A DNA stretch of 64,000 bases from Luteibacter sp. (GTDB lineage Bacteria; Pseudomonadota; Gammaproteobacteria; Xanthomonadales; Rhodanobacteraceae), in the NCBI RefSeq assembly GCF_009912395.1, contig NZ_WNDO01000007.1, positions 1 through 64,000 on the forward strand, written 5' to 3'. The notes beneath the pieces are model-generated. The model was not told the origin of the DNA. It made no database searches and saw only the letters and a program-made list of their open reading frames with translations. Made by a program: the position numbers and the translations under genes. The first letter of the stretch is position 1. Each line of letters begins with the position of its first letter. This document shows, piece after piece, positions 1 through 64,000 of the stretch.

Positions 1-63
1 TGCCTGCTGCCTGAACTCCAGGCTGAACTCCTGCCCCTTTCTGCCTGCCTTGCTCTTGGTCAT
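1..63 (-). CDS. Start of an unidentified gene, cut by the window edge
   Basis: Reading leftward, an ATG at 63 is preceded by a very good ribosome site (AGGAGG, about 7 nt upstream) and opens 21 codons before the window ends. The peptide begins MTKSKAGRKGQEFSLEF. It lies 30 nt after the tnsB stop, the position of tnsC/tniB in a Tn7-like operon. The fragment FSLEF also resembles the first residues of IS3-type OrfA proteins. It is too short to assign; only its existence and start are supported. Confidence 0.45.
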   Translation of the reverse strand, partial: MTKSKAGRKGQEFSLEFRQQA

Positions 64-93
64 CGTCCACCTCCTATTGCGATAGTTAATCGC

Positions 94-1192
94 TTATAGG
101 GGTGTCCGTGAAACGGGGGCAAGATCAATCGGCTCCTTATTTTGCACGCGCGCACGTCGGGTCACCATTTGATTTAGGCGCTCATAACTGTCGAAGATCA
201 GTTGCTCATCGACCATCCGTCGTCCTTCCTTACGCAGCTGCGCCCGGACTTCACGCAGTTCCCATAGACTGATGGAAGGAAATTCCACATGACGGTAAGG
301 TACGGGGTAATAGCGCTGGGTCGTTGGGTCCAGGAAATAGACCACGCTGATATCTCTGGGATCACGCCGAACAATGAAGCGCCGGGGGCGACGTGACGTT
401 GGGTCGGTGGAGCGGATCCAAGGGTCCAGAACCGGATCGTAATAAGAGACGCCGTCGATACGCAGGCCGTAGCTCTGGATCGCTCGCTCGAGAAGCGGCA
501 TGAAATCTAGGCGCAGCCGTTTCGGGTCAGCGACCGGCGGCGGTAGGCCGACGCCCGGCGTTACACCGTCATCCAGGACGCCCAGCTCGTACCGTTTGAT
601 CGGTGGAACGTCGATGCTGCTATGCACGCGTTGGTGATATACGTTGCAGATGTATTCGGTCAGGTAACGTTCGAGCTCGCGAAGTGTGAGTACTGCCTCG
701 GTGTGTGGGGCATAGGCTCCACGGTCCTGCGTATTGGAGAATGTAGTTCCGGGCCGACGATGTACTTCTTGATTAAACGTCTCCATGAGTCGCTCAATAT
801 GGCCACCTCAGTTGGGGGTCTTCACCTTTCGCCACTCAACGCAAAAATGGTAAAACTGGGCAGCTCGGGTGATCATGCCCCCATGAAATTCCCTGGCGTT
901 GTCTGCATGTACGGCGGCAGGGATCCCCCACATTGGCCAGCGTGCGGGAACGCCAATCACACTGAGCCAGCTATCCTTGTGGAGCATGGCATGGACAAGG
1001 CACATGCCTACGGTCACTTCACTGGGTTCATCCAGGGAAAGATAAAAGCCAGCGACGCATCGTGAATACACGTCAATGGCAACGGTCAGCCAGGGTCTGC
1101 CGATATGGCGCCGATAGACGTCATCGACGATCAGGACGTCCAACGGTGTGTGGTCGATCTGCCAATAGGGTCCCGGATAATCGGCGCCGGGA
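94..1192 (-). pseudogene. tnsB: tnsB/tniA-like DDE transposase, 5'-truncated and with an in-frame stop
   Basis: The readable frame starts near 1192 with FPGADYPGPYWQIDHT, the start of an rve (integrase) catalytic core. It continues through VDDVYRRHIGRPW and AIDVYSR to the second-Asp motif HADNAREF. An in-frame TGA at 810-808 interrupts the usual TPHYGGHIER block, seen here as TPN-stop-GGHIER. Translation could resume in the same frame at 786 (METFNQE, with the catalytic Glu just upstream in HIERL) and run through a Mu-transposase-like C-terminal beta-barrel domain to 94. The DNA-binding N-terminus, roughly 200 residues or more, is gone because the frame is fused to a tnsA stub. In its family the protein cuts and joins transposon 3' ends. 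Confidence 0.75.
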
Positions 1193-1318
1193 AAGGCGGA
1201 CGGGTTGTGGCTCCCATTTCACCACCCGAAGGTCGAACTCGAGGAGCACATAAAAGTCGCGCTCAAGCGAAGATTCAAAGCGCGCAGGCTCGACGCCGGC
1301 CTGTTTCCTACTAGGCAT
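1193..1318 (-). pseudogene. tnsA: tnsA-like endonuclease, N-terminal stub
   Basis: From ATG at 1318 the frame reads MPSRKQAGVEPARF and then ESSLERDFYVLLEFD and EPQPVRL. This is the start of the TnsA restriction-like nuclease fold (S-ERDF--LLEFD---V---EPQP). About 40 residues survive. Around 1190-1200 the frame gives way to nonsense while the tnsB core becomes readable in another frame, so a deletion removed the rest of tnsA and the start of tnsB. In Tn7, TnsA makes the 5'-strand cuts that convert copy-in to cut-and-paste. Upstream open frame to 1576 has no resemblance to TnsA and covers the transposon end. Confidence 0.6.
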
Positions 1319-1415
1319 AACGCCCGCAAGGGCGCGATGTCCTAGGCCAATTTTTCGGGCGGGAGGCAAGGCGCGTGGAAATCCAGTCGCGACGGTATGG
1401 TGGAAAGTGCAATCC

Positions 1416-1509
1416 GTCGCATTCACTTTGGTAAATAGTCGCTTGACTTTGGTAAGTTCATGCAGTGGCGACCCTAATCTGGGCACAAGCAGTCGCATAC
1501 TCTTCGTAA
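1416..1509 (+). repeat. Three TnsB-binding-site-like direct repeats (transposon end)
   Basis: GTCGCATTCACTTTGGTAA (1416-1434), GTCGCTTGACTTTGGTAA (1438-1455) and the more diverged GTCGCATACTCTTCGTAA (1492-1509) lie in the same orientation just outside the tnsA start. Spacing of 22 and 54 bp and the position match the cluster of TnsB sites in a Tn7-like left end. No terminal 8-bp tip or target duplication could be fixed. Confidence 0.55.
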
Positions 1510-1576
1510 ACTCACAACGCGGATCACCTTCGCGCCGATCCGAGCGCGCTACCAGCCAACACTGCGGCCTAGCCAC

Positions 1577-2744
1577 TTTCGTCCCGTGCGCGACCTGATG
1601 ATGATCGTCGGCTACGTCGTCGGCGCCATGCTTCGCTTCGGGGTCCGTCGTCGGCCCGACGATCCACCGCGTTCGCCTTCAGGCGGCGGTTCTCGCCGAC
1701 ACATCATGGAACGCCTTCGCTAGAGGCCCGATGACGCCAGCACGGGCGCAGATCGGTCGCGTGACCGACAGGCCCGTTATAAGTCGCGTCACGTCGTACG
1801 CCGGGTTCGCGGGCAGGACGCGGAGCGCCGAGGCCGACATGTGCCTGATGAAAGGCCATGGGGACACGTCCTCCACGGCCGCCGATGGAGCTCACGCTGA
1901 CGAGCCTGGCCACGCAGGCGAGCTGAGCGTTGGTGGACAGCGGGTGTTATCCGCCCGGGCACGCGAACGACCTCCAGAGCCAGCGTTGGGCTACCCGGCG
2001 TTTTGGCCGTTTGGGGGCAGCGGCGCGTAGGAATCATGGTTCAAAACACATCGCGCAATGCTATGAACCGGTGCGCCCGGGAAGTATGAAGTATTGGGCG
2101 CTGACGTTTCACGGTGTCATGCACTACGCACGGACACCGTGTTCACAGACGGATCGGAATCCTTGGGACAACGTCAGGTGGGGCGCTATGTGGGTGTCAT
2201 CCGAAACCAGCACGACCCATTACGTTGCCCGGCGCCCGCCGTGTGCCGACGCCGTGCTTCGCGACCGCGCCGGGGTCGCTGGCGATGAGCTTATCGCCTC
2301 GCATCATCGCGACGCTGACACGCGATTTCCGCCCCGGGGTCTGGCGCAGGCCCAGGGCGTGGGCGTGGGCGAACGGATGGTCGATTGGCTGAATAGTCAA
2401 GCGGGGAAGCTCGAGATCCGTAGCGCGGCGCTGGCGTGCGACGCCGCCGAGTTCGCCCGGGTAGGCCCGAGAGGGCCGCCCCCCTGGTTCGCCGCGCCCC
2501 ATGGCGCTCTGTGGCGCCACGACGTCACCGCGCCCAAGCCGGGTGCCGCCGGCTCGGGTGACGTGCCGGCCAGTGGTGTCACCGGGTCCATCATATGCGG
2601 TGCAAACCAGGCCCAGGCAGTGTCCTGCTCCCGGGGCGTGCACGCTCGAGCCCGCGAGGGGGCCTCCCGCCCGATCGCGCCGATAAGCCCCGCGCCAACG
2701 GCTGCTGCGCGTGCCAGGTGTGTGGGTCCGACGGGAGGCGCGCC
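1577..2744. other. About 1.2 kb with no recognisable gene
   Basis: Several open frames overlap here on both strands, but none has a recognisable motif, convincing start or consistent codon usage. The stretch lies between the transposon scar and the damaged oxidoreductase. It is best read as degraded or non-coding DNA. I saw no tRNA, repeat or promoter that I could defend. Confidence 0.5.
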
Positions 2745-3691
2745 ATCACGACTGAGCGCGAGGCGCCTTACATCTTCGACTGTGTGATCGTCGGCGCGGG
2801 ACCGGCCGGGCTGACCGCCGCCACGTATCTGGCCCGCTACCACCGGCAGATCCTCATCGTGGATGCGGGCCGGTCGCGCGCACGGTGGATCCCGGTCAGC
2901 CACAATTGCCCGGGCTTTCCCTTTGGCGTCGCGGGGAACCAGCTACTCGCGTACTTCCGCGCCCAAGCAGCGCATTACGGCACGCCTGTCCGCGAGGCCG
3001 AGGTGGTCGCGGTGGAGCGCGATGCCGAGCGCTTTATCTTGCACACCGCCGCCGAGGCGATCGCCGCGCGCACGGTGTTGGTGGCCAGCGGCATCGTGGA
3101 CACGCTGCCGGACGCGCCCGACAGCGACGTAGCGATCGCCTCCGGCGCGCTGCGCCTGTGTGCGGTATGCGACGGCTACGAAGCGCGCGATGAGGCGATC
3201 GCGGTGCACGGCCCGATGGAGGAGGCGCTCGGTCATGCACGGTTTCTGCGCACCTTCTCCGCACGGGTGACTGTCGTCGGCCTACCCGGCGAGGTGACCA
3301 CCTCCCAGCAGATCGCCGAGGGCGCGACCATCGGGTGAGCATTTCGGGGGTCCTCGACCGACTGAGCTTCACCGATGGCGCCTGTACGGTGCACACGTGC
3401 GACGGCCACTCGCAGCGTTTCGACACCATGTACCCGGTGCTCGGCTGCACCCCATCGACCGGCTTCCTGGCGGCGCTGCAACCGTCGCGCGATGAGAACG
3501 GCCAGCTGATCCCCGACGCGGCGATGGAGACGAGCGTGCCCGGACTTTTCGCCGCGGGTGACGTCGTTGTGGGTCTTAACCAGATCAGCGTCGCGGTCGG
3601 TCAGGCGGCCATCGCCGCCACGCGGATCCACCACCGCCTGCCGTGTAACCTACGCGGTGCTGCGGTGGCAACGGCGCCATCGTTTCGGTAG
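2745..3691 (+). pseudogene. Thioredoxin-reductase-like NAD(P)/FAD oxidoreductase, frameshifted
   Basis: The first part shows an FAD-binding [15 protein letters not shown] motif, an HNCPGFPFG segment and a CAVCDGYE redox motif, typical of single-chain TrxB-like flavoproteins of about 300 residues. It stops at TGA 3336-3338. The C-terminal FAD motif (VPGLFAAGDVVVGLNQISVAVGQA) continues in another frame from about 3335 to 3691. A one-base shift near 3320-3335 therefore splits the gene. The start is also doubtful: a GGGAGG ribosome site stands 7-8 nt before an ATC codon at 2745, followed by [11 protein letters not shown], as if an ATG had mutated. GTG at 2718 is the nearest in-frame alternative. 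It probably reduced a disulfide or small-molecule substrate. Confidence 0.7.
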
Positions 3692-3816
3692 TCACGCCTC
3701 CCATAGCACCTGCATGCGCATGTAACTCCTGGCAGTGACGATGACCCGTATCTGGACTCGATCCCAGGCAGGGCTATGTCGACGACCAAGGGTAGCGCGC
3801 GCCCTCCCCGCCCGAG

Positions 3817-4155
3817 CTAGTCCGTCGCGTCCTGTACCAGCGCCTCGAGCGGTTGAAGGCCGCGCCGCATGCACGTGAGTAAGGCCATCCAGTGGTCAAG
3901 CGCCATGCCAACCTCCGTGGCCACCTCGCCAACGGCAGCCGGCGTACTGGCGACGGAGAGAGGACCACCGTTGAGAAGCGCATGTGTCATGGCGTGCAGC
4001 CGCAATATGTCTGCGCGCACGGCATCGGGATCGGCCAGCATGCTTAGACTGGCATCCCATTGGTCCACCCATCGTAGCAGCTGGGCCGTGTCGAAGGACT
4101 CACGAAGCTGCGCTAAGGCGGCCCTGGTGGAGGAGCCGGACGGCGGTCTACGCAT
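3817..4155 (-). CDS. tnpC: TnpC-like regulator of Tn3-family transposition
   Basis: A small soluble protein of 112 residues, rich in Leu, Ala and Arg, overlaps the end of tnpA: its ATG at 4155 contains the tnpA stop codon. An AGGAGAG ribosome site 6-7 nt upstream selects this start over the in-frame ATG at 4176. Position, size and predicted helical character fit TnpC, which in the Tn4651/Tn4652 group lowers transposase synthesis after transcription. The assignment rests on context and general family memory rather than on a catalytic motif. Translational coupling to tnpA is likely from the overlap. Confidence 0.55.
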   Translation of the reverse strand: MRRPPSGSSTRAALAQLRESFDTAQLLRWVDQWDASLSMLADPDAVRADILRLHAMTHALLNGGPLSVASTPAAVGEVATEVGMALDHWMALLTCMRRGLQPLEALVQDATD

Positions 4156-7100
4156 CGGGGCTCTCCTGATGGACACCCTCGCCTGCAGAAGAGGAGCGTG
4201 CGGCCTTTGCCGCGGCCTTGAACGTGCGTTCGCGGATCCAGGGTTCGGGTGCCCGTTTCAGATCCAGCCGATAATCGCCAAACCGCTTGATACCCCCCGT
4301 GAGATAGGGCGACAAGCAGCTCACATCGCGCCCGCTGATCGCCATACCCTGGCCGTCGAGCTTCTGCAGCGCATGCATCATGTCCACCATGTTCTGAAGA
4401 ATGACCGCCGAGGCGATCAAGTCGTTGTAGCGAAGCCGCTTCTGCTGTTCATCGGGATCGTTTTCGGCAATAACGTCGCCCCCGAAAGACAGAAATTTGG
4501 CGAATCCGTGGTAGGACTCAATCTTGTTGGTTTGGCTGGTGACCTCTTGCCGCAGGGCCGGGCTGGCTATCCATCGCAACAGGAACACCGTCCGATGCGC
4601 GCGCCCCAACTCCTGCGCTGCAAGAAATAGGCGATTGCGCTGACTGCTCGCACCAAGCCGTCTGAGCAACAGAGGCGAAGCAATCTTGCCGGCCTGAATG
4701 GAAATGGCGACCTGGACCAGATCCTGCCAATGGGTTTCGATGAGCGCCCAGTCGATGGCACCGTGAAAGAGCGAGTCAATATGCGTGTACCTCGTGGTTT
4801 TGTCCGGCCTATAGAAGTCGAGGTCCTTCCAATTGCGTATGCGGGGAAGCAGATTAATGCCCAGCAGGTACGTGAAGGCAAAGACCGTGGCTGACTGTCC
4901 CTGCGTGTCCGAGTACACCGTGTTGGGTTCGACCGAGAGCCGCGTCTTGAGCAAGCCATCGATCACCCAGACCGCCTCCCAAATGCCCGGCGGGATGAAG
5001 TGCCGAAAGGTCGCAATGTAGTTGTTAGCGACGTGGCGGTAGGCTACCGCCCCCATTTTCTTATAGCGAAAGTGGTAGCCCGCCAAAAGATTCTGTTCGT
5101 AGAAGTCGTACTGACTACCGTCCGCCGCCACGCTTTTGCCATCACCCCACGCGCGGGGAAGGTCCAGGCGTAGGTAGAGCTCTGCCAACTCGCGTGTCGC
5201 CGCTTCAAGCGTTTCCACCGTGATGTGGCGCCGATGGACGCGTGAAATCATATGGGGGCTGACTTCGCCCACGAAATGCCGAGCGGCCTGGTTCGGCCCG
5301 AGGTTGGAGCCCATCGCGAAGACGGTCTGCAGATAGCGCTCGGTGGCTTGCTTGATCTTCGGTTCGTTGCCGGAGATCGGTCCAAAATGCCGGGTGAAGT
5401 GGGTCCAGTGCTCAATGTTAGCCAGGATGTCCAGCAGGTTACGCGTGGGAAGCTCTCGCGTAAGGGCGCTATGCAGGGCGATCGCTGTGGCCGGAATGTC
5501 CTGGGCCTGTAGGCGGCGCAAGACCGGCTCTCCCTCCGGCCCGATCGATAGGTCCCCTTTGAGGTCGGGAAAGGCCTCATCGAGCTGGGCAGCGGTTCCG
5601 GCCAGCGAGCGCTTCAACGTGGCGACACAATCGGCGGCCGAGGCGGGAATATCCACCTTGGCGCAGAAGTCGGCCAGTCGCGCTTCGCATTGCGCCCAGG
5701 GCAGCAGGTGCTCACGGAAATCAGCAAAGGCTTCCGACCCCACCACGCAGGTGTCGCCGGACTTCAGCTCACTGGCCAGGTGCGAGAACACGCACATCTC
5801 CAAGTAACGTCGATTCACGCTCGGTACGTCGGTATCGGACTGAAGGACCAGCTTGCGCCATCGTTCCGTGCAAAAGTGGAGGTCGACCTCAACCGTGATC
5901 CAGTCGACCCGTCGATGCTCGTTGGCCAAGACCACGCCCAGGGCCTGCATCAACGATTGATTCTGTGAGGCCGACACGAACTCCAGGGTTCTGGCCAAGC
6001 GCATCAGCACCGAGCGATGGCTGGTAAAGAAACGCCAAAGCAGCGGCAAGTGGTTGGTACCGCCGGCCTGTTGGATCACGGCACAGTCTTCACGAAGTTT
6101 GGCCGTATCGCCGCCCGGCGAAAGCAACGCTCGAATACGGCGGCCAGCCGGCAGATCCTCCTTCTCCTCTAGCAGGATGGCCAAGACATCGTCGAGTCGA
6201 GCCACCAATTGTTCGGCCATGGCGCGCTGGTGGGCTTGGATCTGCAGGAGTTCGTCGCGAGCCCGCTTATGGAGGGCCGCGACCCGACGAATGAACATCT
6301 CGGCCAAGTCGTCGCGCGCCTGCACACGCATTCGGTGAATGAGCGCAAGCATGAGCGCGTAGCGTCGTTGCGGCACGGTACGACGAAGATCATCCGCATC
6401 GAGCAGGGCGGCTTGGTGAGCCAAATGGGCCAGCTTGCTCGTTGGAACATGACCTAAGGGGACGTCGACATCGCCCAGCGTATCAAGCCATGTCAGCTGA
6501 TCCAGTACCGCTTCCAAATGTTTCTTGGTCGCCCGTTTCGGCAGCGCTTTGATGGCCTGAAAAGCGCTCTGGCGGCGCGCATAGTCCGTCGTAAGCAGCC
6601 CATCAAGGAAGGCACGACGCTCATCGGTCAGCGCATCGTCAATGCGCGCATACAGCTGCTCCTGCGCGCTGGCACCGGCTGCTTCGGCAATATTATCTAG
6701 GGTAGAGAAGGCTGGCAATTCGAAGCGCCGAAAGATCAGCTCTTCGATGACGGCATTGATGATGTCGACACGCCGGTCCATGACCTCCGCCGCCTCATCG
6801 GCGGCACGAACGGCAACACGTTGCGCCTCCTTGCCATAGTAGCGGTGGACATTCACATAGCCGCGCACGGCGGCGCAGTGGCGATAATGTGTCCGGGGTT
6901 GCTGATAGCTGACAGCCACCTTGGGACCAAGATTCATGACCGTGCGGATGTGCTCGACGATCACGGCAGGCACGGTATCCAGGTCGGGAAAGTGGTGCAA
7001 CTGCTGAAACGTTTTGAGCAAGACCATCAAGCTCAATTGGGCGTTTCGACCGTGTGCGGAACCGGCCACCCAAGTCACTTCATCCGCGTCCGGGGTGTAG

Positions 7101-7180
7101 TGTCGGATCAGGTCTTTCGCTGGGATAACTCGGGGAAATCGCGGATACGCTGTACGCTCGACATTCGCCATGGCCACCAT
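4148..7180 (-). CDS. tnpA: Tn3-family transposase TnpA (Tn4651-type)
   Basis: The full-length 1010-residue reading frame matches the usual size of Tn3-family transposases. The DDE catalytic residues are visible: Asp in AADGSQYDFY (about residue 687), Asp in YSDTQGQSA (about 757) and Glu in NKIESYHGFAKFL (about 888). The C-terminal DDE_Tnp_Tn3 block (FLLRWI, RYNDLIASAVILQN) is intact and no stop or frameshift was seen, so it may be active. It works with terminal inverted repeats in replicative transposition. No resolvase (tnpR or tnpS/T) lies next to it, and I could not identify the 38-48 bp inverted repeats. A second in-frame ATG (7171) is possible because no clear ribosome site precedes either one. 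Confidence 0.92.
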   Translation of the reverse strand: MVAMANVERTAYPRFPRVIPAKDLIRHYTPDADEVTWVAGSAHGRNAQLSLMVLLKTFQQLHHFPDLDTVPAVIVEHIRTVMNLGPKVAVSYQQPRTHYRHCAAVRGYVNVHRYYGKEAQRVAVRAADEAAEVMDRRVDIINAVIEELIFRRFELPAFSTLDNIAEAAGASAQEQLYARIDDALTDERRAFLDGLLTTDYARRQSAFQAIKALPKRATKKHLEAVLDQLTWLDTLGDVDVPLGHVPTSKLAHLAHQAALLDADDLRRTVPQRRYALMLALIHRMRVQARDDLAEMFIRRVAALHKRARDELLQIQAHQRAMAEQLVARLDDVLAILLEEKEDLPAGRRIRALLSPGGDTAKLREDCAVIQQAGGTNHLPLLWRFFTSHRSVLMRLARTLEFVSASQNQSLMQALGVVLANEHRRVDWITVEVDLHFCTERWRKLVLQSDTDVPSVNRRYLEMCVFSHLASELKSGDTCVVGSEAFADFREHLLPWAQCEARLADFCAKVDIPASAADCVATLKRSLAGTAAQLDEAFPDLKGDLSIGPEGEPVLRRLQAQDIPATAIALHSALTRELPTRNLLDILANIEHWTHFTRHFGPISGNEPKIKQATERYLQTVFAMGSNLGPNQAARHFVGEVSPHMISRVHRRHITVETLEAATRELAELYLRLDLPRAWGDGKSVAADGSQYDFYEQNLLAGYHFRYKKMGAVAYRHVANNYIATFRHFIPPGIWEAVWVIDGLLKTRLSVEPNTVYSDTQGQSATVFAFTYLLGINLLPRIRNWKDLDFYRPDKTTRYTHIDSLFHGAIDWALIETHWQDLVQVAISIQAGKIASPLLLRRLGASSQRNRLFLAAQELGRAHRTVFLLRWIASPALRQEVTSQTNKIESYHGFAKFLSFGGDVIAENDPDEQQKRLRYNDLIASAVILQNMVDMMHALQKLDGQGMAISGRDVSCLSPYLTGGIKRFGDYRLDLKRAPEPWIRERTFKAAAKAARSSSAGEGVHQESPDA

Positions 7181-7322
7181 CCGGGACGAAAAGCACGAAA
7201 CCTGAAGAGTATCGGACTTACAAGTCTAAATTGGTGTTAGCGGCCAGTTATCGCATTACACATTAACAATCAATGCGTTAGAGAATAAATGTCCTAATTT
7301 TGGCCCAATCCGGGCACGCCCC

Positions 7323-7763
7323 CTCAAGCGCCTGCTCGATCGCATCGATGTACACGATGCCGAAGTCCCCGTCGTCACGCGACAGCCCCTACGCGCGCGA
7401 ATGGGCGGTTGGCTTGTTCGCGGCCTCGTCGCTGCGGTGGTCATCCAGGCCATCGGTATCGGCATCCTGAGCGTGAAGGTCCATCAGGATGGTGTCCCTC
7501 CCGCGTACCACACCTATAGCCAGGTGCCGACCTCGCCCACGCCGCCCGGCGCGATCCACGTCATTCCCGACGCGGGGATGAAGGTGTCGGAATGGAACGC
7601 GCTGGTACATGCCATGCGTCTTGAGGTCGTCGGCGGCCCCAACGACGTAGGCGCCTATACCGTGGTACCGGTCGCAGGCGCCTCTGCCCGGGCCGACGTG
7701 TTGCAACGCCTGCGCAGCGCGCAGGGTATCCGCATGGCCGAACCCGTCGCCGATATCCATTGA
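7323..7763 (+). pseudogene. 3' remnant of an anti-sigma-factor-like membrane protein gene
   Basis: The frame is open leftward of 7401 (LLDRIDVHDAEVPVVTRQPLRARM) without a good start, then enters one transmembrane helix (WLVRGLVAAVVIQAIGIGIL) and a roughly 90-residue periplasmic-type tail ending at 7763. A short cytoplasmic part, one helix and a small outer domain fit the C-terminal half of a zf-HC2-type anti-sigma factor. The N-terminal zinc-binding part and the sigma gene expected before it are absent, replaced by the Tn3 side. The stop overlaps the ATG of the protease gene (TGATG), so the two were translationally coupled. ATG 7401 would skip only the juxtamembrane part. Confidence 0.5.
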
Positions 7764-9070
7764 TGCTCTATCGCCTGGCCATCGCGTTCCTCGCTCTCGC
7801 CCTGTCCGCCTGCACGGCGCAGCCTGCCGTCATGCGCACGCAGGCGGACGCCATGCCCGCCACGGATGCCGCGACGCTGGATCACGATCGCGACATCATC
7901 CTGGCCGTGGCGAATCCGATCGAACCGCCTGCCGCGCACGCGGGGTCCAGCTTCATCGGCTACGCGCCGCCGGGCAGCTATGGCGCGGGGCAGCGCGCCA
8001 ACGCGATGCTGTCGGACCTGAAGCGGCAGTATGGCCTGCGCGAACGCACTGGCTGGCCGATCAAGGCGTTGGGCTTGTACTGCGTGGTGCTCGAACCACC
8101 GCCTGGCGTGACGCGCGACGCGCTGCTGAAGACACTGGCAGCCGACGACCGCGTGAAGCTTGCCCAGCCGCTCCAGGATTACACGGTCTATTCCGACACC
8201 AAGGCGGCCGAGCCTCCCGTCGCGCATGCCTATAACGATCCGTATGCCAACCTGCAGCGCGGTTTCGTCGAGACCGACGCCGCGCGCGCCCATGCGACCA
8301 GCCAGGGGCATGGCGTGCAGGTCGCCGTCATCGACACCGGCGTGGATTTCAACCATCCCGACCTGCAAGGCCGCATCGCCACGATGCACGATATGGTCGG
8401 TACCGACGATGCCGCATTCAGCCGCGACGCCCATGGCACGGAGGTCGCCGGCATCATTGCCGCCGTCGGCGACAACCATCAGGGCATCGTCGGCATCGCG
8501 CCGGCAGCGACACTCTCCGTGTACAAGGCGTGCTGGTACACGACCGACGGCAACAGCGGCGCGCATTGCAATTCGTTCACCCTGGCCAAAGCCATGGCCG
8601 CGGTGCTGGACACGGACGCGCGCATCGTCAACATGAGCCTTGGTGGCCCCGCCGATCCGCTGCTGAGCAAGCTGCTGGCCGAGCTTCTTCGCCAGGATCG
8701 CATCGTGGTGACGGCACTGCCGCCGGACGGTTCCACCAAGGGATTCCCAGATGGCGCGCAGGGCGTGATCGTCGTCCGATCGGGTTCGTCGACCCACGGA
8801 CCACCCGATGTATTGAGTGCACCGGGCGGCGACATCCTCACGACGCAGCCAGGTGGCAGCTATGACTTCAGTTCGGGTTCCTCAATGGCTGCCGCTCATG
8901 TGAGCGGCATTCTCGCGCTCATGCTGTCCGTCGACCACGGCATGGATGCGGCCACGGCGCGACATCTCCTGGATACCACCAGCAAGATCACGAACGGTGC
9001 GCGACAGGTGGACGCCGCCAGCGCCCTGCAAGCGCTCCAGGGCAACAGCGGTCGCGCTTCCGTGCACTGA
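7763..9070 (+). CDS. S8 (subtilisin-like) serine peptidase, predicted lipoprotein
   Basis: Residues 1-16 form a signal peptide ending in a lipobox (LSAC, Cys17), so the protein is probably lipid-anchored in the envelope. The peptidase domain occupies about 180-425, with the catalytic triad Asp191 (VIDTGVDFNHP), His224 (HGTEVAG) and Ser374 (GSSMAAAHVSG). The preceding 120 residues look like an inhibitor/propeptide-type domain. The start at 7763 overlaps the upstream stop; the TTG at 7760 is less likely. In relatives of this genus such peptidases follow a sigma/anti-sigma pair, and here only a fragment of the anti-sigma gene remains, so native control may be lost. The substrate is unknown. Confidence 0.88.
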   Translation: MLYRLAIAFLALALSACTAQPAVMRTQADAMPATDAATLDHDRDIILAVANPIEPPAAHAGSSFIGYAPPGSYGAGQRANAMLSDLKRQYGLRERTGWPIKALGLYCVVLEPPPGVTRDALLKTLAADDRVKLAQPLQDYTVYSDTKAAEPPVAHAYNDPYANLQRGFVETDAARAHATSQGHGVQVAVIDTGVDFNHPDLQGRIATMHDMVGTDDAAFSRDAHGTEVAGIIAAVGDNHQGIVGIAPAATLSVYKACWYTTDGNSGAHCNSFTLAKAMAAVLDTDARIVNMSLGGPADPLLSKLLAELLRQDRIVVTALPPDGSTKGFPDGAQGVIVVRSGSSTHGPPDVLSAPGGDILTTQPGGSYDFSSGSSMAAAHVSGILALMLSVDHGMDAATARHLLDTTSKITNGARQVDAASALQALQGNSGRASVH

Positions 9071-9164
9071 ATCACGGCGTCATATATCTCATGGGATGTT
9101 CGTTCCTTACGCCGCGGTTCAAGCACGCGGAGAGAGGATCAGTACGCCAACCACGGGAAAGCTC

Positions 9165-9662
9165 ATGATTACCGCCCTGCTGATCGCCCTTGCTCTGACT
9201 CCCTCATCGCCCTCCGAGACGCCGACGGCGTGCCGCGCACAGGACCTGTCGATCACGTTCGACAGCAAGGACGGCGAGTTCAACGGGATGTCGCACTCGG
9301 GCACCCTGATGTCGATCCGGCAACACGGTTCGTCCACGTGTCTCTTGCCGGGCATTCCCCAGCTTTCCTTTACCGACGCGGACGGCAAGCCACTGCCCGT
9401 CGCCCGGGTCGTGCCGCGAGGCATGCATCCCGGCCCGGTCATCGTGCCCGTCAAGCTCGCACCCGGCGCGACAGCTACCTCGGCCCTGCGCTGGGTATCC
9501 GGCGAGGTCTACGATCCCAGTCGCTGCGTCGACGCGGCACGGGTGAGCGTTGCCATCGGCAAGGAAACCGTCAAGGTGCCGTTCACCGGTCATTTCTGCG
9601 GGGTGGCCAACCAGACCATCCGATTCGAACAGCCGGTACTGCAACCCGCCGGCCATTCCTGA
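9165..9662 (+). CDS. Small secreted protein, DUF4232-like
   Basis: This 165-residue protein has a short hydrophobic N-terminus (MITALLIALALTPSS) that looks like a signal peptide. It is followed by a beta-rich domain with four cysteines (TACRAQDL, SSTCLLPG, PSRCVDAA, GHFCGVAN) that could form two disulfides. The spacing and the phrase TCLLPGIPQLSFTDADGKPL are like DUF4232 domains, an immunoglobulin-like fold of unknown function found outside the inner membrane. The start is chosen because it begins the signal sequence; the open frame to the left (8946) overlaps the protease. It is probably an envelope protein, possibly cotranscribed with the protease 94 nt upstream. Confidence 0.65.
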   Translation: MITALLIALALTPSSPSETPTACRAQDLSITFDSKDGEFNGMSHSGTLMSIRQHGSSTCLLPGIPQLSFTDADGKPLPVARVVPRGMHPGPVIVPVKLAPGATATSALRWVSGEVYDPSRCVDAARVSVAIGKETVKVPFTGHFCGVANQTIRFEQPVLQPAGHS

Positions 9663-9708
9663 AGTCGTGTAGGCTTGCCGCCCGATATCGACACCCAGGC
9701 GCGGCTCC

Positions 9709-10245
9709 ATGGCACTCAAATCGACGATCTTCAAGGCCGACCTCCAGGTCAGCGACATGGATCGGCATTACTACCAGGGTCATGCCCTGACGATCGCCCA
9801 GCATCCGTCGGAAACGGATGAGCGCATGATGGTCCGCGTGCTGGCCTTCGCCCTCAACGCCGACGAGGCGCTGGTGTTCGGCAAGGGCCTGAGTTCGGAG
9901 GACGAGCCGGACCTGTAGCGGAAGGAGCTCACCGGCGAGGTCAACCTGTGGATCGAGCTGGGGCAGCCGGACGAGCAGCGCATCCGTCGCGCCGCGGGGC
10001 GCGCCAAGCGCGTCATCGTCTACACGTATGGCGGTCGCGCCGTCGAGCCCTGGTGGAAGAAGATGGCCTCGGCCGTGGCGCGCACCAAGAACGTGTCGGT
10101 CATCGACGTCGATTCCGCCACCGTGGAAGCGCTGGCGGCGCTAACCCAGCGCACGATGCAGATCCAGTTCATGGTGCAGGACGGCTCGGCCCAGGTGATC
10201 AGCGGCGATGCCGTCGTGCCGGTCGGGCTGACGACGCTCGCCTGA
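9709..10245 (+). pseudogene. yaeQ: YaeQ-family protein with one in-frame amber codon
   Basis: The product would be 178 residues, the normal YaeQ length. It starts MALKSTIFKADLQVSDMDRHYY and reaches EDEPDL, where TAG (9916-9918) stands in place of the Trp codon usual in DEPDLW. The same frame then continues RKELTGEVNLWIELGQPDE and VIVYTYGG to a natural stop at 10245. A single G-to-A change (TGG to TAG) explains it. YaeQ is a conserved gammaproteobacterial protein with a PD-(D/E)XK-like fold and unclear function. As written only a 69-residue fragment would be made, unless there is amber suppression or a sequencing error. Confidence 0.85.
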
Positions 10246-10257
10246 GCATCGCCTATC

Positions 10258-10908
10258 TCAGTTCGCCACGCGCTCCAACGCGTGCGAACCGGTGATGATC
10301 ATCCGCAGCATCGTCGAGATGTCCTCGATCAGCGCGGGATCGCGTTCCGGCGGCTGGTCGATGGCAATCGCGCCCATGGCGAACACCAGTCGCGTGATGG
10401 CCTTCGCCACCAGGGCGGGTTCGTACAGCGTGGCGCCATCCGCCGCCGCGAGGCGAATGAGGTCGATCCGCAGTTCGTCCTCGAAATAGGTCAGCTCGCG
10501 CTCCACCGCGTGCTTGAAGCCGTCCGACCCCACCGCCCCCTCGCGCAGCAGCACGTGCAGCAGCTTGTCGTCCGCGCGCAACTGCTCCATGAATGTCTCG
10601 ACCGACACCCGGATGACGCTGCGCTCGGTGGATGTCGCGCGCTCGCGCGCCTGACCGATGATGGTGCGCAGCGAGCTGCCGGCGAGGTCGATCAGGGCGA
10701 TCGACAGCTCGTCCATGTCGCGGAACTGCCGGTAGAAGCTGTTCGGCGCGATGCCGGCCTCGCGGGCCACCTCGCGCAGGCTCACGGTCGACAGGCTGCG
10801 GTTCGGGCCGATGAGCTTCAAGGTCGCGGCCAGCAGGTCGTCGCGCGAGATCCCCTGCCGCCGCGCGTGGGGCATGTCGGGGGTCGGGGACACGAGGGTG
10901 GAAGTCAT
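10258..10908 (-). CDS. TetR-family repressor, FabR/DesT-like
   Basis: The 216-residue protein carries an N-terminal helix-turn-helix (SLREVAREAGIAPNSFYRQFRDMDEL, about residues 45-75) and a C-terminal all-helical ligand domain. Sequence and layout are those of FabR/DesT, which sense the saturation state of acyl-CoA/ACP and repress unsaturated fatty-acid genes. It is divergent from a reductase/desaturase operon, as desT is from desCB in Pseudomonas. The start at 10908 is taken because homologues begin shortly before the HTH and because longer starts run into the AT-rich operator. It converges on the yaeQ remnant with 12 bp between stops. Confidence 0.82.
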   Translation of the reverse strand: MTSTLVSPTPDMPHARRQGISRDDLLAATLKLIGPNRSLSTVSLREVAREAGIAPNSFYRQFRDMDELSIALIDLAGSSLRTIIGQARERATSTERSVIRVSVETFMEQLRADDKLLHVLLREGAVGSDGFKHAVERELTYFEDELRIDLIRLAAADGATLYEPALVAKAITRLVFAMGAIAIDQPPERDPALIEDISTMLRMIITGSHALERVAN

Positions 10909-10950
10909 AGAGGGCACCGCTGGCTGAGGCTGGATCATACCTTGGCGGAC

Positions 10951-10991
10951 AATATACATGTGTATACACGATCGTATATGTACGCGTATAG
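10951..10991. promoter_or_regulatory. Divergent promoter region with probable DesT-like operator dyads
   Basis: A markedly AT-rich patch in GC-rich DNA lies just before the reductase gene. It contains the dyad ATACA-TG-TGTAT (10954-10965) and a second one, TATAC-ACGATC-GTATA (10963-10978), which overlap. The position between the TetR gene and its presumed targets suits an operator controlling both directions. The bound protein and exact site are inferred. Confidence 0.5.
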
Positions 10992-11000
10992 TTCGAATCC

Positions 11001-12074
11001 ATGAGCGCCCTGCCCACCCCCAAACCCCGCTGGCCCCTGCGCCTGGCCCGCCGCGCGGTATCCCCGGCCCTGTTCGATTTCTGGGCAACCCGGTTCAATC
11101 CCCTGTGGACCCTGGAGCAGCCCCTGGCCCGGCTGGTGTCCCGCACGTCGGCAAGTCGGGACGCCGTGACCCTCGTACTGCGCCCGAATGCCCACTGGGC
11201 CGGTATCCGTGCCGGCCAGCACGTCAGTGTGGGCGTGACGATCGGCGGTCGCCGGCTCATCCGTAGCTACAGCCCCACCGTGCTGGACGACGGCAACCTG
11301 GCGATCACGGTCAAGGCCATTCCCGGCGGCGTGGTGAGCCAGCATCTGGTGCGCGACGCCCGGATCGGTGAGGTGGTCAGTCTCGACGCCGCGTTCGGCG
11401 ACATGACGCTGGACGAGGCGGACGCCCCGCTCCTGCTTCTCGCGGCCGGCAGCGGCATCACGCCCATGCGTGCCTTGCTGCGCGACTTGGCCGCGCAGGG
11501 CATGCCCGGCAACGTGGACCTGTTCTACTGGGCCCGGCATCACGACGAGTTCTGTTTCACCGGGGAACTGAAGGCCCTGGCCGCGGCGCATCCCCGGCTG
11601 CGGGTCCATTTCCTCGCCACCCGCGAGGGCGATGCGCCGGCTGCCCGCGTGGACGCGATGTCGTTCGACACGGTCACGGCGCTGCACGAACGGCGCGCCG
11701 TCGCATGCGGACCTGCCGGATTCGTGGAAGCCGCACGGTCACGCCTGCGTGGCACCGTAGCCCGCTTCGATGCCGAAGCCTTCAGTCTGCCCGCGCCGAC
11801 CGCGGTCGACGAGGCGGGCGATGTCGAGGTCTACCTCACCCGCAGCGGCCGCACGCTAACGCTATCGCGCAACCAGTCGCTGCTGGAAGGCCTGGAAGCG
11901 CAGGGCGTGCGTCCCGCCCATGGTTGCCGCATGGGTATCTGCAACAGCTGCGCCTGCGAGCGCCAGTCGGGCACCACCCGCCATCTCCTCACCGGTGACC
12001 GCAGCAGCGAACCGTCGACACAGGTACGCCTGTGCGTCAGCGCGCCGGGCACCGACCTGATCCTGGATCTTTGA
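11001..12074 (+). CDS. Ferredoxin-NAD(P)H reductase-like electron donor of the desaturase (DesC-like)
   Basis: The 357-residue protein has an FAD-binding beta-barrel (GQHVSVGV, RLIRSYSPT, about residues 45-145), an NAD(P)-binding fold (LLLLAAGSGITPMRALL, about 150-260) and a C-terminal plant-type [2Fe-2S] domain. The cluster cysteines are visible as CRMGICNSCACE plus a last Cys in VRLCVS. This three-part layout passes electrons from NAD(P)H to a membrane di-iron enzyme. The next gene, 8 nt downstream, is that enzyme. The product acts at the inner membrane and is likely repressed by the divergent TetR protein. Confidence 0.88.
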   Translation: MSALPTPKPRWPLRLARRAVSPALFDFWATRFNPLWTLEQPLARLVSRTSASRDAVTLVLRPNAHWAGIRAGQHVSVGVTIGGRRLIRSYSPTVLDDGNLAITVKAIPGGVVSQHLVRDARIGEVVSLDAAFGDMTLDEADAPLLLLAAGSGITPMRALLRDLAAQGMPGNVDLFYWARHHDEFCFTGELKALAAAHPRLRVHFLATREGDAPAARVDAMSFDTVTALHERRAVACGPAGFVEAARSRLRGTVARFDAEAFSLPAPTAVDEAGDVEVYLTRSGRTLTLSRNQSLLEGLEAQGVRPAHGCRMGICNSCACERQSGTTRHLLTGDRSSEPSTQVRLCVSAPGTDLILDL

Positions 12075-12082
12075 GAACGCGT

Positions 12083-13195
12083 ATGAGCCATACACGCAAC
12101 CGCCCCCTTTCCGCCGCCGACCTCGACGCCTTCGGTGAAGAGCTCGACGCCATCCGTGCGCGCGTCCAGGCCGACATTGGCCCGCGTGACGCCCGCTACA
12201 TCCGCCGCGTCGTCGCCGGCGTGCGCTGGACCGGCGTGACCGGCCGCGCCCTCCTGTTCCTCGGTGCCTTCGTCCACGCCACGCTCGTGCCCGCGTGGAT
12301 CCTCGGCACGCTGCTGCTGGCGCTGTCCAAGATCCTCGAGAACATGGAGCTTGGCCACAACGTCATGCACGGCCAGTACGACTGGATGAACGACCCCAAG
12401 CTCAACGGCAAGACCTACGAGTGGGACATCGTCGCGACTGGCGACAACTGGCGCAAAACGCATAACGTCCAGCACCACACCTATACCAACGTGCGCGGCA
12501 TGGACGACGACATCGGCTACGGCCTGCTGCGCATCTTCCCCGAGCAGCGCTGGCGTCCGTTCTACCTGATGCAGCCGCTCATCGCCGTGGTCTTCGCGCT
12601 GCTGTTCCAGTGGGGCGTGGCGCTGCAGGACCTGCGCATCGGCCGCTGGTTGGCGGGTCGCATGCAACCCGGCGAACTGCGCGAGGCGTTCCGGCCCGTC
12701 ATGCGGAAGGTGGGCAAGCAGGTCCTCAAGGACTACATCGTGTTCCCGCTGCTGGCTGGACCGTTCTTCCTGCCGGTGCTGCTGGGTAACGTGGTAGCCA
12801 ATGGCATCCGCAACCTCTGGACCTACACCGTCATCTTCTGCGGCCACTTCACGGCCAACGCGGAGATCTTCCCCAAGGAAGTGGTGCAGAACGAATCCCG
12901 CGGCCACTGGTACCTGCGTCAGCTGCGCGGTTCGTCCAACCTCACCGGCGGCAAGCTGATGAACGTGCTGACGGGCAACCTCAGCCACCAGATCGAGCAC
13001 CATTTCTATCCCGACCTGCCGGCCAACCGCTACGCCGAGATCGCCGTGGACGTGAAGCGCATCTGCGTGCGCTACGGCCAGCACTACAACACCGGCTCCA
13101 TGCCCCGCCAGTTCGGCCAGGTGATATGGCGCATCCTTCGTCATGCGCTGCCGAGCCGTCCCCGCGTACTCCGTACTGGCGAGGCTATCGCCTAG
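12083..13195 (+). CDS. Membrane fatty-acyl desaturase (DesB-like)
   Basis: The 370-residue integral membrane protein has the three histidine boxes of acyl desaturases: HNVMH (about 92-96), HNVQHH (about 127-132) and HQIEHH (about 300). Hydrophobic helices flank them (about 57-85 and 190-215, 240-265). The boxes bind the di-iron centre that introduces a double bond in phospholipid or CoA-bound acyl chains. ATG 12083 is chosen 8 nt after the reductase stop; the earlier start would overlap that gene. Its stop codon overlaps the convergent phosphopantetheinyl transferase gene by 4 nt, leaving no room for a terminator between them. Confidence 0.9.
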   Translation: MSHTRNRPLSAADLDAFGEELDAIRARVQADIGPRDARYIRRVVAGVRWTGVTGRALLFLGAFVHATLVPAWILGTLLLALSKILENMELGHNVMHGQYDWMNDPKLNGKTYEWDIVATGDNWRKTHNVQHHTYTNVRGMDDDIGYGLLRIFPEQRWRPFYLMQPLIAVVFALLFQWGVALQDLRIGRWLAGRMQPGELREAFRPVMRKVGKQVLKDYIVFPLLAGPFFLPVLLGNVVANGIRNLWTYTVIFCGHFTANAEIFPKEVVQNESRGHWYLRQLRGSSNLTGGKLMNVLTGNLSHQIEHHFYPDLPANRYAEIAVDVKRICVRYGQHYNTGSMPRQFGQVIWRILRHALPSRPRVLRTGEAIA

Positions 13196-13992
13196 GCGGG
13201 TAGCAGCAGGCGAACGGCGGCGCCCGGACTGTCGAACCACCCGTTGCCCCCGGACAAACGCGGAACGCCATATCGAAGGGTGACGCCGATTCGTGCGTCG
13301 CTCTCTTCCGTAGCGATCGCCAGGGCCATGCGATGGGCCGGAGCGACGTCCCATGCATGGAAACGCCATCGTTTCGGATTGCCCAGGGATGGGGTATGGA
13401 AGAAGTGCGCGGGCCGATGCCCTTGGGTATCGAACGAAAACATATCCAACGGCAAGCTCATGCCGCTCCCCCAGGCTTTGACGAAGGCCTCCTTTAGCGT
13501 CCATATCCCAATGAAACGGGCCAGGCGTTCCGACGGTTCCGCCGACACGACGAACCCTGCCTCAGACGCCGTGAAGAACCGCCTCGCCATCGCCTCGACG
13601 TTGCGTATCTGCGCATGGGGTTCGACGTCGATACCCAATCGGCACCCTGTTCCCACCACGCAAGCGACAAGCCCCTTTGAATTCGAAAGATTGAATTCTA
13701 GGTGATTCTCGGTGCCGCCATTTGCGATGCATGGTTTACCGTGGGCATTGGTGTCGAATCGCCATGCGTCGGGCGGCCGATCCGCGAACTCCGAAAGCAT
13801 GATCCGGCAAAGGGCCCGGGTCACTAGGAACTCGGTCCTGGTGTGCTCACCGGTCAGCCTGTCGAATCGATCGCGCTCGCCGTCATCCAGCAAACCCTCG
13901 TAGCTTGATAGAAGCTTCCGCTCAAGGCTTTCGTCGATCTTGACCAGATAGACATGGACATCGTGACGGCGCAAGGTCGGCGCCGCGGCCAT
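13192..13992 (-). CDS. Sfp-type 4'-phosphopantetheinyl transferase
   Basis: The 266-residue enzyme carries the ACPS/Sfp signature: GIDVE at 120-124 (Mg-binding Asp122 and Glu124) and WTLKEAFVKAWG at 164-175 (Glu168, Lys172). Size and the two-lobe arrangement fit broad-range Sfp enzymes. It would transfer phosphopantetheine from CoA to the many ACP and PCP domains of this cluster, which makes it functionally linked to them. It is the last gene of the minus-strand cluster. Its ATG directly follows the stop of the DoxX-like gene, so the two are coupled. Confidence 0.93.
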   Translation of the reverse strand: MAAAPTLRRHDVHVYLVKIDESLERKLLSSYEGLLDDGERDRFDRLTGEHTRTEFLVTRALCRIMLSEFADRPPDAWRFDTNAHGKPCIANGGTENHLEFNLSNSKGLVACVVGTGCRLGIDVEPHAQIRNVEAMARRFFTASEAGFVVSAEPSERLARFIGIWTLKEAFVKAWGSGMSLPLDMFSFDTQGHRPAHFFHTPSLGNPKRWRFHAWDVAPAHRMALAIATEESDARIGVTLRYGVPRLSGGNGWFDSPGAAVRLLLPA

Positions 13993-14433
13993 TTACGTTT
14001 CCGGCAAGGGTTCGACCACGGGGCGCTCGGTCACGCTGGCCCGCATCGGGTAATCGATGAACATCGTTCGATAGCTGGGCCAATAGGCCTGCAACAGCAC
14101 GATGTTCAATCCGCCGACCACCGCCAATGCGTAGTACCAATGCAGATCGAAGGCGTAGAACAGGCAAAGAACTGCTGAAACAGGCGTCAGCAGCGCCGTG
14201 CCGAATGTAGGCTTGAGGTTCAGCAGCAAGCTGATGCCGCCCACGGCCTCGATCAGCTTGAGGAAAACCCAGAAGTAGATCGTATGCTGGAGGATCCCAT
14301 GGAAGGAGGCGAGATTCGATTCGCCCGTCATGTAGATGCCGAAACCAAGCTCGAGCACGCCGTCCACGGCACCGAAAACGAAGATGATGCCGAGAAAGTA
14401 CCGGGCGATGGTCTGGTGCCATTTCAGTCGCAT
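13993..14433 (-). CDS. Small four-helix membrane protein, DoxX-like
   Basis: 146 residues with four predicted membrane helices (about 9-27, 47-68, 76-98, 100-118) and a short polar C-terminus. The general look is that of DoxX/DoxD-type inner-membrane proteins, but no catalytic residue can be pointed to. It sits between the terminal NRPS-TE gene (3 nt gap) and the PPTase gene (adjacent), clearly in the same operon. A role in membrane handling or self-protection for the product is only a guess from position. Confidence 0.6.
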   Translation of the reverse strand: MRLKWHQTIARYFLGIIFVFGAVDGVLELGFGIYMTGESNLASFHGILQHTIYFWVFLKLIEAVGGISLLLNLKPTFGTALLTPVSAVLCLFYAFDLHWYYALAVVGGLNIVLLQAYWPSYRTMFIDYPMRASVTERPVVEPLPET

Positions 14434-14436
14434 GAG

Positions 14437-17400
14437 TCAGTCCTGTTCCTGTAGGTGAAAGATGCCGGTCTGTCGCCAATCCATGGCGATCACGCTGGCG
14501 GCCGGGTGGTCCAACATGGAGAAATGCCCCGCATCGATGTCCACGACACGGGCGGGTTCCGCCAACCACTGGCTCCATCCATAATCATGGTCGACGTCCG
14601 TACGGGCCTCCTGGGCGGCGGTATAGACGGTCACTGGGGCATGGAGGGGCAAGGGCGACGGGGCATAACGCTCATAGGCACGTCGATTGGCATCATGGAC
14701 GGCCAGCAACGTCCCAAGCTGGCGCTCGCCGACATCCAGGTCGAAGGAGGCGAGCAGCGAGGCCCATTGCGACGAGGGACGCGCCACGAGATCCGCGACG
14801 GGGATGTCGATCCTTCTTCCCTGCATATGGCCGATGTGCCTGCAAAGGGTGGCAAATGTCTCCGCCTCGCTTGCCGCTCCGGTGGCGTGGCGCGCGCGGG
14901 GGAAAGCGTCGAGCAGAGCCAGGCTTTCTACCTGCTCCCCCATGTGCTGCAACAGTCGCGCGGTCTCGAAGGCGACCACGCCTCCGAAGGAATGTCCAAG
15001 CAGGCGATAGGGCCCCTCGGGCTGGATGGTCCGGATCGCGTCGACATGGATCCGTGCCGCGGATTCAACGGAATCCGCCGGCGCCGACCTCCCGTCGAGT
15101 CCCGCTGCCTGAAGCCCGAAGAGTAGTTGGTCGTTCCCTAGCGCATCCGCCAGAGAACGGAACGAAAGCACGTTGCCGCCCACGCCCGGGATAGCGAATA
15201 ACGGACGGCGGCTTCCACGCCCTTGAATCGCCACCAGGACGCCGAGCCCGGTCTCCGGCATCCCGGGCCCGAGGCGCCTGGTCAGCGCACCAACGGTGGG
15301 AGCCTCGAAGAGCGCGGCAAGGGGCAACGCACACGACCAGGTACGTTCGATGCGGGCCATGAGACGAACCGCCAGCAGCGAATGTCCGCCAAGGTCGAAG
15401 AAGTCGTCACCCAGGCCGATATCGTCTTCTGCTCGACCCAGGACATCCGCCCAAATAGCGACCATGCGGCATTCGTCCTCGGTGACCGGCGCGATGCGCT
15501 CGCTCCGTCGAGCCACATCGATCTCGATGGCGGCAAGGGCGCGTCGGTCGGTCTTGCCGCTGGTGGTCGTCGGCCAGTCCGTGAGGGCGACGAAGGCGGT
15601 CGGTACCATGTAGGCCGGCAACGCCAGGGCCGCGTGCTCGCGCAGGCGATCGGACTCCGTAAGCGCCTCCGATGCCGCGCGGTAAAACGCCACCAGCCGC
15701 TTGTCCGTGCCCTGCCCCTGCACGACCACCGCCGCCTTCTCCACGCCCTCGTGGCTTTCCAGGCAAGCCTCGATCTCACCCAGCTCGATGCGCAGCCCGC
15801 GCAACTTCACCTGGGTGTCGATACGGCCCAGGTATTCGATGGTCCCATCCTCGTTCCAGCGGGCCAGGTCCCCCGAGCGATACATCCGCTCGCCGGCCGC
15901 GAACGGATCGGCCACGAAACGCTCGGCCGTCAGGTCCGGCCGGTTGAGGTAGCCACGTGCCAAGCCGTCGCCGGCAATGTACAGCTCGCCTGGGATACCG
16001 ATGGGTAGTGGGCGATTGAATCCGTCCAAGATGTAGATCCGCAGGTTGTCGATCGGTACGCCGATCGGCACGTGCGTGGAGGGCAATGTCGCGCAGTCGT
16101 GCGCGGTCACGTCGATCGCTGCCTCGGTGGGGCCGTAAAGGTTGTACAGGCCAGACTGCGGAAAACGTTCGCGATAAGTGGTAGCCGACTTTCGGCCCAA
16201 GGCCTCGCCGCTACAGATCACTCGCATCACGGAATCGTGCGTTGACGCACCATTCTCCAGGAATGCCGCCAACATCGACGGCACGAAGTGCAGCGTGGTC
16301 ACTCCATGGGCATCGATCGCCCGCTCCAGATAGGCCACATCGCGATGGCCCCCCGGTGTCGCCATCGCGATGGTCGCTCCGGTCATCAAGGGCCAGAAGA
16401 ATTCCCAGACCGACACGTCGAAGCTGTATGGCGTCTTCTGTAGCACCACGTCCTTGCCGGACAAGGCGTAAGCCCGCTGCATCCAGCACAAGCGGTTGAC
16501 CAATCCCCGATGCTCGTTGAGCACCCCCTTCGGCTGGCCGGTCGAGCCGGAGGTGTAGATCACGTAGCACAGGGTATTCGCCGTGGCCGGATCGGCCAGG
16601 ACGCGATCCTGCGCACCGGCCTCGATGGCCGCCCACTCGCTGTCCAGGCAACGCAGGTCCACGCCCTCGCCCAGCAACGGCGCGATGCCGTCACGCAGGT
16701 GCGCCTGGGTCAGCACCACCGGTGCCGCGCTGTCGGCAAGCATGTAGCCCAACCGCTCGGACGGATAGTCCGGGTCCAGCGGCAGGTAGGCCGCGCCGGC
16801 CCGCACGATGCCCAGGATCGCCACCACCATCGCCAGCGAGCGTTCCGCGCACAGCCCGACGATCGTATCCGCCCCTACGCCCCGCGCCTGCAGGTAGCGA
16901 GCAAGCGTGGCGCTGCGCGCGTCCAGCTCGGCATAGGTAAGCGAGCCTTCCTCGCCCGTCACCGCCACGGCCTGCGGCGTGCGTGCCATCTGCGCCACGA
17001 TGCTGTCGTGGATCCGCGCTTCGCGCGGATATGGCCACGACGTGGCGTTGAAGTCCTCCAGCACCTGCGTGCGCTCGCCCGGCGGCAGGTAGTCCAGCGT
17101 CTTCAGCGCATCGCCCGGCGCCGCCATCGCGTGCCGACCCAGCGTCGCCAGATGGCCGACCATCCGTTCGATACGCGCACGGCGGTACAACTCCGTGGCG
17201 TAGACGATCGTTCCGTGCAACCCGTCGGGGCCTTCCTCAAATTCGATCGTCAGATCGAACTTGGCAATATCGTGATCCAGACCGAAGGCTTCCACGCCAT
17301 CGGGCATCGTCACCGCAGCCGTGTTCTGCAGGATGACCATCACCTGGAACAGCGGACTGATCGCACGGTTGCGCTGTGGGCGTACCGCTTCCACGATCCG

Positions 17401-20400
17401 TTCGAACGGTGTGTCCTGGTGTTCGTATGCATCCAGGCAGGTCCGCATCGTCGCCGCCAGCAGCGCGTCGAAACCCGCCGTCCCGTCCATCCGCGTGCGC
17501 AACGGCAGCGTGTTGACGAACATGCCCACCAGACCCTCGGTCTCCGCATGCCGCCGATTGGCGATCGGACTGCCGATGCACAAATCATCCTGGCCGCTGT
17601 AGCGGTACAGCAGTGCCTGCACCAAAGCCAGCAACGCCATGTACAGCGTCGCCCCTTGCGCTTCCGCCCGTTCGCGCAAGCCCCGGACCAGCACCGCGTC
17701 GAGTGCGAACGCCACCGAATCGCCTGCGCTGCCGCGTTCGGCCGGGCGCGGGGCATCCATCGGCAGTTCCAGCGATTCGGGCAGGCCGGCCAGTTGCCCC
17801 TGCCAGTACGCCAGCTGCCGGGCCAGGCCACCGCCCTCTTCCAGCCAGCGCCGCTGCCAGATCGCGTAGTCCGCGTACTGGATCGGCAGTGCTGCCAGGT
17901 CCGCTGACGGATCGGCCAGCAACGTGCCCAATTCGGACAACAGCACCCCGATCGACCAACCGTCGCTGACGATATGGTGCATGTTCAACATCAGCACATG
18001 GTCGTCCGTGCCCAGCGTCACCAGCAGGCAGCGCAGCAGCGGTCCTTCGGCCAGGTCGAACGGCGTCGACGCTTCCTTCAGGCACAGCCGCCGCGCTTCC
18101 TCCTCGGCTGCCGATGGCGGCAGATGTGACACATCGACCACATCGAGGCATACGTCCGCCTCAGGCAGCACCTGTTGGTGCGGATCGCCGTCGGTGGCGA
18201 TGAAAATCGTCCGCAAGGTCTCATGACGCTCGACCAGGCGCCTCAACGCAAGGCGAAGCCGCGCCTCATCCATCGATCGATGTGCGCGAGCGGCGCCAGC
18301 AATGTTGTAAGCGGAACTTGCGGGATCGAGTTGATGCAGGAACCATAGGCGTTCCTGCGCAGCGCCTAGCGGACACGTAGTACCCCTCTTCACGGGAGAC
18401 ACGGTCCGCGGCGTATCGGCAGAGGCCTCGTCCACCCTGGCCGCCAGCTCGAGCAACCTCGTATTCGCGAAAAGGGTCCTGACGCCGATCTCGGCACCGA
18501 ATCGCTGGCGGATACGGGCAAGCAAGCGCGTGGCCAACAACGAATGGCCGCCGAGTTCGAAGAATTGTCCGTGTCGACCGATGGCCTCGATCGGCACGGC
18601 AAGCAATTCGGACCAGATCTCCGCAAGGGAACGCTCGGTATCCGTTGCCGGCGGCGTACCCGCATCCTGCGAACCCGTATCGACATGCATGGACAGGAGG
18701 GCCCGCATGTCGACTTTTCCGTTAGGTGTCAGGGGCCACGTCGCCACCTCGACCCAGCCTGCGGGAACCATGTAATCAGGCAGACGCGCGCGCACGTGAT
18801 CGCGAAGGGCATCCGCGCCAGACATGACCGCTCCGTCGACAGATCGATAAAAAGCCAGGAACCGCCCTCCACCGATCTCCGGCTGGGCGATCACCATCGC
18901 TTCGGCGATTGAGGCGTGGGACGACACACAGGCTTTAATCTCGGACGGCTCGATCCGGAATCCACGAATCTTGACCTGGTGGTCCGTGCGGCCGACGTAT
19001 GCCAGCTGTCCATCGTCCCGCCAACGAACAATGTCCCCCGTCCGATAGAGACGGCCATCAACACTGAAGGGGTCCGGTACGAATCGCTCTGCGGTCAGAT
19101 CGTCCCTTCCGAGGTATCCTCGCGCAACGCCGGCGCCACCGATATATAGCTCTCCGGGAACGCCGACGGGAACAAGCCTGCGGCGAGCGTCGAGAACATG
19201 GACCTGCGTATTGTCGATCGGGCCGCCGATGGGAATATCGCCGTCGTCCCGGATGTCGTCCGCCACCAGCCGGGTGGCCGTGCTGATGATGGTCGTCTCG
19301 GTGGGACCATACGTGTTGAACAGTTCCGCTTGCGGCATACGATCGAAGAAAGCGGATACCTTGGCTCCGTCGAGCCGTTCACCGCCGACGATGACCTTCC
19401 TCAGCGTCGGCAGGACGCATCCTGCGCCGACCAGTTCATGGAACAGCGCCGTGGGCAAGTTCAAGGTTGTGAGACCGTGCAGCGACGCCAGCGATTCGAT
19501 GCCGCCCGGTGTCAGAACCTCTTCGCGCTCGGCCATGACCAAGGTGCCCCCGACGCGCAGTACGACGAGCACTTCTTCGAGGAACAGGTCGAACCCCATG
19601 CTCGACACCATGAGCTGGACGTCATCCGCCGCGATGCCGTAGTAACGCGCGGCGAAACGATTATGGTTGACCAACGAACGATGCTCGACGGCCACGCCCT
19701 TGGGCTTGCCCGTCGATCCCGATGTGAAGATCACATAAGCCAGATCGCCGACGGAAGGTCCACGGCCCAGCCGATCCAGCATGAGATCGAGGCGATCATC
19801 TCCTACCTTCGCCATGACCGCCCAGTCCGGCAAATCGACGACGACCGTCACGGCGGTGTCGCCAAGCCAAGCCAGTCCCCGCGGATCGGCGACGAGCGCC
19901 GCGGCGCCGGCATCGACCAGCACCTGATTCAGTCGTTCTGGCGGATGTCGGGGGTCGAGGGGAAGGAAGACATTTCCCGACATGAAGATCGCCAGCATGC
20001 CCGCCACCATCGCGGGTGTCCTGTCGACGCACAGGCCGACTATGGCGTTGCCGTCCAGTCCTTGCGCCTTAAGCCGCAACGCCAAGGTCGCTGCGATAAG
20101 AAGCAGATCCGAGTACGGAACATCGCCTCGCCCGCTGCGAACGGCGACAGCGGCAGGTCTCGCTCGAGCCATCTCGACGATGGCATCATGCACCCGTTCC
20201 CCGTGCGGAAGCGGCGTGTCGGTATCGTTAAACATCGCCAGCAGGCGCTGGCGATCCCGCCCTAGGTAATCGTGATCGCCGATCGGCATATCCGGGCGCG
20301 ATACGAGCACATCGGCCAGGCAGGCCAGGTGCCTGGCCATCCGATCCATCCGTTCCTGCGAAAACATCGCCGTGTTGAATTCCAGGGCCACATCGATCGT

Positions 20401-21765
20401 GCCGCCTGTCGCCGTGAAATCGAAGCTCAGATCAAATTTGCTGACATCGCTCGGAAAACTGAACGCATCGATACCCGGGCCCATGCCCGGCAGCTCGTCC
20501 TGCATCGATACCATGACGCGAAACAGCGGCGTGGCCGCCAAGTTGCGATGCGGACGCACGGCGGCCACGATTTTCTCGAAAGGCGTGTCCTGCCGGGCAT
20601 AAGCCTCCAGGCAGGTCTCGCGTACCTGCCTCAGCAGGCTACGATAGGTCGTTCCCTCGTCGAGTCGTACGCGAAGAGGCAGCGTATTGACGAACAACCC
20701 AATCAGCCGCGCCGTCTCCATGTGAGAACGGTTCGCCACCGGGGTTCCGATACAGAAATCGTCCTGGGACGAATAGCGATGCAGGAGCACGGCGACGATG
20801 CCCAGCACTCCCATGAACAACGTGGCGTCGCTCTCGCGGGCTAGCTTGAGGAGCCGTCCGCTGACCAGGCCATCCAATCCGAAGCGGATCGTACGTCCGG
20901 GTGCGCTTCCTTCCGATAGGCCCCCGCCGTCGGTGGGCATGTCAAGGGACTCGGGCATGCCCTCCAGTTGATTCCGCCAGTAGGCTAACGGCGAATCGGA
21001 GCCCTGAGGGCCGGACCAGCGGTTCCGTTGCCAGGCCGCGTAATCTGCGTACTGTATGGGCAACGGCGGAAGCGAATCGCCGCTTCCCGACAGGAATGCC
21101 GCGAGGTCCTCGATGAGCACGGGAATCGACCATCCATCCGCGACGATATGATGGAGGTTCAGCAGGATGACGTGATCGTTGTCCGCCAGGCGGATGAGCG
21201 TGGCCCGCAACAGTGGGCCCACCGCCAGGTCAAACGGCCTGGCGGCCTCCGTCGCGCAAAGATGGCGGGCTGTGTCGACACCTGTTTCCCCTGTCGTATC
21301 GCTCAGATCGTGCATCGTCACGGGAGCGTCGATGAACGAAAGCACTCGCGGACAAGGCGCTCCATCCTCACTGGGAAACACGGTACGCAGACCTTCGTGA
21401 CGCTGGACGAGTTGCTCGAGGGCTCTTGAGAGGTCCAGGGGATCGACGGCCATCCGGACACGCACCGCGCCGGCGATATTGTATCCACCCGACCCCGGAT
21501 CGACTTGGTCGATAAACCATAACCGCTCCTGGGCGTGACTCAGCGCGAGCGGACTAGCGCGGCCCACCCGGGAAATCATTCCATCGCGATCACCGGCTTC
21601 CCGCCTGACGATCTCGACCAGTGCGAGACGATGCGCGTTGACTGCCGCGCGAAGCTCTGCGGTCAACGCGCCCGGCGGCGCATAGCAAATGAGTTGTTCG
21701 TTCTCCAGACGCAAGCGCGCACGGCGGCCCGCGAGATCCTTCAACACCCCTGTTACCGTCGTCAT
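14437..21765 (-). CDS. NRPS: TubC dock-C-A-PCP-C-A(Ser)-PCP-TE
   Basis: Of 2442 residues, about 1-55 form a TubC-type docking domain. C1 follows (HHIVADGWS, about 207), then A1 (TSGSTGKPKG, about 685), PCP1 (LGGHSLLATRL, Ser about 1076), C2 (HHIVSDGWS, about 1270), A2 (TSGSTGQPKG, about 1743), PCP2 (LGGHSLLAVRL, about 2128) and TE (GHSFGG, Ser about 2259; final His in DAGHFSMLD). My reading of the A2 pocket is D-V-W-H-I-S-L-I-D, which matches the serine code. A1 reads about D-L-E-N-I-G-T-I-I, which I cannot assign. The TE makes this the terminal protein of the line. The start at 21765 is preferred over the GTG at 21819 because AGGAC precedes it and the docking domain begins there. Confidence 0.92.
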   Translation of the reverse strand: MTTVTGVLKDLAGRRARLRLENEQLICYAPPGALTAELRAAVNAHRLALVEIVRREAGDRDGMISRVGRASPLALSHAQERLWFIDQVDPGSGGYNIAGAVRVRMAVDPLDLSRALEQLVQRHEGLRTVFPSEDGAPCPRVLSFIDAPVTMHDLSDTTGETGVDTARHLCATEAARPFDLAVGPLLRATLIRLADNDHVILLNLHHIVADGWSIPVLIEDLAAFLSGSGDSLPPLPIQYADYAAWQRNRWSGPQGSDSPLAYWRNQLEGMPESLDMPTDGGGLSEGSAPGRTIRFGLDGLVSGRLLKLARESDATLFMGVLGIVAVLLHRYSSQDDFCIGTPVANRSHMETARLIGLFVNTLPLRVRLDEGTTYRSLLRQVRETCLEAYARQDTPFEKIVAAVRPHRNLAATPLFRVMVSMQDELPGMGPGIDAFSFPSDVSKFDLSFDFTATGGTIDVALEFNTAMFSQERMDRMARHLACLADVLVSRPDMPIGDHDYLGRDRQRLLAMFNDTDTPLPHGERVHDAIVEMARARPAAVAVRSGRGDVPYSDLLLIAATLALRLKAQGLDGNAIVGLCVDRTPAMVAGMLAIFMSGNVFLPLDPRHPPERLNQVLVDAGAAALVADPRGLAWLGDTAVTVVVDLPDWAVMAKVGDDRLDLMLDRLGRGPSVGDLAYVIFTSGSTGKPKGVAVEHRSLVNHNRFAARYYGIAADDVQLMVSSMGFDLFLEEVLVVLRVGGTLVMAEREEVLTPGGIESLASLHGLTTLNLPTALFHELVGAGCVLPTLRKVIVGGERLDGAKVSAFFDRMPQAELFNTYGPTETTIISTATRLVADDIRDDGDIPIGGPIDNTQVHVLDARRRLVPVGVPGELYIGGAGVARGYLGRDDLTAERFVPDPFSVDGRLYRTGDIVRWRDDGQLAYVGRTDHQVKIRGFRIEPSEIKACVSSHASIAEAMVIAQPEIGGGRFLAFYRSVDGAVMSGADALRDHVRARLPDYMVPAGWVEVATWPLTPNGKVDMRALLSMHVDTGSQDAGTPPATDTERSLAEIWSELLAVPIEAIGRHGQFFELGGHSLLATRLLARIRQRFGAEIGVRTLFANTRLLELAARVDEASADTPRTVSPVKRGTTCPLGAAQERLWFLHQLDPASSAYNIAGAARAHRSMDEARLRLALRRLVERHETLRTIFIATDGDPHQQVLPEADVCLDVVDVSHLPPSAAEEEARRLCLKEASTPFDLAEGPLLRCLLVTLGTDDHVLMLNMHHIVSDGWSIGVLLSELGTLLADPSADLAALPIQYADYAIWQRRWLEEGGGLARQLAYWQGQLAGLPESLELPMDAPRPAERGSAGDSVAFALDAVLVRGLRERAEAQGATLYMALLALVQALLYRYSGQDDLCIGSPIANRRHAETEGLVGMFVNTLPLRTRMDGTAGFDALLAATMRTCLDAYEHQDTPFERIVEAVRPQRNRAISPLFQVMVILQNTAAVTMPDGVEAFGLDHDIAKFDLTIEFEEGPDGLHGTIVYATELYRRARIERMVGHLATLGRHAMAAPGDALKTLDYLPPGERTQVLEDFNATSWPYPREARIHDSIVAQMARTPQAVAVTGEEGSLTYAELDARSATLARYLQARGVGADTIVGLCAERSLAMVVAILGIVRAGAAYLPLDPDYPSERLGYMLADSAAPVVLTQAHLRDGIAPLLGEGVDLRCLDSEWAAIEAGAQDRVLADPATANTLCYVIYTSGSTGQPKGVLNEHRGLVNRLCWMQRAYALSGKDVVLQKTPYSFDVSVWEFFWPLMTGATIAMATPGGHRDVAYLERAIDAHGVTTLHFVPSMLAAFLENGASTHDSVMRVICSGEALGRKSATTYRERFPQSGLYNLYGPTEAAIDVTAHDCATLPSTHVPIGVPIDNLRIYILDGFNRPLPIGIPGELYIAGDGLARGYLNRPDLTAERFVADPFAAGERMYRSGDLARWNEDGTIEYLGRIDTQVKLRGLRIELGEIEACLESHEGVEKAAVVVQGQGTDKRLVAFYRAASEALTESDRLREHAALALPAYMVPTAFVALTDWPTTTSGKTDRRALAAIEIDVARRSERIAPVTEDECRMVAIWADVLGRAEDDIGLGDDFFDLGGHSLLAVRLMARIERTWSCALPLAALFEAPTVGALTRRLGPGMPETGLGVLVAIQGRGSRRPLFAIPGVGGNVLSFRSLADALGNDQLLFGLQAAGLDGRSAPADSVESAARIHVDAIRTIQPEGPYRLLGHSFGGVVAFETARLLQHMGEQVESLALLDAFPRARHATGAASEAETFATLCRHIGHMQGRRIDIPVADLVARPSSQWASLLASFDLDVGERQLGTLLAVHDANRRAYERYAPSPLPLHAPVTVYTAAQEARTDVDHDYGWSQWLAEPARVVDIDAGHFSMLDHPAASVIAMDWRQTGIFHLQEQD

Positions 21766-21843
21766 ACGCGTCCTGCCGCCCCTTGTTCCGGCACCTGCCT
21801 TATTCCCCCTACCGGCCACCTGGCGGCCAGGTGCCGCACGCGA

Positions 21844-22560
21844 TCAGATCGCGGCGAGTACCGGTTGCGCGACGACGCAGTCATCCACGAGCTTGCCGTC
21901 AAACAGCGATATCTGTCGGCTCGCCTGGGCGGCCGAACGCGGATCGTGCGTCACCATGACGATGGTGCTGCCCTGACGATGCAAAGAGTCGAGTAGGTCC
22001 ATGACCATCTGGGCGTTCTTCGAATCCAGGTTGCCGGTCGGTTCGTCGGCGAGCAGCACTTTCGGCTTTCCGACAAGGGCACGGGCGATGGCGATACGCT
22101 GCTGCTGGCCACCCGAAAGCGCGGCCGGATGGTGCTTCTCGCGGTGGCCCATCTCTACTTGCTCCAGAGCCTCCGTCACCATCGCCTGCCGCTGCTTCTT
22201 CGTGAGGTCGTCGCGGAAGGTCAGCGGCAACTCAACGTTCTGGAAAACGTTCATCTCGCCGATCAGGTTGAAGGCCTGGAATATGAAGCCGATCTCCTGG
22301 TTGCGAACCTTCGCGCGATCAGCCTCCGTGAGATGGGACACTTCGGTACCGTTGAGGCGATAGGACCCTTCTGTGAACGAGTTGAGCAGCCCCAGCACGG
22401 AAAGCAGCGTCGACTTGCCACAACCGGAGGGACCGGTGATCGAGACGTACTCGCCCTGGTCGATGGCGAGATGGATATTGTTGAGCGCCCAGGTTTCAAG
22501 CTCTTCGGTGTAGAAGATCTTCTTGACTGCCTGCAACTCGATCAGGTGCTGCTTGCTCAT
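21844..22560 (-). CDS. ABC transporter ATP-binding protein, LolD/MacB type
   Basis: 238 residues with a complete ATPase core: Walker A GPSGCGKST, Q-loop FQAFNLI, signature LSGGQQQRIAIARAL, Walker B KVLLADEPTGNLD and the switch His in VTHD. Strong similarity in layout to LolD/MacB/FtsE-type ATPases, which power mechanotransmission permeases with FtsX domains. ATG 22560 with a GGAGAG site is chosen over the longer frame. It lies downstream of the membrane fusion protein (74 nt) and 78 nt ahead of the TE-containing NRPS. The matching permease is encoded about 6 kb upstream in the same orientation. Confidence 0.93.
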   Translation of the reverse strand: MSKQHLIELQAVKKIFYTEELETWALNNIHLAIDQGEYVSITGPSGCGKSTLLSVLGLLNSFTEGSYRLNGTEVSHLTEADRAKVRNQEIGFIFQAFNLIGEMNVFQNVELPLTFRDDLTKKQRQAMVTEALEQVEMGHREKHHPAALSGGQQQRIAIARALVGKPKVLLADEPTGNLDSKNAQMVMDLLDSLHRQGSTIVMVTHDPRSAAQASRQISLFDGKLVDDCVVAQPVLAAI

Positions 22561-22634
22561 TCTGCTCTCCTGTTCCCCGGATGCCCTGGTGGATTCCGTT
22601 TGTCGATGGACCGTCATATCCGAGGTCCGCATTG

Positions 22635-23882
22635 TCACTTGAGCAGGATCTTTTCCTGCCCCTGCCATTCACCTGTTTCGGACGTAATGACCTGGTCACC
22701 CGTGGCGAGGCCGCCGGTAACCTGCATCAGGTCCATCGATACCTTTCCGACATGGATGGGCACGCGAGTCGCGTACTGTCCGCTCGGGTCAAGCTTGTAG
22801 ACCGATACAGTCGCATCGGGCTTGACGTACGACGGCCGCCCGACATAAGTCGCGTCAGCGATACGGGTGAGGAAAATGGTGCCCTCGACGGGAAGCTGGG
22901 GGCGCGCGCCCGCTGGCAGTTTACCGTCCAGTGTGACATCCACCACGACCGTGCCATTGATCACCGAGGGATCCACGCGCGTCACCGTGCCGTCCACCAG
23001 GCCGTTGCGCGTATCCACCGACACCTTCTGCCCTGCCAGGATATCGTTGGCTTCACGCGCGGACACACGCAATTCGGCGTAGAGGTCGTCCGGGCGAGCG
23101 ATACGACCGATAGGGGAACCGGGCTGGAGCTGCTGACCCACGTCAATGTTCATTTCCTGCACGACGCCATCGATACCGGCGACGATACGCAGGTTGGCGA
23201 CCTGGTCGTTCGCGCGCTCCATTGCCTTCTTCAATTCATCCGAGCGGGCCTGATCAGCGTTCAGCTTCTCCTGCACGTTGATTCGGACAGCGGCCGTGCG
23301 CCGCGTTTCCATATCTACCTGCTCGCGTCCCTGGGCCGCGGTGAGCACCGTGGCGTCATGTTCGACGCGAGGAATCACGCCCGGCATCAGGCTCTGCTCT
23401 GCATCCAGGCGACGTTGCGCCCGTTCCAGTGCGAACTTCGCCTGCATGAGGGCCGCTTCCTGGTTGATCAGTGTGGCGCGAAGATCGGCACGTGATGCGT
23501 TGAGCGTGTTCACCGATCCCTTCCAGGCGGATTCGGCCTCCGCGGCGCTCGCCGTCAATTGAGGATTGCTCAGCTCGGCGAGGAGGTCCCCGTCCTTCAC
23601 CGTGGCGCCGGGACGGACATTCTTGGTCAACACGCGCCCGGTGACCTGGGAAGCCAGGTATTCCACGTTTCGCGGGACCAGTTGCCCGTTGGCGTGAACC
23701 TTGACCTCCATGAGACCGTGCCGGACGGTATCGATGGACACCTTGTCGCGATCCACGCGCTGGGTGCTGAAGTCGACACTCGCGAGACCGACGCCGCAGG
23801 CGGCGACGAGCGCCACTCCCACGAGGATGACGATGGCTCGCTTGCTCAGGATTCGCTTGGGCTGGGTTCTAATGTGATCCAT
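22635..23882 (-). CDS. Membrane fusion protein (HlyD/MacA family) of an ABC exporter
   Basis: 415 residues: a short cytoplasmic start, one membrane helix (about 17-36), then a periplasmic adaptor with a lipoyl-like half (VKVHANGQLVPRNVEYLASQVTG, about 62-85), a long coiled-coil hairpin (about 105-200, with DARLEREQ-like heptads around the AEAESAWK and AQRRLDAEQS segments) and a beta-barrel/proximal domain. Such proteins connect an inner-membrane permease to an outer-membrane channel. ATG 23882 is preferred to the TTG at 23888. No clear ribosome site is visible, and a sigma-54 promoter ends only a few nt upstream, so the mRNA could be nearly leaderless. Confidence 0.88.
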   Translation of the reverse strand: MDHIRTQPKRILSKRAIVILVGVALVAACGVGLASVDFSTQRVDRDKVSIDTVRHGLMEVKVHANGQLVPRNVEYLASQVTGRVLTKNVRPGATVKDGDLLAELSNPQLTASAAEAESAWKGSVNTLNASRADLRATLINQEAALMQAKFALERAQRRLDAEQSLMPGVIPRVEHDATVLTAAQGREQVDMETRRTAAVRINVQEKLNADQARSDELKKAMERANDQVANLRIVAGIDGVVQEMNIDVGQQLQPGSPIGRIARPDDLYAELRVSAREANDILAGQKVSVDTRNGLVDGTVTRVDPSVINGTVVVDVTLDGKLPAGARPQLPVEGTIFLTRIADATYVGRPSYVKPDATVSVYKLDPSGQYATRVPIHVGKVSMDLMQVTGGLATGDQVITSETGEWQGQEKILLK

Positions 23883-23894
23883 GGCCAACGTTAC

Positions 23895-23909
23895 GCAATG
23901 ATCATGCCA
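23895..23909 (-). promoter_or_regulatory. Sigma-54 (-24/-12) promoter before the MFP gene
   Basis: Read on the minus strand the sequence is TGGCATG-ATCA-TTGC, a full match to the TGGCAYR-N4-TTGC consensus with GG and GC correctly spaced. Transcription would start about 12 nt beyond the GC, near 23884. It would serve the MFP, ATPase, terminal NRPS, DoxX-like and PPTase genes. Confidence 0.7.
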
Positions 23910-23959
23910 ATGACACTGGCGGGATGGGACGGGCGATAAGGCGCCCTGCCGTAGCCGAC

Positions 23960-23999
23960 GGTCCCGCGACCGGGACCATCACGTCCCATTAGCGGGAAC
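23960..23999. promoter_or_regulatory. Two GTCCC/GGGAC dyads, probable enhancer-binding-protein sites
   Basis: GGTCCCG-CGAC-CGGGACC (23960-23977) is a perfect 7-bp dyad. A weaker one, GTCCC-ATTAGC-GGGAAC (23983-23999), overlaps the NRPS stop codon. They stand 50-90 bp upstream of the -24 element. The same half-sites recur before the permease, which argues for operators rather than a terminator; no T-run follows. Confidence 0.6.
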
Positions 24000-26900
24000 G
24001 CTTCAGCTGGTCGATCTGGGCGGCGAGATCCCGGATCGTCACCTGCTCGAACAACGCTTTCACGGGCAATTCGACGCCGAAACGAGATCGCACCGTATAG
24101 ATGAGCCGGGTGGCGATGAGAGAGTTTCCTCCGAGCTCGAAGAAATTGTCGTTAGCCCCGATCTTGGCCTCGATGGCCACGAAGCCCTGCTCCTTGAACA
24201 CGCCGCTCCACAGGTCGACGAGCGCCTTCTCGGTCTCCGTCGCAGGCTCTTCATACCTCCGGCGCGATTCGATACCCACCTCGACCGCCTGTAGCGCCTT
24301 GCGATCGATCTTTCCGTTGCTGGTCACCGGCAGGGTGGCGACGCTCACGAACGCGGCGGGCACCATGTACTCGGGAAGTTCGCCCAGCAAGTGCGCTCGC
24401 AGATCCGCGGTATCCACGGAAACCACATCACCCGGCATGGAATCTCGCATGCGATAGAACGCGACCAACTGGGTGAATCCTGTCTCACCGCGCGGCACGA
24501 TGGCACACGCCGCCATGCCCGGATAGGCGACCAGGCGCGCTTCGATCTCGCCGGTTTCGATACGGACACCGCCGATCTTGACCTGATGGTCGATACGCCC
24601 CAGGTATTGGATATTCCCGTCATCCAGCCATCGCGCAAGATCGCCCGTCCTGTACAGACGCGCTTGAGGCTGGAAAGGATGCGCGATGAACCGTTCCGTG
24701 GTTAGTTCAGGTCTGCGCAGATAGCCCCGGGCGAGATTCGCGCCGCCGATGTGGAGTTCGCCGGGAACGCCTGGCGGCTGGGCATGGCCATGCTCGTCCA
24801 GGATGAGTATCTGAGTGTTGTCGATAGGACGACCGATAGGAACGAAGCTGCGGTCCATGCGGGTGCAGTCGTAAGCCGTGACATCGATTGCCGCCTCGGT
24901 CGGGCCATACAGGTTATGCAGCGCCGCTTCCGTGAAGACCTCGCGATACCGGCGAGCCGATTCCGCGTCCAGCGCCTCGCCACTGCAAAAGACGAAACGA
25001 ACCCCGGGGCAGGTCCCGCCGGCATGGTCCAGGAACGTCTGCAACATGGATGGCACGAAATGCAGCACCGTGATGCCGTTCTGGACGATAAAGCGCCGCA
25101 TGTAAAGCGCATCAAGGTGGCCTCCCGGTTGAGCGAACACGAGCTCGGCGCCGGTCATGGGCGTCCAGAGGAATTCCCAAACCGACACATCGAAACAGTA
25201 AGGGGTCTTCTGCGCAACGGCGTCTCCCCGTCCGATGGGGTAACGCTTCTGCATCCATTGCAGCCGGTTGACCAGGGCGCGATGCTCGACCAGTACGCCC
25301 TTCGGGCGACCGGTCGAGCCGGAGGTATAGATCACGTAGCAGGTATCGGTCGCCGAAACCTCGTCGACCAACGACATGCCCTCGTCCCGTAGCCGTGCCG
25401 ATTCCCGCTCCACCGTCGTCCACTCGTCATCGAGCGCCAGCATCCGGACATCCGCCGAAGGAGACAATGTCGCCAAGCGGCCCATCAGGTTCCGCTGTGT
25501 AAGGATGACCGGCGTGGCCGAATCCTCGAGCATGTAGCCGATGCGATCGTCGGGATATTCCGGATCAATGGGCATGTAGGCGCCGCCGGCACGAAGCACC
25601 GCCAGGATCGCGATCTCCATCTCGATCGATCGATCCAGGCACAGGGCCACGATCCGGCCCGGTCCCACGCCGGTATCCTGCAACCACAAGGCGAGCGCCT
25701 CGACGCGTTCTCCAAGCGTCGCGTAATCGATGGACCGGTGGCCATGCCTTACGGCCGGCGCGTCTCCCTGGCGGACTACCTGGTCCAGGAAAAAATCGTG
25801 TATGCGCTTGTCATCGGCGAACGGTGTAGCCGTATTGTTCCACTCGCGCACGACTCGATCCCGCTCGGCCAGCGTTGCCAGGGCCAGCTCGGCCAACGAG
25901 CGTTCCGGAGCGTCGCATGCCTGATCCAGCAGCCAGATATAACGATCAAAGACCGCGGAGATCACCTCGTCGGGCTGCTTTGCCGGGTCCGCTTGCAGCG
26001 TGATGCGCCAAGTGTCGTCCTCGCGAAAGACCTCCAGCGCCAGGTCGTAGTCGCCTTCGCCTTGTTGCCTGAATCCATTGAAGGAAGCGAGACCGAAACG
26101 TTGCCGGTAACCCTCGAATGCGGGATCCGCCAGGCTGCTGAACTCGTGATAGCCGAAATACAGGGCGAACGGTACCGAGGCATCCGCGCGCGCCCTGTCG
26201 AGCATCAAGGACAAGGGATAGGCGGAGTGATACACGGCGTCGACGATCGACATCTGAAGGCGCCTGGACAACGCGCCGATGGTTTCCTTGGCGTCGACCG
26301 CCGTCCTGATCGGTACGGCGTTGAAGAAGAAACCGATGTCGGCCCGATATGTCGTATCCGGCCTGACCATCACCGGCATGAGCACGGTGAGGTCAGACTG
26401 GCCACTATGCTTGCTCAGCAATGCGAGGTAGACCGCATGGAACCATGCGGTGGGCTGGATGCCCAGCGAGGCGCATGTATCGAGGATACGCCGGGCATGC
26501 CCTGTGTCCAGCGTCCGGGAATGGATAGTCGACGGGCGACCGACATCGAACGCCCCCGCATGTTCGGGAAGCAGGCGGAATATCGGGCGTTCTTTGGCGA
26601 GACACCGCTTCCAGTAGTCGCGGCTGGCCACGCCCTCGTCTGAACGAAGCATCGCATCTTCCCAGGCGACGAATCGCCCGTAATGCCCCACAGTATGGGC
26701 CGGCGGCTGCTCTCCCGACACGATCGCATCGTATGCCTCGAACAACGCAAGCAACAGGATACCGACCGATTGGCCATCGAAAATAATGTGATGGACAGCG
26801 ATGAAGATGCACAGATCCCCGTCGTCCACACGGTGCAGGCTCGCCCTCACGAGGGGTTCGCGCGCCAGATCGAACGGCTGCGCGGCGACGGCCTGGAAAT

Positions 26901-27369
26901 GACCCGCGAGCGAGCGTTCGCTTTCGATGCCCGGTGCGACGGCAAGCACGGGAGGGTTCAGGCGATCGATCCTGTGGACCGGCTCCCCCTCCAGCTCTTC
27001 GATCCTTGCCATGAGGATCGGATAACGCTGGACGATCCGATCCCAGGCAGCCACGAGACTTGCGACATCGAGTCGGCCCGCCAGGCGGGAGCAAGCCGTG
27101 ATGGCGTTGCTCCGCCCCGTGTGCCAGCGCTGCAACAGGTATTGGGCACGTTGTCCAGCGGAAAGCGGAAAGCTTGACACGTCGTCGCTGACGGCATCGT
27201 CACGTGCACCAAGCAACGCGACCAGCTCGCGCTTGTGCCGGGTCAGCGAGTCGCGAAGTCCTTCGGTCATGGCCCCCTGCGGACCGCGAACCGTCAGTTT
27301 TCCTTCATCCACGCGAAGCGCTATGCCGCGCTCCGCCAGATCCGCCAGCAGCGTCGTGATCTCTTCCAT
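23989..27369 (-). CDS. NRPS: TubC dock-C-A(Ser)-PCP
   Basis: 1126 residues: a TubC-type docking domain at 1-55, a condensation domain with HHIIFDG (about 194), an adenylation domain (TSGSTGRPKG, about 686; NLYGPTEAAID) and a PCP (LGGNSLIATRL, Ser about 1080) close to the C-terminus, with no release domain. My reading of the pocket is D-V-W-H-F-S-L-I-D, a serine code. The C domain probably accepts the polyketide chain or an upstream residue. The ATG follows a strong GGGGAGGGG ribosome site. The gene is cotranscribed with the START-domain gene 36 nt upstream. Confidence 0.92.
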   Translation of the reverse strand: MEEITTLLADLAERGIALRVDEGKLTVRGPQGAMTEGLRDSLTRHKRELVALLGARDDAVSDDVSSFPLSAGQRAQYLLQRWHTGRSNAITACSRLAGRLDVASLVAAWDRIVQRYPILMARIEELEGEPVHRIDRLNPPVLAVAPGIESERSLAGHFQAVAAQPFDLAREPLVRASLHRVDDGDLCIFIAVHHIIFDGQSVGILLLALFEAYDAIVSGEQPPAHTVGHYGRFVAWEDAMLRSDEGVASRDYWKRCLAKERPIFRLLPEHAGAFDVGRPSTIHSRTLDTGHARRILDTCASLGIQPTAWFHAVYLALLSKHSGQSDLTVLMPVMVRPDTTYRADIGFFFNAVPIRTAVDAKETIGALSRRLQMSIVDAVYHSAYPLSLMLDRARADASVPFALYFGYHEFSSLADPAFEGYRQRFGLASFNGFRQQGEGDYDLALEVFREDDTWRITLQADPAKQPDEVISAVFDRYIWLLDQACDAPERSLAELALATLAERDRVVREWNNTATPFADDKRIHDFFLDQVVRQGDAPAVRHGHRSIDYATLGERVEALALWLQDTGVGPGRIVALCLDRSIEMEIAILAVLRAGGAYMPIDPEYPDDRIGYMLEDSATPVILTQRNLMGRLATLSPSADVRMLALDDEWTTVERESARLRDEGMSLVDEVSATDTCYVIYTSGSTGRPKGVLVEHRALVNRLQWMQKRYPIGRGDAVAQKTPYCFDVSVWEFLWTPMTGAELVFAQPGGHLDALYMRRFIVQNGITVLHFVPSMLQTFLDHAGGTCPGVRFVFCSGEALDAESARRYREVFTEAALHNLYGPTEAAIDVTAYDCTRMDRSFVPIGRPIDNTQILILDEHGHAQPPGVPGELHIGGANLARGYLRRPELTTERFIAHPFQPQARLYRTGDLARWLDDGNIQYLGRIDHQVKIGGVRIETGEIEARLVAYPGMAACAIVPRGETGFTQLVAFYRMRDSMPGDVVSVDTADLRAHLLGELPEYMVPAAFVSVATLPVTSNGKIDRKALQAVEVGIESRRRYEEPATETEKALVDLWSGVFKEQGFVAIEAKIGANDNFFELGGNSLIATRLIYTVRSRFGVELPVKALFEQVTIRDLAAQIDQLKRSR

Positions 27370-27405
27370 TGTCCCCTCCCCAAAACCATGTCGCCCCGGA
27401 CGCCC

Positions 27406-28128
27406 TCACTCGGCGACGATCGGGTGCCCGTCGTAAATGCTTTGCAACGTCACGCTGTCGTACTTGGGTTTCGCATAGAGGCGCGGGAGATCCTTGAATG
27501 CGCCATAAGCCGCATGCGGGGCCTCGTCGTTGAACAGGAAATACGGCAAGCCGACATCGATATCCTGCTGGAGCGTGATACGGACCTCGTCATCACCTAT
27601 CGGCTCCAACGTCCACACCGCATTCATATGCGTGAGGCGATAGCAGCAATCATCGTTCGGAGCCGCATCCGGTGCAGCCGTAAACGCTACCGTGATGGGC
27701 TGTCCAGGAGCGGATTGCGTGAACTGGGTGTGCAGCAGAAATTCCCGGGGCGAGAAAGGCGACGGGAACGTCTCCTTCCACAATTGGACATAGTTCCTGG
27801 CCACCGGATCCCAGTGTTTGACCGCAACCGACTCGAAGCAATCAGGAATCCAGTCGTGACAATTTTCAAGACTACCGTCGAGATGTGCCGCGGCGGCCCG
27901 GTCCAGGCTGGTCTTCACTATGCGTTCCGCTTTCACCTTGAGCAGGGTCTCACCCGGCGTCTTGATGGTGTAGACCTTGATGCCCTTCTTGTCGATAACC
28001 AATTTTGGCTGGTTATCGCCGGAGTACTTCCATGCCACATGCGCACCGGCCGCTCCGACGAGCAGCACTGCGACGATCACAAGCAACCACTTCCCGACAC
28101 GCCGGGCCAGACTCCTGCGTTTCTGCAT
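27406..28128 (-). CDS. Membrane-anchored START/SRPBCC-like lipid-binding protein
   Basis: 240 residues: one N-terminal membrane helix (about 14-33) and then a domain of about 200 residues with a START-type pattern (KGIKVYTIKTPGETLLKVKAE near 48; WTLEPIGDDEVRITLQQDIDVG near 170). START domains form a hydrophobic cavity for lipids or polyketide-like ligands. The anchor and basic start (MQKRRSLARR) suggest an inner-membrane protein with a periplasmic cavity. It lies between the ABC permease and an NRPS gene, with a strong GGGGGAGG ribosome site. Delivery or sequestration of a lipophilic product is an inference. Confidence 0.6.
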   Translation of the reverse strand: MQKRRSLARRVGKWLLVIVAVLLVGAAGAHVAWKYSGDNQPKLVIDKKGIKVYTIKTPGETLLKVKAERIVKTSLDRAAAAHLDGSLENCHDWIPDCFESVAVKHWDPVARNYVQLWKETFPSPFSPREFLLHTQFTQSAPGQPITVAFTAAPDAAPNDDCCYRLTHMNAVWTLEPIGDDEVRITLQQDIDVGLPYFLFNDEAPHAAYGAFKDLPRLYAKPKYDSVTLQSIYDGHPIVAE

Positions 28129-28206
28129 CGTTTCCTCCCCCTTGAATGAGCGCCCGGGGCGATCCCGAGCGCTCCAAATCCTTTAGATATCGAGCACCTG
28201 CGCGGG

Positions 28207-30627
28207 TCATTCGTAACGCAGCGCATCCCCGGGCTCCATGACCACCGCCCGTCTCGCAGGGATGTAGGACGAGCCGAAGATCACGGCCACCATCACGAAC
28301 AGAACGCCGATCGTGACTGGAACGACACCGTCCAGGGCGTTCGGCACGACGCCGGTCATGCCGGTGGTCAGGACGACGCCGACGACGCCTCCCACCAATC
28401 CGACGATGAGGTACCACATGGCCTGCCGCATAAAGCGACGAATGATGCGACCGCTGGTACTGCCAAGCGCACGCATGATCTCGATCTCCTGCGTCCGTTG
28501 CGCCACGGAACGACTGATAAGACCGAACAGTCCACTGGCGGCGAGGATCACTGTGATCAGGGCGATGCCCGTGAATCCCGGAACCATCGACTTGTAGGAA
28601 TTGATGGCGACAAGGTACTCATCCAGTCGCTGGAGATTATGCAGCGGCACGTCCGGATCGACGTCAAAGGCGGCCGCACGGAGGGTGTCGCGGGTATCTC
28701 CGCGGATGCCCGGCACCTTGACGAGCAATTGGAACCCGGTAGGCGCCGCCTGCTTCAACGGTCGGTAAACGACCCCGACGCTATCGCTATACGGTCCGGC
28801 GACCGCTGAGGCGACACCGACAATCGTCAGCCACGGACCGTTCGCCTCGGGATCGATCTGGATACGCTGGCCGATCGGATCGCGGTTTGGCCAGTACTGC
28901 GTCGCCGTACGCTCGTCGACGATGGCAACCTGCTGCGTCGTCGCCACATCCGTCGCATCGAAGGCCCTGCCGGAACGGATGGCGATGCCCAGCATGTCGA
29001 AGTAGTTGGAAGACACCGTCGAGAAGGGCAGCTCGAATTTGTTCTTGTCCGTCGCCCCTGCCCTGTCCTCGATATCCGCACGCTGCATCGCAGGCGCCGT
29101 CGGACTGGCGGTCATGTATCCCACCGTGGCGCCAGGGATGCGTTGGCGTATCGATGCATCCAGCTGGTCCCAATAGCGGATCCTGTCGTCAGGCGTCGCA
29201 TACCGGGCGCCGAGTGCGCTGCTGTACGTGGAGAGGAGAAGATTCTCTTCCGCCACACCGACCGGTTTCTGGAGTTCACGATTCACAGCGGAAGCGATGT
29301 TGGCGCAAATCACCAGAAGCAAAGAGGAAATCACCACTTGCACGCCAACCAGTATCGACGTCGTTCGTTGGCTACCTTTCGCAGCGGCGCCCTTGCCGGT
29401 GCCCGCCAGCGTCGCCGCAGGATCCAGGCGCGAGATGCGCCACGCGGGAATAAGCGTGCTTAGCAGCCATAGGACTGCCGCCGCGATGATCGCGACCAGA
29501 AAATCGATCGGCCTGACGAGAAGCTCATTGGGATCGCGCCCCGACGCCTGGAGACGCGAGGTGAAATCGAGCAGGCCATGAGCCCAATGAACCGCCAGCA
29601 CCGCCAGCACCGCGCCAACCACCAGGCCGAACGCGATCACGAAGAACGATTGCAGGAGGCATTGCCTGAGCACACGCCAGCGCGTGGATCCCAGCGCCGT
29701 GCGCAAGGCGAGTTCACGGCTCCGCTCCATCAGCATGGCGAAGAAGATCATGCTGATGTTCAGGCCACCGAGCAGTAGCACGGCGATTGCGATGAACGTG
29801 GCCATCGCGATGACCGGGATATTGTCGTGTGTATACATCCGGTGGGCGGGAAATACGGCGACGGAGCGCTTGGCACCGAACGACTGGGGATAGTCCGCAT
29901 TGACTGATGCGATCGCCTGGGAAAGGTCCTTCTCCACGGCATCCGAAGAGGCGCCGCCGGCGGCCCTTGCCACCACGGTGACCTTGGGAAGCGACGGATC
30001 CGGTGTGGCGATGACCGCCTTCTGCAGGGGCGTCCAGACTTCGAAGTCCTGGAAAGCGAAGAAATCGCGTGGCATGACGCCAGCCACCGACACCATCTTG
30101 CCGTCCATGCGGACCTGCTTGCCGACGATATTCGGGTCGCCGGCGAAGTAGGTCTGCCAAGTGTCGTAGCTCAGTATGAGCGAACTGGTCGTACCTGCTG
30201 CGGCATCGCGATCGTCGAACAGGCGTCCGAGCAACGGCTGCCGTCCGAACGCAGCCAGAAGCGACGGCTCGATGGCTGCGCCGCGCAACCTCATGCTGGC
30301 CTCGCCCTCGCTCATGATGGGCGCACGCGGGGAAAACGCACCCAGGTAATCCACGGACTTCGTCCGCTTGCGAAGCTCGTTGTAGGTGAACGGGTCCATG
30401 CGAGGCCGAAGCGACGCGGACGTATTCTCGGCGGTCTGCACGCTCAGCCAGCTCGATGAACCATCGAACGGCAAGGGCTTCAAGCCGATGTTGTAGTCGA
30501 TGACGAATACGAAGAGCGACAGCCCGACGCTCAACGCCACCACCAGGATACAGAGCAGCGAGTTGCCGGGCGAGCGGACGAACAGTCGCCAGGCGTGCGC
30601 CAGGTCGAACCGCATGTTCTTTATCAT
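28207..30627 (-). CDS. ABC transporter permease, double FtsX/MacB (about 800 residues)
   Basis: 807 residues with the duplicated plan of ADOP-type permeases: an N-terminal helix (about 22-44), a MacB-like periplasmic core, three helices with FtsX pattern (about 280-425), a second helix-plus-periplasmic-core unit (about 440-680) and three C-terminal helices (about 690-795) ending in PARRAVVMEPGDALRYE. It should pair with the ATPase and MFP encoded downstream to move substrate across the envelope. ATG 30627 is preferred because GGGAG precedes it and the family motif MRFDLAHAWR follows. A sigma-54 promoter lies 75-100 nt upstream. Confidence 0.9.
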   Translation of the reverse strand: MIKNMRFDLAHAWRLFVRSPGNSLLCILVVALSVGLSLFVFVIDYNIGLKPLPFDGSSSWLSVQTAENTSASLRPRMDPFTYNELRKRTKSVDYLGAFSPRAPIMSEGEASMRLRGAAIEPSLLAAFGRQPLLGRLFDDRDAAAGTTSSLILSYDTWQTYFAGDPNIVGKQVRMDGKMVSVAGVMPRDFFAFQDFEVWTPLQKAVIATPDPSLPKVTVVARAAGGASSDAVEKDLSQAIASVNADYPQSFGAKRSVAVFPAHRMYTHDNIPVIAMATFIAIAVLLLGGLNISMIFFAMLMERSRELALRTALGSTRWRVLRQCLLQSFFVIAFGLVVGAVLAVLAVHWAHGLLDFTSRLQASGRDPNELLVRPIDFLVAIIAAAVLWLLSTLIPAWRISRLDPAATLAGTGKGAAAKGSQRTTSILVGVQVVISSLLLVICANIASAVNRELQKPVGVAEENLLLSTYSSALGARYATPDDRIRYWDQLDASIRQRIPGATVGYMTASPTAPAMQRADIEDRAGATDKNKFELPFSTVSSNYFDMLGIAIRSGRAFDATDVATTQQVAIVDERTATQYWPNRDPIGQRIQIDPEANGPWLTIVGVASAVAGPYSDSVGVVYRPLKQAAPTGFQLLVKVPGIRGDTRDTLRAAAFDVDPDVPLHNLQRLDEYLVAINSYKSMVPGFTGIALITVILAASGLFGLISRSVAQRTQEIEIMRALGSTSGRIIRRFMRQAMWYLIVGLVGGVVGVVLTTGMTGVVPNALDGVVPVTIGVLFVMVAVIFGSSYIPARRAVVMEPGDALRYE

Positions 30628-30712
30628 CGTAGAGCTCCCTTCATGCGTGCGTGGTGGGGCATGTCCCGTGGATCCGGGCGGCGACATCGGCCGCGGACTT
30701 CACACCGTTCAG

Positions 30713-30727
30713 GCAAGTTCCGTGCCA
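30713..30727 (-). promoter_or_regulatory. Sigma-54 (-24/-12) promoter before the permease gene
   Basis: Minus-strand sequence TGGCACG-GAAC-TTGC is a perfect consensus sigma-54 promoter. The start of transcription would be near 30702, giving a 75-nt leader before the permease ATG. It could drive permease, START protein and the Ser-NRPS. Confidence 0.75.
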
Positions 30728-30770
30728 CGCCATGCAATGCGTTGTGGCGCCTCGTCGGACCGATATCCAC

Positions 30771-30808
30771 CGGGACCCTGTCCCGAAACCGGGACAGCGC
30801 GTCCCGGT
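30771..30808. promoter_or_regulatory. Array of four alternating GTCCCG/CGGGAC half-sites
   Basis: Half-sites CGGGAC (30771), GTCCCG (30780), CGGGAC (30791) and GTCCCG (30801) form nested dyads, including CTGTCCCG-AAAC-CGGGACAG (30778-30797) and ACCGGGAC-5 nt-GTCCCGGT (30788-30808). They lie 45-80 bp upstream of the sigma-54 promoter and just after the acyltransferase stop. A terminator role is possible, but no T-run follows. Confidence 0.65.
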
Positions 30809-30819
30809 TTCGCTCCACG

Positions 30820-31944
30820 TCAGGCGACAGCGATGTCGTCCAGGTCGAAGTATCCTTCGTAGCCATCGAGATAGACTGCGGCCCTGTGCCCGAAGAGCAG
30901 TATCGCTTCGGTTCGCGTACGCAGCGGCTCCGGCGAGGTCTGCGACGATACGACCCGCGTACCCACCGGATGCTGACGGTTCCATGCCTCGACCTTTCCC
31001 GCCGCGTCCTTGCCGATGACTGCGACTGCCGGCGCCGCCGCGGGTACGGAAGGCGCTGCCTCGACGACTGCAGGCGGCACAACCTTGGCGGTCACTCCGT
31101 TGGCCCGTAGCATCTTGGTCAGCACGTCCCCATGGCCGATTTCCTCGAACGCCATCGAATCGGCTGCCTCTCCCCTGCCAACCAGGTAGGCGATCGTCGC
31201 CGCCCAACGCACCGGACTGGCAATCTGCGATGCCAGTGTCGCGGCGACCGTAGTGGCCTCGTAGGGAAGCGCACTGATATTGGCGACCACAGGTATCGCC
31301 GGATCCATGAATGTGACGCCTTCGAGGAATGCTTCGAACTCCTTTTGCGCATCGGCCATGAATGGCGTGTGGAACGCGCCGCTCGTCTTGAGCGGGAAGA
31401 CCAGCACGCGTCCCTTCTGCAACAGTGGCTGGGCGGCCGCCACCTGCTCACGGTCACCCGAAATGACGATTTGCACCGGAGTGTTGAAGTTCGCCAGGTA
31501 TACGCGATCCAGGCCATTCTCTCTGAGCGTCGCCTCGATTGCGGCCGGGTCGGCGTTGACCACGGCCGCCATGGCGCCACCCGAGGCTTGGCTCATCAAC
31601 TCACCCCGCTTCCGTACAAGGCGAACACCCGTGGCAAAATCGAAGCATCCCGCCGCGTGCAGGGCGTTGAATTCACCAAGGCTGTGTCCCGCCAGGAAAT
31701 CGGGAAGCGCGTGCCCATCGCGACGCCTAGCGAGAAACGACAAGGCGTTGACGACGAACAATGCCGGCTGGGTGAATTGCGTGTTGTCGAGTTCGCTGCG
31801 CGGATCCTCGAGGCACAATTCGCGGATCGAATATCCCAGGACGTCGTCTGCCTGCGCGACCTCGACGGCAAATGCGTCGAAAAGCGCGGCGCCGCCCATG
31901 CCCTTGGCCTGGGAACCCTGTCCCGGGAACATGTAAGTCTTCAT
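30820..31944 (-). CDS. Free-standing malonyl-CoA:ACP transacylase (trans-AT)
   Basis: 374 residues. The FabD-like fold shows FPGQGSQ at the start, the nucleophile Ser88 in GHSLGE, Arg113 (RKRGELM) and the catalytic His192 (GAFHTPFM). None of the PKS modules in the window has its own AT, so this enzyme must load malonyl on all their ACPs. About 80 residues after the AT fold (an Ala/Pro linker near 285-305, then a small domain ending LDGYEGYFDLDDI) are extra compared with FabD and of unknown use; similar tails occur on some trans-ATs. An AGGGGG ribosome site supports the start. Confidence 0.93.
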   Translation of the reverse strand: MKTYMFPGQGSQAKGMGGAALFDAFAVEVAQADDVLGYSIRELCLEDPRSELDNTQFTQPALFVVNALSFLARRRDGHALPDFLAGHSLGEFNALHAAGCFDFATGVRLVRKRGELMSQASGGAMAAVVNADPAAIEATLRENGLDRVYLANFNTPVQIVISGDREQVAAAQPLLQKGRVLVFPLKTSGAFHTPFMADAQKEFEAFLEGVTFMDPAIPVVANISALPYEATTVAATLASQIASPVRWAATIAYLVGRGEAADSMAFEEIGHGDVLTKMLRANGVTAKVVPPAVVEAAPSVPAAAPAVAVIGKDAAGKVEAWNRQHPVGTRVVSSQTSPEPLRTRTEAILLFGHRAAVYLDGYEGYFDLDDIAVA

Positions 31945-31969
31945 GGAACCCCCTGTCTTCCGATGTTGT

Positions 31970-32224
31970 TCAGGCCGGCGTGCCGGCCTTCCTGTCGGCC
32001 AGAAGCGCCGCCAGCTCTCCCATGTTGCTGGCCTTGATCGTCTCTGCCAAAGGCATGTCTATATCCAGCGTTTCGAGTGTCATCATGACGATTTCCGATC
32101 GGTCCATCGAATTCGCGCCCAGGTCCCGAAGCGAGTCCGTGCCTGCCAGCGCGCGATCGTCTAGTGAAGGAAGCACTTCGCGTGCATGCTTGATAATGAG
32201 TTCCAGGATGTCGTCTTTGTTCAT
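31970..32224 (-). CDS. Discrete acyl carrier protein of the beta-branching cassette
   Basis: An 84-residue acidic carrier with phosphopantetheine site Ser39 in LGANSMDRSEIVMM. Its place directly after the HMG-CoA-synthase-like gene (19 nt) and the GANSxDR motif fit the donor ACP that presents acetyl (from malonyl) to HCS. It lacks the Trp six residues after Ser that marks acceptor ACPs, as expected for a donor. The start at 32224 has an AGAGGA site; the longer frame to 32266 overlaps HCS. The PPTase gene of the cluster should activate it. Confidence 0.9.
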   Translation of the reverse strand: MNKDDILELIIKHAREVLPSLDDRALAGTDSLRDLGANSMDRSEIVMMTLETLDIDMPLAETIKASNMGELAALLADRKAGTPA

Positions 32225-32243
32225 GGCATGTCCTCTTGGCGGA

Positions 32244-33503
32244 TTACGAGACCCACTCGTATTCACGGTGGAATTCCTTGATCTCTTTCAGGAACAACGT
32301 CTCCCGGCCGTGCACCCTCCTCGCCGGCGAAACGAAGGAAGGATCCATCGACGCGTTACGGGTACCGAACTTGACCAGGTGGTTCGTCGCAAGCAGTTCG
32401 TCGTATTCCTTCATACTCAACGAATGGCGACGATTCAGCTGATCGCCTATGCCCTGGGCGCGTACGCGCTGCTGCCCCTCCCGGGTGACGATGCCGCTGA
32501 AGAATTCGGAACAGCATCCCGATCCGTAGGAAAAGCAACCGATACGACGAGGCTCGTCGAAGTCGCCGTGCTGGATGGTGCTAGCGATGGCCATGAGAGT
32601 ACTGGCCCCCATCGTGTTGCCGACGCGTTGATTGAAATGCAGGCTAGGGCTCACGCGGCGATCGAAATCTTCGTCGATATCCGCCGGACGTGCCTTGGCG
32701 ACCTTGCGCATGATGTTGCGATGTGCGCCCTTGACCATGCCGCCGAATGGCGTATGCATCGCCAGATACGTAAAGGTGTGGGCCAGATCGGCGCCTTCCA
32801 CACGCGACTGGTACTCCATGAAGGCCTTTTCGCAGCAGTCTAGGTAAGACAGCAGGGAGAGGTCCGCATCGCCTGCTTCCTTGTCGGGTGCAGGTCGGCA
32901 GGTATCCATGACCTCGTAACCGTAATAACCGCTGGCACCGACGTCGATGCGAAAAACATGCGGCTGGTCGCTGACCAGGGCAGCCACGGCCCCCGCGCCG
33001 CTACTTGGCTCGAAGAACGACCAGTCGTCGGTGAGTCCTTCTCCACCCTCCTCGGTCATGAATCGGGAAATGTCCGTCGCGATCAACAGGACCTTGGCCC
33101 CGGGCGATACGGAGGATAGGACGAAGTTGGCGGCTGTCTGCAGACCGGCGACGCCGGAATAGCACGCGTTCTTGAGTTCGAAGAGTCGACAGTTCCGATT
33201 GAGATCGAGCAGCTTGTGGAAATACGTGCTCATCGACTTGCCAAAGTCGAAAGCCGACTCGGTGCACGTAATCACCACTTCGATTCGATCCCGCTCCTCG
33301 GGTGTCAACGCATCCACGAGGGGCTTTGCGGCGTTCACCCCATACGTGATGGGATCTTCATAAGGCAGCGCCACCGTTTTCTCCTTCATCAGGAGATTGG
33401 CGAACCTCGTCATGTCCAGCCCGCGATGCCGGGCCAGGGCTTCCACGTCGACACGAGCCGTACCGGCATAGACGTTCATCGATTCGATCCCAACCGCTCG
33501 CAT
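32244..33503 (-). CDS. HMG-CoA-synthase-like enzyme (HCS) for beta-branching
   Basis: 419 residues, the size of PksG/MupH-type synthases. The nucleophile Cys114 lies in KNACYSGVAGLQ. Asp/Glu and His blocks of the thiolase fold are present (TCTESAFDFGKS; a later QRVGNTMGAST segment). It adds an acetyl unit to the beta-keto group of an ACP-bound chain. Its partners in the window are the donor ACP, the ECH2-like domain and the Trp-flagged ACP in the 4204-residue PKS. A decarboxylating KS and a separate ECH1 are not seen here. GGGGGA precedes the ATG at 33503. Confidence 0.92.
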   Translation of the reverse strand: MRAVGIESMNVYAGTARVDVEALARHRGLDMTRFANLLMKEKTVALPYEDPITYGVNAAKPLVDALTPEERDRIEVVITCTESAFDFGKSMSTYFHKLLDLNRNCRLFELKNACYSGVAGLQTAANFVLSSVSPGAKVLLIATDISRFMTEEGGEGLTDDWSFFEPSSGAGAVAALVSDQPHVFRIDVGASGYYGYEVMDTCRPAPDKEAGDADLSLLSYLDCCEKAFMEYQSRVEGADLAHTFTYLAMHTPFGGMVKGAHRNIMRKVAKARPADIDEDFDRRVSPSLHFNQRVGNTMGASTLMAIASTIQHGDFDEPRRIGCFSYGSGCCSEFFSGIVTREGQQRVRAQGIGDQLNRRHSLSMKEYDELLATNHLVKFGTRNASMDPSFVSPARRVHGRETLFLKEIKEFHREYEWVS

Positions 33504-33570
33504 GTTTCCCCCGTTTATCCAACACAAACGTCGTATCCGGCCGTGCCGATGCACGACTCGGACGTACGCA

Positions 33571-34293
33571 TCACTGGAACGTGAAAAGCTTCGCGCGACT
33601 CTGTCCCTTTCTCAGACGGAAAGCGGCGAAGTCGTCCCTGTTGCCGAATTGCAGATAGATATTTTCGCGTTGCACCGTGGCGAACGATTGTCCCGGCGGC
33701 AGACCGAACGAGTGACCGGGATAGATCCGAGTTGTATCGTGGATCTCACGCCGTATCCGGGCAAGGCTTTCGAACATCCTGTGGGCGCCATCCAGGTCCG
33801 GGCAAATGCCACACCCTTCGGCGAACAGGACGTCGCCGGTAAATAGATCGTCGCCGATGCGGTAGCACATGCACCCGGGTGTATGCCCCGGAGTGAGCAT
33901 CGGCCTGATCGTCATACCCCCGATCACAAACGGCGTTTCGTCGATGGGAACGAGTCGGGGGGCATGAAAACCGGACCAGGCGATTTCCTGGCGGGACATC
34001 CAGAGCGGGCAACCGAAGTGTTCGCCCAGCGTTGCGGCCAGGTCGACATGGTCCGGGTGCGAATGCGTGAGTAGGATTCCCTTGACATGCGCTCCAACAT
34101 CGGCCACCGCGCGAAGAACAACGTGTGGTTCCCACGACGGATCGACGAGAAGAGCGGAACGCGTCGCGATATCGACCACGACATAGTTGTAATTGGCGAT
34201 CGTTCCCCGTGTCGTCCTGACGATCACTACGCGTGTGCGCGCTGCCGTGGCCGATGCCACGACGGCGCAGGTCGAGTCTCCGCTCACTTCCAT
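33571..34293 (-). CDS. Metallo-beta-lactamase-fold hydrolase (PksB/BaeB-like)
   Basis: About 240 residues with the zinc motif THSHPDHVD, a further His in LTPGHTPGCM, Asp in LFTGDVLF and a last His in YPGHSFG, all typical of glyoxalase-II-type hydrolases. Such enzymes accompany trans-AT PKS clusters and are thought to cleave stalled acyl groups from carriers. A start near 34293 or the GTG at 34287 (ideal spacing from GGGGG) fits best, since a promoter lies at 34401-34429 and the longer frame begins upstream of its start site. Confidence 0.82.
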   Translation of the reverse strand: MEVSGDSTCAVVASATAARTRVVIVRTTRGTIANYNYVVVDIATRSALLVDPSWEPHVVLRAVADVGAHVKGILLTHSHPDHVDLAATLGEHFGCPLWMSRQEIAWSGFHAPRLVPIDETPFVIGGMTIRPMLTPGHTPGCMCYRIGDDLFTGDVLFAEGCGICPDLDGAHRMFESLARIRREIHDTTRIYPGHSFGLPPGQSFATVQRENIYLQFGNRDDFAAFRLRKGQSRAKLFTFQ

Positions 34294-34400
34294 CCCCCTT
34301 CGCCACGCCCGTGGCGTAGCGAGATTCCCTCGCACCGGCTTACCCCCCTGCCGGCGACCTGCCCTGCCGTCCCGTAGGATCGGCGATGACGAACGCACGA

Positions 34401-34429
34401 AGTAGAATCAATTCGACTCGAATCGTCAA
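34401..34429 (-). promoter_or_regulatory. Sigma-70-type promoter with a palindrome in its spacer
   Basis: On the minus strand TTGACG (34429-34424) and TCTACT (34406-34401) are separated by 17 bp. The spacer holds a perfect dyad ATTCGA-C-TCGAAT (34411-34423), which looks like an operator. It stands in the only sizeable gap of this part of the cluster (174 nt) and would give the hydrolase, HCS, ACP and AT genes their own transcript. Confidence 0.5.
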
Positions 34430-34467
34430 TACGAAAATTGGGCAGTACGATCCTGGCTAGCATCGGG

Positions 34468-36315
34468 TCAGCACGCCAGTTCGACATCGTAGGTCTCGAT
34501 CCAGTCCGCGACCGATAGCACCCGCTCCAGGTCGGCACGCTGGTAATGCAGCGAACGATCGGCATCTATCGGCCTTTCCACAAGCCGACGGAAGGTCCGT
34601 TCGTCGAAAAGGCCGCGTGCGGGATGTGCCACGTTGTCCAGCAGCGCCGATACCTTCGCCCGAAGCGCTCGTTCGTAGGCCGGATCCTGGGTGGACGGAT
34701 AGGGGCTCTTGACGCGGTCCACGATCGACCGAGGTAGGCGATGCTGCACTGCGGCACGCAACACGCTTTTTTCCCGGCCATCGAAGGCCTTCATGTCCCA
34801 GGGAATATTGAAGACATAGTCCACCAGCGCCCTGTCGCAAAACGGTACGCGTACTTCGAGGCCGACAGCCATGCTCATGCGGTCCTTGCGATCGAGCATG
34901 AACTGGAGGAAGCGTGTCATGTGCAGATAGGCAAGTTCGCGCATGCGGGCGTCCCGCGGTGACTCGCCTTCCAGGCGAGGTACCTCGCCAAGGGCTTGCG
35001 TATAGCTGTCGGCCTGGAATTCCTTCAGGCGAAGACGTTCACGCAGTCCGTGATCCAGGATATCGCCACTATGGAACACCGAGCCCGTCATGGCGAGCCA
35101 AGGAAACATGCGCGCGTTGACGACGGCCGGATGATGGAACCAGGCGTAACCTCCGAAGATCTCGTCGGCGGACTCACCCGATAACGCGACGGTCGACTCC
35201 CGGCGAACCTCCCTGAAGAGCCGATACAGCGACGAGCACATATCGCCGGAAAGATTGAGCGGCAAATCGCTGGCCCGCATCACAACCTTGTCCAAAGATG
35301 CATCCGCCAGTTCGCTGCTTTCCAGGACGATCTCACTGTGGTTGCAGCCGACGTGGCGCACGAAATCGCGAACGAAGGGCGTATCATGCGACTTGTGCGG
35401 ACCATCGTCCGCGAATCCGCCGTCCTGGCCGACGAAATCGACCGAAAACGTACGCATCGGCTGCCCTTGCGGCGCGGTCGCCTCGTGAGCGATCGCCGTG
35501 ATGGCGGAGGAATCCAGTCCTCCGGAAAGCAGCGTACACAACGGGACGTCGCTCACGATCTGCCCACGGACAGACGTCTCCAGCAACTCGCCGACGCATT
35601 CCACCGTACGTTGCAGGTCGTCGTCATGCGGACGGGCCGAGAGCTTCCAGAAGTGACGCGAACGCATGCCCGTACGTTCGAAACGAAGCATCTCGCCTGG
35701 CTTTACCTCGCGTATGTCCGCGTAAGGTGTAGCCCCCGGGGTACGCGCAAGCACGAATACCTGGCGCAAACCATCCTCGTCGGTGCGTGCGCGCACGTCG
35801 GGATGCGCGAGGATCGCCTTCGGTTCCGAACCGAACACCACGCCGTTACCCAGCCGCTGGTAATAAAGCGGCTTGACGCCAAGAAAGTCCCGGGCTAGCA
35901 GGAATTGCTGGCGACCCGCGTCCCACAGAGCGAAGGCGAACATACCCTCCAGGCGCTCGAGCACTCCTTCCTGCCATTGCAGGTAGCCCTTGAGAACCAC
36001 CTCGGTATCGCAACGCGTACTGAAACGATGGCCATGCGCTTCCAGTTCCGCCCGCAGTGCGGCGAAGTTGTAGATCTCCCCGTTGTAGCTGAGCGCCACG
36101 ACGTTCGCGCCCCCATCCTGGTGAACCATGGGCTGCGCGCCGCCCGCGATATCGATCACGGCGAGTCGTCGATGGCCCAGCCCGACATGCTCATCCAGCC
36201 AAATACCCTGCCCGTCCGGCCCGCGGGCGGCAAGGGTCTGCGTCATCCGTTCGACGATGGCGCGCCGTTCCCTGATGTCATGATCGAAGTCAAGCCAACC
36301 CGCGATTCCGCACAT
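34468..36315 (-). CDS. AsnB-type glutamine-dependent amidotransferase
   Basis: 615 residues. The N-terminal glutaminase begins MCGIAGW, so Cys2 is the nucleophile; YNGEIYN and RGPDGQG are its other signatures. The synthetase half has the PP-loop LSGGLDSSAI (about residue 255) and SGESADEIFGGY. It activates a carboxylate with ATP and amidates it with glutamine-derived ammonia. Related enzymes in trans-AT clusters amidate the polyketide or its intermediate instead of aspartate. The ATG at 36315 lies 26 nt inside the end of the preceding PKS gene and has a GGAAGAGGAG site, so the two are coupled. Confidence 0.9.
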   Translation of the reverse strand: MCGIAGWLDFDHDIRERRAIVERMTQTLAARGPDGQGIWLDEHVGLGHRRLAVIDIAGGAQPMVHQDGGANVVALSYNGEIYNFAALRAELEAHGHRFSTRCDTEVVLKGYLQWQEGVLERLEGMFAFALWDAGRQQFLLARDFLGVKPLYYQRLGNGVVFGSEPKAILAHPDVRARTDEDGLRQVFVLARTPGATPYADIREVKPGEMLRFERTGMRSRHFWKLSARPHDDDLQRTVECVGELLETSVRGQIVSDVPLCTLLSGGLDSSAITAIAHEATAPQGQPMRTFSVDFVGQDGGFADDGPHKSHDTPFVRDFVRHVGCNHSEIVLESSELADASLDKVVMRASDLPLNLSGDMCSSLYRLFREVRRESTVALSGESADEIFGGYAWFHHPAVVNARMFPWLAMTGSVFHSGDILDHGLRERLRLKEFQADSYTQALGEVPRLEGESPRDARMRELAYLHMTRFLQFMLDRKDRMSMAVGLEVRVPFCDRALVDYVFNIPWDMKAFDGREKSVLRAAVQHRLPRSIVDRVKSPYPSTQDPAYERALRAKVSALLDNVAHPARGLFDERTFRRLVERPIDADRSLHYQRADLERVLSVADWIETYDVELAC

Positions 36316-39300
36316 CCTGCGTCTCCTCTTCCTGGCGATGGTGATGTCTTGTCGCGGCACCTCGTGCCGGCGTCGGACGGGATATATTCAATTCGATACC
36401 GCGAATCACCGCGATCGTTTCTCCGTGATCGTCGAGCAGGATCGCATCGAGCGTCGTGCCCTGGCCGTTTCCGCTGCCGCGCTCGACAAGTACGTTGCAA
36501 CGATTGGGCAGGCCCCGGTGCAGACATAGCTCGGCAATGCTCCCGATCTCGTAGTCGACGGACGGATCGTCTCGATCAAGCCACGCGAGCAGTACGTCGC
36601 TCAAGGCGGAGAAGATCGCCGGCCGCATGACGAAGCGCTCCGACGACGCGTCGTTGTCGGGCAGCGCCAATCGAGCCAGGGCATGCGCTCCGCACATCCA
36701 GAGCGCTTCGATGCCCTCGATGGACGATGTCCGGCCATGCGCCCGCAGGTGGGCGACCAAGGCCGGCAGTGAAACGTCATGGGCGCGCTTTCGCAAGCGC
36801 TGCAGATCCCTGCGTGGGCCAGCGGATGTGCTTCTGGCATCACCGGGAACGAGTCGCCCTTCCGCCAGGCATTGCGATGTTTCACCCGGTCCGGTCGTAA
36901 TAGTGAACCGGATGCCGTCATCGTCGGCGGCCAGAACCGTGCGAACCAAGTGGAGATCACGCTCGAACGTCAACCTGTCGGTAAAGCGGATCTCCTTCAT
37001 CATGCCGACGCGATGTTCGCCCGCCAGCGTGCCGCAGGCGACCGCTATTTCCATGAGGGCGGCCGGGGCGAGCCGGGCCTGCCCCTCGTGCGAGCAGGTG
37101 AGGCCATCGCCACCGTCGAGCCTCAACCATGAATCGAACGCCGTCTGCCGCAGGGTCGATGCGTTGTACGACACCCAGGGGTGGAGACGTTCGTCATTGC
37201 GCGCCGCCACATGTGCCTCGGGATGCGGCGTGGAGGTCGAGATCCAGTGCCGGGTGGGTGCGAACGGATAGACCGGCATCCCCGGAGGCGGTGCCTCGTT
37301 TCGGCCTGTTTCGTCCGGCGCCTTCCCGGTCGGCCACGTCACGACGCTCTCACGCCACGGCTCCGCACCACCCTCCCACGCCGGCGCCGCCGGAGTCCGA
37401 CCGGCTTCGCGTATCACGACGTGAACACCGGAAGGTCGATCCGCCAGCCACTCGCGCAGCTGCCGCACGATGTCGTCAGTCGACCGGCCGAAGACCGCCA
37501 GGCGCGCGGCCATCGGCTCGCGGCGCCGCAGTGCGTCGCACACGGCACTGAGCGGAGACGTCGTCGCAGGTAGCCATTCCACGAAGCTCGTCGCATAGGC
37601 ACGCAGGCGCATGGCATCGGCGGCGGAAAGCAGAAATGCGTGGCCATCCGGCGCGGGGGCCTCGGCCGCACGGTGGACGACAGGGGCGCTTTCGAGCACC
37701 ACGCACGCATTCACGCCGCCTGCGCCGAACGCGTTCACCAGGGCTCGGCGTGGACGATCCGCCGGTGCCCACCACGGGCCCCCGGCGTGCTGCAGAACGA
37801 GCGCGTCGCTCGGGATCGCATCGCGCGCATGCAGTGTCGGAACGAAACGTCCGTGACGCATCTGCAACAACACCTTCGCCATCGACGACATGCCGGCCGC
37901 CGCTTCGAGGTGGCCGATATTGCTTTTGACGCAGCCCAAAGACGCGGGCGCGCTCCGTCCCGCCGTGCCAGCGAAAACCTGGTCGAGCGCACGCAATTCG
38001 ATGTCGTCCCCCAGAGGTGTGCCGGTGCCGTGGCCTTCCACGCAGTCGATCGTGTCGGGGTGGATGTTGCCGGCCTGTAATACCCGGCGAATCAGCGCGG
38101 CCTGGGCATTGGGATTGGGAGCCGAGTAACCGTTCCCGCGCCCCGCGTGCTCGAATCCCGTCGCCGCGACGACGCCATGGATGCGGTCTCCATCGGCAAT
38201 GGCATCGTCCAGGCGCTTCAGGATCAATGTGGCGACGCCTTCACCGGGAACGAAGCCTTCGTCGCCCTCGCCGAAGCTTCGCGTGGCTCCGTGCCTGGCC
38301 AGCATGCCGCGCTGGCAAAGAGACAGGTACTTCAGGGGATGGAGGTAGAGATTGACGGCTCCCGCCACCGCCACGGCGCAATCACCGCGACGCAGACTCT
38401 CGCAGGCCAGGTGAAGGCCGACCAGCGCCGACGAGCAAGCGGTGTCCACTGGCATGCTCGGCCCTCGGAAATCGAACAGATAGGAGGTTCGATTGGCGAT
38501 CGACCAGGGAAGCGACGACGGGGCCTGCATCACGCCATCTCGCCTCGCGGCGTCGGCAAGCAATGCGTACGACTGTGTGGTCGTGCCGACGAAGACCCCG
38601 ACGTTGGCGCCCCTGTCGCGAGGATGCTTTCGCCGGAGCGACTGGCGCGAATAGCCCGCATCTTCGAGGGCGTGCCATACCGATTGGACAAAGATCCTTT
38701 CCTGCGGATCCATGACCGCCGCCTCGTCGTGAGCGATCCGGAAGAAGTCGGCGTCGAAATGATCGATATCGTCAACGAAACCACCGTGCCGGCAGTGGAT
38801 TCGTCCGCGCGCAGCGGCATCGGGCGCATCGTCGTGCCAGGCGTCGGCATCCCATCGCGATGCGGGCACCGGGCCGATCGCTTCGCGCCCTTCCGCCAGC
38901 GTTTCCCAGAATGCGTCCAGGTCGGTGCCGCCAGGGAAACGTCCATGAATGCCGACGATGGCCACCTTTCCTTGCGTGTCATCCATCGGCGGTACCGTGC
39001 GATCAGTGACGCGCTCCGCTGCGACAGCCCGCATGGAAGGCAGCCGCGCACGCCCGGAGAGATATCCGACCAGCGACCCGACCGTCTCGTGTTCGTAGAA
39101 CAAGGTCTGAGGAGCGTCGTCCACGATGTCGCGCAAGCGTGCCGTCAGGCGTCCGATCGCGATGGAATCCAGGCCCAGGGCATCGAAACGGTCCAGCGCC
39201 GCTATCGACGAAGCCGGCACGCCGATTTCCTCGCCGACGAGGCCGCGCACGAGATCGAGCAGGTTATCCGCGATGGGCACGTCTTGCGGTGCGCTTACCG

Positions 39301-42300
39301 GGCCCGGCATCGCCGTTCCGGAACGCAGTCGCTCGAGGTCGCCGTAGAGTGGCACCACGACCGTCTCCGCACCACGCAGCGCGGCATGGAAATGCCGCAA
39401 GCCCTCGGCGGCTGGCATCGGAACAACCCCCGTACGACGACGCAGGCGCGTCGCCTGTTCGGCGTCCAACTGCATGCCGCCCTCCTCCCACAGGGGCCAC
39501 GCGATACTGAAGGTCCGCCCCCGGCGACACCCAGAAAGGCGCAGACGCTCTCGATGTTCGGCGAAGCCATCGAGGAAGCGGTTACCGTAGGCGTAATCCG
39601 CTTGCCCTGGGTTACCGTTCACACCGGCGATCGATGAGAACAAGACAAAGATGTCCAGGCCACAGTCACGCGTGGCTTCATCCAGGGAAACGGTTCCGTC
39701 GACTTTCGCCCTTGCGACATCGCGGAAGGTATCGGCGTCCTTTTGAAGCATGGCTCCGTCGCGGCGCACGCCAGCCGCATGCAATACGCCATGCAGCTCG
39801 CCGAAGCTCGAACGAATCGTGCCTACGAGGGTTTCCAACGCCGACGCATCGGCGACGTCGACGCTGACGTACTCGACCGCCCCTCCTTCGGTGGCCAGTC
39901 GATCCAGCGCCCGGCGTCCTTCGTCGTCCAGGGCCGAGCGTCCCACTAGCACGATGCGCGCCTGATAGCGCCTCATCAGGTCGCCTGCGATGATCCGGCC
40001 AAGGCCTCCCAATCCTCCCGTCACCAGATACGTGCCGCCATGTCGTAGCGGGACGGGCATGGATGCCTGACCGATGCCCGGAACGACGGACAGGATCCGC
40101 TCGTACCTGGCCCAGGTTCCGCCAACCTCACCGCGGGTGAAACGGATCTCCGCTGCCCCGGGAATGGCGGCCGCCATCTCGTCCAGAGCCAGGCACGCCA
40201 GTTCGTCGGGCATCGCACCGTGAACATCGTCGACCACGATCGCAAGGACTCGCCATGCGGGTTGTTCGAGCGACAAACTATGCAGCAGGCCGATCAACGC
40301 TTCCTGCACGGGATGCCCTTCGTCAATGACGACGGCAAGACGCATGGCCTGCCCGGCTTCGAGCAATGCGCGCAGAAGAAGGAAAAGCGATAGCGCATCG
40401 TTCCTGTCGTCGGAAGCGCGCCACAGCAATCGTTCGGGAAGCGTTCCCGCCGCGACGAGACCGCCGATCAACCCACGACAGGTTTCGATGTCGGGAGTCG
40501 CGCGCGAAACACCGACGACTCGGCACTCACCGGCCCAGGCATGCGAAGACGACTCCAGGATCGCCCCGCCAACGAGAACGTCGCCACGTACGCCATGACC
40601 GGGCCTGGAGGGAGTCGCCTCCCAGCGCCGTAGAAGCCGGCCCGACGACGCCATCGTCGGGGACGCGCCGTCGCTCGCCTCCTGGGGACCAACCCAGCAT
40701 CGCTGCCGCTGGAACGGGTACGTGGGCAACGATACCCGTCGACGACGGCATCCCGCGTGCAACGGCGTCCAGTCGAGAGAGATGCCCATGACCCAGAGAT
40801 GGACCAAACGACCCAGGTCGTGTCGGGCCACGAGCTGGGCAACGAAGTTACGTCCCGCCTCGCCATCCACGAGGCGTTGGGCATAGATCGGCATCTGGCT
40901 CGCATGGCCGACCGTCGTTCCATCGTCGATTTGCGAAAGAAGCGCCGCCGGTGAAGCGATCTGCATGTCGGCCCAGTGACGCAGCCGGTCGACGGCCTCG
41001 CGGACCGTCGCGACCACCATGCCCAGGCGGACATCCATGGGAGTACGTCCGGCCTGGAGAGTGAACGCGATATCGCCCAGCGCCTCGTCTCCCGCATGAT
41101 CCAGGTGGGCGGCGATCTTCCGGGCGAGCTGCGCCAGGGCAATGGGGTCGCGGGCCGAGAGCACGAGCGCCACGGAGCCTTCCACGGTAGAGACGGCCGC
41201 CGTGTCACGCCATTCTTCCAAGACTACGTGCGCGTTGGCTCCCCCTGCACCGAACGAACTGACGCCGGCCCGCCGTGGTGCCGTCGGTGCGCTGCGCCAG
41301 GGCTCGAGGTGGCGCTGCACACGGAAAGGCGTGTCAGCGAAGGCAATGTTGGGATTGGGTACCTCGGCATGCAACGAGGGCACCAGTTCCCCGTGGCGCA
41401 TCTGTAGCAGTACCTTGGTGACCGCGGCGATACCTGCCGCCGACTCCAGGTGCCCGATATTCGATTTTACCGAACCGATGGCGCAACCTTGCGTCGACAC
41501 GCCGCGCGCAGAGAACGCTTTCGCAAGCCCGGCGATCTCGATGGGATCTCCCAATGCGGTTCCCGTGCCATGCGCCTCAATGTAGGACACGGATTCGGCC
41601 GGAATGCCGGCACGCGCGAACGCGGCCTCGATCAGCTCCGCCTGCGCTACTGGATTCGGAACGGTATAGCCGCTGGTCCTGCCGCCATGGTTCAGGGCAC
41701 TCGAACGCACGATACCGTAGACATGGTCGCCATCGCGGACGGCATCCTCGAGGGGTTTCATATACACGGCATCTACGCCCTCGCCAGGCACGTAACCGTC
41801 CCCCCCGGCGCCGAAACTCCGGCAACGTCCATCGGTGGCGGCGAAACGTCCCTGGCTGAGCGTGAGGTACTTGTGCGGATGTACGCTCGCGTTGACGCCA
41901 CCCGCGATGGCCGCGTCGATGTTGCCGCGACGAATCTCCTCGGCAGCGAGATGGATGGCCGTAAGCGACGACGAGCACATCGTGTCGATTGCCATGCTCG
42001 GTCCGCGCAGATCGAACAGCCATGACACCCGATTGGCGATCGACGCATAGGAAGAACTGGGGACTCCCTGTCCGGCGGACAGCGCCTGCGCGCCGTATAG
42101 CTCGTAGTGACCCCACATCACGCCAACGAAGACGCCCGTCCGACTACCGGACAGCGCGGCACGCGGATATCCGGCGTCTTCCACGGCCTGCCAGGAAGTC
42201 TCCATGAAAAGCCGCTCCTGTGGATCGAGCAAGGCAGCTTCTTTCGGCGCGATGCCAAAAAACAGCGGATCGAACCGATCGATGTCGTCGAGGAATCCAC

Positions 42301-45300
42301 CCCACTTGCTGTACGTCGCACCGGCTTTGCCCGGGGTAGGGTCGAAGTAACGCGCGTGATCCCAGCGATCCGCAGGGACCTCACCGATGCAATCGCGGCC
42401 TTCGCGAAGATTGGTCCAGAAGCCTTCCAGGTCCGCCGCCATGGGATAGCGACCGGCAAGTCCGACGATGGCGACGTCGCGCTCACGGGCGGGGATAGGT
42501 AGCCGATGCTCCTGGAAAAACGACCGTGCCTGGAAAGGCTGCGCCGCTGCCACGGCGACAGCAGGCGCTTCCCCGCCCTTCTCCGGTGTCGACGGCCATG
42601 CCTGCGGCTTGGCTTCCAGCAAGAACGCCGCCAGGCCGCGCAGCGTCCGATGCTCGTAGAAAAGAGTCTTGGACAGCGGGCCGAACGATTTCTCCAGCTC
42701 TGCCGCAAGTCTTACCGCTAGGATCGAATCCAGCCCGTAATCCTCGAACGGCGCGGCCGCATCGATGGCGGCGGCCGGCATGCTAAGCGTGGCCGCGAGC
42801 CGTTCGCGAAGAAAAGCTTCCGCAACCTCGAGCGACGAAGACCCGGGTACCGATGGAACAATCGCCACCTCGCCCCCGGCAGCAACGGCGGATGTCGGCT
42901 TCACCCCAGCGACGGCGCGGCGCAGACGTACCGTGTCACCACCCAGGATCGCCAGATGCGGCACGTCATCGGCCAGGGCGGCGTGGAACGCATCGAGTGC
43001 CTGCGCCGTAGCGAGCGGGCGCATACCGATCGTGCGCGCGAGGTGTTCAAGATGCTTCGCTTCCGGTTGCATCCCTCCCTCCGCCCAGAGCGGCCAACCT
43101 ATGGATACAGTGCGTCCGTGGCGCTCCCCTGCCGCTACGCGACGCGCGCGCTGGACGGCGAAGCCGTCCATGTAACCGTTGGCCGACGCGTAGTCGGCTT
43201 GCCCGAGGTTGCCGAACGCGCCGGCCACGGAGGAGAACAATACGAAGGCGTCTAGCTGAATGTCGCGGGTCGCATCGTCGAGATGGCGGGTACCCGTCAC
43301 CTTGGGGCGAAGCAGGTCCACGAACGCATCACGCGATTTCCCGATCAACGGTGCATCGCGATGCTCACCGGCAAGATGCAGAACGCCGTCGAGCCGGCCA
43401 TGCGCGGTGAGGATGGCGGATACCGCCGCACGGACCGCCTCGCCATCGGCCAGGTCGAGCTGTCGGTAAGACACGCCTTCGCCCCACCCGGCCAACGCCT
43501 CATCGAACGACACGGGCCTGGCTGCCCTGCCGGTCACCACCACGCGTGCGCCGGCTGATAACAGTTCGCGTACGATGATGCGGCCGATGCCTCCCAGGCC
43601 GCCCGTCACGAGGTAGACGCCATCCCTGCGAATGGTGACGCGCCGTTCCGTCGTGACGGTATGCTCGATCCACGTCCGTCGTTCGCCGCCACCGGAGGCA
43701 TCCAGACGCACGAAGGCTCCGGAAACGGCAAACGACGGCAGGCGATCGACAGCAGCCCTATCCACCCTCGCGTCGACGAGCGCGGGCGACAGCTCCGGAT
43801 GTTCGATAGCCGCGGTCGCCAGGAGTGCGCCCAGTGCCGACATGCAGGCATCGTCGACGCCGCCCAGGCAGGCCATCCGCAAGGCTGTCGAACCACCGTC
43901 GTCAGCCAGGGACTGGATCTCGCGCAGCACATCGGCGAGGAAGGCCTCTTCCGTGCCTACCATCGGCGCATCCAGCCAGGTCGTGGAAGCAGTTGCCCAC
44001 GTAGACGACATCTGTGCACGTTGCGTGGAGGTCGCGCCGACGATGCACCAGTGCGTCGGATCAGTCGAAACGACCTCATGGCCGGATACCGGTTCCCAGC
44101 CAGCGACGAAGGCCACCCGGCCAGCCGCAGGTGCATCCGCGGGCATGCGGCGCACGCCCAGGCTTTCCATGCGAACGCAGGTGCGCCCCTGCCGATCGAC
44201 GATATCGATATCGAAACGGCGCGATCCATCCTTGTCGTCGTCGTCGGCTGCGCAGCGTACCCACGCGAACATTTCGGCCGAACAGGGTGCCGCCACGACG
44301 ACGCGCTTCACTGCGAAGGGAAGCCACGCATCCGCCGTGTCGTCCAGCAACGCGATGCACGCCTGCAAAGCGCCGTCCACCAGATCGGGAGGTATCGCCT
44401 GGGCGGGAACGGTCGTCGTGGACTGAAGTCTCGCGAGTAATTCACCGCGCCCCTTGGCGATACCGCGCACCGTCTTATGCTCGGGACCATAGATAAGCCC
44501 GAGCGCGTCAAAGCGGGCATAGAATTCTGTCGTATCGAATCGTCCGGCATCCGCTCCCGCCTCGATGGCCGCGAGATCGGTGAAATCGAGCGATCCCGCG
44601 GCGAGACGGCCCCGCATGTGGGCGTGGGATCGCACGACTCCAGCGTCGACACTCGCCATATCGATACTGACGTCGCCGCGCTCGTCCAGGCGAAGCTCGA
44701 CATCCACGTCCACGTCGCTGTCGACGAAGAGCGGTTCCGGCCATGCGATGTCGTGAAGCGTCACCAGCGACGCGTTTTTCAAGGCCTGTGCCGGCATAGC
44801 CCGTTCGAGAGCCGCATGCGCCATGCCGAGCCAGGCCGCGGCAGGCATCAGTGGGCGCGATATACCATCGCGCTGCAGGCGATGTCCCCTAAGGAAGGGT
44901 TCGTCGCCACGGAACGAGGAACGGAACGCCTGGCGCCCCAGGTCCGATACGTTCTCGTGCAGTAACGGATGCAATCGCGACACGCCCGATGCCGGCGTCT
45001 CCGCCGTCGGTAACGACAGCCAGTAGCGCTCCCGGGCGAACGGATAAGTCGGCAAACCCACCTTCGGCAACACACGGCCGCCATGCAGCGCCGTCCACGG
45101 AATCTCCACCCCGCGTACCCACGCCTGCGCCACGCGCTCCAGGCGTCCCGTCGTCGCCCACCGCGACACCGCTTCACGCAGCTCCGCGTCTTCCGCAAAC
45201 CAGGCCACCGACTCACGGTGCTCCTGGGCCTGGCCCACGTACAGGCCCTCGCGATCCTCGCCCGCCAGGTAACCGCGCAACGCCGACACCAACTCCTCCG

Positions 45301-48300
45301 CGTTCGACGCCACCACCGCCAGGCGCTCGTTCATCGCCTCGCGACCCACTTGCAACGTATACGCCACCGACGCCAGCGCACCCGCGTCGCCCGACAGGTA
45401 CCCCAGCAGATCCTCCGCCCGACCACGCAGCGCCGCCTCGGTGCGGCCCGACAGCACCACCACCACCGGCCCCTCCGGCAACTGCACCGCCGAGGCCTCG
45501 TAATCCTCCACCACCATGTGCGCGTTCGATCCCCCCGCACCGAACGACGACAGGCCCGCCACTCGCGGCCCTCGGCGGCCGTCCACCACCGGAGACTCCC
45601 ACGCCCGTAGCGTCTGGTTCACCGTGAACGGGCCCGCGTCGAAATCAATGTGCGGGTTCAGCCGCGACGAATGCAGCGACGGCACCACCTGACGGTGGCG
45701 CATCTGCAACAGCACCTTCGTCAGTCCCGCGATGCCTGCCGCCGCCTCGCAATGGCCGATGTTCGACTTCGCCGAACCCAGCAGGCAGAACCCACGCTCC
45801 GACGTGTGTGCACCGAACGCCCGCGACAACGCCGCGATCTCGATCGGATCGCCCAGCTTCGTGCCCGTGCCATGCGCTTCCACATAGCTCACCCGCCGCG
45901 CATCCACGCCTGCCTCGGCCAGCGCCCGGTCGATCGCCGCCGCCTGCGCCTGCGGGTTGGGCACCGTGTAACCGTTCGTCCGACCGCCGTGGTTCAGCGC
46001 GCTGCCACGGATCACACCGTGGATCACGTCACCGTCCCGCTCCGCGTCCGACAGCCGCTTGAGCACTACCGCGCCCACGCCCTCGCCCGGAATATAGCCG
46101 TCGCCGCCTTCGCCAAAACTCTGGCAGTGCCCCTCGCTGGAGATGAACTGCCCCGATGACAGCGCCAGGTACTTATTCGGGTGGATCGTCACATTCACGC
46201 CACCGGCGATCGCCGTATGCGTGCGTCCCGATCGAAGGTCCTGGCACGCCAGGTGGATCGCCGTCAGCGACGAGGAGCACATCGTGTCCACCGTCATGCT
46301 CGGACCATGCAGGTCCAGCGCGAACGACACCCGATTCGCCGTGCTGGCGAAACTGCCCGCCACACCCATTCGCCGTCCGCGCACGCTCGATTCGGCCGCG
46401 AACAGCTGGTATTCGCTGTACATCATGCCCACGTACACGCCTACGTCGCCGCCGGCACCCAGCGCCGCGCGCGTGTAGCCTGCGTCTTCCATCGCCATCC
46501 AGGCGTGCTGCAGAAACAGGCGCTCCTGCGGATCGATACGCTCGGCTTCCTTCGGCGACATGCGGAAGAAAAGCGGATCGAACTCGTCCACCCCCGCGAT
46601 GAAACCGCCCCACCGGCTAAAGTGCCGTCCATCGGCGGTCCGATCCTCACTGTAGTAGTCCCGCCAGTCCCAGCGATCCGCCGGCACTTCCACCACGCAA
46701 TCCACGCCGTCGCGCAGGTTGTTCCAGAACGTCGCCAGATCGGGCGACTGCGGATACCGCCCGCTCAGCCCCACGATCGCGATCGGCTCGGCCTGCATGG
46801 TTGCCGTCGAGACCGCGACCGCCCTCGATAGCCGGGAAGACCGCCGTCTGGGAGCGGGCGACGACGGCATGGCGGCTTTCGAGACAATCGCTCTGTCGTC
46901 GCTCTTGAACATCGCCGCGACAACATCGGGATGCGCCTGCGCTAGATGCGTGGCCAGCGCGACCAGGTCGCGATATTCGAACAAAAGCGTCTTGGACTGT
47001 GGGCCGAACGACGCTTCGATGCGCCGGGTAAGCTTCATCGCCACAATGGAATCGACACCGTAGTCGTCCAGCGATGCGCGCGTATCGATCCTGTCCGCGC
47101 GAAGCTTGAGTACAGCAGCGAACTCGCGCCGAAGGAAGTCGCGCAACCTGGTAAGCATATCTTCGTCAGCGGCGGCGTCCCGCAGATCCTCGGAAGACGG
47201 CGATGCACCATGCGGCACGCCAAGTACCGCGCGGGACAAGCCACCGACCAAGGCAGCGTCGAGCGCGTCAATCATCGCCCCTGGGAGCATGCCCTGACGC
47301 CAGTCGAAAGAGAACGTTGTTCCATGACGATGTCCCTTCGACATGTCAGCATGCCGCCGTGAAGCGAACGCAGCCATGTCATCCACGCTGTCCGTCGTCC
47401 GGATCGTCGCGAAGAAATCCAGCTTGTGGTCTTTCGTGCCCGCATCGATAACGGACAGATCCTCGAAACCTCCGTGGCTACGATCGCTTACGACATGCAG
47501 CACACCCCGCAACGGATAAGCCTCGTCGGCGATGAACACCGGCATATGTTCGCCAACACCTTCGATCCGCAGGTAGGCAAGGCGTTCGCCATTCGCCTCC
47601 AGCGCCTCGACTACTCGCCGATTTTCCGCAGGCTGCAAGCCGGCCAGCACCACCCGAGTGTGCCGCGTGCGCCGGAGGATGGCCTGCACGATGGATTCAC
47701 CCGGCTCGTCCAGCCCATGGACGATGAGATAGGTGGCATGTTCCCGCCAGGGACACGGGGATGCTTGCGGGGATGTCGGTCGGAGTATCCTGGCAACCTC
47801 GTCCTCCGCCACAAGCGGTCGCGACGAAAGGCCCCGTAGCGAGACCAGGTAACAACCATCGTCATCGAGCAAGTCGACGTTGATATGACGTATGTCGCCG
47901 TCCGTGGATCGACCGGGCCTGACCCACGCCCATGCCTCCTTCGGTACCGCCGCGAAAACCCGGACCTGTTCCACGGCAAAAGGCAGGTGGGGTTCACCCT
48001 GGTCGACGGTCAGCGCGATCGTGGCTTGCAACGCGCCATCCAGTACTCCGGGAGGCATCGACATCCCGTCGCTTTGTCCGGAGTCGTCCTGTCGGATGAG
48101 TCGGGCCAACGCTCCCTTCGCCCCCTTCCGCAAGGAGACGACGGTGCGATGGCTCGATCCGTAGTGCAGTCCCATGGTGACGAAGCGATCGTACATGGCG
48201 ACAGGGTCGATGGCCGCCTGCATCTCGCCACGCAGTTCATCGATGGAGATGGCCGCGGGCCGCTCCCCACCGAACCAGGCAGCCGAGGCCTGGCAGTGGA

Positions 48301-48754
48301 CCTGTACATCGTCGCCTTCCCCGCTCAACATATCGATGTCGAGGTTCCCATCGTCACCAGGCGATACCGTGACCAGCAGTGACCCGGCGCCATCCACGAT
48401 CAGCGGCGCGATCCAAGCGGCATGGCGGATCTCGATGAAACCACCTTGTTCTTCGCGGGGCGTCGCTCGTTCGATGGCGGCGTGAATGGCTTCGAGATAG
48501 GCCGCGGCGGGCAGCACCGGAAGCGGTCGATCAGCGAACAGCACGCGATGGTCGGCAAGAAAGGGCTCATTGCCCCGCCACGCCGACCGGAACGCCTGCC
48601 TGGACAAGTCCGATACGTTCTCATGCAACAGGGGATGAAGCGGGCGACCGCCTTGGCGCCTTTCGGAAAACTGCCGGATGAGTTCGGCAGCGTCCGTCTT
48701 GGACAGACGACGCCCCTTCCACTCGGAGACCACGAACTCGACGAAACTGACCAT
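36290..48754 (-). CDS. Trans-AT PKS, four KS domains: DH-(KR)-ACP / KS-DH-KR-ACP / KS-KR-ACP / KS-(DH)
   Basis: 4154 residues. Order with approximate positions: docking helices 1-33; DH 36-308 ([21 protein letters not shown]); degenerate KR 325-512 without the TGGxGGxG loop; ACP (GVDSIVAM, 568); KS (DTMCSSSL, 825; [15 protein letters not shown]); DH 1265-1540; KR (TGGLGGIG, 1720); ACP (GLDSILAV, 2008); KS (DTMCSSSL, 2260); KR (TGGLGGLG, 2915); ACP (GLDSIAIG, 3196); KS (DTACSSAL, 3438; [15 protein letters not shown]); and a degenerate DH 3862-4119 at the end. No AT anywhere. It begins in mid-module, completing the KS at the end of the preceding protein. ATG 48754 has an AAGGAAGG site and opens the docking motif; 48808 lacks this. 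Confidence 0.92.
44940..46150. repeat. Near-identical 1.2-kb block, copy 1 (KS C-terminal half and linker)
   Basis: This stretch matches 53571-54781 (offset 8631) with only about eight mismatches that I found, for example a/g at 45048 versus 53679. It encodes the KS segment from about [13 protein letters not shown] through the conserved [12 protein letters not shown] after the KS. Similarity falls off sharply at both ends, as expected for recent gene conversion. Confidence 0.85.
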
Positions 48755-48814
48755 GCCCCTTCCTTCCCCTTCGATTCCGTTGCGATGGGATCGCTCGATG
48801 CGTCCCATCGATCG

Positions 48815-51800
48815 TCACAGCGTGTTGAGCAACGCGACGGCCTGCCCTGTATCCAACTCGTCCTTCTCGATCCGCTCGAGCACGTCCTCGATCCATGCCG
48901 TACCCGTCGGATTCGCGTCGCGAGATCCGGACGACGCCGATCCGGCGGAGCCGACCCAATAGCGTTCGCGAGCGAACGGATACAGAGGCAGGTCTGCGTA
49001 CGCAGGACGCCCAGCCGTGTACAGCGTGATCCATGGAACATCCGCTCCCGCCTCCCAGGTAGCGGCGAGACGTTCGATATCGCCTGCCGCGATCCAGGAT
49101 GCGATCGTCGCCTCGTCCGCGCGGGTCGTCGTCCGCGACCCTTCGATCGGATTGCCCAGCCAGCGCCGTGCCGCCTGCTCCAATGCCGCGAGGTCGTCGA
49201 CGACGAATGCCACCCGGGAATCCATCGCATCCCTCCGGCACTGCGAGGTGAAGGCGACGGCGGGCAAGCCGGGGGCCTGCCGGCGACCCAGCCACGCCAC
49301 CAGATTCTCGACGCGTCGGACGAGCCCGTCCAAATCCCGGGCGGAAAGCACCACCGCCTGCGTGGCCGGGACGTCCTGCGGCGCGACCTGGGGCTCCCGG
49401 GCGCGATATTCCTCGATCACGACATGGGCGTTCGTGCCGCTGTATCCGAAGGAATTGACGCAGGCCAGACGTGCCCGGCCGGCTTTCGCCGGCCAGGCCA
49501 CGGGCGAACGGGCAATGAAGAACGGCGACGACGCGAAATCGAAATGCCTGTTTTCCCGCTCGACATGAAGCGTCGGCGGAATCGTCGCGTGACGCAGGGA
49601 TAGCAGGACCTTCTGTACGCTCGCGACACCCGCCGCCGACGAGGTGTGGCCGATGTTGCTCTTCACCGAGCCGAGTGCACAGTAACCACGACGATCGGTA
49701 CGCTCGCGAAACACTGTGGCGAGGGCTTCAAGTTCGATCGGGTCACCGAGCGGCGTACCCGTGCCGTGGGTCTCCACGTAGTCGATGTCGGCCGGATCGA
49801 TTGCGAACCGGCGATGCACGTCCCTTTCCAGGTCGGCCTGGCTAAGGGCGCTCGGTGCCGTGATACCGTTGGTTCGACCATCCTGGTTGATGCCCGAACC
49901 CGCGATCACCCCAAGGATGCGATCGCCGTCGCGTTCCGCGTCGGCCAGCCGCTTGAGCACCAACGCTCCGACACCGTCGCCCATCACGATGCCGTCGGCA
50001 CCGTCGTCGAAGGCACGGCAGCGCCCCGATGACGACAGCATGCCGGCCTGGCTGAGCGCCAGGTACGACTCCGGCGCGAGCCAGAGGCTGACGCCGCCGG
50101 ACAGGGCCATGTCGACTTCGCCGCTGCGCAAGGCCTGGCACGCCAGGTGCAGCGCGACGAGCGACGACGAACACGCCGTGTCGACGGATATGGCAGGACC
50201 GTTAAGGTTCAGGTGATAGGCGATCCGCGCCGCGGCGATGGAATAGCTGTTCGCCGTCACGGGTGCCGCCCGGACCCCGCTGCGCGAGAGCAGCAAGGCA
50301 TAGTCGTTCGTCGAAATACCCAGGTAGACGCCACAGCGTGAACGACTCAGCGCGCGCCCGGTGTAACCAGCATCCTCGAAGGCATGGTAGGCCTCTTGGA
50401 GGAACAGACGGTGTTGCGGGTCCATCTGCTCCGCCTCGTCGGGTGAAATCCGGAAGAACAGCGTGTCGAAGCAATCGACGTCGTCCATCGAACCCAGCCA
50501 GCGCGACATCATGCGGTCGCGAGCCTGCGGATCCGCATCGTAGAAATCGTCGATCCGCCAACGGTTCCGCGGTATCTCGCGGATGGCATCTCGGCCTTCG
50601 ACTAGCTGCGTCCAGAATCCATCCAGGTCGTCCGCTCCCGCGTAACGCCCCGACATGCCGACGATGGCGATGCGGTCGGCGACTGGCGTGGTCGCCCGTT
50701 CGCGTCGCGGGCGTTGTCCGCGGAACGATCGCGCGCGCACCGACGGCGAAGAAAGCAAGGACACCGGCGGTGCCGGCGGCGATTCGGTTTCCGCGTCGAC
50801 GGGAAGCAGCCCTTGCAGATGCGCAGATAGCTGGCGGATGGTGGGGTAGCTATAGATCGTCGTGGCTTCGCACTGCGTCCCGAAGTCCTCGTTGATCCGC
50901 CGGACCCACGTCACACCGCTGATCGAGTCAAGGCCGAGTTGGATGAACTCCATGTCGTCGTCGATCGGCCGGCCTTGCAGATGCAACTCGGTCGTAAGGC
51001 TTTCCCGAAGTCGATGCGCGATCGCTTCCAGTGAGCGCTTGGCGACCGTGCCGGCCGGAGCCTTGGCCATCACAGGTGCCACAGGCAATGGCGTGGTCTT
51101 GGCCAGTTGTTCGAATCGCGCCTGGATATGACGCGACGTGTCCTCGCGACCGACGAAGGTCTTGTCGTGCATGTCCAGCTCGCGGACGAAGGTGTCGTCG
51201 ACCCGCTCGGCCAATCCCGCGTTCCACAGGCGCTTGAGCCCCACCAGCCGGTGCCGCGGATGCCGTGCGATTCGCGATGCCAGCGCCAACGCCGCCGGCA
51301 CCACCTCCGATCGCGGCAACACCGCCTCGCCCACCCCTCGCTCGCCCAGCGCATGGCCGCTGTATTCACGTGCCGTCAGCAGGCTTTCCCGGCCCAGCGA
51401 CTCACCCAGGCGCCTCGGCGCCATCAGCGTCGCCCCCGCTCCCGGCGTGAATCCGTAATCCATGTACGGGCTCACGTAACGCGATTCCTCCGCGTAGATC
51501 CCCAGGTCCGCGAACAGGCCCAGCGACCACCCCGCACCGATCCCGTGGCCCTGCATCGCCGCAATCACCGGCACCTCGCACGCCATCGGCAATCGGAAAA
51601 TCGTGAAGTCCGTGAACCGAGCCTGCCCCGACTGGATCGCCAGCAAGCTCTCCCGCGTGCCGCCCGAGGCGAAGTACGTGTCGTAGCCGGTCACCACCAC
51701 CGCCCGGTAACCCGCCGTCCCCGCGTGCGCGAACGCCTCTTCCACGCCACGCACCAACGCCTCGGAGAACATGTTCCGCGCGTCGCGATCGCAGAGCTCC

Positions 51801-54800
51801 ACCAGCAGCACCCCGCCCGGCAGCGACGTCGCCTTCACCGCCGTCCCCGACAGGCGCACCCCGCCTTCCACCGGCAACGACTCGTCCGACGTCGGCCATG
51901 CCACCGCCGGCACCTGACGGCGCGCCCGCCAGGCCGCCAGCGACGACGCCGGCTGACCCGCCCATCCGCGGGCCAGCGACTGCGCACTCGCCAGCACGCC
52001 TTCCGATCCCGTCACCTGCGCTCCCCGCCAATCCCGGCCCGCACGGCTCTCGCCGTCCAGCAGGGCCCGCCGACCCGACGCCCCCAGGTGCAACGGCAGG
52101 CAGACGCCCGCCCATCCCGACAACGGCAGATCGTCCAATACGTCCGCCGCTCCGTACCAGCCTTCCGCCGCGTGCACCACTTCGTCGCAGCCCAGCATCG
52201 CCAGCCACGAACGCCCACGCGCGTCGCCACCCAGACCCGCCACCACCGGCACCGGCACCGTCGCCAGCCATGCGCACCACGACGCCACCGCCCCCGCGTC
52301 CATCCCCTCCTCGAACGGTGACGACTCGCTCCACAGCACCACCGACCCCGCGCCGCGCGCGATCGCCTCTTCCACCTGGCGGCGAACCGTCGACACCTCG
52401 CGCGCATCACAGCGCACCAGCGCCGGCGCGTCTGCCACCGATACACCCGGTGCGAACGACGGCGTCTCGTCCTGCCGCGACAGGTGCGCCTTCAACAGCC
52501 GCAGCGCCTCGACCGGCTTCTCGGCCAGCGATCCGGCCACCGCCAGCGCCTCCGACGCCACCGCCTCGGCCGCCACCACCTTGCCGCCCCAACCCGCCTG
52601 ACGCCAGGCCTCGCCTCGACGCACCTGCACGTCCACCACGCCCGTACGGGCACGGACCGCCGGCGCCAGACCCCATGACGAGGCCTCCAGCCCGTAGCGA
52701 CCGCTCGCGGACACCACGATCGCGTCGCACGACAACCCCAGCCACCATGCCGGTCCGATCGCGTCGCCCGGCAACGCCGCGATGGTCGGCCATCCTGAAT
52801 CGCGCAGGCGAGCGGCGAGTGCGTCCCAGGCATCGCTTATGACCGAATCCGACGAATCACGCATGCCGACGATCACGCACGTCAACTCGCCAAGCGAGGA
52901 GATCGCGTGGAGCCCTGCAAGCAATGTATCCGGATGCGAAGACGACGCCACAAGACGGATCACTCCGTCGATGGGCTCATCGATGACCACTCCGTCGACG
53001 ACAGGCAATACGCGCGACATCGTGGAACGTTCGCTCCTGCGATCTGCGGCCAGACCGTGGAAACCAATGGCGACCCGCCCTTGTTCGTCGATCACCTGCG
53101 CGTCGAAGCCGATCACGTCGTCATGCCCTGGCAACCGGCTCACACGAATTGTCGCACCGGAAGATACCGGTCCATGGATCCGCAACTCGTCCAGCGTCAA
53201 CAGCGCATGCGATGCGTCGTATTCGCCCAGCAAACCACGTATCCACTCGGAGGACAGCACGATGCGATCATCGCCATGGCTAGACGGTTCGTGCTGCCCG
53301 ACCGACAACGGGCGCACGCCCCCCTGTACCAGCAACGCTTCGTCGCCAACACGGACGATCTCGAACGCGACATCCCCTTCGACATCCTCCCAAAGCAGCA
53401 CATCGAGGACGTCGTCGGCCCGCGGCACATCGAACCAGGCTACGTCGTACAAGCTCAACGGCGTCGTATCGTCCACGCCCAACGCTCGTACTGCCGCCGC
53501 CCGCGCCATCTCCAGGCAATCCCACGCCGTGATTGCCTCGACGAAACGCGAGCGGAACCGCTGGCCACGCAGGTCCGATACGTTCTCGTGCAGTAACGGA
53601 TGCAATCGCGACACGCCCGATGCCGGCGTCTCCGCCGTCGGTAACGACAGCCAGTAGCGCTCCCGGGCGAACGGATAGGTCGGCAAACCCACCTTCGGCA
53701 ACACACGGCCGCCATGCAGCGCCGTCCACGGAATCTCCACCCCGCGTACCCACGCCTGCGCCACGCGCTCCAGGCGTCCCGTCGTCGCCCACCGCGACAC
53801 CGCTTCACGCAGCTCCGCGTCTTCCGCAAACCAGGCCACCGACTCACGGTGCTCCTGGGCCTGGCCCACGTACAGGCCCTCGCGATCCTCGCCCGCCAGG
53901 TAACCGCGCAACGCCGACACCAACTCCTCCGCGTTCGACGCCACCACCGCCAGGCGCTCGTTCATCGCCTCGCGACCCACTTGCAACGTATACGCCACCG
54001 ACGCCAGCGCACCCGCGTCGCCCGACAGGTACCCCAGCAGATCCTCCGCCCGACCACGCAGCGCCGCCTCGGTGCGGCCCGACAGCACCACCACCACCGG
54101 CCCCTCCGGCAACTGCACCGCCGAGGCCTCGTAATCCTCCACCACCATGTGCGCGTTCGATCCCCCCGCACCGAACGACGACAGGCCCGCCACTCGCGGC
54201 CCTCGGCGGCCGTCCACCACCGGAGACTCCCACGCCCGTAGCGTCTGGTTCACCGTGAACGGGCCCGCGTCGAAATCAATGTGCGGGTTCAGCCGCGACG
54301 AATGCAGCGACGGCACCACCTGACGGTGGCGCATCTGCAACAGCACCTTCGTCAGTCCCGCGATGCCTGCCGCCGCCTCGCAATGGCCGATGTTCGACTT
54401 CGCCGAACCCAGCAGGCAGAACCCACGCTCCGACGTGTGTGCACCGAACGCCCGCGACAACGCCGCGATCTCGATCGGATCGCCCAGCTTCGTGCCCGTG
54501 CCATGCGCTTCCACATAGCTCACCCGCCGCGCATCCACGCCTGCCTCGGCCAGCGCCCGGCCAATCGCCGCCGCCTGCGCCTGCGGGTTGGGTATCGTGT
54601 AACCGTTCGTCCGACCGCCGTGGTTCAGCGCGCTGCCACGGATCACACCGTGGATCACGTCACCGTCCCGCTCCGCGTCTGACAGCCGCTTGAGCACCAC
54701 CGCGCCCACGCCCTCGCCCGGAATATAGCCGTCGCCGCCTTCGCCAAAACTCTGGCAGTGCCCCTCGCTAGAGATGAACTGTCCAGCCGATAACATAAGG

Positions 54801-57800
54801 TACTTCTGAGGATGCACCGTCAGATTCACCCCGCCCGCGATCGCCATGCGTGTCCGCCCCGCACGCAAGTCCTGGCAGGCCACATGGATCGCCGTCAACG
54901 ACGAGGAGCACATCGTGTCCACCGTCATGCTCGGACCATGCAGGTCAAGCACATAGGACACGCGGTTCGCGATACTGGCGACATTCCCTGCGAAGCCCAT
55001 GCGCAGCGATTCGGGCGATGCGCGCAGGCCGAGCAACTGATACTCGCTGTACATGACGCCAACATAGACACCGACCTGTCCGGCGTCCTCCCCATCTCCA
55101 CGCAGACTGGCACGCGTGTGACCGGCATCCTCCACGGCCATCCAGGCGTGTTGCAGGAACATCCGCTCCTGCGGATCGAGGAATCTCGCTTCACGCGGTG
55201 CGATGTGGAAGAACTGCGGATCGAATTCGTCGATCCCCTCGATGAACCCGCCCCACCGGCTGTAATGACGCCCTGCGGCGGTCCGGTCTTCACTGTAGTA
55301 GTCACGCCAGTCCCAGCGATCCGCTGGCACCTCCACCACGCAATCCACACCGTCACGCAGGTTGTTCCAGAACCCTGCGATATCGCGCGAACCCGGGTAG
55401 CGTCCGCTCATGCCGATGATCGCGATCGGTTCCGCCGTCGTCGCTCCCAAGGGACGGCCAACCGCTTGCATCTTCTTGGCCGGCGGCGGAGCCACGCGTC
55501 GCTCCGCCGGCACAGGCGTCGGCGCCCTCCGCTCCGTGGCGGCGAAGCGCTTCGCCAGTGCCTCGCCATGTGAACGGACCAGGTAGTCGCCCAGTTCGCC
55601 CAGGTTCCGATACTCGAAGAACAATGTCTTGGGCAGCGACCCGGTGGTTTTTTCCAGCGCGCCGGTAAGCGCCATCGCCAGAATCGAATCCATGCCGAAT
55701 GCGTCGAACGCGGCATCTGCCGCGATACGCTGGATCGGCACCTTCATCACGCGCGCGAACTCGGCCTTAAGCCAGCTGTCCACCGCCCGGCGCAGATCAT
55801 CATCGATCGTCGCTGAGACGTCGTGGGTACGGGGCAGGTTCGCGGGGTCTGCAAGGCCGGTTCCTTCGAGAGTGCGTTGTATCGCATCACGCCTCCCCGA
55901 CATCACCACGGCATGCTCGATACCTTCCACAAGAATCGAGCGCAATGCGCGCCAGGCATCTTTCGTGGCCAGGGCGACCATGCCGGTCGTCTTCTGCCAT
56001 TCGCGACGGGCATGGTCCTCCATACGCATGCCGCCGTCTTTCCATAGGGGCCATGCGATGGATATCGTCCGTCCATGACGTGCGCCGGTGGCAACCAGGG
56101 CATTGCGGTGAGCAGCGAAACCGTCCATGAAGCCATTGGCCGCCGCGTAGTCCGCTTGGCCTACATGCCCGAAGGCCGCGGCCGTCGACGAAAAACAGAC
56201 GAAGAAATCCAACGGCAGGTGGGCCGTCGCTTCGTCAAGTGCCACCGTTCCACCGACCTTGGGTGCAAGCACGATATCCAGTTCGTCGAGCCGCTTCCCC
56301 ATCAGGAATGCGTCGCGTGTCGTCCCTGCGGCGTGGAACACGCCATGCAAGGCGCCTTCACTGGCCACGAGCGATGCGATCGCCTCGGCCACTTGTCCGT
56401 TGTGGGCCAGATCCATGGTGAGATAGCCCACCCTTTCACCAAAACGCGACCGCAGGGCTGCCAGCCGTTCCGCTCGCATGCCGGACACGTCGCCTCGCCC
56501 ACCCAGGACGACTCGCGCGTGCGTGCTCGCTAGGATGTCCTCCGCAAGCAAGCAGCCGATCCCGCCCAGGCCACCGGTGACGAGGTATACGCCGTGTTCG
56601 CGATACGGCGTCTCGCCTCCGGATTCGGGCACGAGTTGCCAGGCCGGCGATGTCTCCACGCCGTCCGCGCCCCATCGGGCCAGGCGGATGCCCGGCCGCC
56701 CGGCCATCTCGTCCGCCCAATCGGCGAAGGCCCTTTCCTCCAGCGAAGCCGGCGCCACCAGGACCTGCGCATGGAACCGGGGCTGCTCTCGCGACACGGA
56801 ACGCAACATGGCGACGAGCCCATGCCACTGCGCAGGATTCTCCCGATCGTCCACCCTTACCTGGAACAGGCAGGGCTCGGGATCGCGCGCTTTCAGCAGC
56901 GACTGGATCGTCTCCATGCAGCTTCGGACCAAGGCGCCGAAATCGTTGGCCTCGGTACCGAGTTCAGACGCACCAGGCCATGGATGTCCCGTGGTGAAAC
57001 GCTCCCTGCGTCGCCAAGACACCGCCATTGCAGCGCTATCAACGGGCTGCCACGTCGATTTCGCCAGAAGCAACGCGTGCTGCGCGACCGGTCCGACACG
57101 GCGCGTGCTGAAACCGCGCCACATGGCGACGACGATACCGTCGGCGTCGCAAAGATCGATATCGATGCGATCATCGCCTTCGGATGCGCGCCTGACCCAG
57201 GCGGCACTCGCAGTCGACGCCGAATCATCGCACCGAACCCAGGCATGATCGACGGAGAATGGCAGACGAGGCTCCGGCTGTGCGCCGCCGAGCAAGCCCA
57301 GACAGGCCTGCAGCGCCGCATCGGCCAGCGACGGATGCAAATGGTAGGCTTTTGCGTCGACCAGCATTCCGGCCGGCAGCGCGAGCTCGGCGAGTACCTC
57401 GCCCTGACCCTGTCGCAGGTCGACAAGCGCACGATGTGCCCTGCCGTATACCAGTCCGAGTCCTTCCAGACGCTCATAGAGTGAAGCGGCGGCCTCCGGT
57501 GCACCCATGCGCGCACGCAACGCACCCAGATCGATGGGCGCCGGTGCCGTCTCGTGGGACCATGCCAGGTGCCCGACGCCATGCGGCATACGGGATCCGT
57601 CGTCGCCACTGGCGATGTCGCAACGCACCTCTCCATGCTCGCCAACGGCTAACGTTGTGTGCACGGTCGAAGGTTCGCGCACGATGAGCGGTGCCAGCCA
57701 GGCGACGTTCTTCAACTGCACCGCGTGGCCTCGATCCGCCGGTGGCGTGGCCCGCTCCAGTGCGGCGCACATCATTTCCATGTAGGCGACGGCAGGCAAT

Positions 57801-60800
57801 ACGGGGGCGACGCGATCGCCAAGCTTCACGCGATGATCGGCAAGGAACGACTCGTCTCCGCGGAATGACGATGTGAACGCCGTCGTCGAAAAATCCGACA
57901 TGTTGACGTGCAACATGGGATGCAGCTGTGAGGAAGATGACTCCGATGCGGCAACGCGAATGACGTCGACCCAATGTCGTTCACGGGCGAAAGCGTATCC
58001 CGGCAAGCCGGCGATGCGTGTACGTGAAGCGTGCAGGAAGCGCCAATCGACATCCACGCCCCGCGTCCACAGGGTCGCCAGTTGCGTGATATCGCCGTGA
58101 GTAGCGGCAGCGGCGATAAGTTCCTGCCCGGACGGCGTACGCCAAAGATCGAGCGTGTCGGCACTGCCAGCGATGTCGCCGTGCCAGATATCATCGCGCT
58201 TCGCACCGGCAAGCCACGCCTGAAGCGCGGCCACCAGTTCATCCCTGCTTCCGACGCGTATGGCCAGGCGATGACGAAGCGCCGCCCGACCGCATTGCCA
58301 AGTCCGGATGGCTGCCGAAAACGACGCTTCCCGGCCGTCGCGCTCAAGCCAGGCGATCACCTTTGCCACCTGGGCTCGCAGACAATCGGCACGGAAGGCG
58401 GACAACACAAACAACCACGGTCCTCGCACCTCTTCATGCCGATGTACCGCATGGTCCGACACAACCGCATGCGCGTTCGCGCCACCGGACCCGAAACTGC
58501 TGATGCCCGCCACCTTCGGCCCGTCAGGCCACGAACCGGACGCCGACTGGACGTGCAGGCCAGCGGATAACCGGATCCTTGGATTGAGCGTCCTGAAATG
58601 GGCAGTGGCGGGCACGCGACCATGGCGGAAGGCAAGCAATACCTTCAGTACACCCGCAAGCCCCGCGGCCGATTCCAGATGTCCGATCTGGCTCTTGATC
58701 GAACCGATGCCGCAATCCACATCTTCCGCGCGTTGCCCGACCATCGCGCACGCCTGACTTATCGCCTCCACTTCGATCGGATCGCCGAGCGAAGTTCCCG
58801 TGCCGTGGGCCTCCAGGTAGCGGAGCATGCCGGGCCCCACACCGGCATCACGCCATGCGGCGAGCAACAGATCGCGCTGCTTTCGCGGATTGGGCACTGT
58901 CAAACCGCTGGCAAGTCCTCCGTGATTGATCGCCGTGCCGCGAATGATGCCCTGCACCGGGTCGCCTTCGGCGATCGCTGCCGCCAATGGCTTGAGATAG
59001 AACGCAACGGCGCCTTCCGCTCGAACATAGCCATCGGCTTGGGCGTCGAAGACCTTGCACAAGCCGTCCGGCGATAACATGCCAGCCTTGTGGTAGGCCA
59101 GCGAAAGGTCGGGATGACAGATCACGTTTACGCCAGCGACCAGCGCACTGGAGCATTCACCGCGACGCAACGATTGCACTGCGGTATGCAGGGCGACCAA
59201 TGACGACGAACAGGCCGTATCCAGCAAGAGGCTCGGACCGACGAAGTCGAAGAAGTAGGACACGCGATTGGCGATCACGGCCAATGAGCTGGCGACGCCC
59301 AGATGTGCCTGCACGTCCTCGCCGCACTCTTGCATGAGCCGGCTGTAGTCGCTGTTGCTGGCACCGACGAACACGCCCACATCCCGGCCAGCCAGGGAAG
59401 CCGGCACGATGCCGGCATCCTCGACGCTTTGCCACGCCAGCTCCAGGACGAGACGCTGCTGCGGATCCATTAGCCGCGCTTCGGCAGGCGAAATACGGAA
59501 GAACGCCGGATCGAACGATTCCAGGTCGGTGACGAATCCACCACGGTCGATACCGGGATATCCGTCGGCGGAAAGCCAACGCCCCCGCGACAGGGGATAA
59601 GGACCGATGGCATCGGCGCCCGAATCCAGCAAGCGCCACAGGTCGGCGGGGGATTCGATACCGCCCGGCAACCTGCAGGCGATACCCACGATCGCGATAT
59701 CGCCATCGCGTCCTTCGAGCGACGACACGGGTGTTCCCGCCTCTGCGGACGCGCGCGATGAGGGCTGCGGAGCGGCCCGGGCGACGCTGGCGGCCGCACG
59801 TGCGACCGTGTTGTTTTCGAAGAAGAAGGCGCCGGGCAGAACAACGCCCAGGGCATCCTCCAGATCACGTTGCAGGGCAAGGAGCGCTGCGGAATCGACC
59901 CCCATCTCCATCAACGGCCTATCGTCGGCATAGGCCGATGCATCCGGTCCCAACCACGCGACGACCTGCTCCCCCAGCCAGCGGGCCACCGTTTCCGCCG
60001 GGGCGTCGCTCAAGGGGCCTGCTATGCCGGAGCGTCTGCCTCCCAGCCTTTCGAGGCGACTGGAAAGCTCGTATGCAACGAGGACACCATGGGTTTCGTT
60101 GATGGCGTCCTGCGGACGATAGCCGCGAACGGCGCGCACGACGTCGGCACCATGGGCGTGATGGAACGCGAGAACCGGATCCTGGCCGCTTCCGTTGCGC
60201 TGGATATAGGTGTCGAACGATTCACCGCGATGCGCGGCGTAGCGCTTGCACAATGTGACGCCGACCACGCCGGTCACCCCCTCCGTGACCGTTGCCACGC
60301 GAAGCAGGAATTCCAGGAGACGATCGCCCAGCCGCTTGTCCTGCCATCGCGGATCGACATTGATGGCAAGCAATTGCACCAGTGGGGTATCCGCACGATG
60401 CAGCGTATGTACATCGTGCGCCGTCAGCGCGTCCAGGGCCGCCGCATCGGCGATGCGCTGGCTGTAGACGCAGCCAGCGATGACCCCGTCCAACTCGATC
60501 ACGAACTGCCCTGCAGCATATGTGTCGATACGTCGACGCAGCGTAACGTCGTCGCTTAGCGTGTGATCCCAGCACAGCGACTCCAACTCGAGCAGTCGCG
60601 GCACATCGGCAATGACGGCTCGACGGACGTGCGCAGCATGCGCGGTCCAGCGGTAGCATCCAACGAGGGGCGTGGCGCCCGGGCACGACACGCAGGTCGA
60701 TGAATCGTAGAAGCCCTGCAAAGCCGCATCTTCGAGTGTGCGCGCGGCGGTCTGCGGCTTGTATCCCGTTGCCGCCTCCAGCATCCGGACGAGTTCGCCG

Positions 60801-61429
60801 AGGGGCGTGGCGCCCGCCGTATGGAACTGATAGCTCGCAGGTAACGGCTCCGCCGGGGAAGGCTCCAAACTCTCCTCGAGCGAATCGCGTGGATATATCG
60901 TCCCTGTGGCCGCGAGGCGAAGTGCGTGGGCGTCGCACCGCGCCGCGACCGGCCATGCCGACGCCACCGCGATCGCACGCAGAGCGTCGCGACAGGCCAG
61001 CATCGCACCGATACGGGGCGACAGGGCCGCAGCCGTGGCTTCGCCGGCGTTCCAGCCGACGAGCGAAAACACATGATGAATGGCTTCCTTAAGCGTCTCG
61101 GGCATCTCGCCCAGGAAGGCTTCGATATGCGAATCGCCGCTTTGCGCCAACGCGGCAAGCAGGGCCGCGGCCCAGGCGTGCGTCGATGGGTGGTCCGCAT
61201 CCGTCAGGGCGGCAAGGTGCGAGGCGAGTCCAGGCGGCGCGGCAACGCCGCCGCGTACCAACGACACATCGAAGAGGGACGCCAGCGACGGTGTACCGTC
61301 GCTTGGCCAATCCCCAAGGCCAAGCCTCTCCAACAGCACTCCGGCATCGGACGGTGCCAGGCCCGCGATCAGCGCGTCCCGAAGCGGCGCCGCAAGGAAT
61401 GCGACGATACAGCGACTTGGATCCAACAT
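48815..61429 (-). CDS. Trans-AT PKS: AR-GNAT-ACP / KS-DH-KR-ACP / KS-(DH)-crotonase x3-ACP / KS
   Basis: 4204 residues. Approximate positions: adaptor 1-265; GNAT 268-455 ([27 protein letters not shown]: the Trp, Thr, His and Arg of CurA-type loading domains); ACP (GVDSAAL, 511); KS (DTACSSSL, 739); DH 1171-1446; KR (TGGLGGIG, 1620); ACP (GMDSILAM, 1913); KS (DTMCSSSL, 2172); degenerate DH-like 2607-2810; two degenerate crotonase folds 2817-2975 and 3010-3176; ECH2-like 3190-3433 ([29 protein letters not shown]); ACP 3502 with Trp at +6 (DSISGVTW); KS (DTACSSSL, 3753); docking helices 4177-4204. It should start the chain with acetyl and place a beta-branch. GGGGGA precedes the ATG. Confidence 0.92.
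53571..54781. repeat. Near-identical 1.2-kb block, copy 2 (KS C-terminal half and linker)
   Basis: Partner of 44940-46150. It lies in the second KS of the 4204-residue PKS and ends where the DH-like sequence of that module turns degenerate ([17 protein letters not shown]). Mismatches cluster near 54560-54770 (for example gggtatcgtg here versus gggcaccgtg). Confidence 0.85.
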
Positions 61430-61506
61430 CCGTTATCCCCCAACCCGGGCACGCATCGTGCCCAACAGAGCCATCCCCGCCCGTGCCCGGCCCCCGCCGG
61501 CACACG

Positions 61507-64000
61507 TCAGAACGTCAGGCGTTCATAGCCCTCTTCCTCATCCCCTTCCCGCCACAGCACCGCGTCGAGCAGCGCCTGGACGTTCGTATCCTCGACCGGA
61601 GCCGGCCCTTCGTCGTCCAGTTCGAAGACGAGTTCGACCGTGTCATCCTCTTCTCCATTATCGCCCTCGACTTTCGAACCCTCGGGGGTCTCGGTCGAAA
61701 CATCCCCAACGACCGGAAGCAGCGTCGCGACATGCATGGCGAGCCCCTCGAGCGAAGGGTGTTCGAAAATCGTTGACGGTGAAAGCGCAACGCCCAGGGC
61801 TCGGTTCAATCCGCGAAACAGATTGGCGACGCCGATCGAATCCAGGCCATATTCGCTCAGGTGGCCCTCGGGATCGATGTCTCCTGCAGGCACCAAGAGA
61901 ATGTCGGCGACGACGGCCAGGATGCGCTCACGAACATCGCGCACACGGGCCTGCGACACATGGCCAGCGGCATGTGCGACAGGAACGGACCGCAACGCTC
62001 CATTGATCGTCGCACGCAGCATGCCGGCTTCGCCGAACATCACCAGCGAAGCAGCGCGGTCCTCCGCCACGCAACGGTGGAACGCCTGGAGTCCTTCGAA
62101 CGACGGCAACGACTCCATGCCGGTGCGCGCCCTAATGGCGTCCTGGATCTGTGCGGACACCTTCATGCCGCCCTCGGCCCACAGCGGCCATCCGATCGAA
62201 CGCCACCCCCTGGCGCCCTCAGCATGACGACGCCTGGCGTACGCGTCCATGAAGCCATTGGCCGCCGCGTAGTCGTACTGCCCAGGATTACCGAGCGTTC
62301 CGACCACGGAGGAAAACGCGACGAAGAAATCCAAGTCCAGGGATCGTGTGGCTTCGTCCAGCCACACCGTCGCCGCAACCTTCGGTGACAGCACGTTCGC
62401 GAGCGTCGATGTGTCCTTGGTGTCCAGCGAACCATCGACAGTGGTTCCCGCAACATGCAGCACGCCATCGAGTCTTCCGTGACGACGCACGATTGCGCCC
62501 ATCTGCGTATCGATGGAGGTGCGGTCGCCCAGGTCGATAGTGGCCCACGATACCCTCCCGCCGACCTCGTCCGCGAGCGCGTTCCAGCGAACGCGCCTTT
62601 CCAGGCTAGGTTCCGAGCGTCCCGTAAGCACCACGTGCGCATGCTTGGTACGCGAGAGGATATCGCGCGCGAAGAGGAGCCCGAGTCCTCCCAGGCCTCC
62701 GGTGATCACGTATACGCCATGTTCGCGATACGCCGGCCTGGACTCGGCACGTCCCGAGTCGATGACAAACGCCCGCAACACCGTCCAATCGCCGCTGGCC
62801 GATACGCGGACAACGGTGGACGGCGCGTCCGTCGCCGCGCGATCCAGCCATGTCGCTATCGAGGATGCGGGCGTATCCGTCGGCACGATGACGATCTGGA
62901 CGTCCAGCCCCGGTCGCTCGTATCCAACCGTGCGCGCCATGCCTTCCAGCCCTGCGGCCAGATCGGCCATCCCCCCCCTCGACCACGATCTGCACCAGGC
63001 CCGGCGTCTTGATCGCATGCACCGCGGCGAGACACGACGCTACCCATTCCGCATATGTTCCTGCGGCATCAGTCTGCAGTGCGACCGATGTTACATGCAG
63101 CGCCGCCAGCGCACCATGCCACGTATCTATCCGTCCGGCCGGAACCAGGGCATGACGACGCCCCGCATGAGCGCTCGCCCCACTGAAATCCAGTGGCGCC
63201 CACCGGGATTCGGCTATGACGGTCCCCGAACCGAGCGAGGATGAAGATGAAGCGGTCGACGACGATTCCTTCTTCGCTTCCCGTCGGAACCCGTCCACGC
63301 CGGGCAACCAGCAACGCTCGCGCGCGAACGGATAGCCCGGCAAAGGCAGGCGACGCGGAGGACGTCCGACCCAAGGCGCATGCCAGTCGACAGTGGCGCC
63401 CTCGACCCATGCCTTGGCCACATCGGCCGGAGTCGCGCCTGACGCAGGAATCGCGGCAGGCATGTCGTTCTTCACCACACCCTGCCAAACCGATGCGTCA
63501 TCCCCGCCGGCCAACACGTTCCGCCATGCATCCATCAGCCCGGTACGGTCGGAGGCGACCACCGCGACACGGCTGGCCATGGCGTCGCGACCTACCTGGA
63601 GGGTGAACGCCAGGCGATCCAGGTCGATGTTCGGATCACGCGCTACGTGCTCAAGCATGCGAAGCACGTAGTCGGCGACACGTTGTCCGTCGCGGGCCGA
63701 GAGAGGGAACACCCGTTCGCGACAGGTCGCCGTGCCGCTAGCCGGCACCCGGTATTCCTCAAGCACGATATGCGCATTCGCCCCGCCGAAGCCGAACGAA
63801 CTCACGCCAGCGATGCGTGGCACCTCCACGCCGTCCCGTCGGGGAGCCTTCCAGTCCGTGGTACGTCCGGCGATGTAGAACGGCGAACCCTTCAGATCGA
63901 TATAAGGGTTCATCTCCTGAAAATGCACGTTCGCCGGAATGCGCCGTGCCCGCATGGCGAGCAACGCGCGAAGGATTCCCGCGATGCCCGCGGCGGTTTC
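61507..64000 (-). CDS. Trans-AT PKS, C-terminal part: KS-KR-ACP; frame broken at a G8 run; continues off the window
   Basis: From the right edge the frame is open (ETAAGIAGILRALLAM) and gives the C-terminal part of a KS (ending ANAHIVLEEY near 63750), a linker and the structural half of a KR, down to VQIVVEGG near 62975. A run of eight G then shifts the frame. The +1 frame continues MADLAAGLEG, the KR Rossmann loop TGGLGGLG (near 62690), ACP (GLDSIGVA, near 61825) and an acidic tail ending EEEGYERLTF at 61507. With seven G the whole would be one protein. As written the upstream frame loses the KR catalytic half and ACP. No DH is present. It ends 77 nt before the next PKS gene. Confidence 0.85.
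62971..62978 (-). repeat. Eight-base homopolymer (G8 on the coding strand) at a PKS frameshift
   Basis: C8 on the plus strand lies exactly where the PKS frame breaks. Removing one base restores GTC-GAG-GGG-GGG-ATG-GCC-GAT and fuses the two halves. It may be a sequencing error, a phase-variable tract or a transcriptional slippage site. Confidence 0.8.

What the first reader, a model, noticed from the sequence alone, without database searches (positions are those of the whole stretch)
13192..64000. Apparently undescribed trans-AT PKS-NRPS hybrid cluster
The sequence shows a GNAT-type acetyl loading module, beta-branching enzymes, an AsnB amidotransferase, three NRPS modules (two with a Ser code) with a TE, a three-part ABC exporter, a START-domain protein and an Sfp PPTase on one strand. 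I cannot match this set to a known compound. The predicted product is a beta-branched polyene/hydroxy polyketide joined to about three amino acids, possibly an amide.
Basis: partly seen in the sequence, partly recalled or inferred. Interest (0 to 1): 0.85.

Follow-up and report, generated by a model that had tools for sequence, protein, structure and literature searches.

The report
Sulfur-inserting hybrid polyketide-peptide gene cluster
A gammaproteobacterium carries a roughly 70-kb enzyme assembly line, also present in several relatives, that appears to build an unknown polyketide-peptide and to insert sulfur into the middle of the growing chain, a chemistry known best from the anticancer leinamycin family.

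Summary
The cluster runs from 13,192 to about 83.8 kb of the contig. PKS1 (62,606-72,151) begins with a DUF-SH didomain, the sulfur-inserting pair of the leinamycin family, preceded by a free ACP. Six Lysobacterales genomes share DUF-SH, free ACP, AsnB-type amidotransferase, HMG synthase and P450. In other Lysobacterales the same parts are fused as KS-DH-ACP-DUF-SH-KS. So the sulfur module here is probably split over three proteins: PKS3 C-terminus, free ACP, PKS1 N-terminus. Working order: PKS2 (GNAT start), PKS3, ACP, PKS1, NRPS1, NRPS2. Unlike leinamycin, sulfur enters mid-chain and extension continues; 11 of 12 KS domains following SH form one clade. The DUF matches the MprF-type lysyltransferase family (PF09924), here and in two Streptomyces copies tested. 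Open points: product, thiol versus persulfide, the electrophile for sulfur addition (the module's DH looks inactive here), and the amidotransferase's substrate. PKS1 carries a frame break. DUF-SH outside the leinamycin family was already reported, so this is a new variant of a known kind.

The parts
13192..13992 (-). Sfp-type phosphopantetheinyl transferase
   Evidence: ACPS Pfam 1.9e-19
13993..14433 (-). orf146, small protein of unknown family, found beside the cluster in G005 and G023 and in the G774 cluster
   Evidence: no Pfam or NCBIfam match; homologs
14437..21819 (-). NRPS2: C-A(unassigned)-PCP-C-A(Ser-type)-PCP-TE, TubC-like N-terminal docking
21844..22668 (-). ABC ATPase of exporter
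22635..23888 (-). HlyD-type membrane fusion protein
23989..27369 (-). NRPS1: C-A(Ser-type)-PCP with TubC docking domain
27406..28128 (-). START-fold lipid-transfer-like protein with an N-terminal helix
   Evidence: predicted fold vs PDB 3qsz, E 3.3e-8, model pLDDT 65.5
28207..30687 (-). MacB/FtsX-type permease
30820..31944 (-). stand-alone acyltransferase AT1, FabD-like
31970..32224 (-). donor ACP of the HMG-synthase cassette (GANSMDRSEI)
32244..33554 (-). HMG-CoA-synthase-like HCS
33571..34398 (-). MBL-fold hydrolase, distant relative of SolJ (253 bits, family cut-off 350)
34468..36360 (-). AsnB-type amidotransferase, nearest PDB entry 7ylz; likely start at 36315
36290..48808 (-). PKS3: DH-(KR remnant, by eye)-ACP | KS-DH-KR-ACP | KS-KR-ACP | KS-DH(looks inactive), no ACP at the end
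36359..38968 (-). KS6 and DH6, the proposed first part of the split sulfur module
   Evidence: VEGHGTGT clade of 6 KS, support 1.00; catalytic Asp of DH replaced
48815..61429 (-). PKS2: N-terminal region-GNAT-ACP | KS-DH-KR-ACP | KS-mECH-ACP(Trp flag) | KS
61507..63018 (-). KR-ACP segment belonging to the end of PKS1, out of frame with it here
62606..64000 (-). End of PKS1 inside the window. The gene continues outside it to contig base 72,151: DUF (71072-72079) and SH (69728-70960) | KS-DH-KR-ACP | KS; a free ACP gene (72181-72534) precedes it.

Best explanation
It is a trans-AT PKS-NRPS assembly line that most likely makes a sulfur-bearing, beta-branched polyketide ending in a short Ser-X-Ser peptide. 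PKS2 starts the chain with an acetyl unit (GNAT) and adds a beta-branch at the Trp-flagged ACP. PKS3 extends it. The last KS of PKS3 hands the chain to a free ACP. There the DUF-SH didomain at the start of PKS1 adds a cysteine or thiocysteine unit (DUF, as proposed for leinamycin) and cleaves the C-S bond (SH), leaving a thiol or hydropersulfide. The next KS of PKS1 extends the sulfur-bearing chain. Two NRPS proteins add three residues and the TE releases or cyclises the product. The AsnB-type enzyme converts some carboxylate to an amide, less likely a hydroxamate. Shown by sequence: the domains, their conservation and the fused versions of the module. Inferred: order of proteins, sulfur chemistry, amide and product.
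For: SH: best PDB match is the PKS domain 9cen (E 2.7e-49), ahead of tyrosine phenol-lyase; the PLP lysine aligns in 30 of 30 SH rows (23 distinct domains; partial or weak SH hits were left out). DUF: homologous to the DUF in 10 of 10 DUF-bearing loci outside Lysobacterales, nine Streptomyces and G166, all ACP-ACP-DUF; 3 of 3 Streptomyces loci tested have a thioesterase-type hydrolase after SH, the leinamycin layout. DUF-SH with AsnB, HCS and P450 in 6 of 6 genomes. Split module: PKS3 ends in KS-DH without ACP in own, G005, G023, G025, G026; a free ACP precedes DUF-SH in 6 of 6; G862 shows KS-DH-ACP-DUF followed in the next overlapping ORF by SH-KS-DH-KR-ACP, G811 DH-ACP-DUF-SH-KS, G774 and G952 ACP-DUF-SH-KS. 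A profile built from those four fused ACPs ranks the six free ACPs 1-6 of 121 other ACPs. KS after SH: 11 of 12 in one clade, support 1.00; the twelfth, G1237 from another class, falls outside. GNAT loading: CurA and GphF.
Against: No metabolite is known. DH6 lacks at least one of its two catalytic residues in all six AsnB-bearing clusters (Asp replaced in own, G005, G023; His in G005, G024, G025, G026), though both are present in G774 and G862, and the module has no KR hit, so the electrophile for sulfur addition is unexplained. The free ACP has no Trp flag, so beta-branching there is doubtful. With the profile of the six free ACPs, two of the four fused ACPs rank below one unrelated ACP (ranks 1, 2, 4, 5 of 119). 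KS6 does not group with the G862 KS in the same position. PKS1 is frame-broken here, so this strain may not make the product. Gene order (PKS1 first) differs from the proposed order.
Confidence: 0.62

Rival explanations
1. Collinear reading: PKS1 acts first. The free ACP carries a small acyl starter, DUF-SH turns it into a thiol starter, and PKS2 and PKS3 follow.
For: The gene order free ACP, PKS1, GNAT-PKS2 is seen in own, G005, G025 and G026; PKS3 lies after PKS2 in own and, with one more PKS between, in G005.
Against: PKS2 carries its own GNAT-ACP loading region like CurA; PKS3 ends without an ACP; in G862 and G811 the DUF-SH follows an upstream (KS-)DH-ACP in the same reading order.
Confidence: 0.15
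2. The sulfur module is beta-branched as in leinamycin: HCS and ECH1 make a carboxylated branch on the free ACP, DUF-SH adds sulfur at the branched carbon, and the AsnB amidates the retained branch carboxylate.
For: The only ECH2 found in the own cluster is in cis in another module, so a branch made elsewhere would keep its carboxylate; AsnB and HCS are near neighbours in 6 of 6 clusters; a leinamycin precedent exists (PMC7618002 passages).
Against: The free ACP lacks the Trp flag, and leinamycin first-tandem and Trp-flag ACPs score low (14-29 bits) against the profile of free and fused sulfur-module ACPs. In PMC7618002 only ACP7, not ACP8, accepted the HMG unit. AsnB is absent at E 1e-60 from seven other DUF-SH or SH genomes, some of them drafts.
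Confidence: 0.25
3. DUF-SH is a relic or has another PLP role, and the product is an ordinary beta-branched polyketide-peptide.
For: PKS1 is frame-broken here; I saw no report of activity for any Lysobacterales SH domain.
Against: DUF and SH are full length in the five other genomes; PLP lysine conserved; dedicated downstream KS clade.
Confidence: 0.12
4. Glutarimide-type line: the AsnB makes a malonamyl starter and the terminal KS-DH-like didomain is a branching KS-B.
For: AsnB occurs in trans-AT glutarimide clusters (recalled); DH6 is degenerate.
Against: GNAT loading is present; DH6 aligns with DH domains that keep both catalytic residues in G774 and G862; the AsnB's best PDB match is 7ylz.
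Confidence: 0.05

Closest known systems
Leinamycin family (leinamycin, guangnanmycin, weishanmycin) DUF-SH PKSs
   Same: Homologous DUF and SH domains, HMG-synthase cassette, NRPS-PKS hybrid
   Different: There DUF-SH sits in the last module, KS-ACP-ACP-DUF-SH-TE (PMC7618002 passage). Here it is mid-line, uses one free ACP, is followed by more KS modules, and the line starts with GNAT and ends in NRPS
Non-leinamycin DUF-SH PKSs (three further families among 109 clusters, PMC8479088 passage)
   Same: One ACP per DUF-SH module and no TE in it (PMC7618002 passage)
   Different: Their organisms and figures were not available to me, so this cluster may already be one of them; the split over three proteins and the AsnB are what I would check first
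Trichostatin hydroxyamidotransferase (PDB 7ylz; named TsnB9 from recall)
   Same: Match of the AsnB over residues 16-628, E 1.9e-164, far above E. coli AsnB at 7.3e-48
   Different: The hydroxamate cassette also has TsnB6 and TsnB7 (PMC13418202 passages); no candidate was recognised in this cluster, but their sequences were not in hand
CurA/GphF GNAT loading modules
   Same: GNAT-ACP at the start of PKS2
   Different: Rest of the line not compared
Solanimycin cluster
   Same: Relatives of SolJ and SolL, both below the family cut-offs
   Different: No DUF-SH in its table of proteins

Membership tests
trans-AT PKS | No in-line AT in the modules; stand-alone ATs in the cluster; trans-AT KS linkers | tested here: met
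   No Acyl_transf hit in PKS1-3, RhiE-like linkers present, AT1 and AT2 stand alone
DUF-SH didomain PKS | DUF homologous to the DUF preceding SH in leinamycin-type PKSs | tested here: met
DUF-SH didomain PKS | PLP-type SH domain with catalytic lysine | tested here: met
DUF-SH didomain PKS | Cysteine or thiocysteine lyase activity | not testable with these tools
   Needs a bench assay
Leinamycin family | Terminal module KS-ACP-ACP-DUF-SH-TE | tested here: not met
   ACP free and single, KS follows SH, no TE in PKS1
HMG-synthase beta-branching | HCS, donor ACP, decarboxylative KS, ECH1, ECH2, Trp-flagged acceptor ACP | tested here: met
GNAT-loaded PKS | GNAT-ACP at the N-terminus, homologous to CurA | tested here: met
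Hydroxamate (TsnB6/7/9) cassette | Amidooxygenase pair beside the amidotransferase | tested here: inconclusive
   None recognised among annotated genes; TsnB6 and TsnB7 sequences not available
Glutarimide PKS | Branching KS-B module plus malonamyl starter | tested here: inconclusive
   GNAT starter present; the terminal DH-like domain aligns as a degenerate DH
Solanimycin cluster | SolJ and SolL above NCBIfam cut-offs | tested here: not met
   253 vs 350 and 190 vs 780 bits
Any characterised MIBiG cluster | Same KS order and accessory genes | not testable with these tools
   MIBiG and antiSMASH not available

The most novel reading that the evidence does not exclude
The DUF of DUF-SH is an aminoacyl-transfer domain of the MprF/LPG-synthase kind: it takes cysteine (or its persulfide) from an activated donor, possibly aminoacyl-tRNA, and delivers it to the ACP-bound chain. 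In this Lysobacterales family this happens mid-chain on a dedicated free ACP, and a matching KS clade then extends a thiol- or persulfide-bearing polyketide, which the AsnB-type enzyme further decorates with an amide or hydroxamate.
Probability: 0.1. Interest if true: 0.88.

Novelty: new variant of a known kind. Interest (0 to 1): 0.58.

Why it matters
If right, sulfur insertion is not confined to the end of leinamycin-type lines: it is a movable module that can sit mid-chain and be split over three proteins, with a KS clade that tolerates its product. That makes an open point testable. PMC7618002 asks whether chain transfer from the first to the second tandem ACP happens before or after sulfur incorporation (passage). 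Here there is one free ACP of 106-141 residues in the six clusters, easy to express, whose profile (with the four fused ones) scores the second leinamycin-type ACP above the first (nine of nine at 33-50 bits against nine of nine at 14-29), although many ordinary ACPs score as high or higher. The PF09924 match gives the DUF a fold family and residues to test. The natural split and fused forms, and the apparent module loss relative to G005, are guides for engineering.

Tried and rejected
Rejected: solanimycin kinship (below cut-offs, no DUF-SH in its table). Rejected: that the free ACP is orthologous to the second leinamycin-type ACP; the ACP tree did not group them (19 free or last-before-DUF ACPs spread over a clade of 114 of 125) and many ordinary ACPs score higher. 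Weakened: my own first idea that the sulfur module is beta-branched and that AsnB amidates that branch (no Trp flag, AsnB absent from other DUF-SH genomes). Considered: KS6 as a non-elongating KS in a dehydrating bimodule; its Cys and both His are present and DH6 looks inactive here, so not supported for this strain. Rejected: the desaturase/ferredoxin-reductase pair 11001-13195 as tailoring enzymes; opposite strand, looks like a common housekeeping pair (recalled). Counts not used: SH-only matches at about 30% (G011, G838, G896; G1316, G1280) are probably free-standing tyrosine phenol-lyase or tryptophanase relatives and were not counted as DUF-SH. G969 has the same coordinates and scores as G025 and is taken as the same genome. 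PCPs of NRPSs were left out of the ACP set by name; repeat loci of the same place appear twice; SH hits under 280 residues or 100 bits were left out. An earlier wording of mine, in a notebook entry, that DH6 lost its His in all six is not what one search shows; the report gives the residues. No KS clade prediction against TransATor was possible. The genus was not identified; by the kinship table the genome shares a family with G969, which I take to be Tahibacter aquaticus.
Full report
What was checked. The window is bases 1-64,000 of contig C54 (194,554 bp) of a 5.39-Mb genome. The START protein has no Pfam or NCBIfam hit, but a weak AlphaFold model (pLDDT 65.5, three sequences) matches START folds, best 3qsz.

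The cluster is cut by the window end. Upstream on the same contig lie the rest of PKS1, a free ACP, a divergent P450, an ECH1 (PksH-like, E 6.9e-85), a KS with Ser in place of the active-site Cys (GGASASG; the decarboxylative type of beta-branching cassettes, recalled), a histidine kinase with a sigma-54 regulator, a second AT, an ALDH and an 801-aa ORF with a C-terminal MATE domain. With the HCS, donor ACP and in-cis ECH2 inside the window the beta-branching cassette is complete. Of nine own PKS ACPs, the free one included, only that of the ECH module has the Trp flag ([10 protein letters not shown]).

The missed hallmark. Residues 1-830 of PKS1 hold a domain matching PF09924 (LPG_synthase_C, E 9e-15, above its cut-off) and a PLP domain whose best PDB match is 9cen, 'Polyketide Synthase Protein' (E 2.7e-49), before tyrosine phenol-lyase. 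This is the DUF-SH layout of leinamycin-type PKSs. A search of 295 Streptomyces genomes found matches in 11, nine of them with the DUF part. In all ten DUF-bearing loci examined (nine Streptomyces plus gammaproteobacterium G166) the layout is ACP-ACP-DUF, followed by SH in nine (only in part in L117 and L122; L125 ends before it). In 3 of 3 Streptomyces loci tested a thioesterase-type alpha/beta hydrolase follows SH. The two Streptomyces DUFs tested also match PF09924 (E 2e-18 and 9e-18). The literature passages I read call the DUF a domain of unknown function; one search for a link to lysyltransferases showed no leinamycin paper in the six rows listed of 1,003.

Distribution. DUF-SH with AsnB, HCS, MBL, AT1, KS0, ECH and P450 occurs in own, G005 (70% identity), G023 (Rhodanobacter MAG), G024 (Tahibacter caeni), G025 (T. 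aquaticus) and G026 (Lysobacterales MAG). In the last four the parts lie on two contigs each and are taken as one cluster. In samples of the order, class and phylum, matches were 11 of 299, 3 of 369 and 5 of 398. Of the 11 in the order, eight have both DUF and SH and three only SH at about 30%. AsnB at E 1e-60 was found in 1 of 8 further genomes asked, the one taken to be T. aquaticus again, so AsnB marks the six-cluster clade, not DUF-SH in general. The other way round, 1 of 10 Streptomyces genomes chosen for an AsnB relative has DUF and SH, more than 100 kb from that AsnB on the same contig.

Order of the line. PKS2 starts with a GNAT-ACP like CurA (E 1.3e-41). PKS2 ends in a KS and PKS3 begins with a DH, an ordinary split module. 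PKS3 ends in KS-DH without ACP in five clusters; in G024 only a DH just before AsnB is visible. A free ACP lies directly before DUF-SH in six of six. In other Lysobacterales the parts are joined: G862 KS-DH-ACP-DUF then SH-KS-DH-KR-ACP in the next overlapping ORF, G811 DH-ACP-DUF-SH-KS, G774 and G952 ACP-DUF-SH-KS-DH-KR-ACP. A profile from the four fused ACPs ranks the six free ACPs first to sixth of 121; the reverse gives ranks 1, 2, 4, 5 of 119. In a tree of 78 KS domains, 11 of 12 that follow SH form one clade with support 1.00, the exception being G1237; six of seven Lysobacterales KS assigned to the sulfur module form another, the exception being G862; the leinamycin-type KS of that position form a third. 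This supports PKS2, PKS3, free ACP, PKS1, NRPS1, NRPS2.

Chemistry. Shown: domains and conserved lysine (30 of 30 SH rows, 23 distinct). Inferred from characterised relatives (PMC8479088 and PMC7618002, passages read): DUF adds thiocysteine or cysteine, SH cleaves it. Unresolved: the acceptor. The module has no KR hit, and its DH lacks at least one catalytic residue in all six clusters (Asp in own, G005, G023; His in G005, G024, G025, G026) but keeps both in G774 and G862. The free ACP has no Trp flag. The profile of free and fused ACPs scores second-tandem leinamycin-type ACPs at 33-50 bits and first-tandem and Trp-flag ACPs at 14-29, so beta-branching on this ACP is doubtful, although many unrelated ACPs also score 44-68.

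Amidotransferase and peptide. The AsnB matches PDB 7ylz (hydroxyamidotransferase) over residues 16-628 at E 1.9e-164, E. coli AsnB at 7.3e-48. PMC13418202 (passages) describes three genes for hydroxamates; no TsnB6/7 candidate was recognised here, so an amide is the likelier outcome. A-domain motifs read DVW-H-F/I-S-L-I-D (Ser-type) for NRPS1 and the last A domain; the middle one is unassigned (by eye).

Module loss and frame break. Own PKS2 aligns over residues 1-2705 with G005 PKS2 and over 2868-4204 with the C-terminus of a further G005 PKS of 4,402 aa that has no separate counterpart here; G023 also has a KS of the part that is missing, so this strain probably lost modules. G005 also has one more NRPS module. 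PKS1 is interrupted at a run of eight G; the G005 gene is one ORF. Whether this is a sequencing error or a real mutation is not known.

Literature. Searches; most returned capped lists, of which I saw titles and abstract starts. PMC11451712 (passages) reports uncharacterised trans-AT hybrid clusters in Lysobacter; its figures were not seen. PMC8479088 reports 109 DUF-SH clusters with three families outside leinamycin (passage) without naming organisms in the passages seen, so prior sighting of this family cannot be excluded. PMC7930024: no occurrence of Lysobacter, Luteibacter or Dyella in its main text. PMC9765074: passages. PMC11260071: two reference-list passages, nothing on this.

Noticed in passing
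window 4148-7180 (-) and 94-786 (-): Tn3-family transposase and a Mu-transposase-C ORF lie downstream of the cluster near the contig end, so mobile DNA is close to it.
   Followed up: no
window 11001-13195 (+): Ferredoxin-reductase-like and fatty-acid-desaturase genes converge on the PPTase gene, with an overlap of four bases.
   Followed up: no
G166:C32:72358-93399: A gammaproteobacterial genome carries a 7,013-aa PKS with leinamycin-like ACP-ACP-DUF-SH at its end and an HCS after it, outside the actinobacteria.
   Followed up: partly
L118/L162 and L117/L163 (Streptomyces sp. NBC_01669, G402 C3): One Streptomyces genome has a full SH domain directly after a KS without a DUF match and, about 49 kb away, ACP-ACP-DUF with only a partial SH match.
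   Followed up: no
L157 (G1237:C79): A proteobacterium of another class has a weak DUF match followed by SH-KS-KR-ACP at the start of a PKS whose upstream neighbour ends in ACP-ACP; its KS lies outside the post-SH clade.
   Followed up: no
L104 and L103 (G023:C12:73,556-92,306): The Rhodanobacter MAG has a second HCS and a PKS block with in-cis ECH domains and tandem Trp-flag ACPs beyond its NRPS2.
   Followed up: no
L015 and L016 (G005:C1:1,507,181-1,517,686): G005 NRPS2 has one more C-A-PCP module than the window's NRPS2.
   Followed up: no
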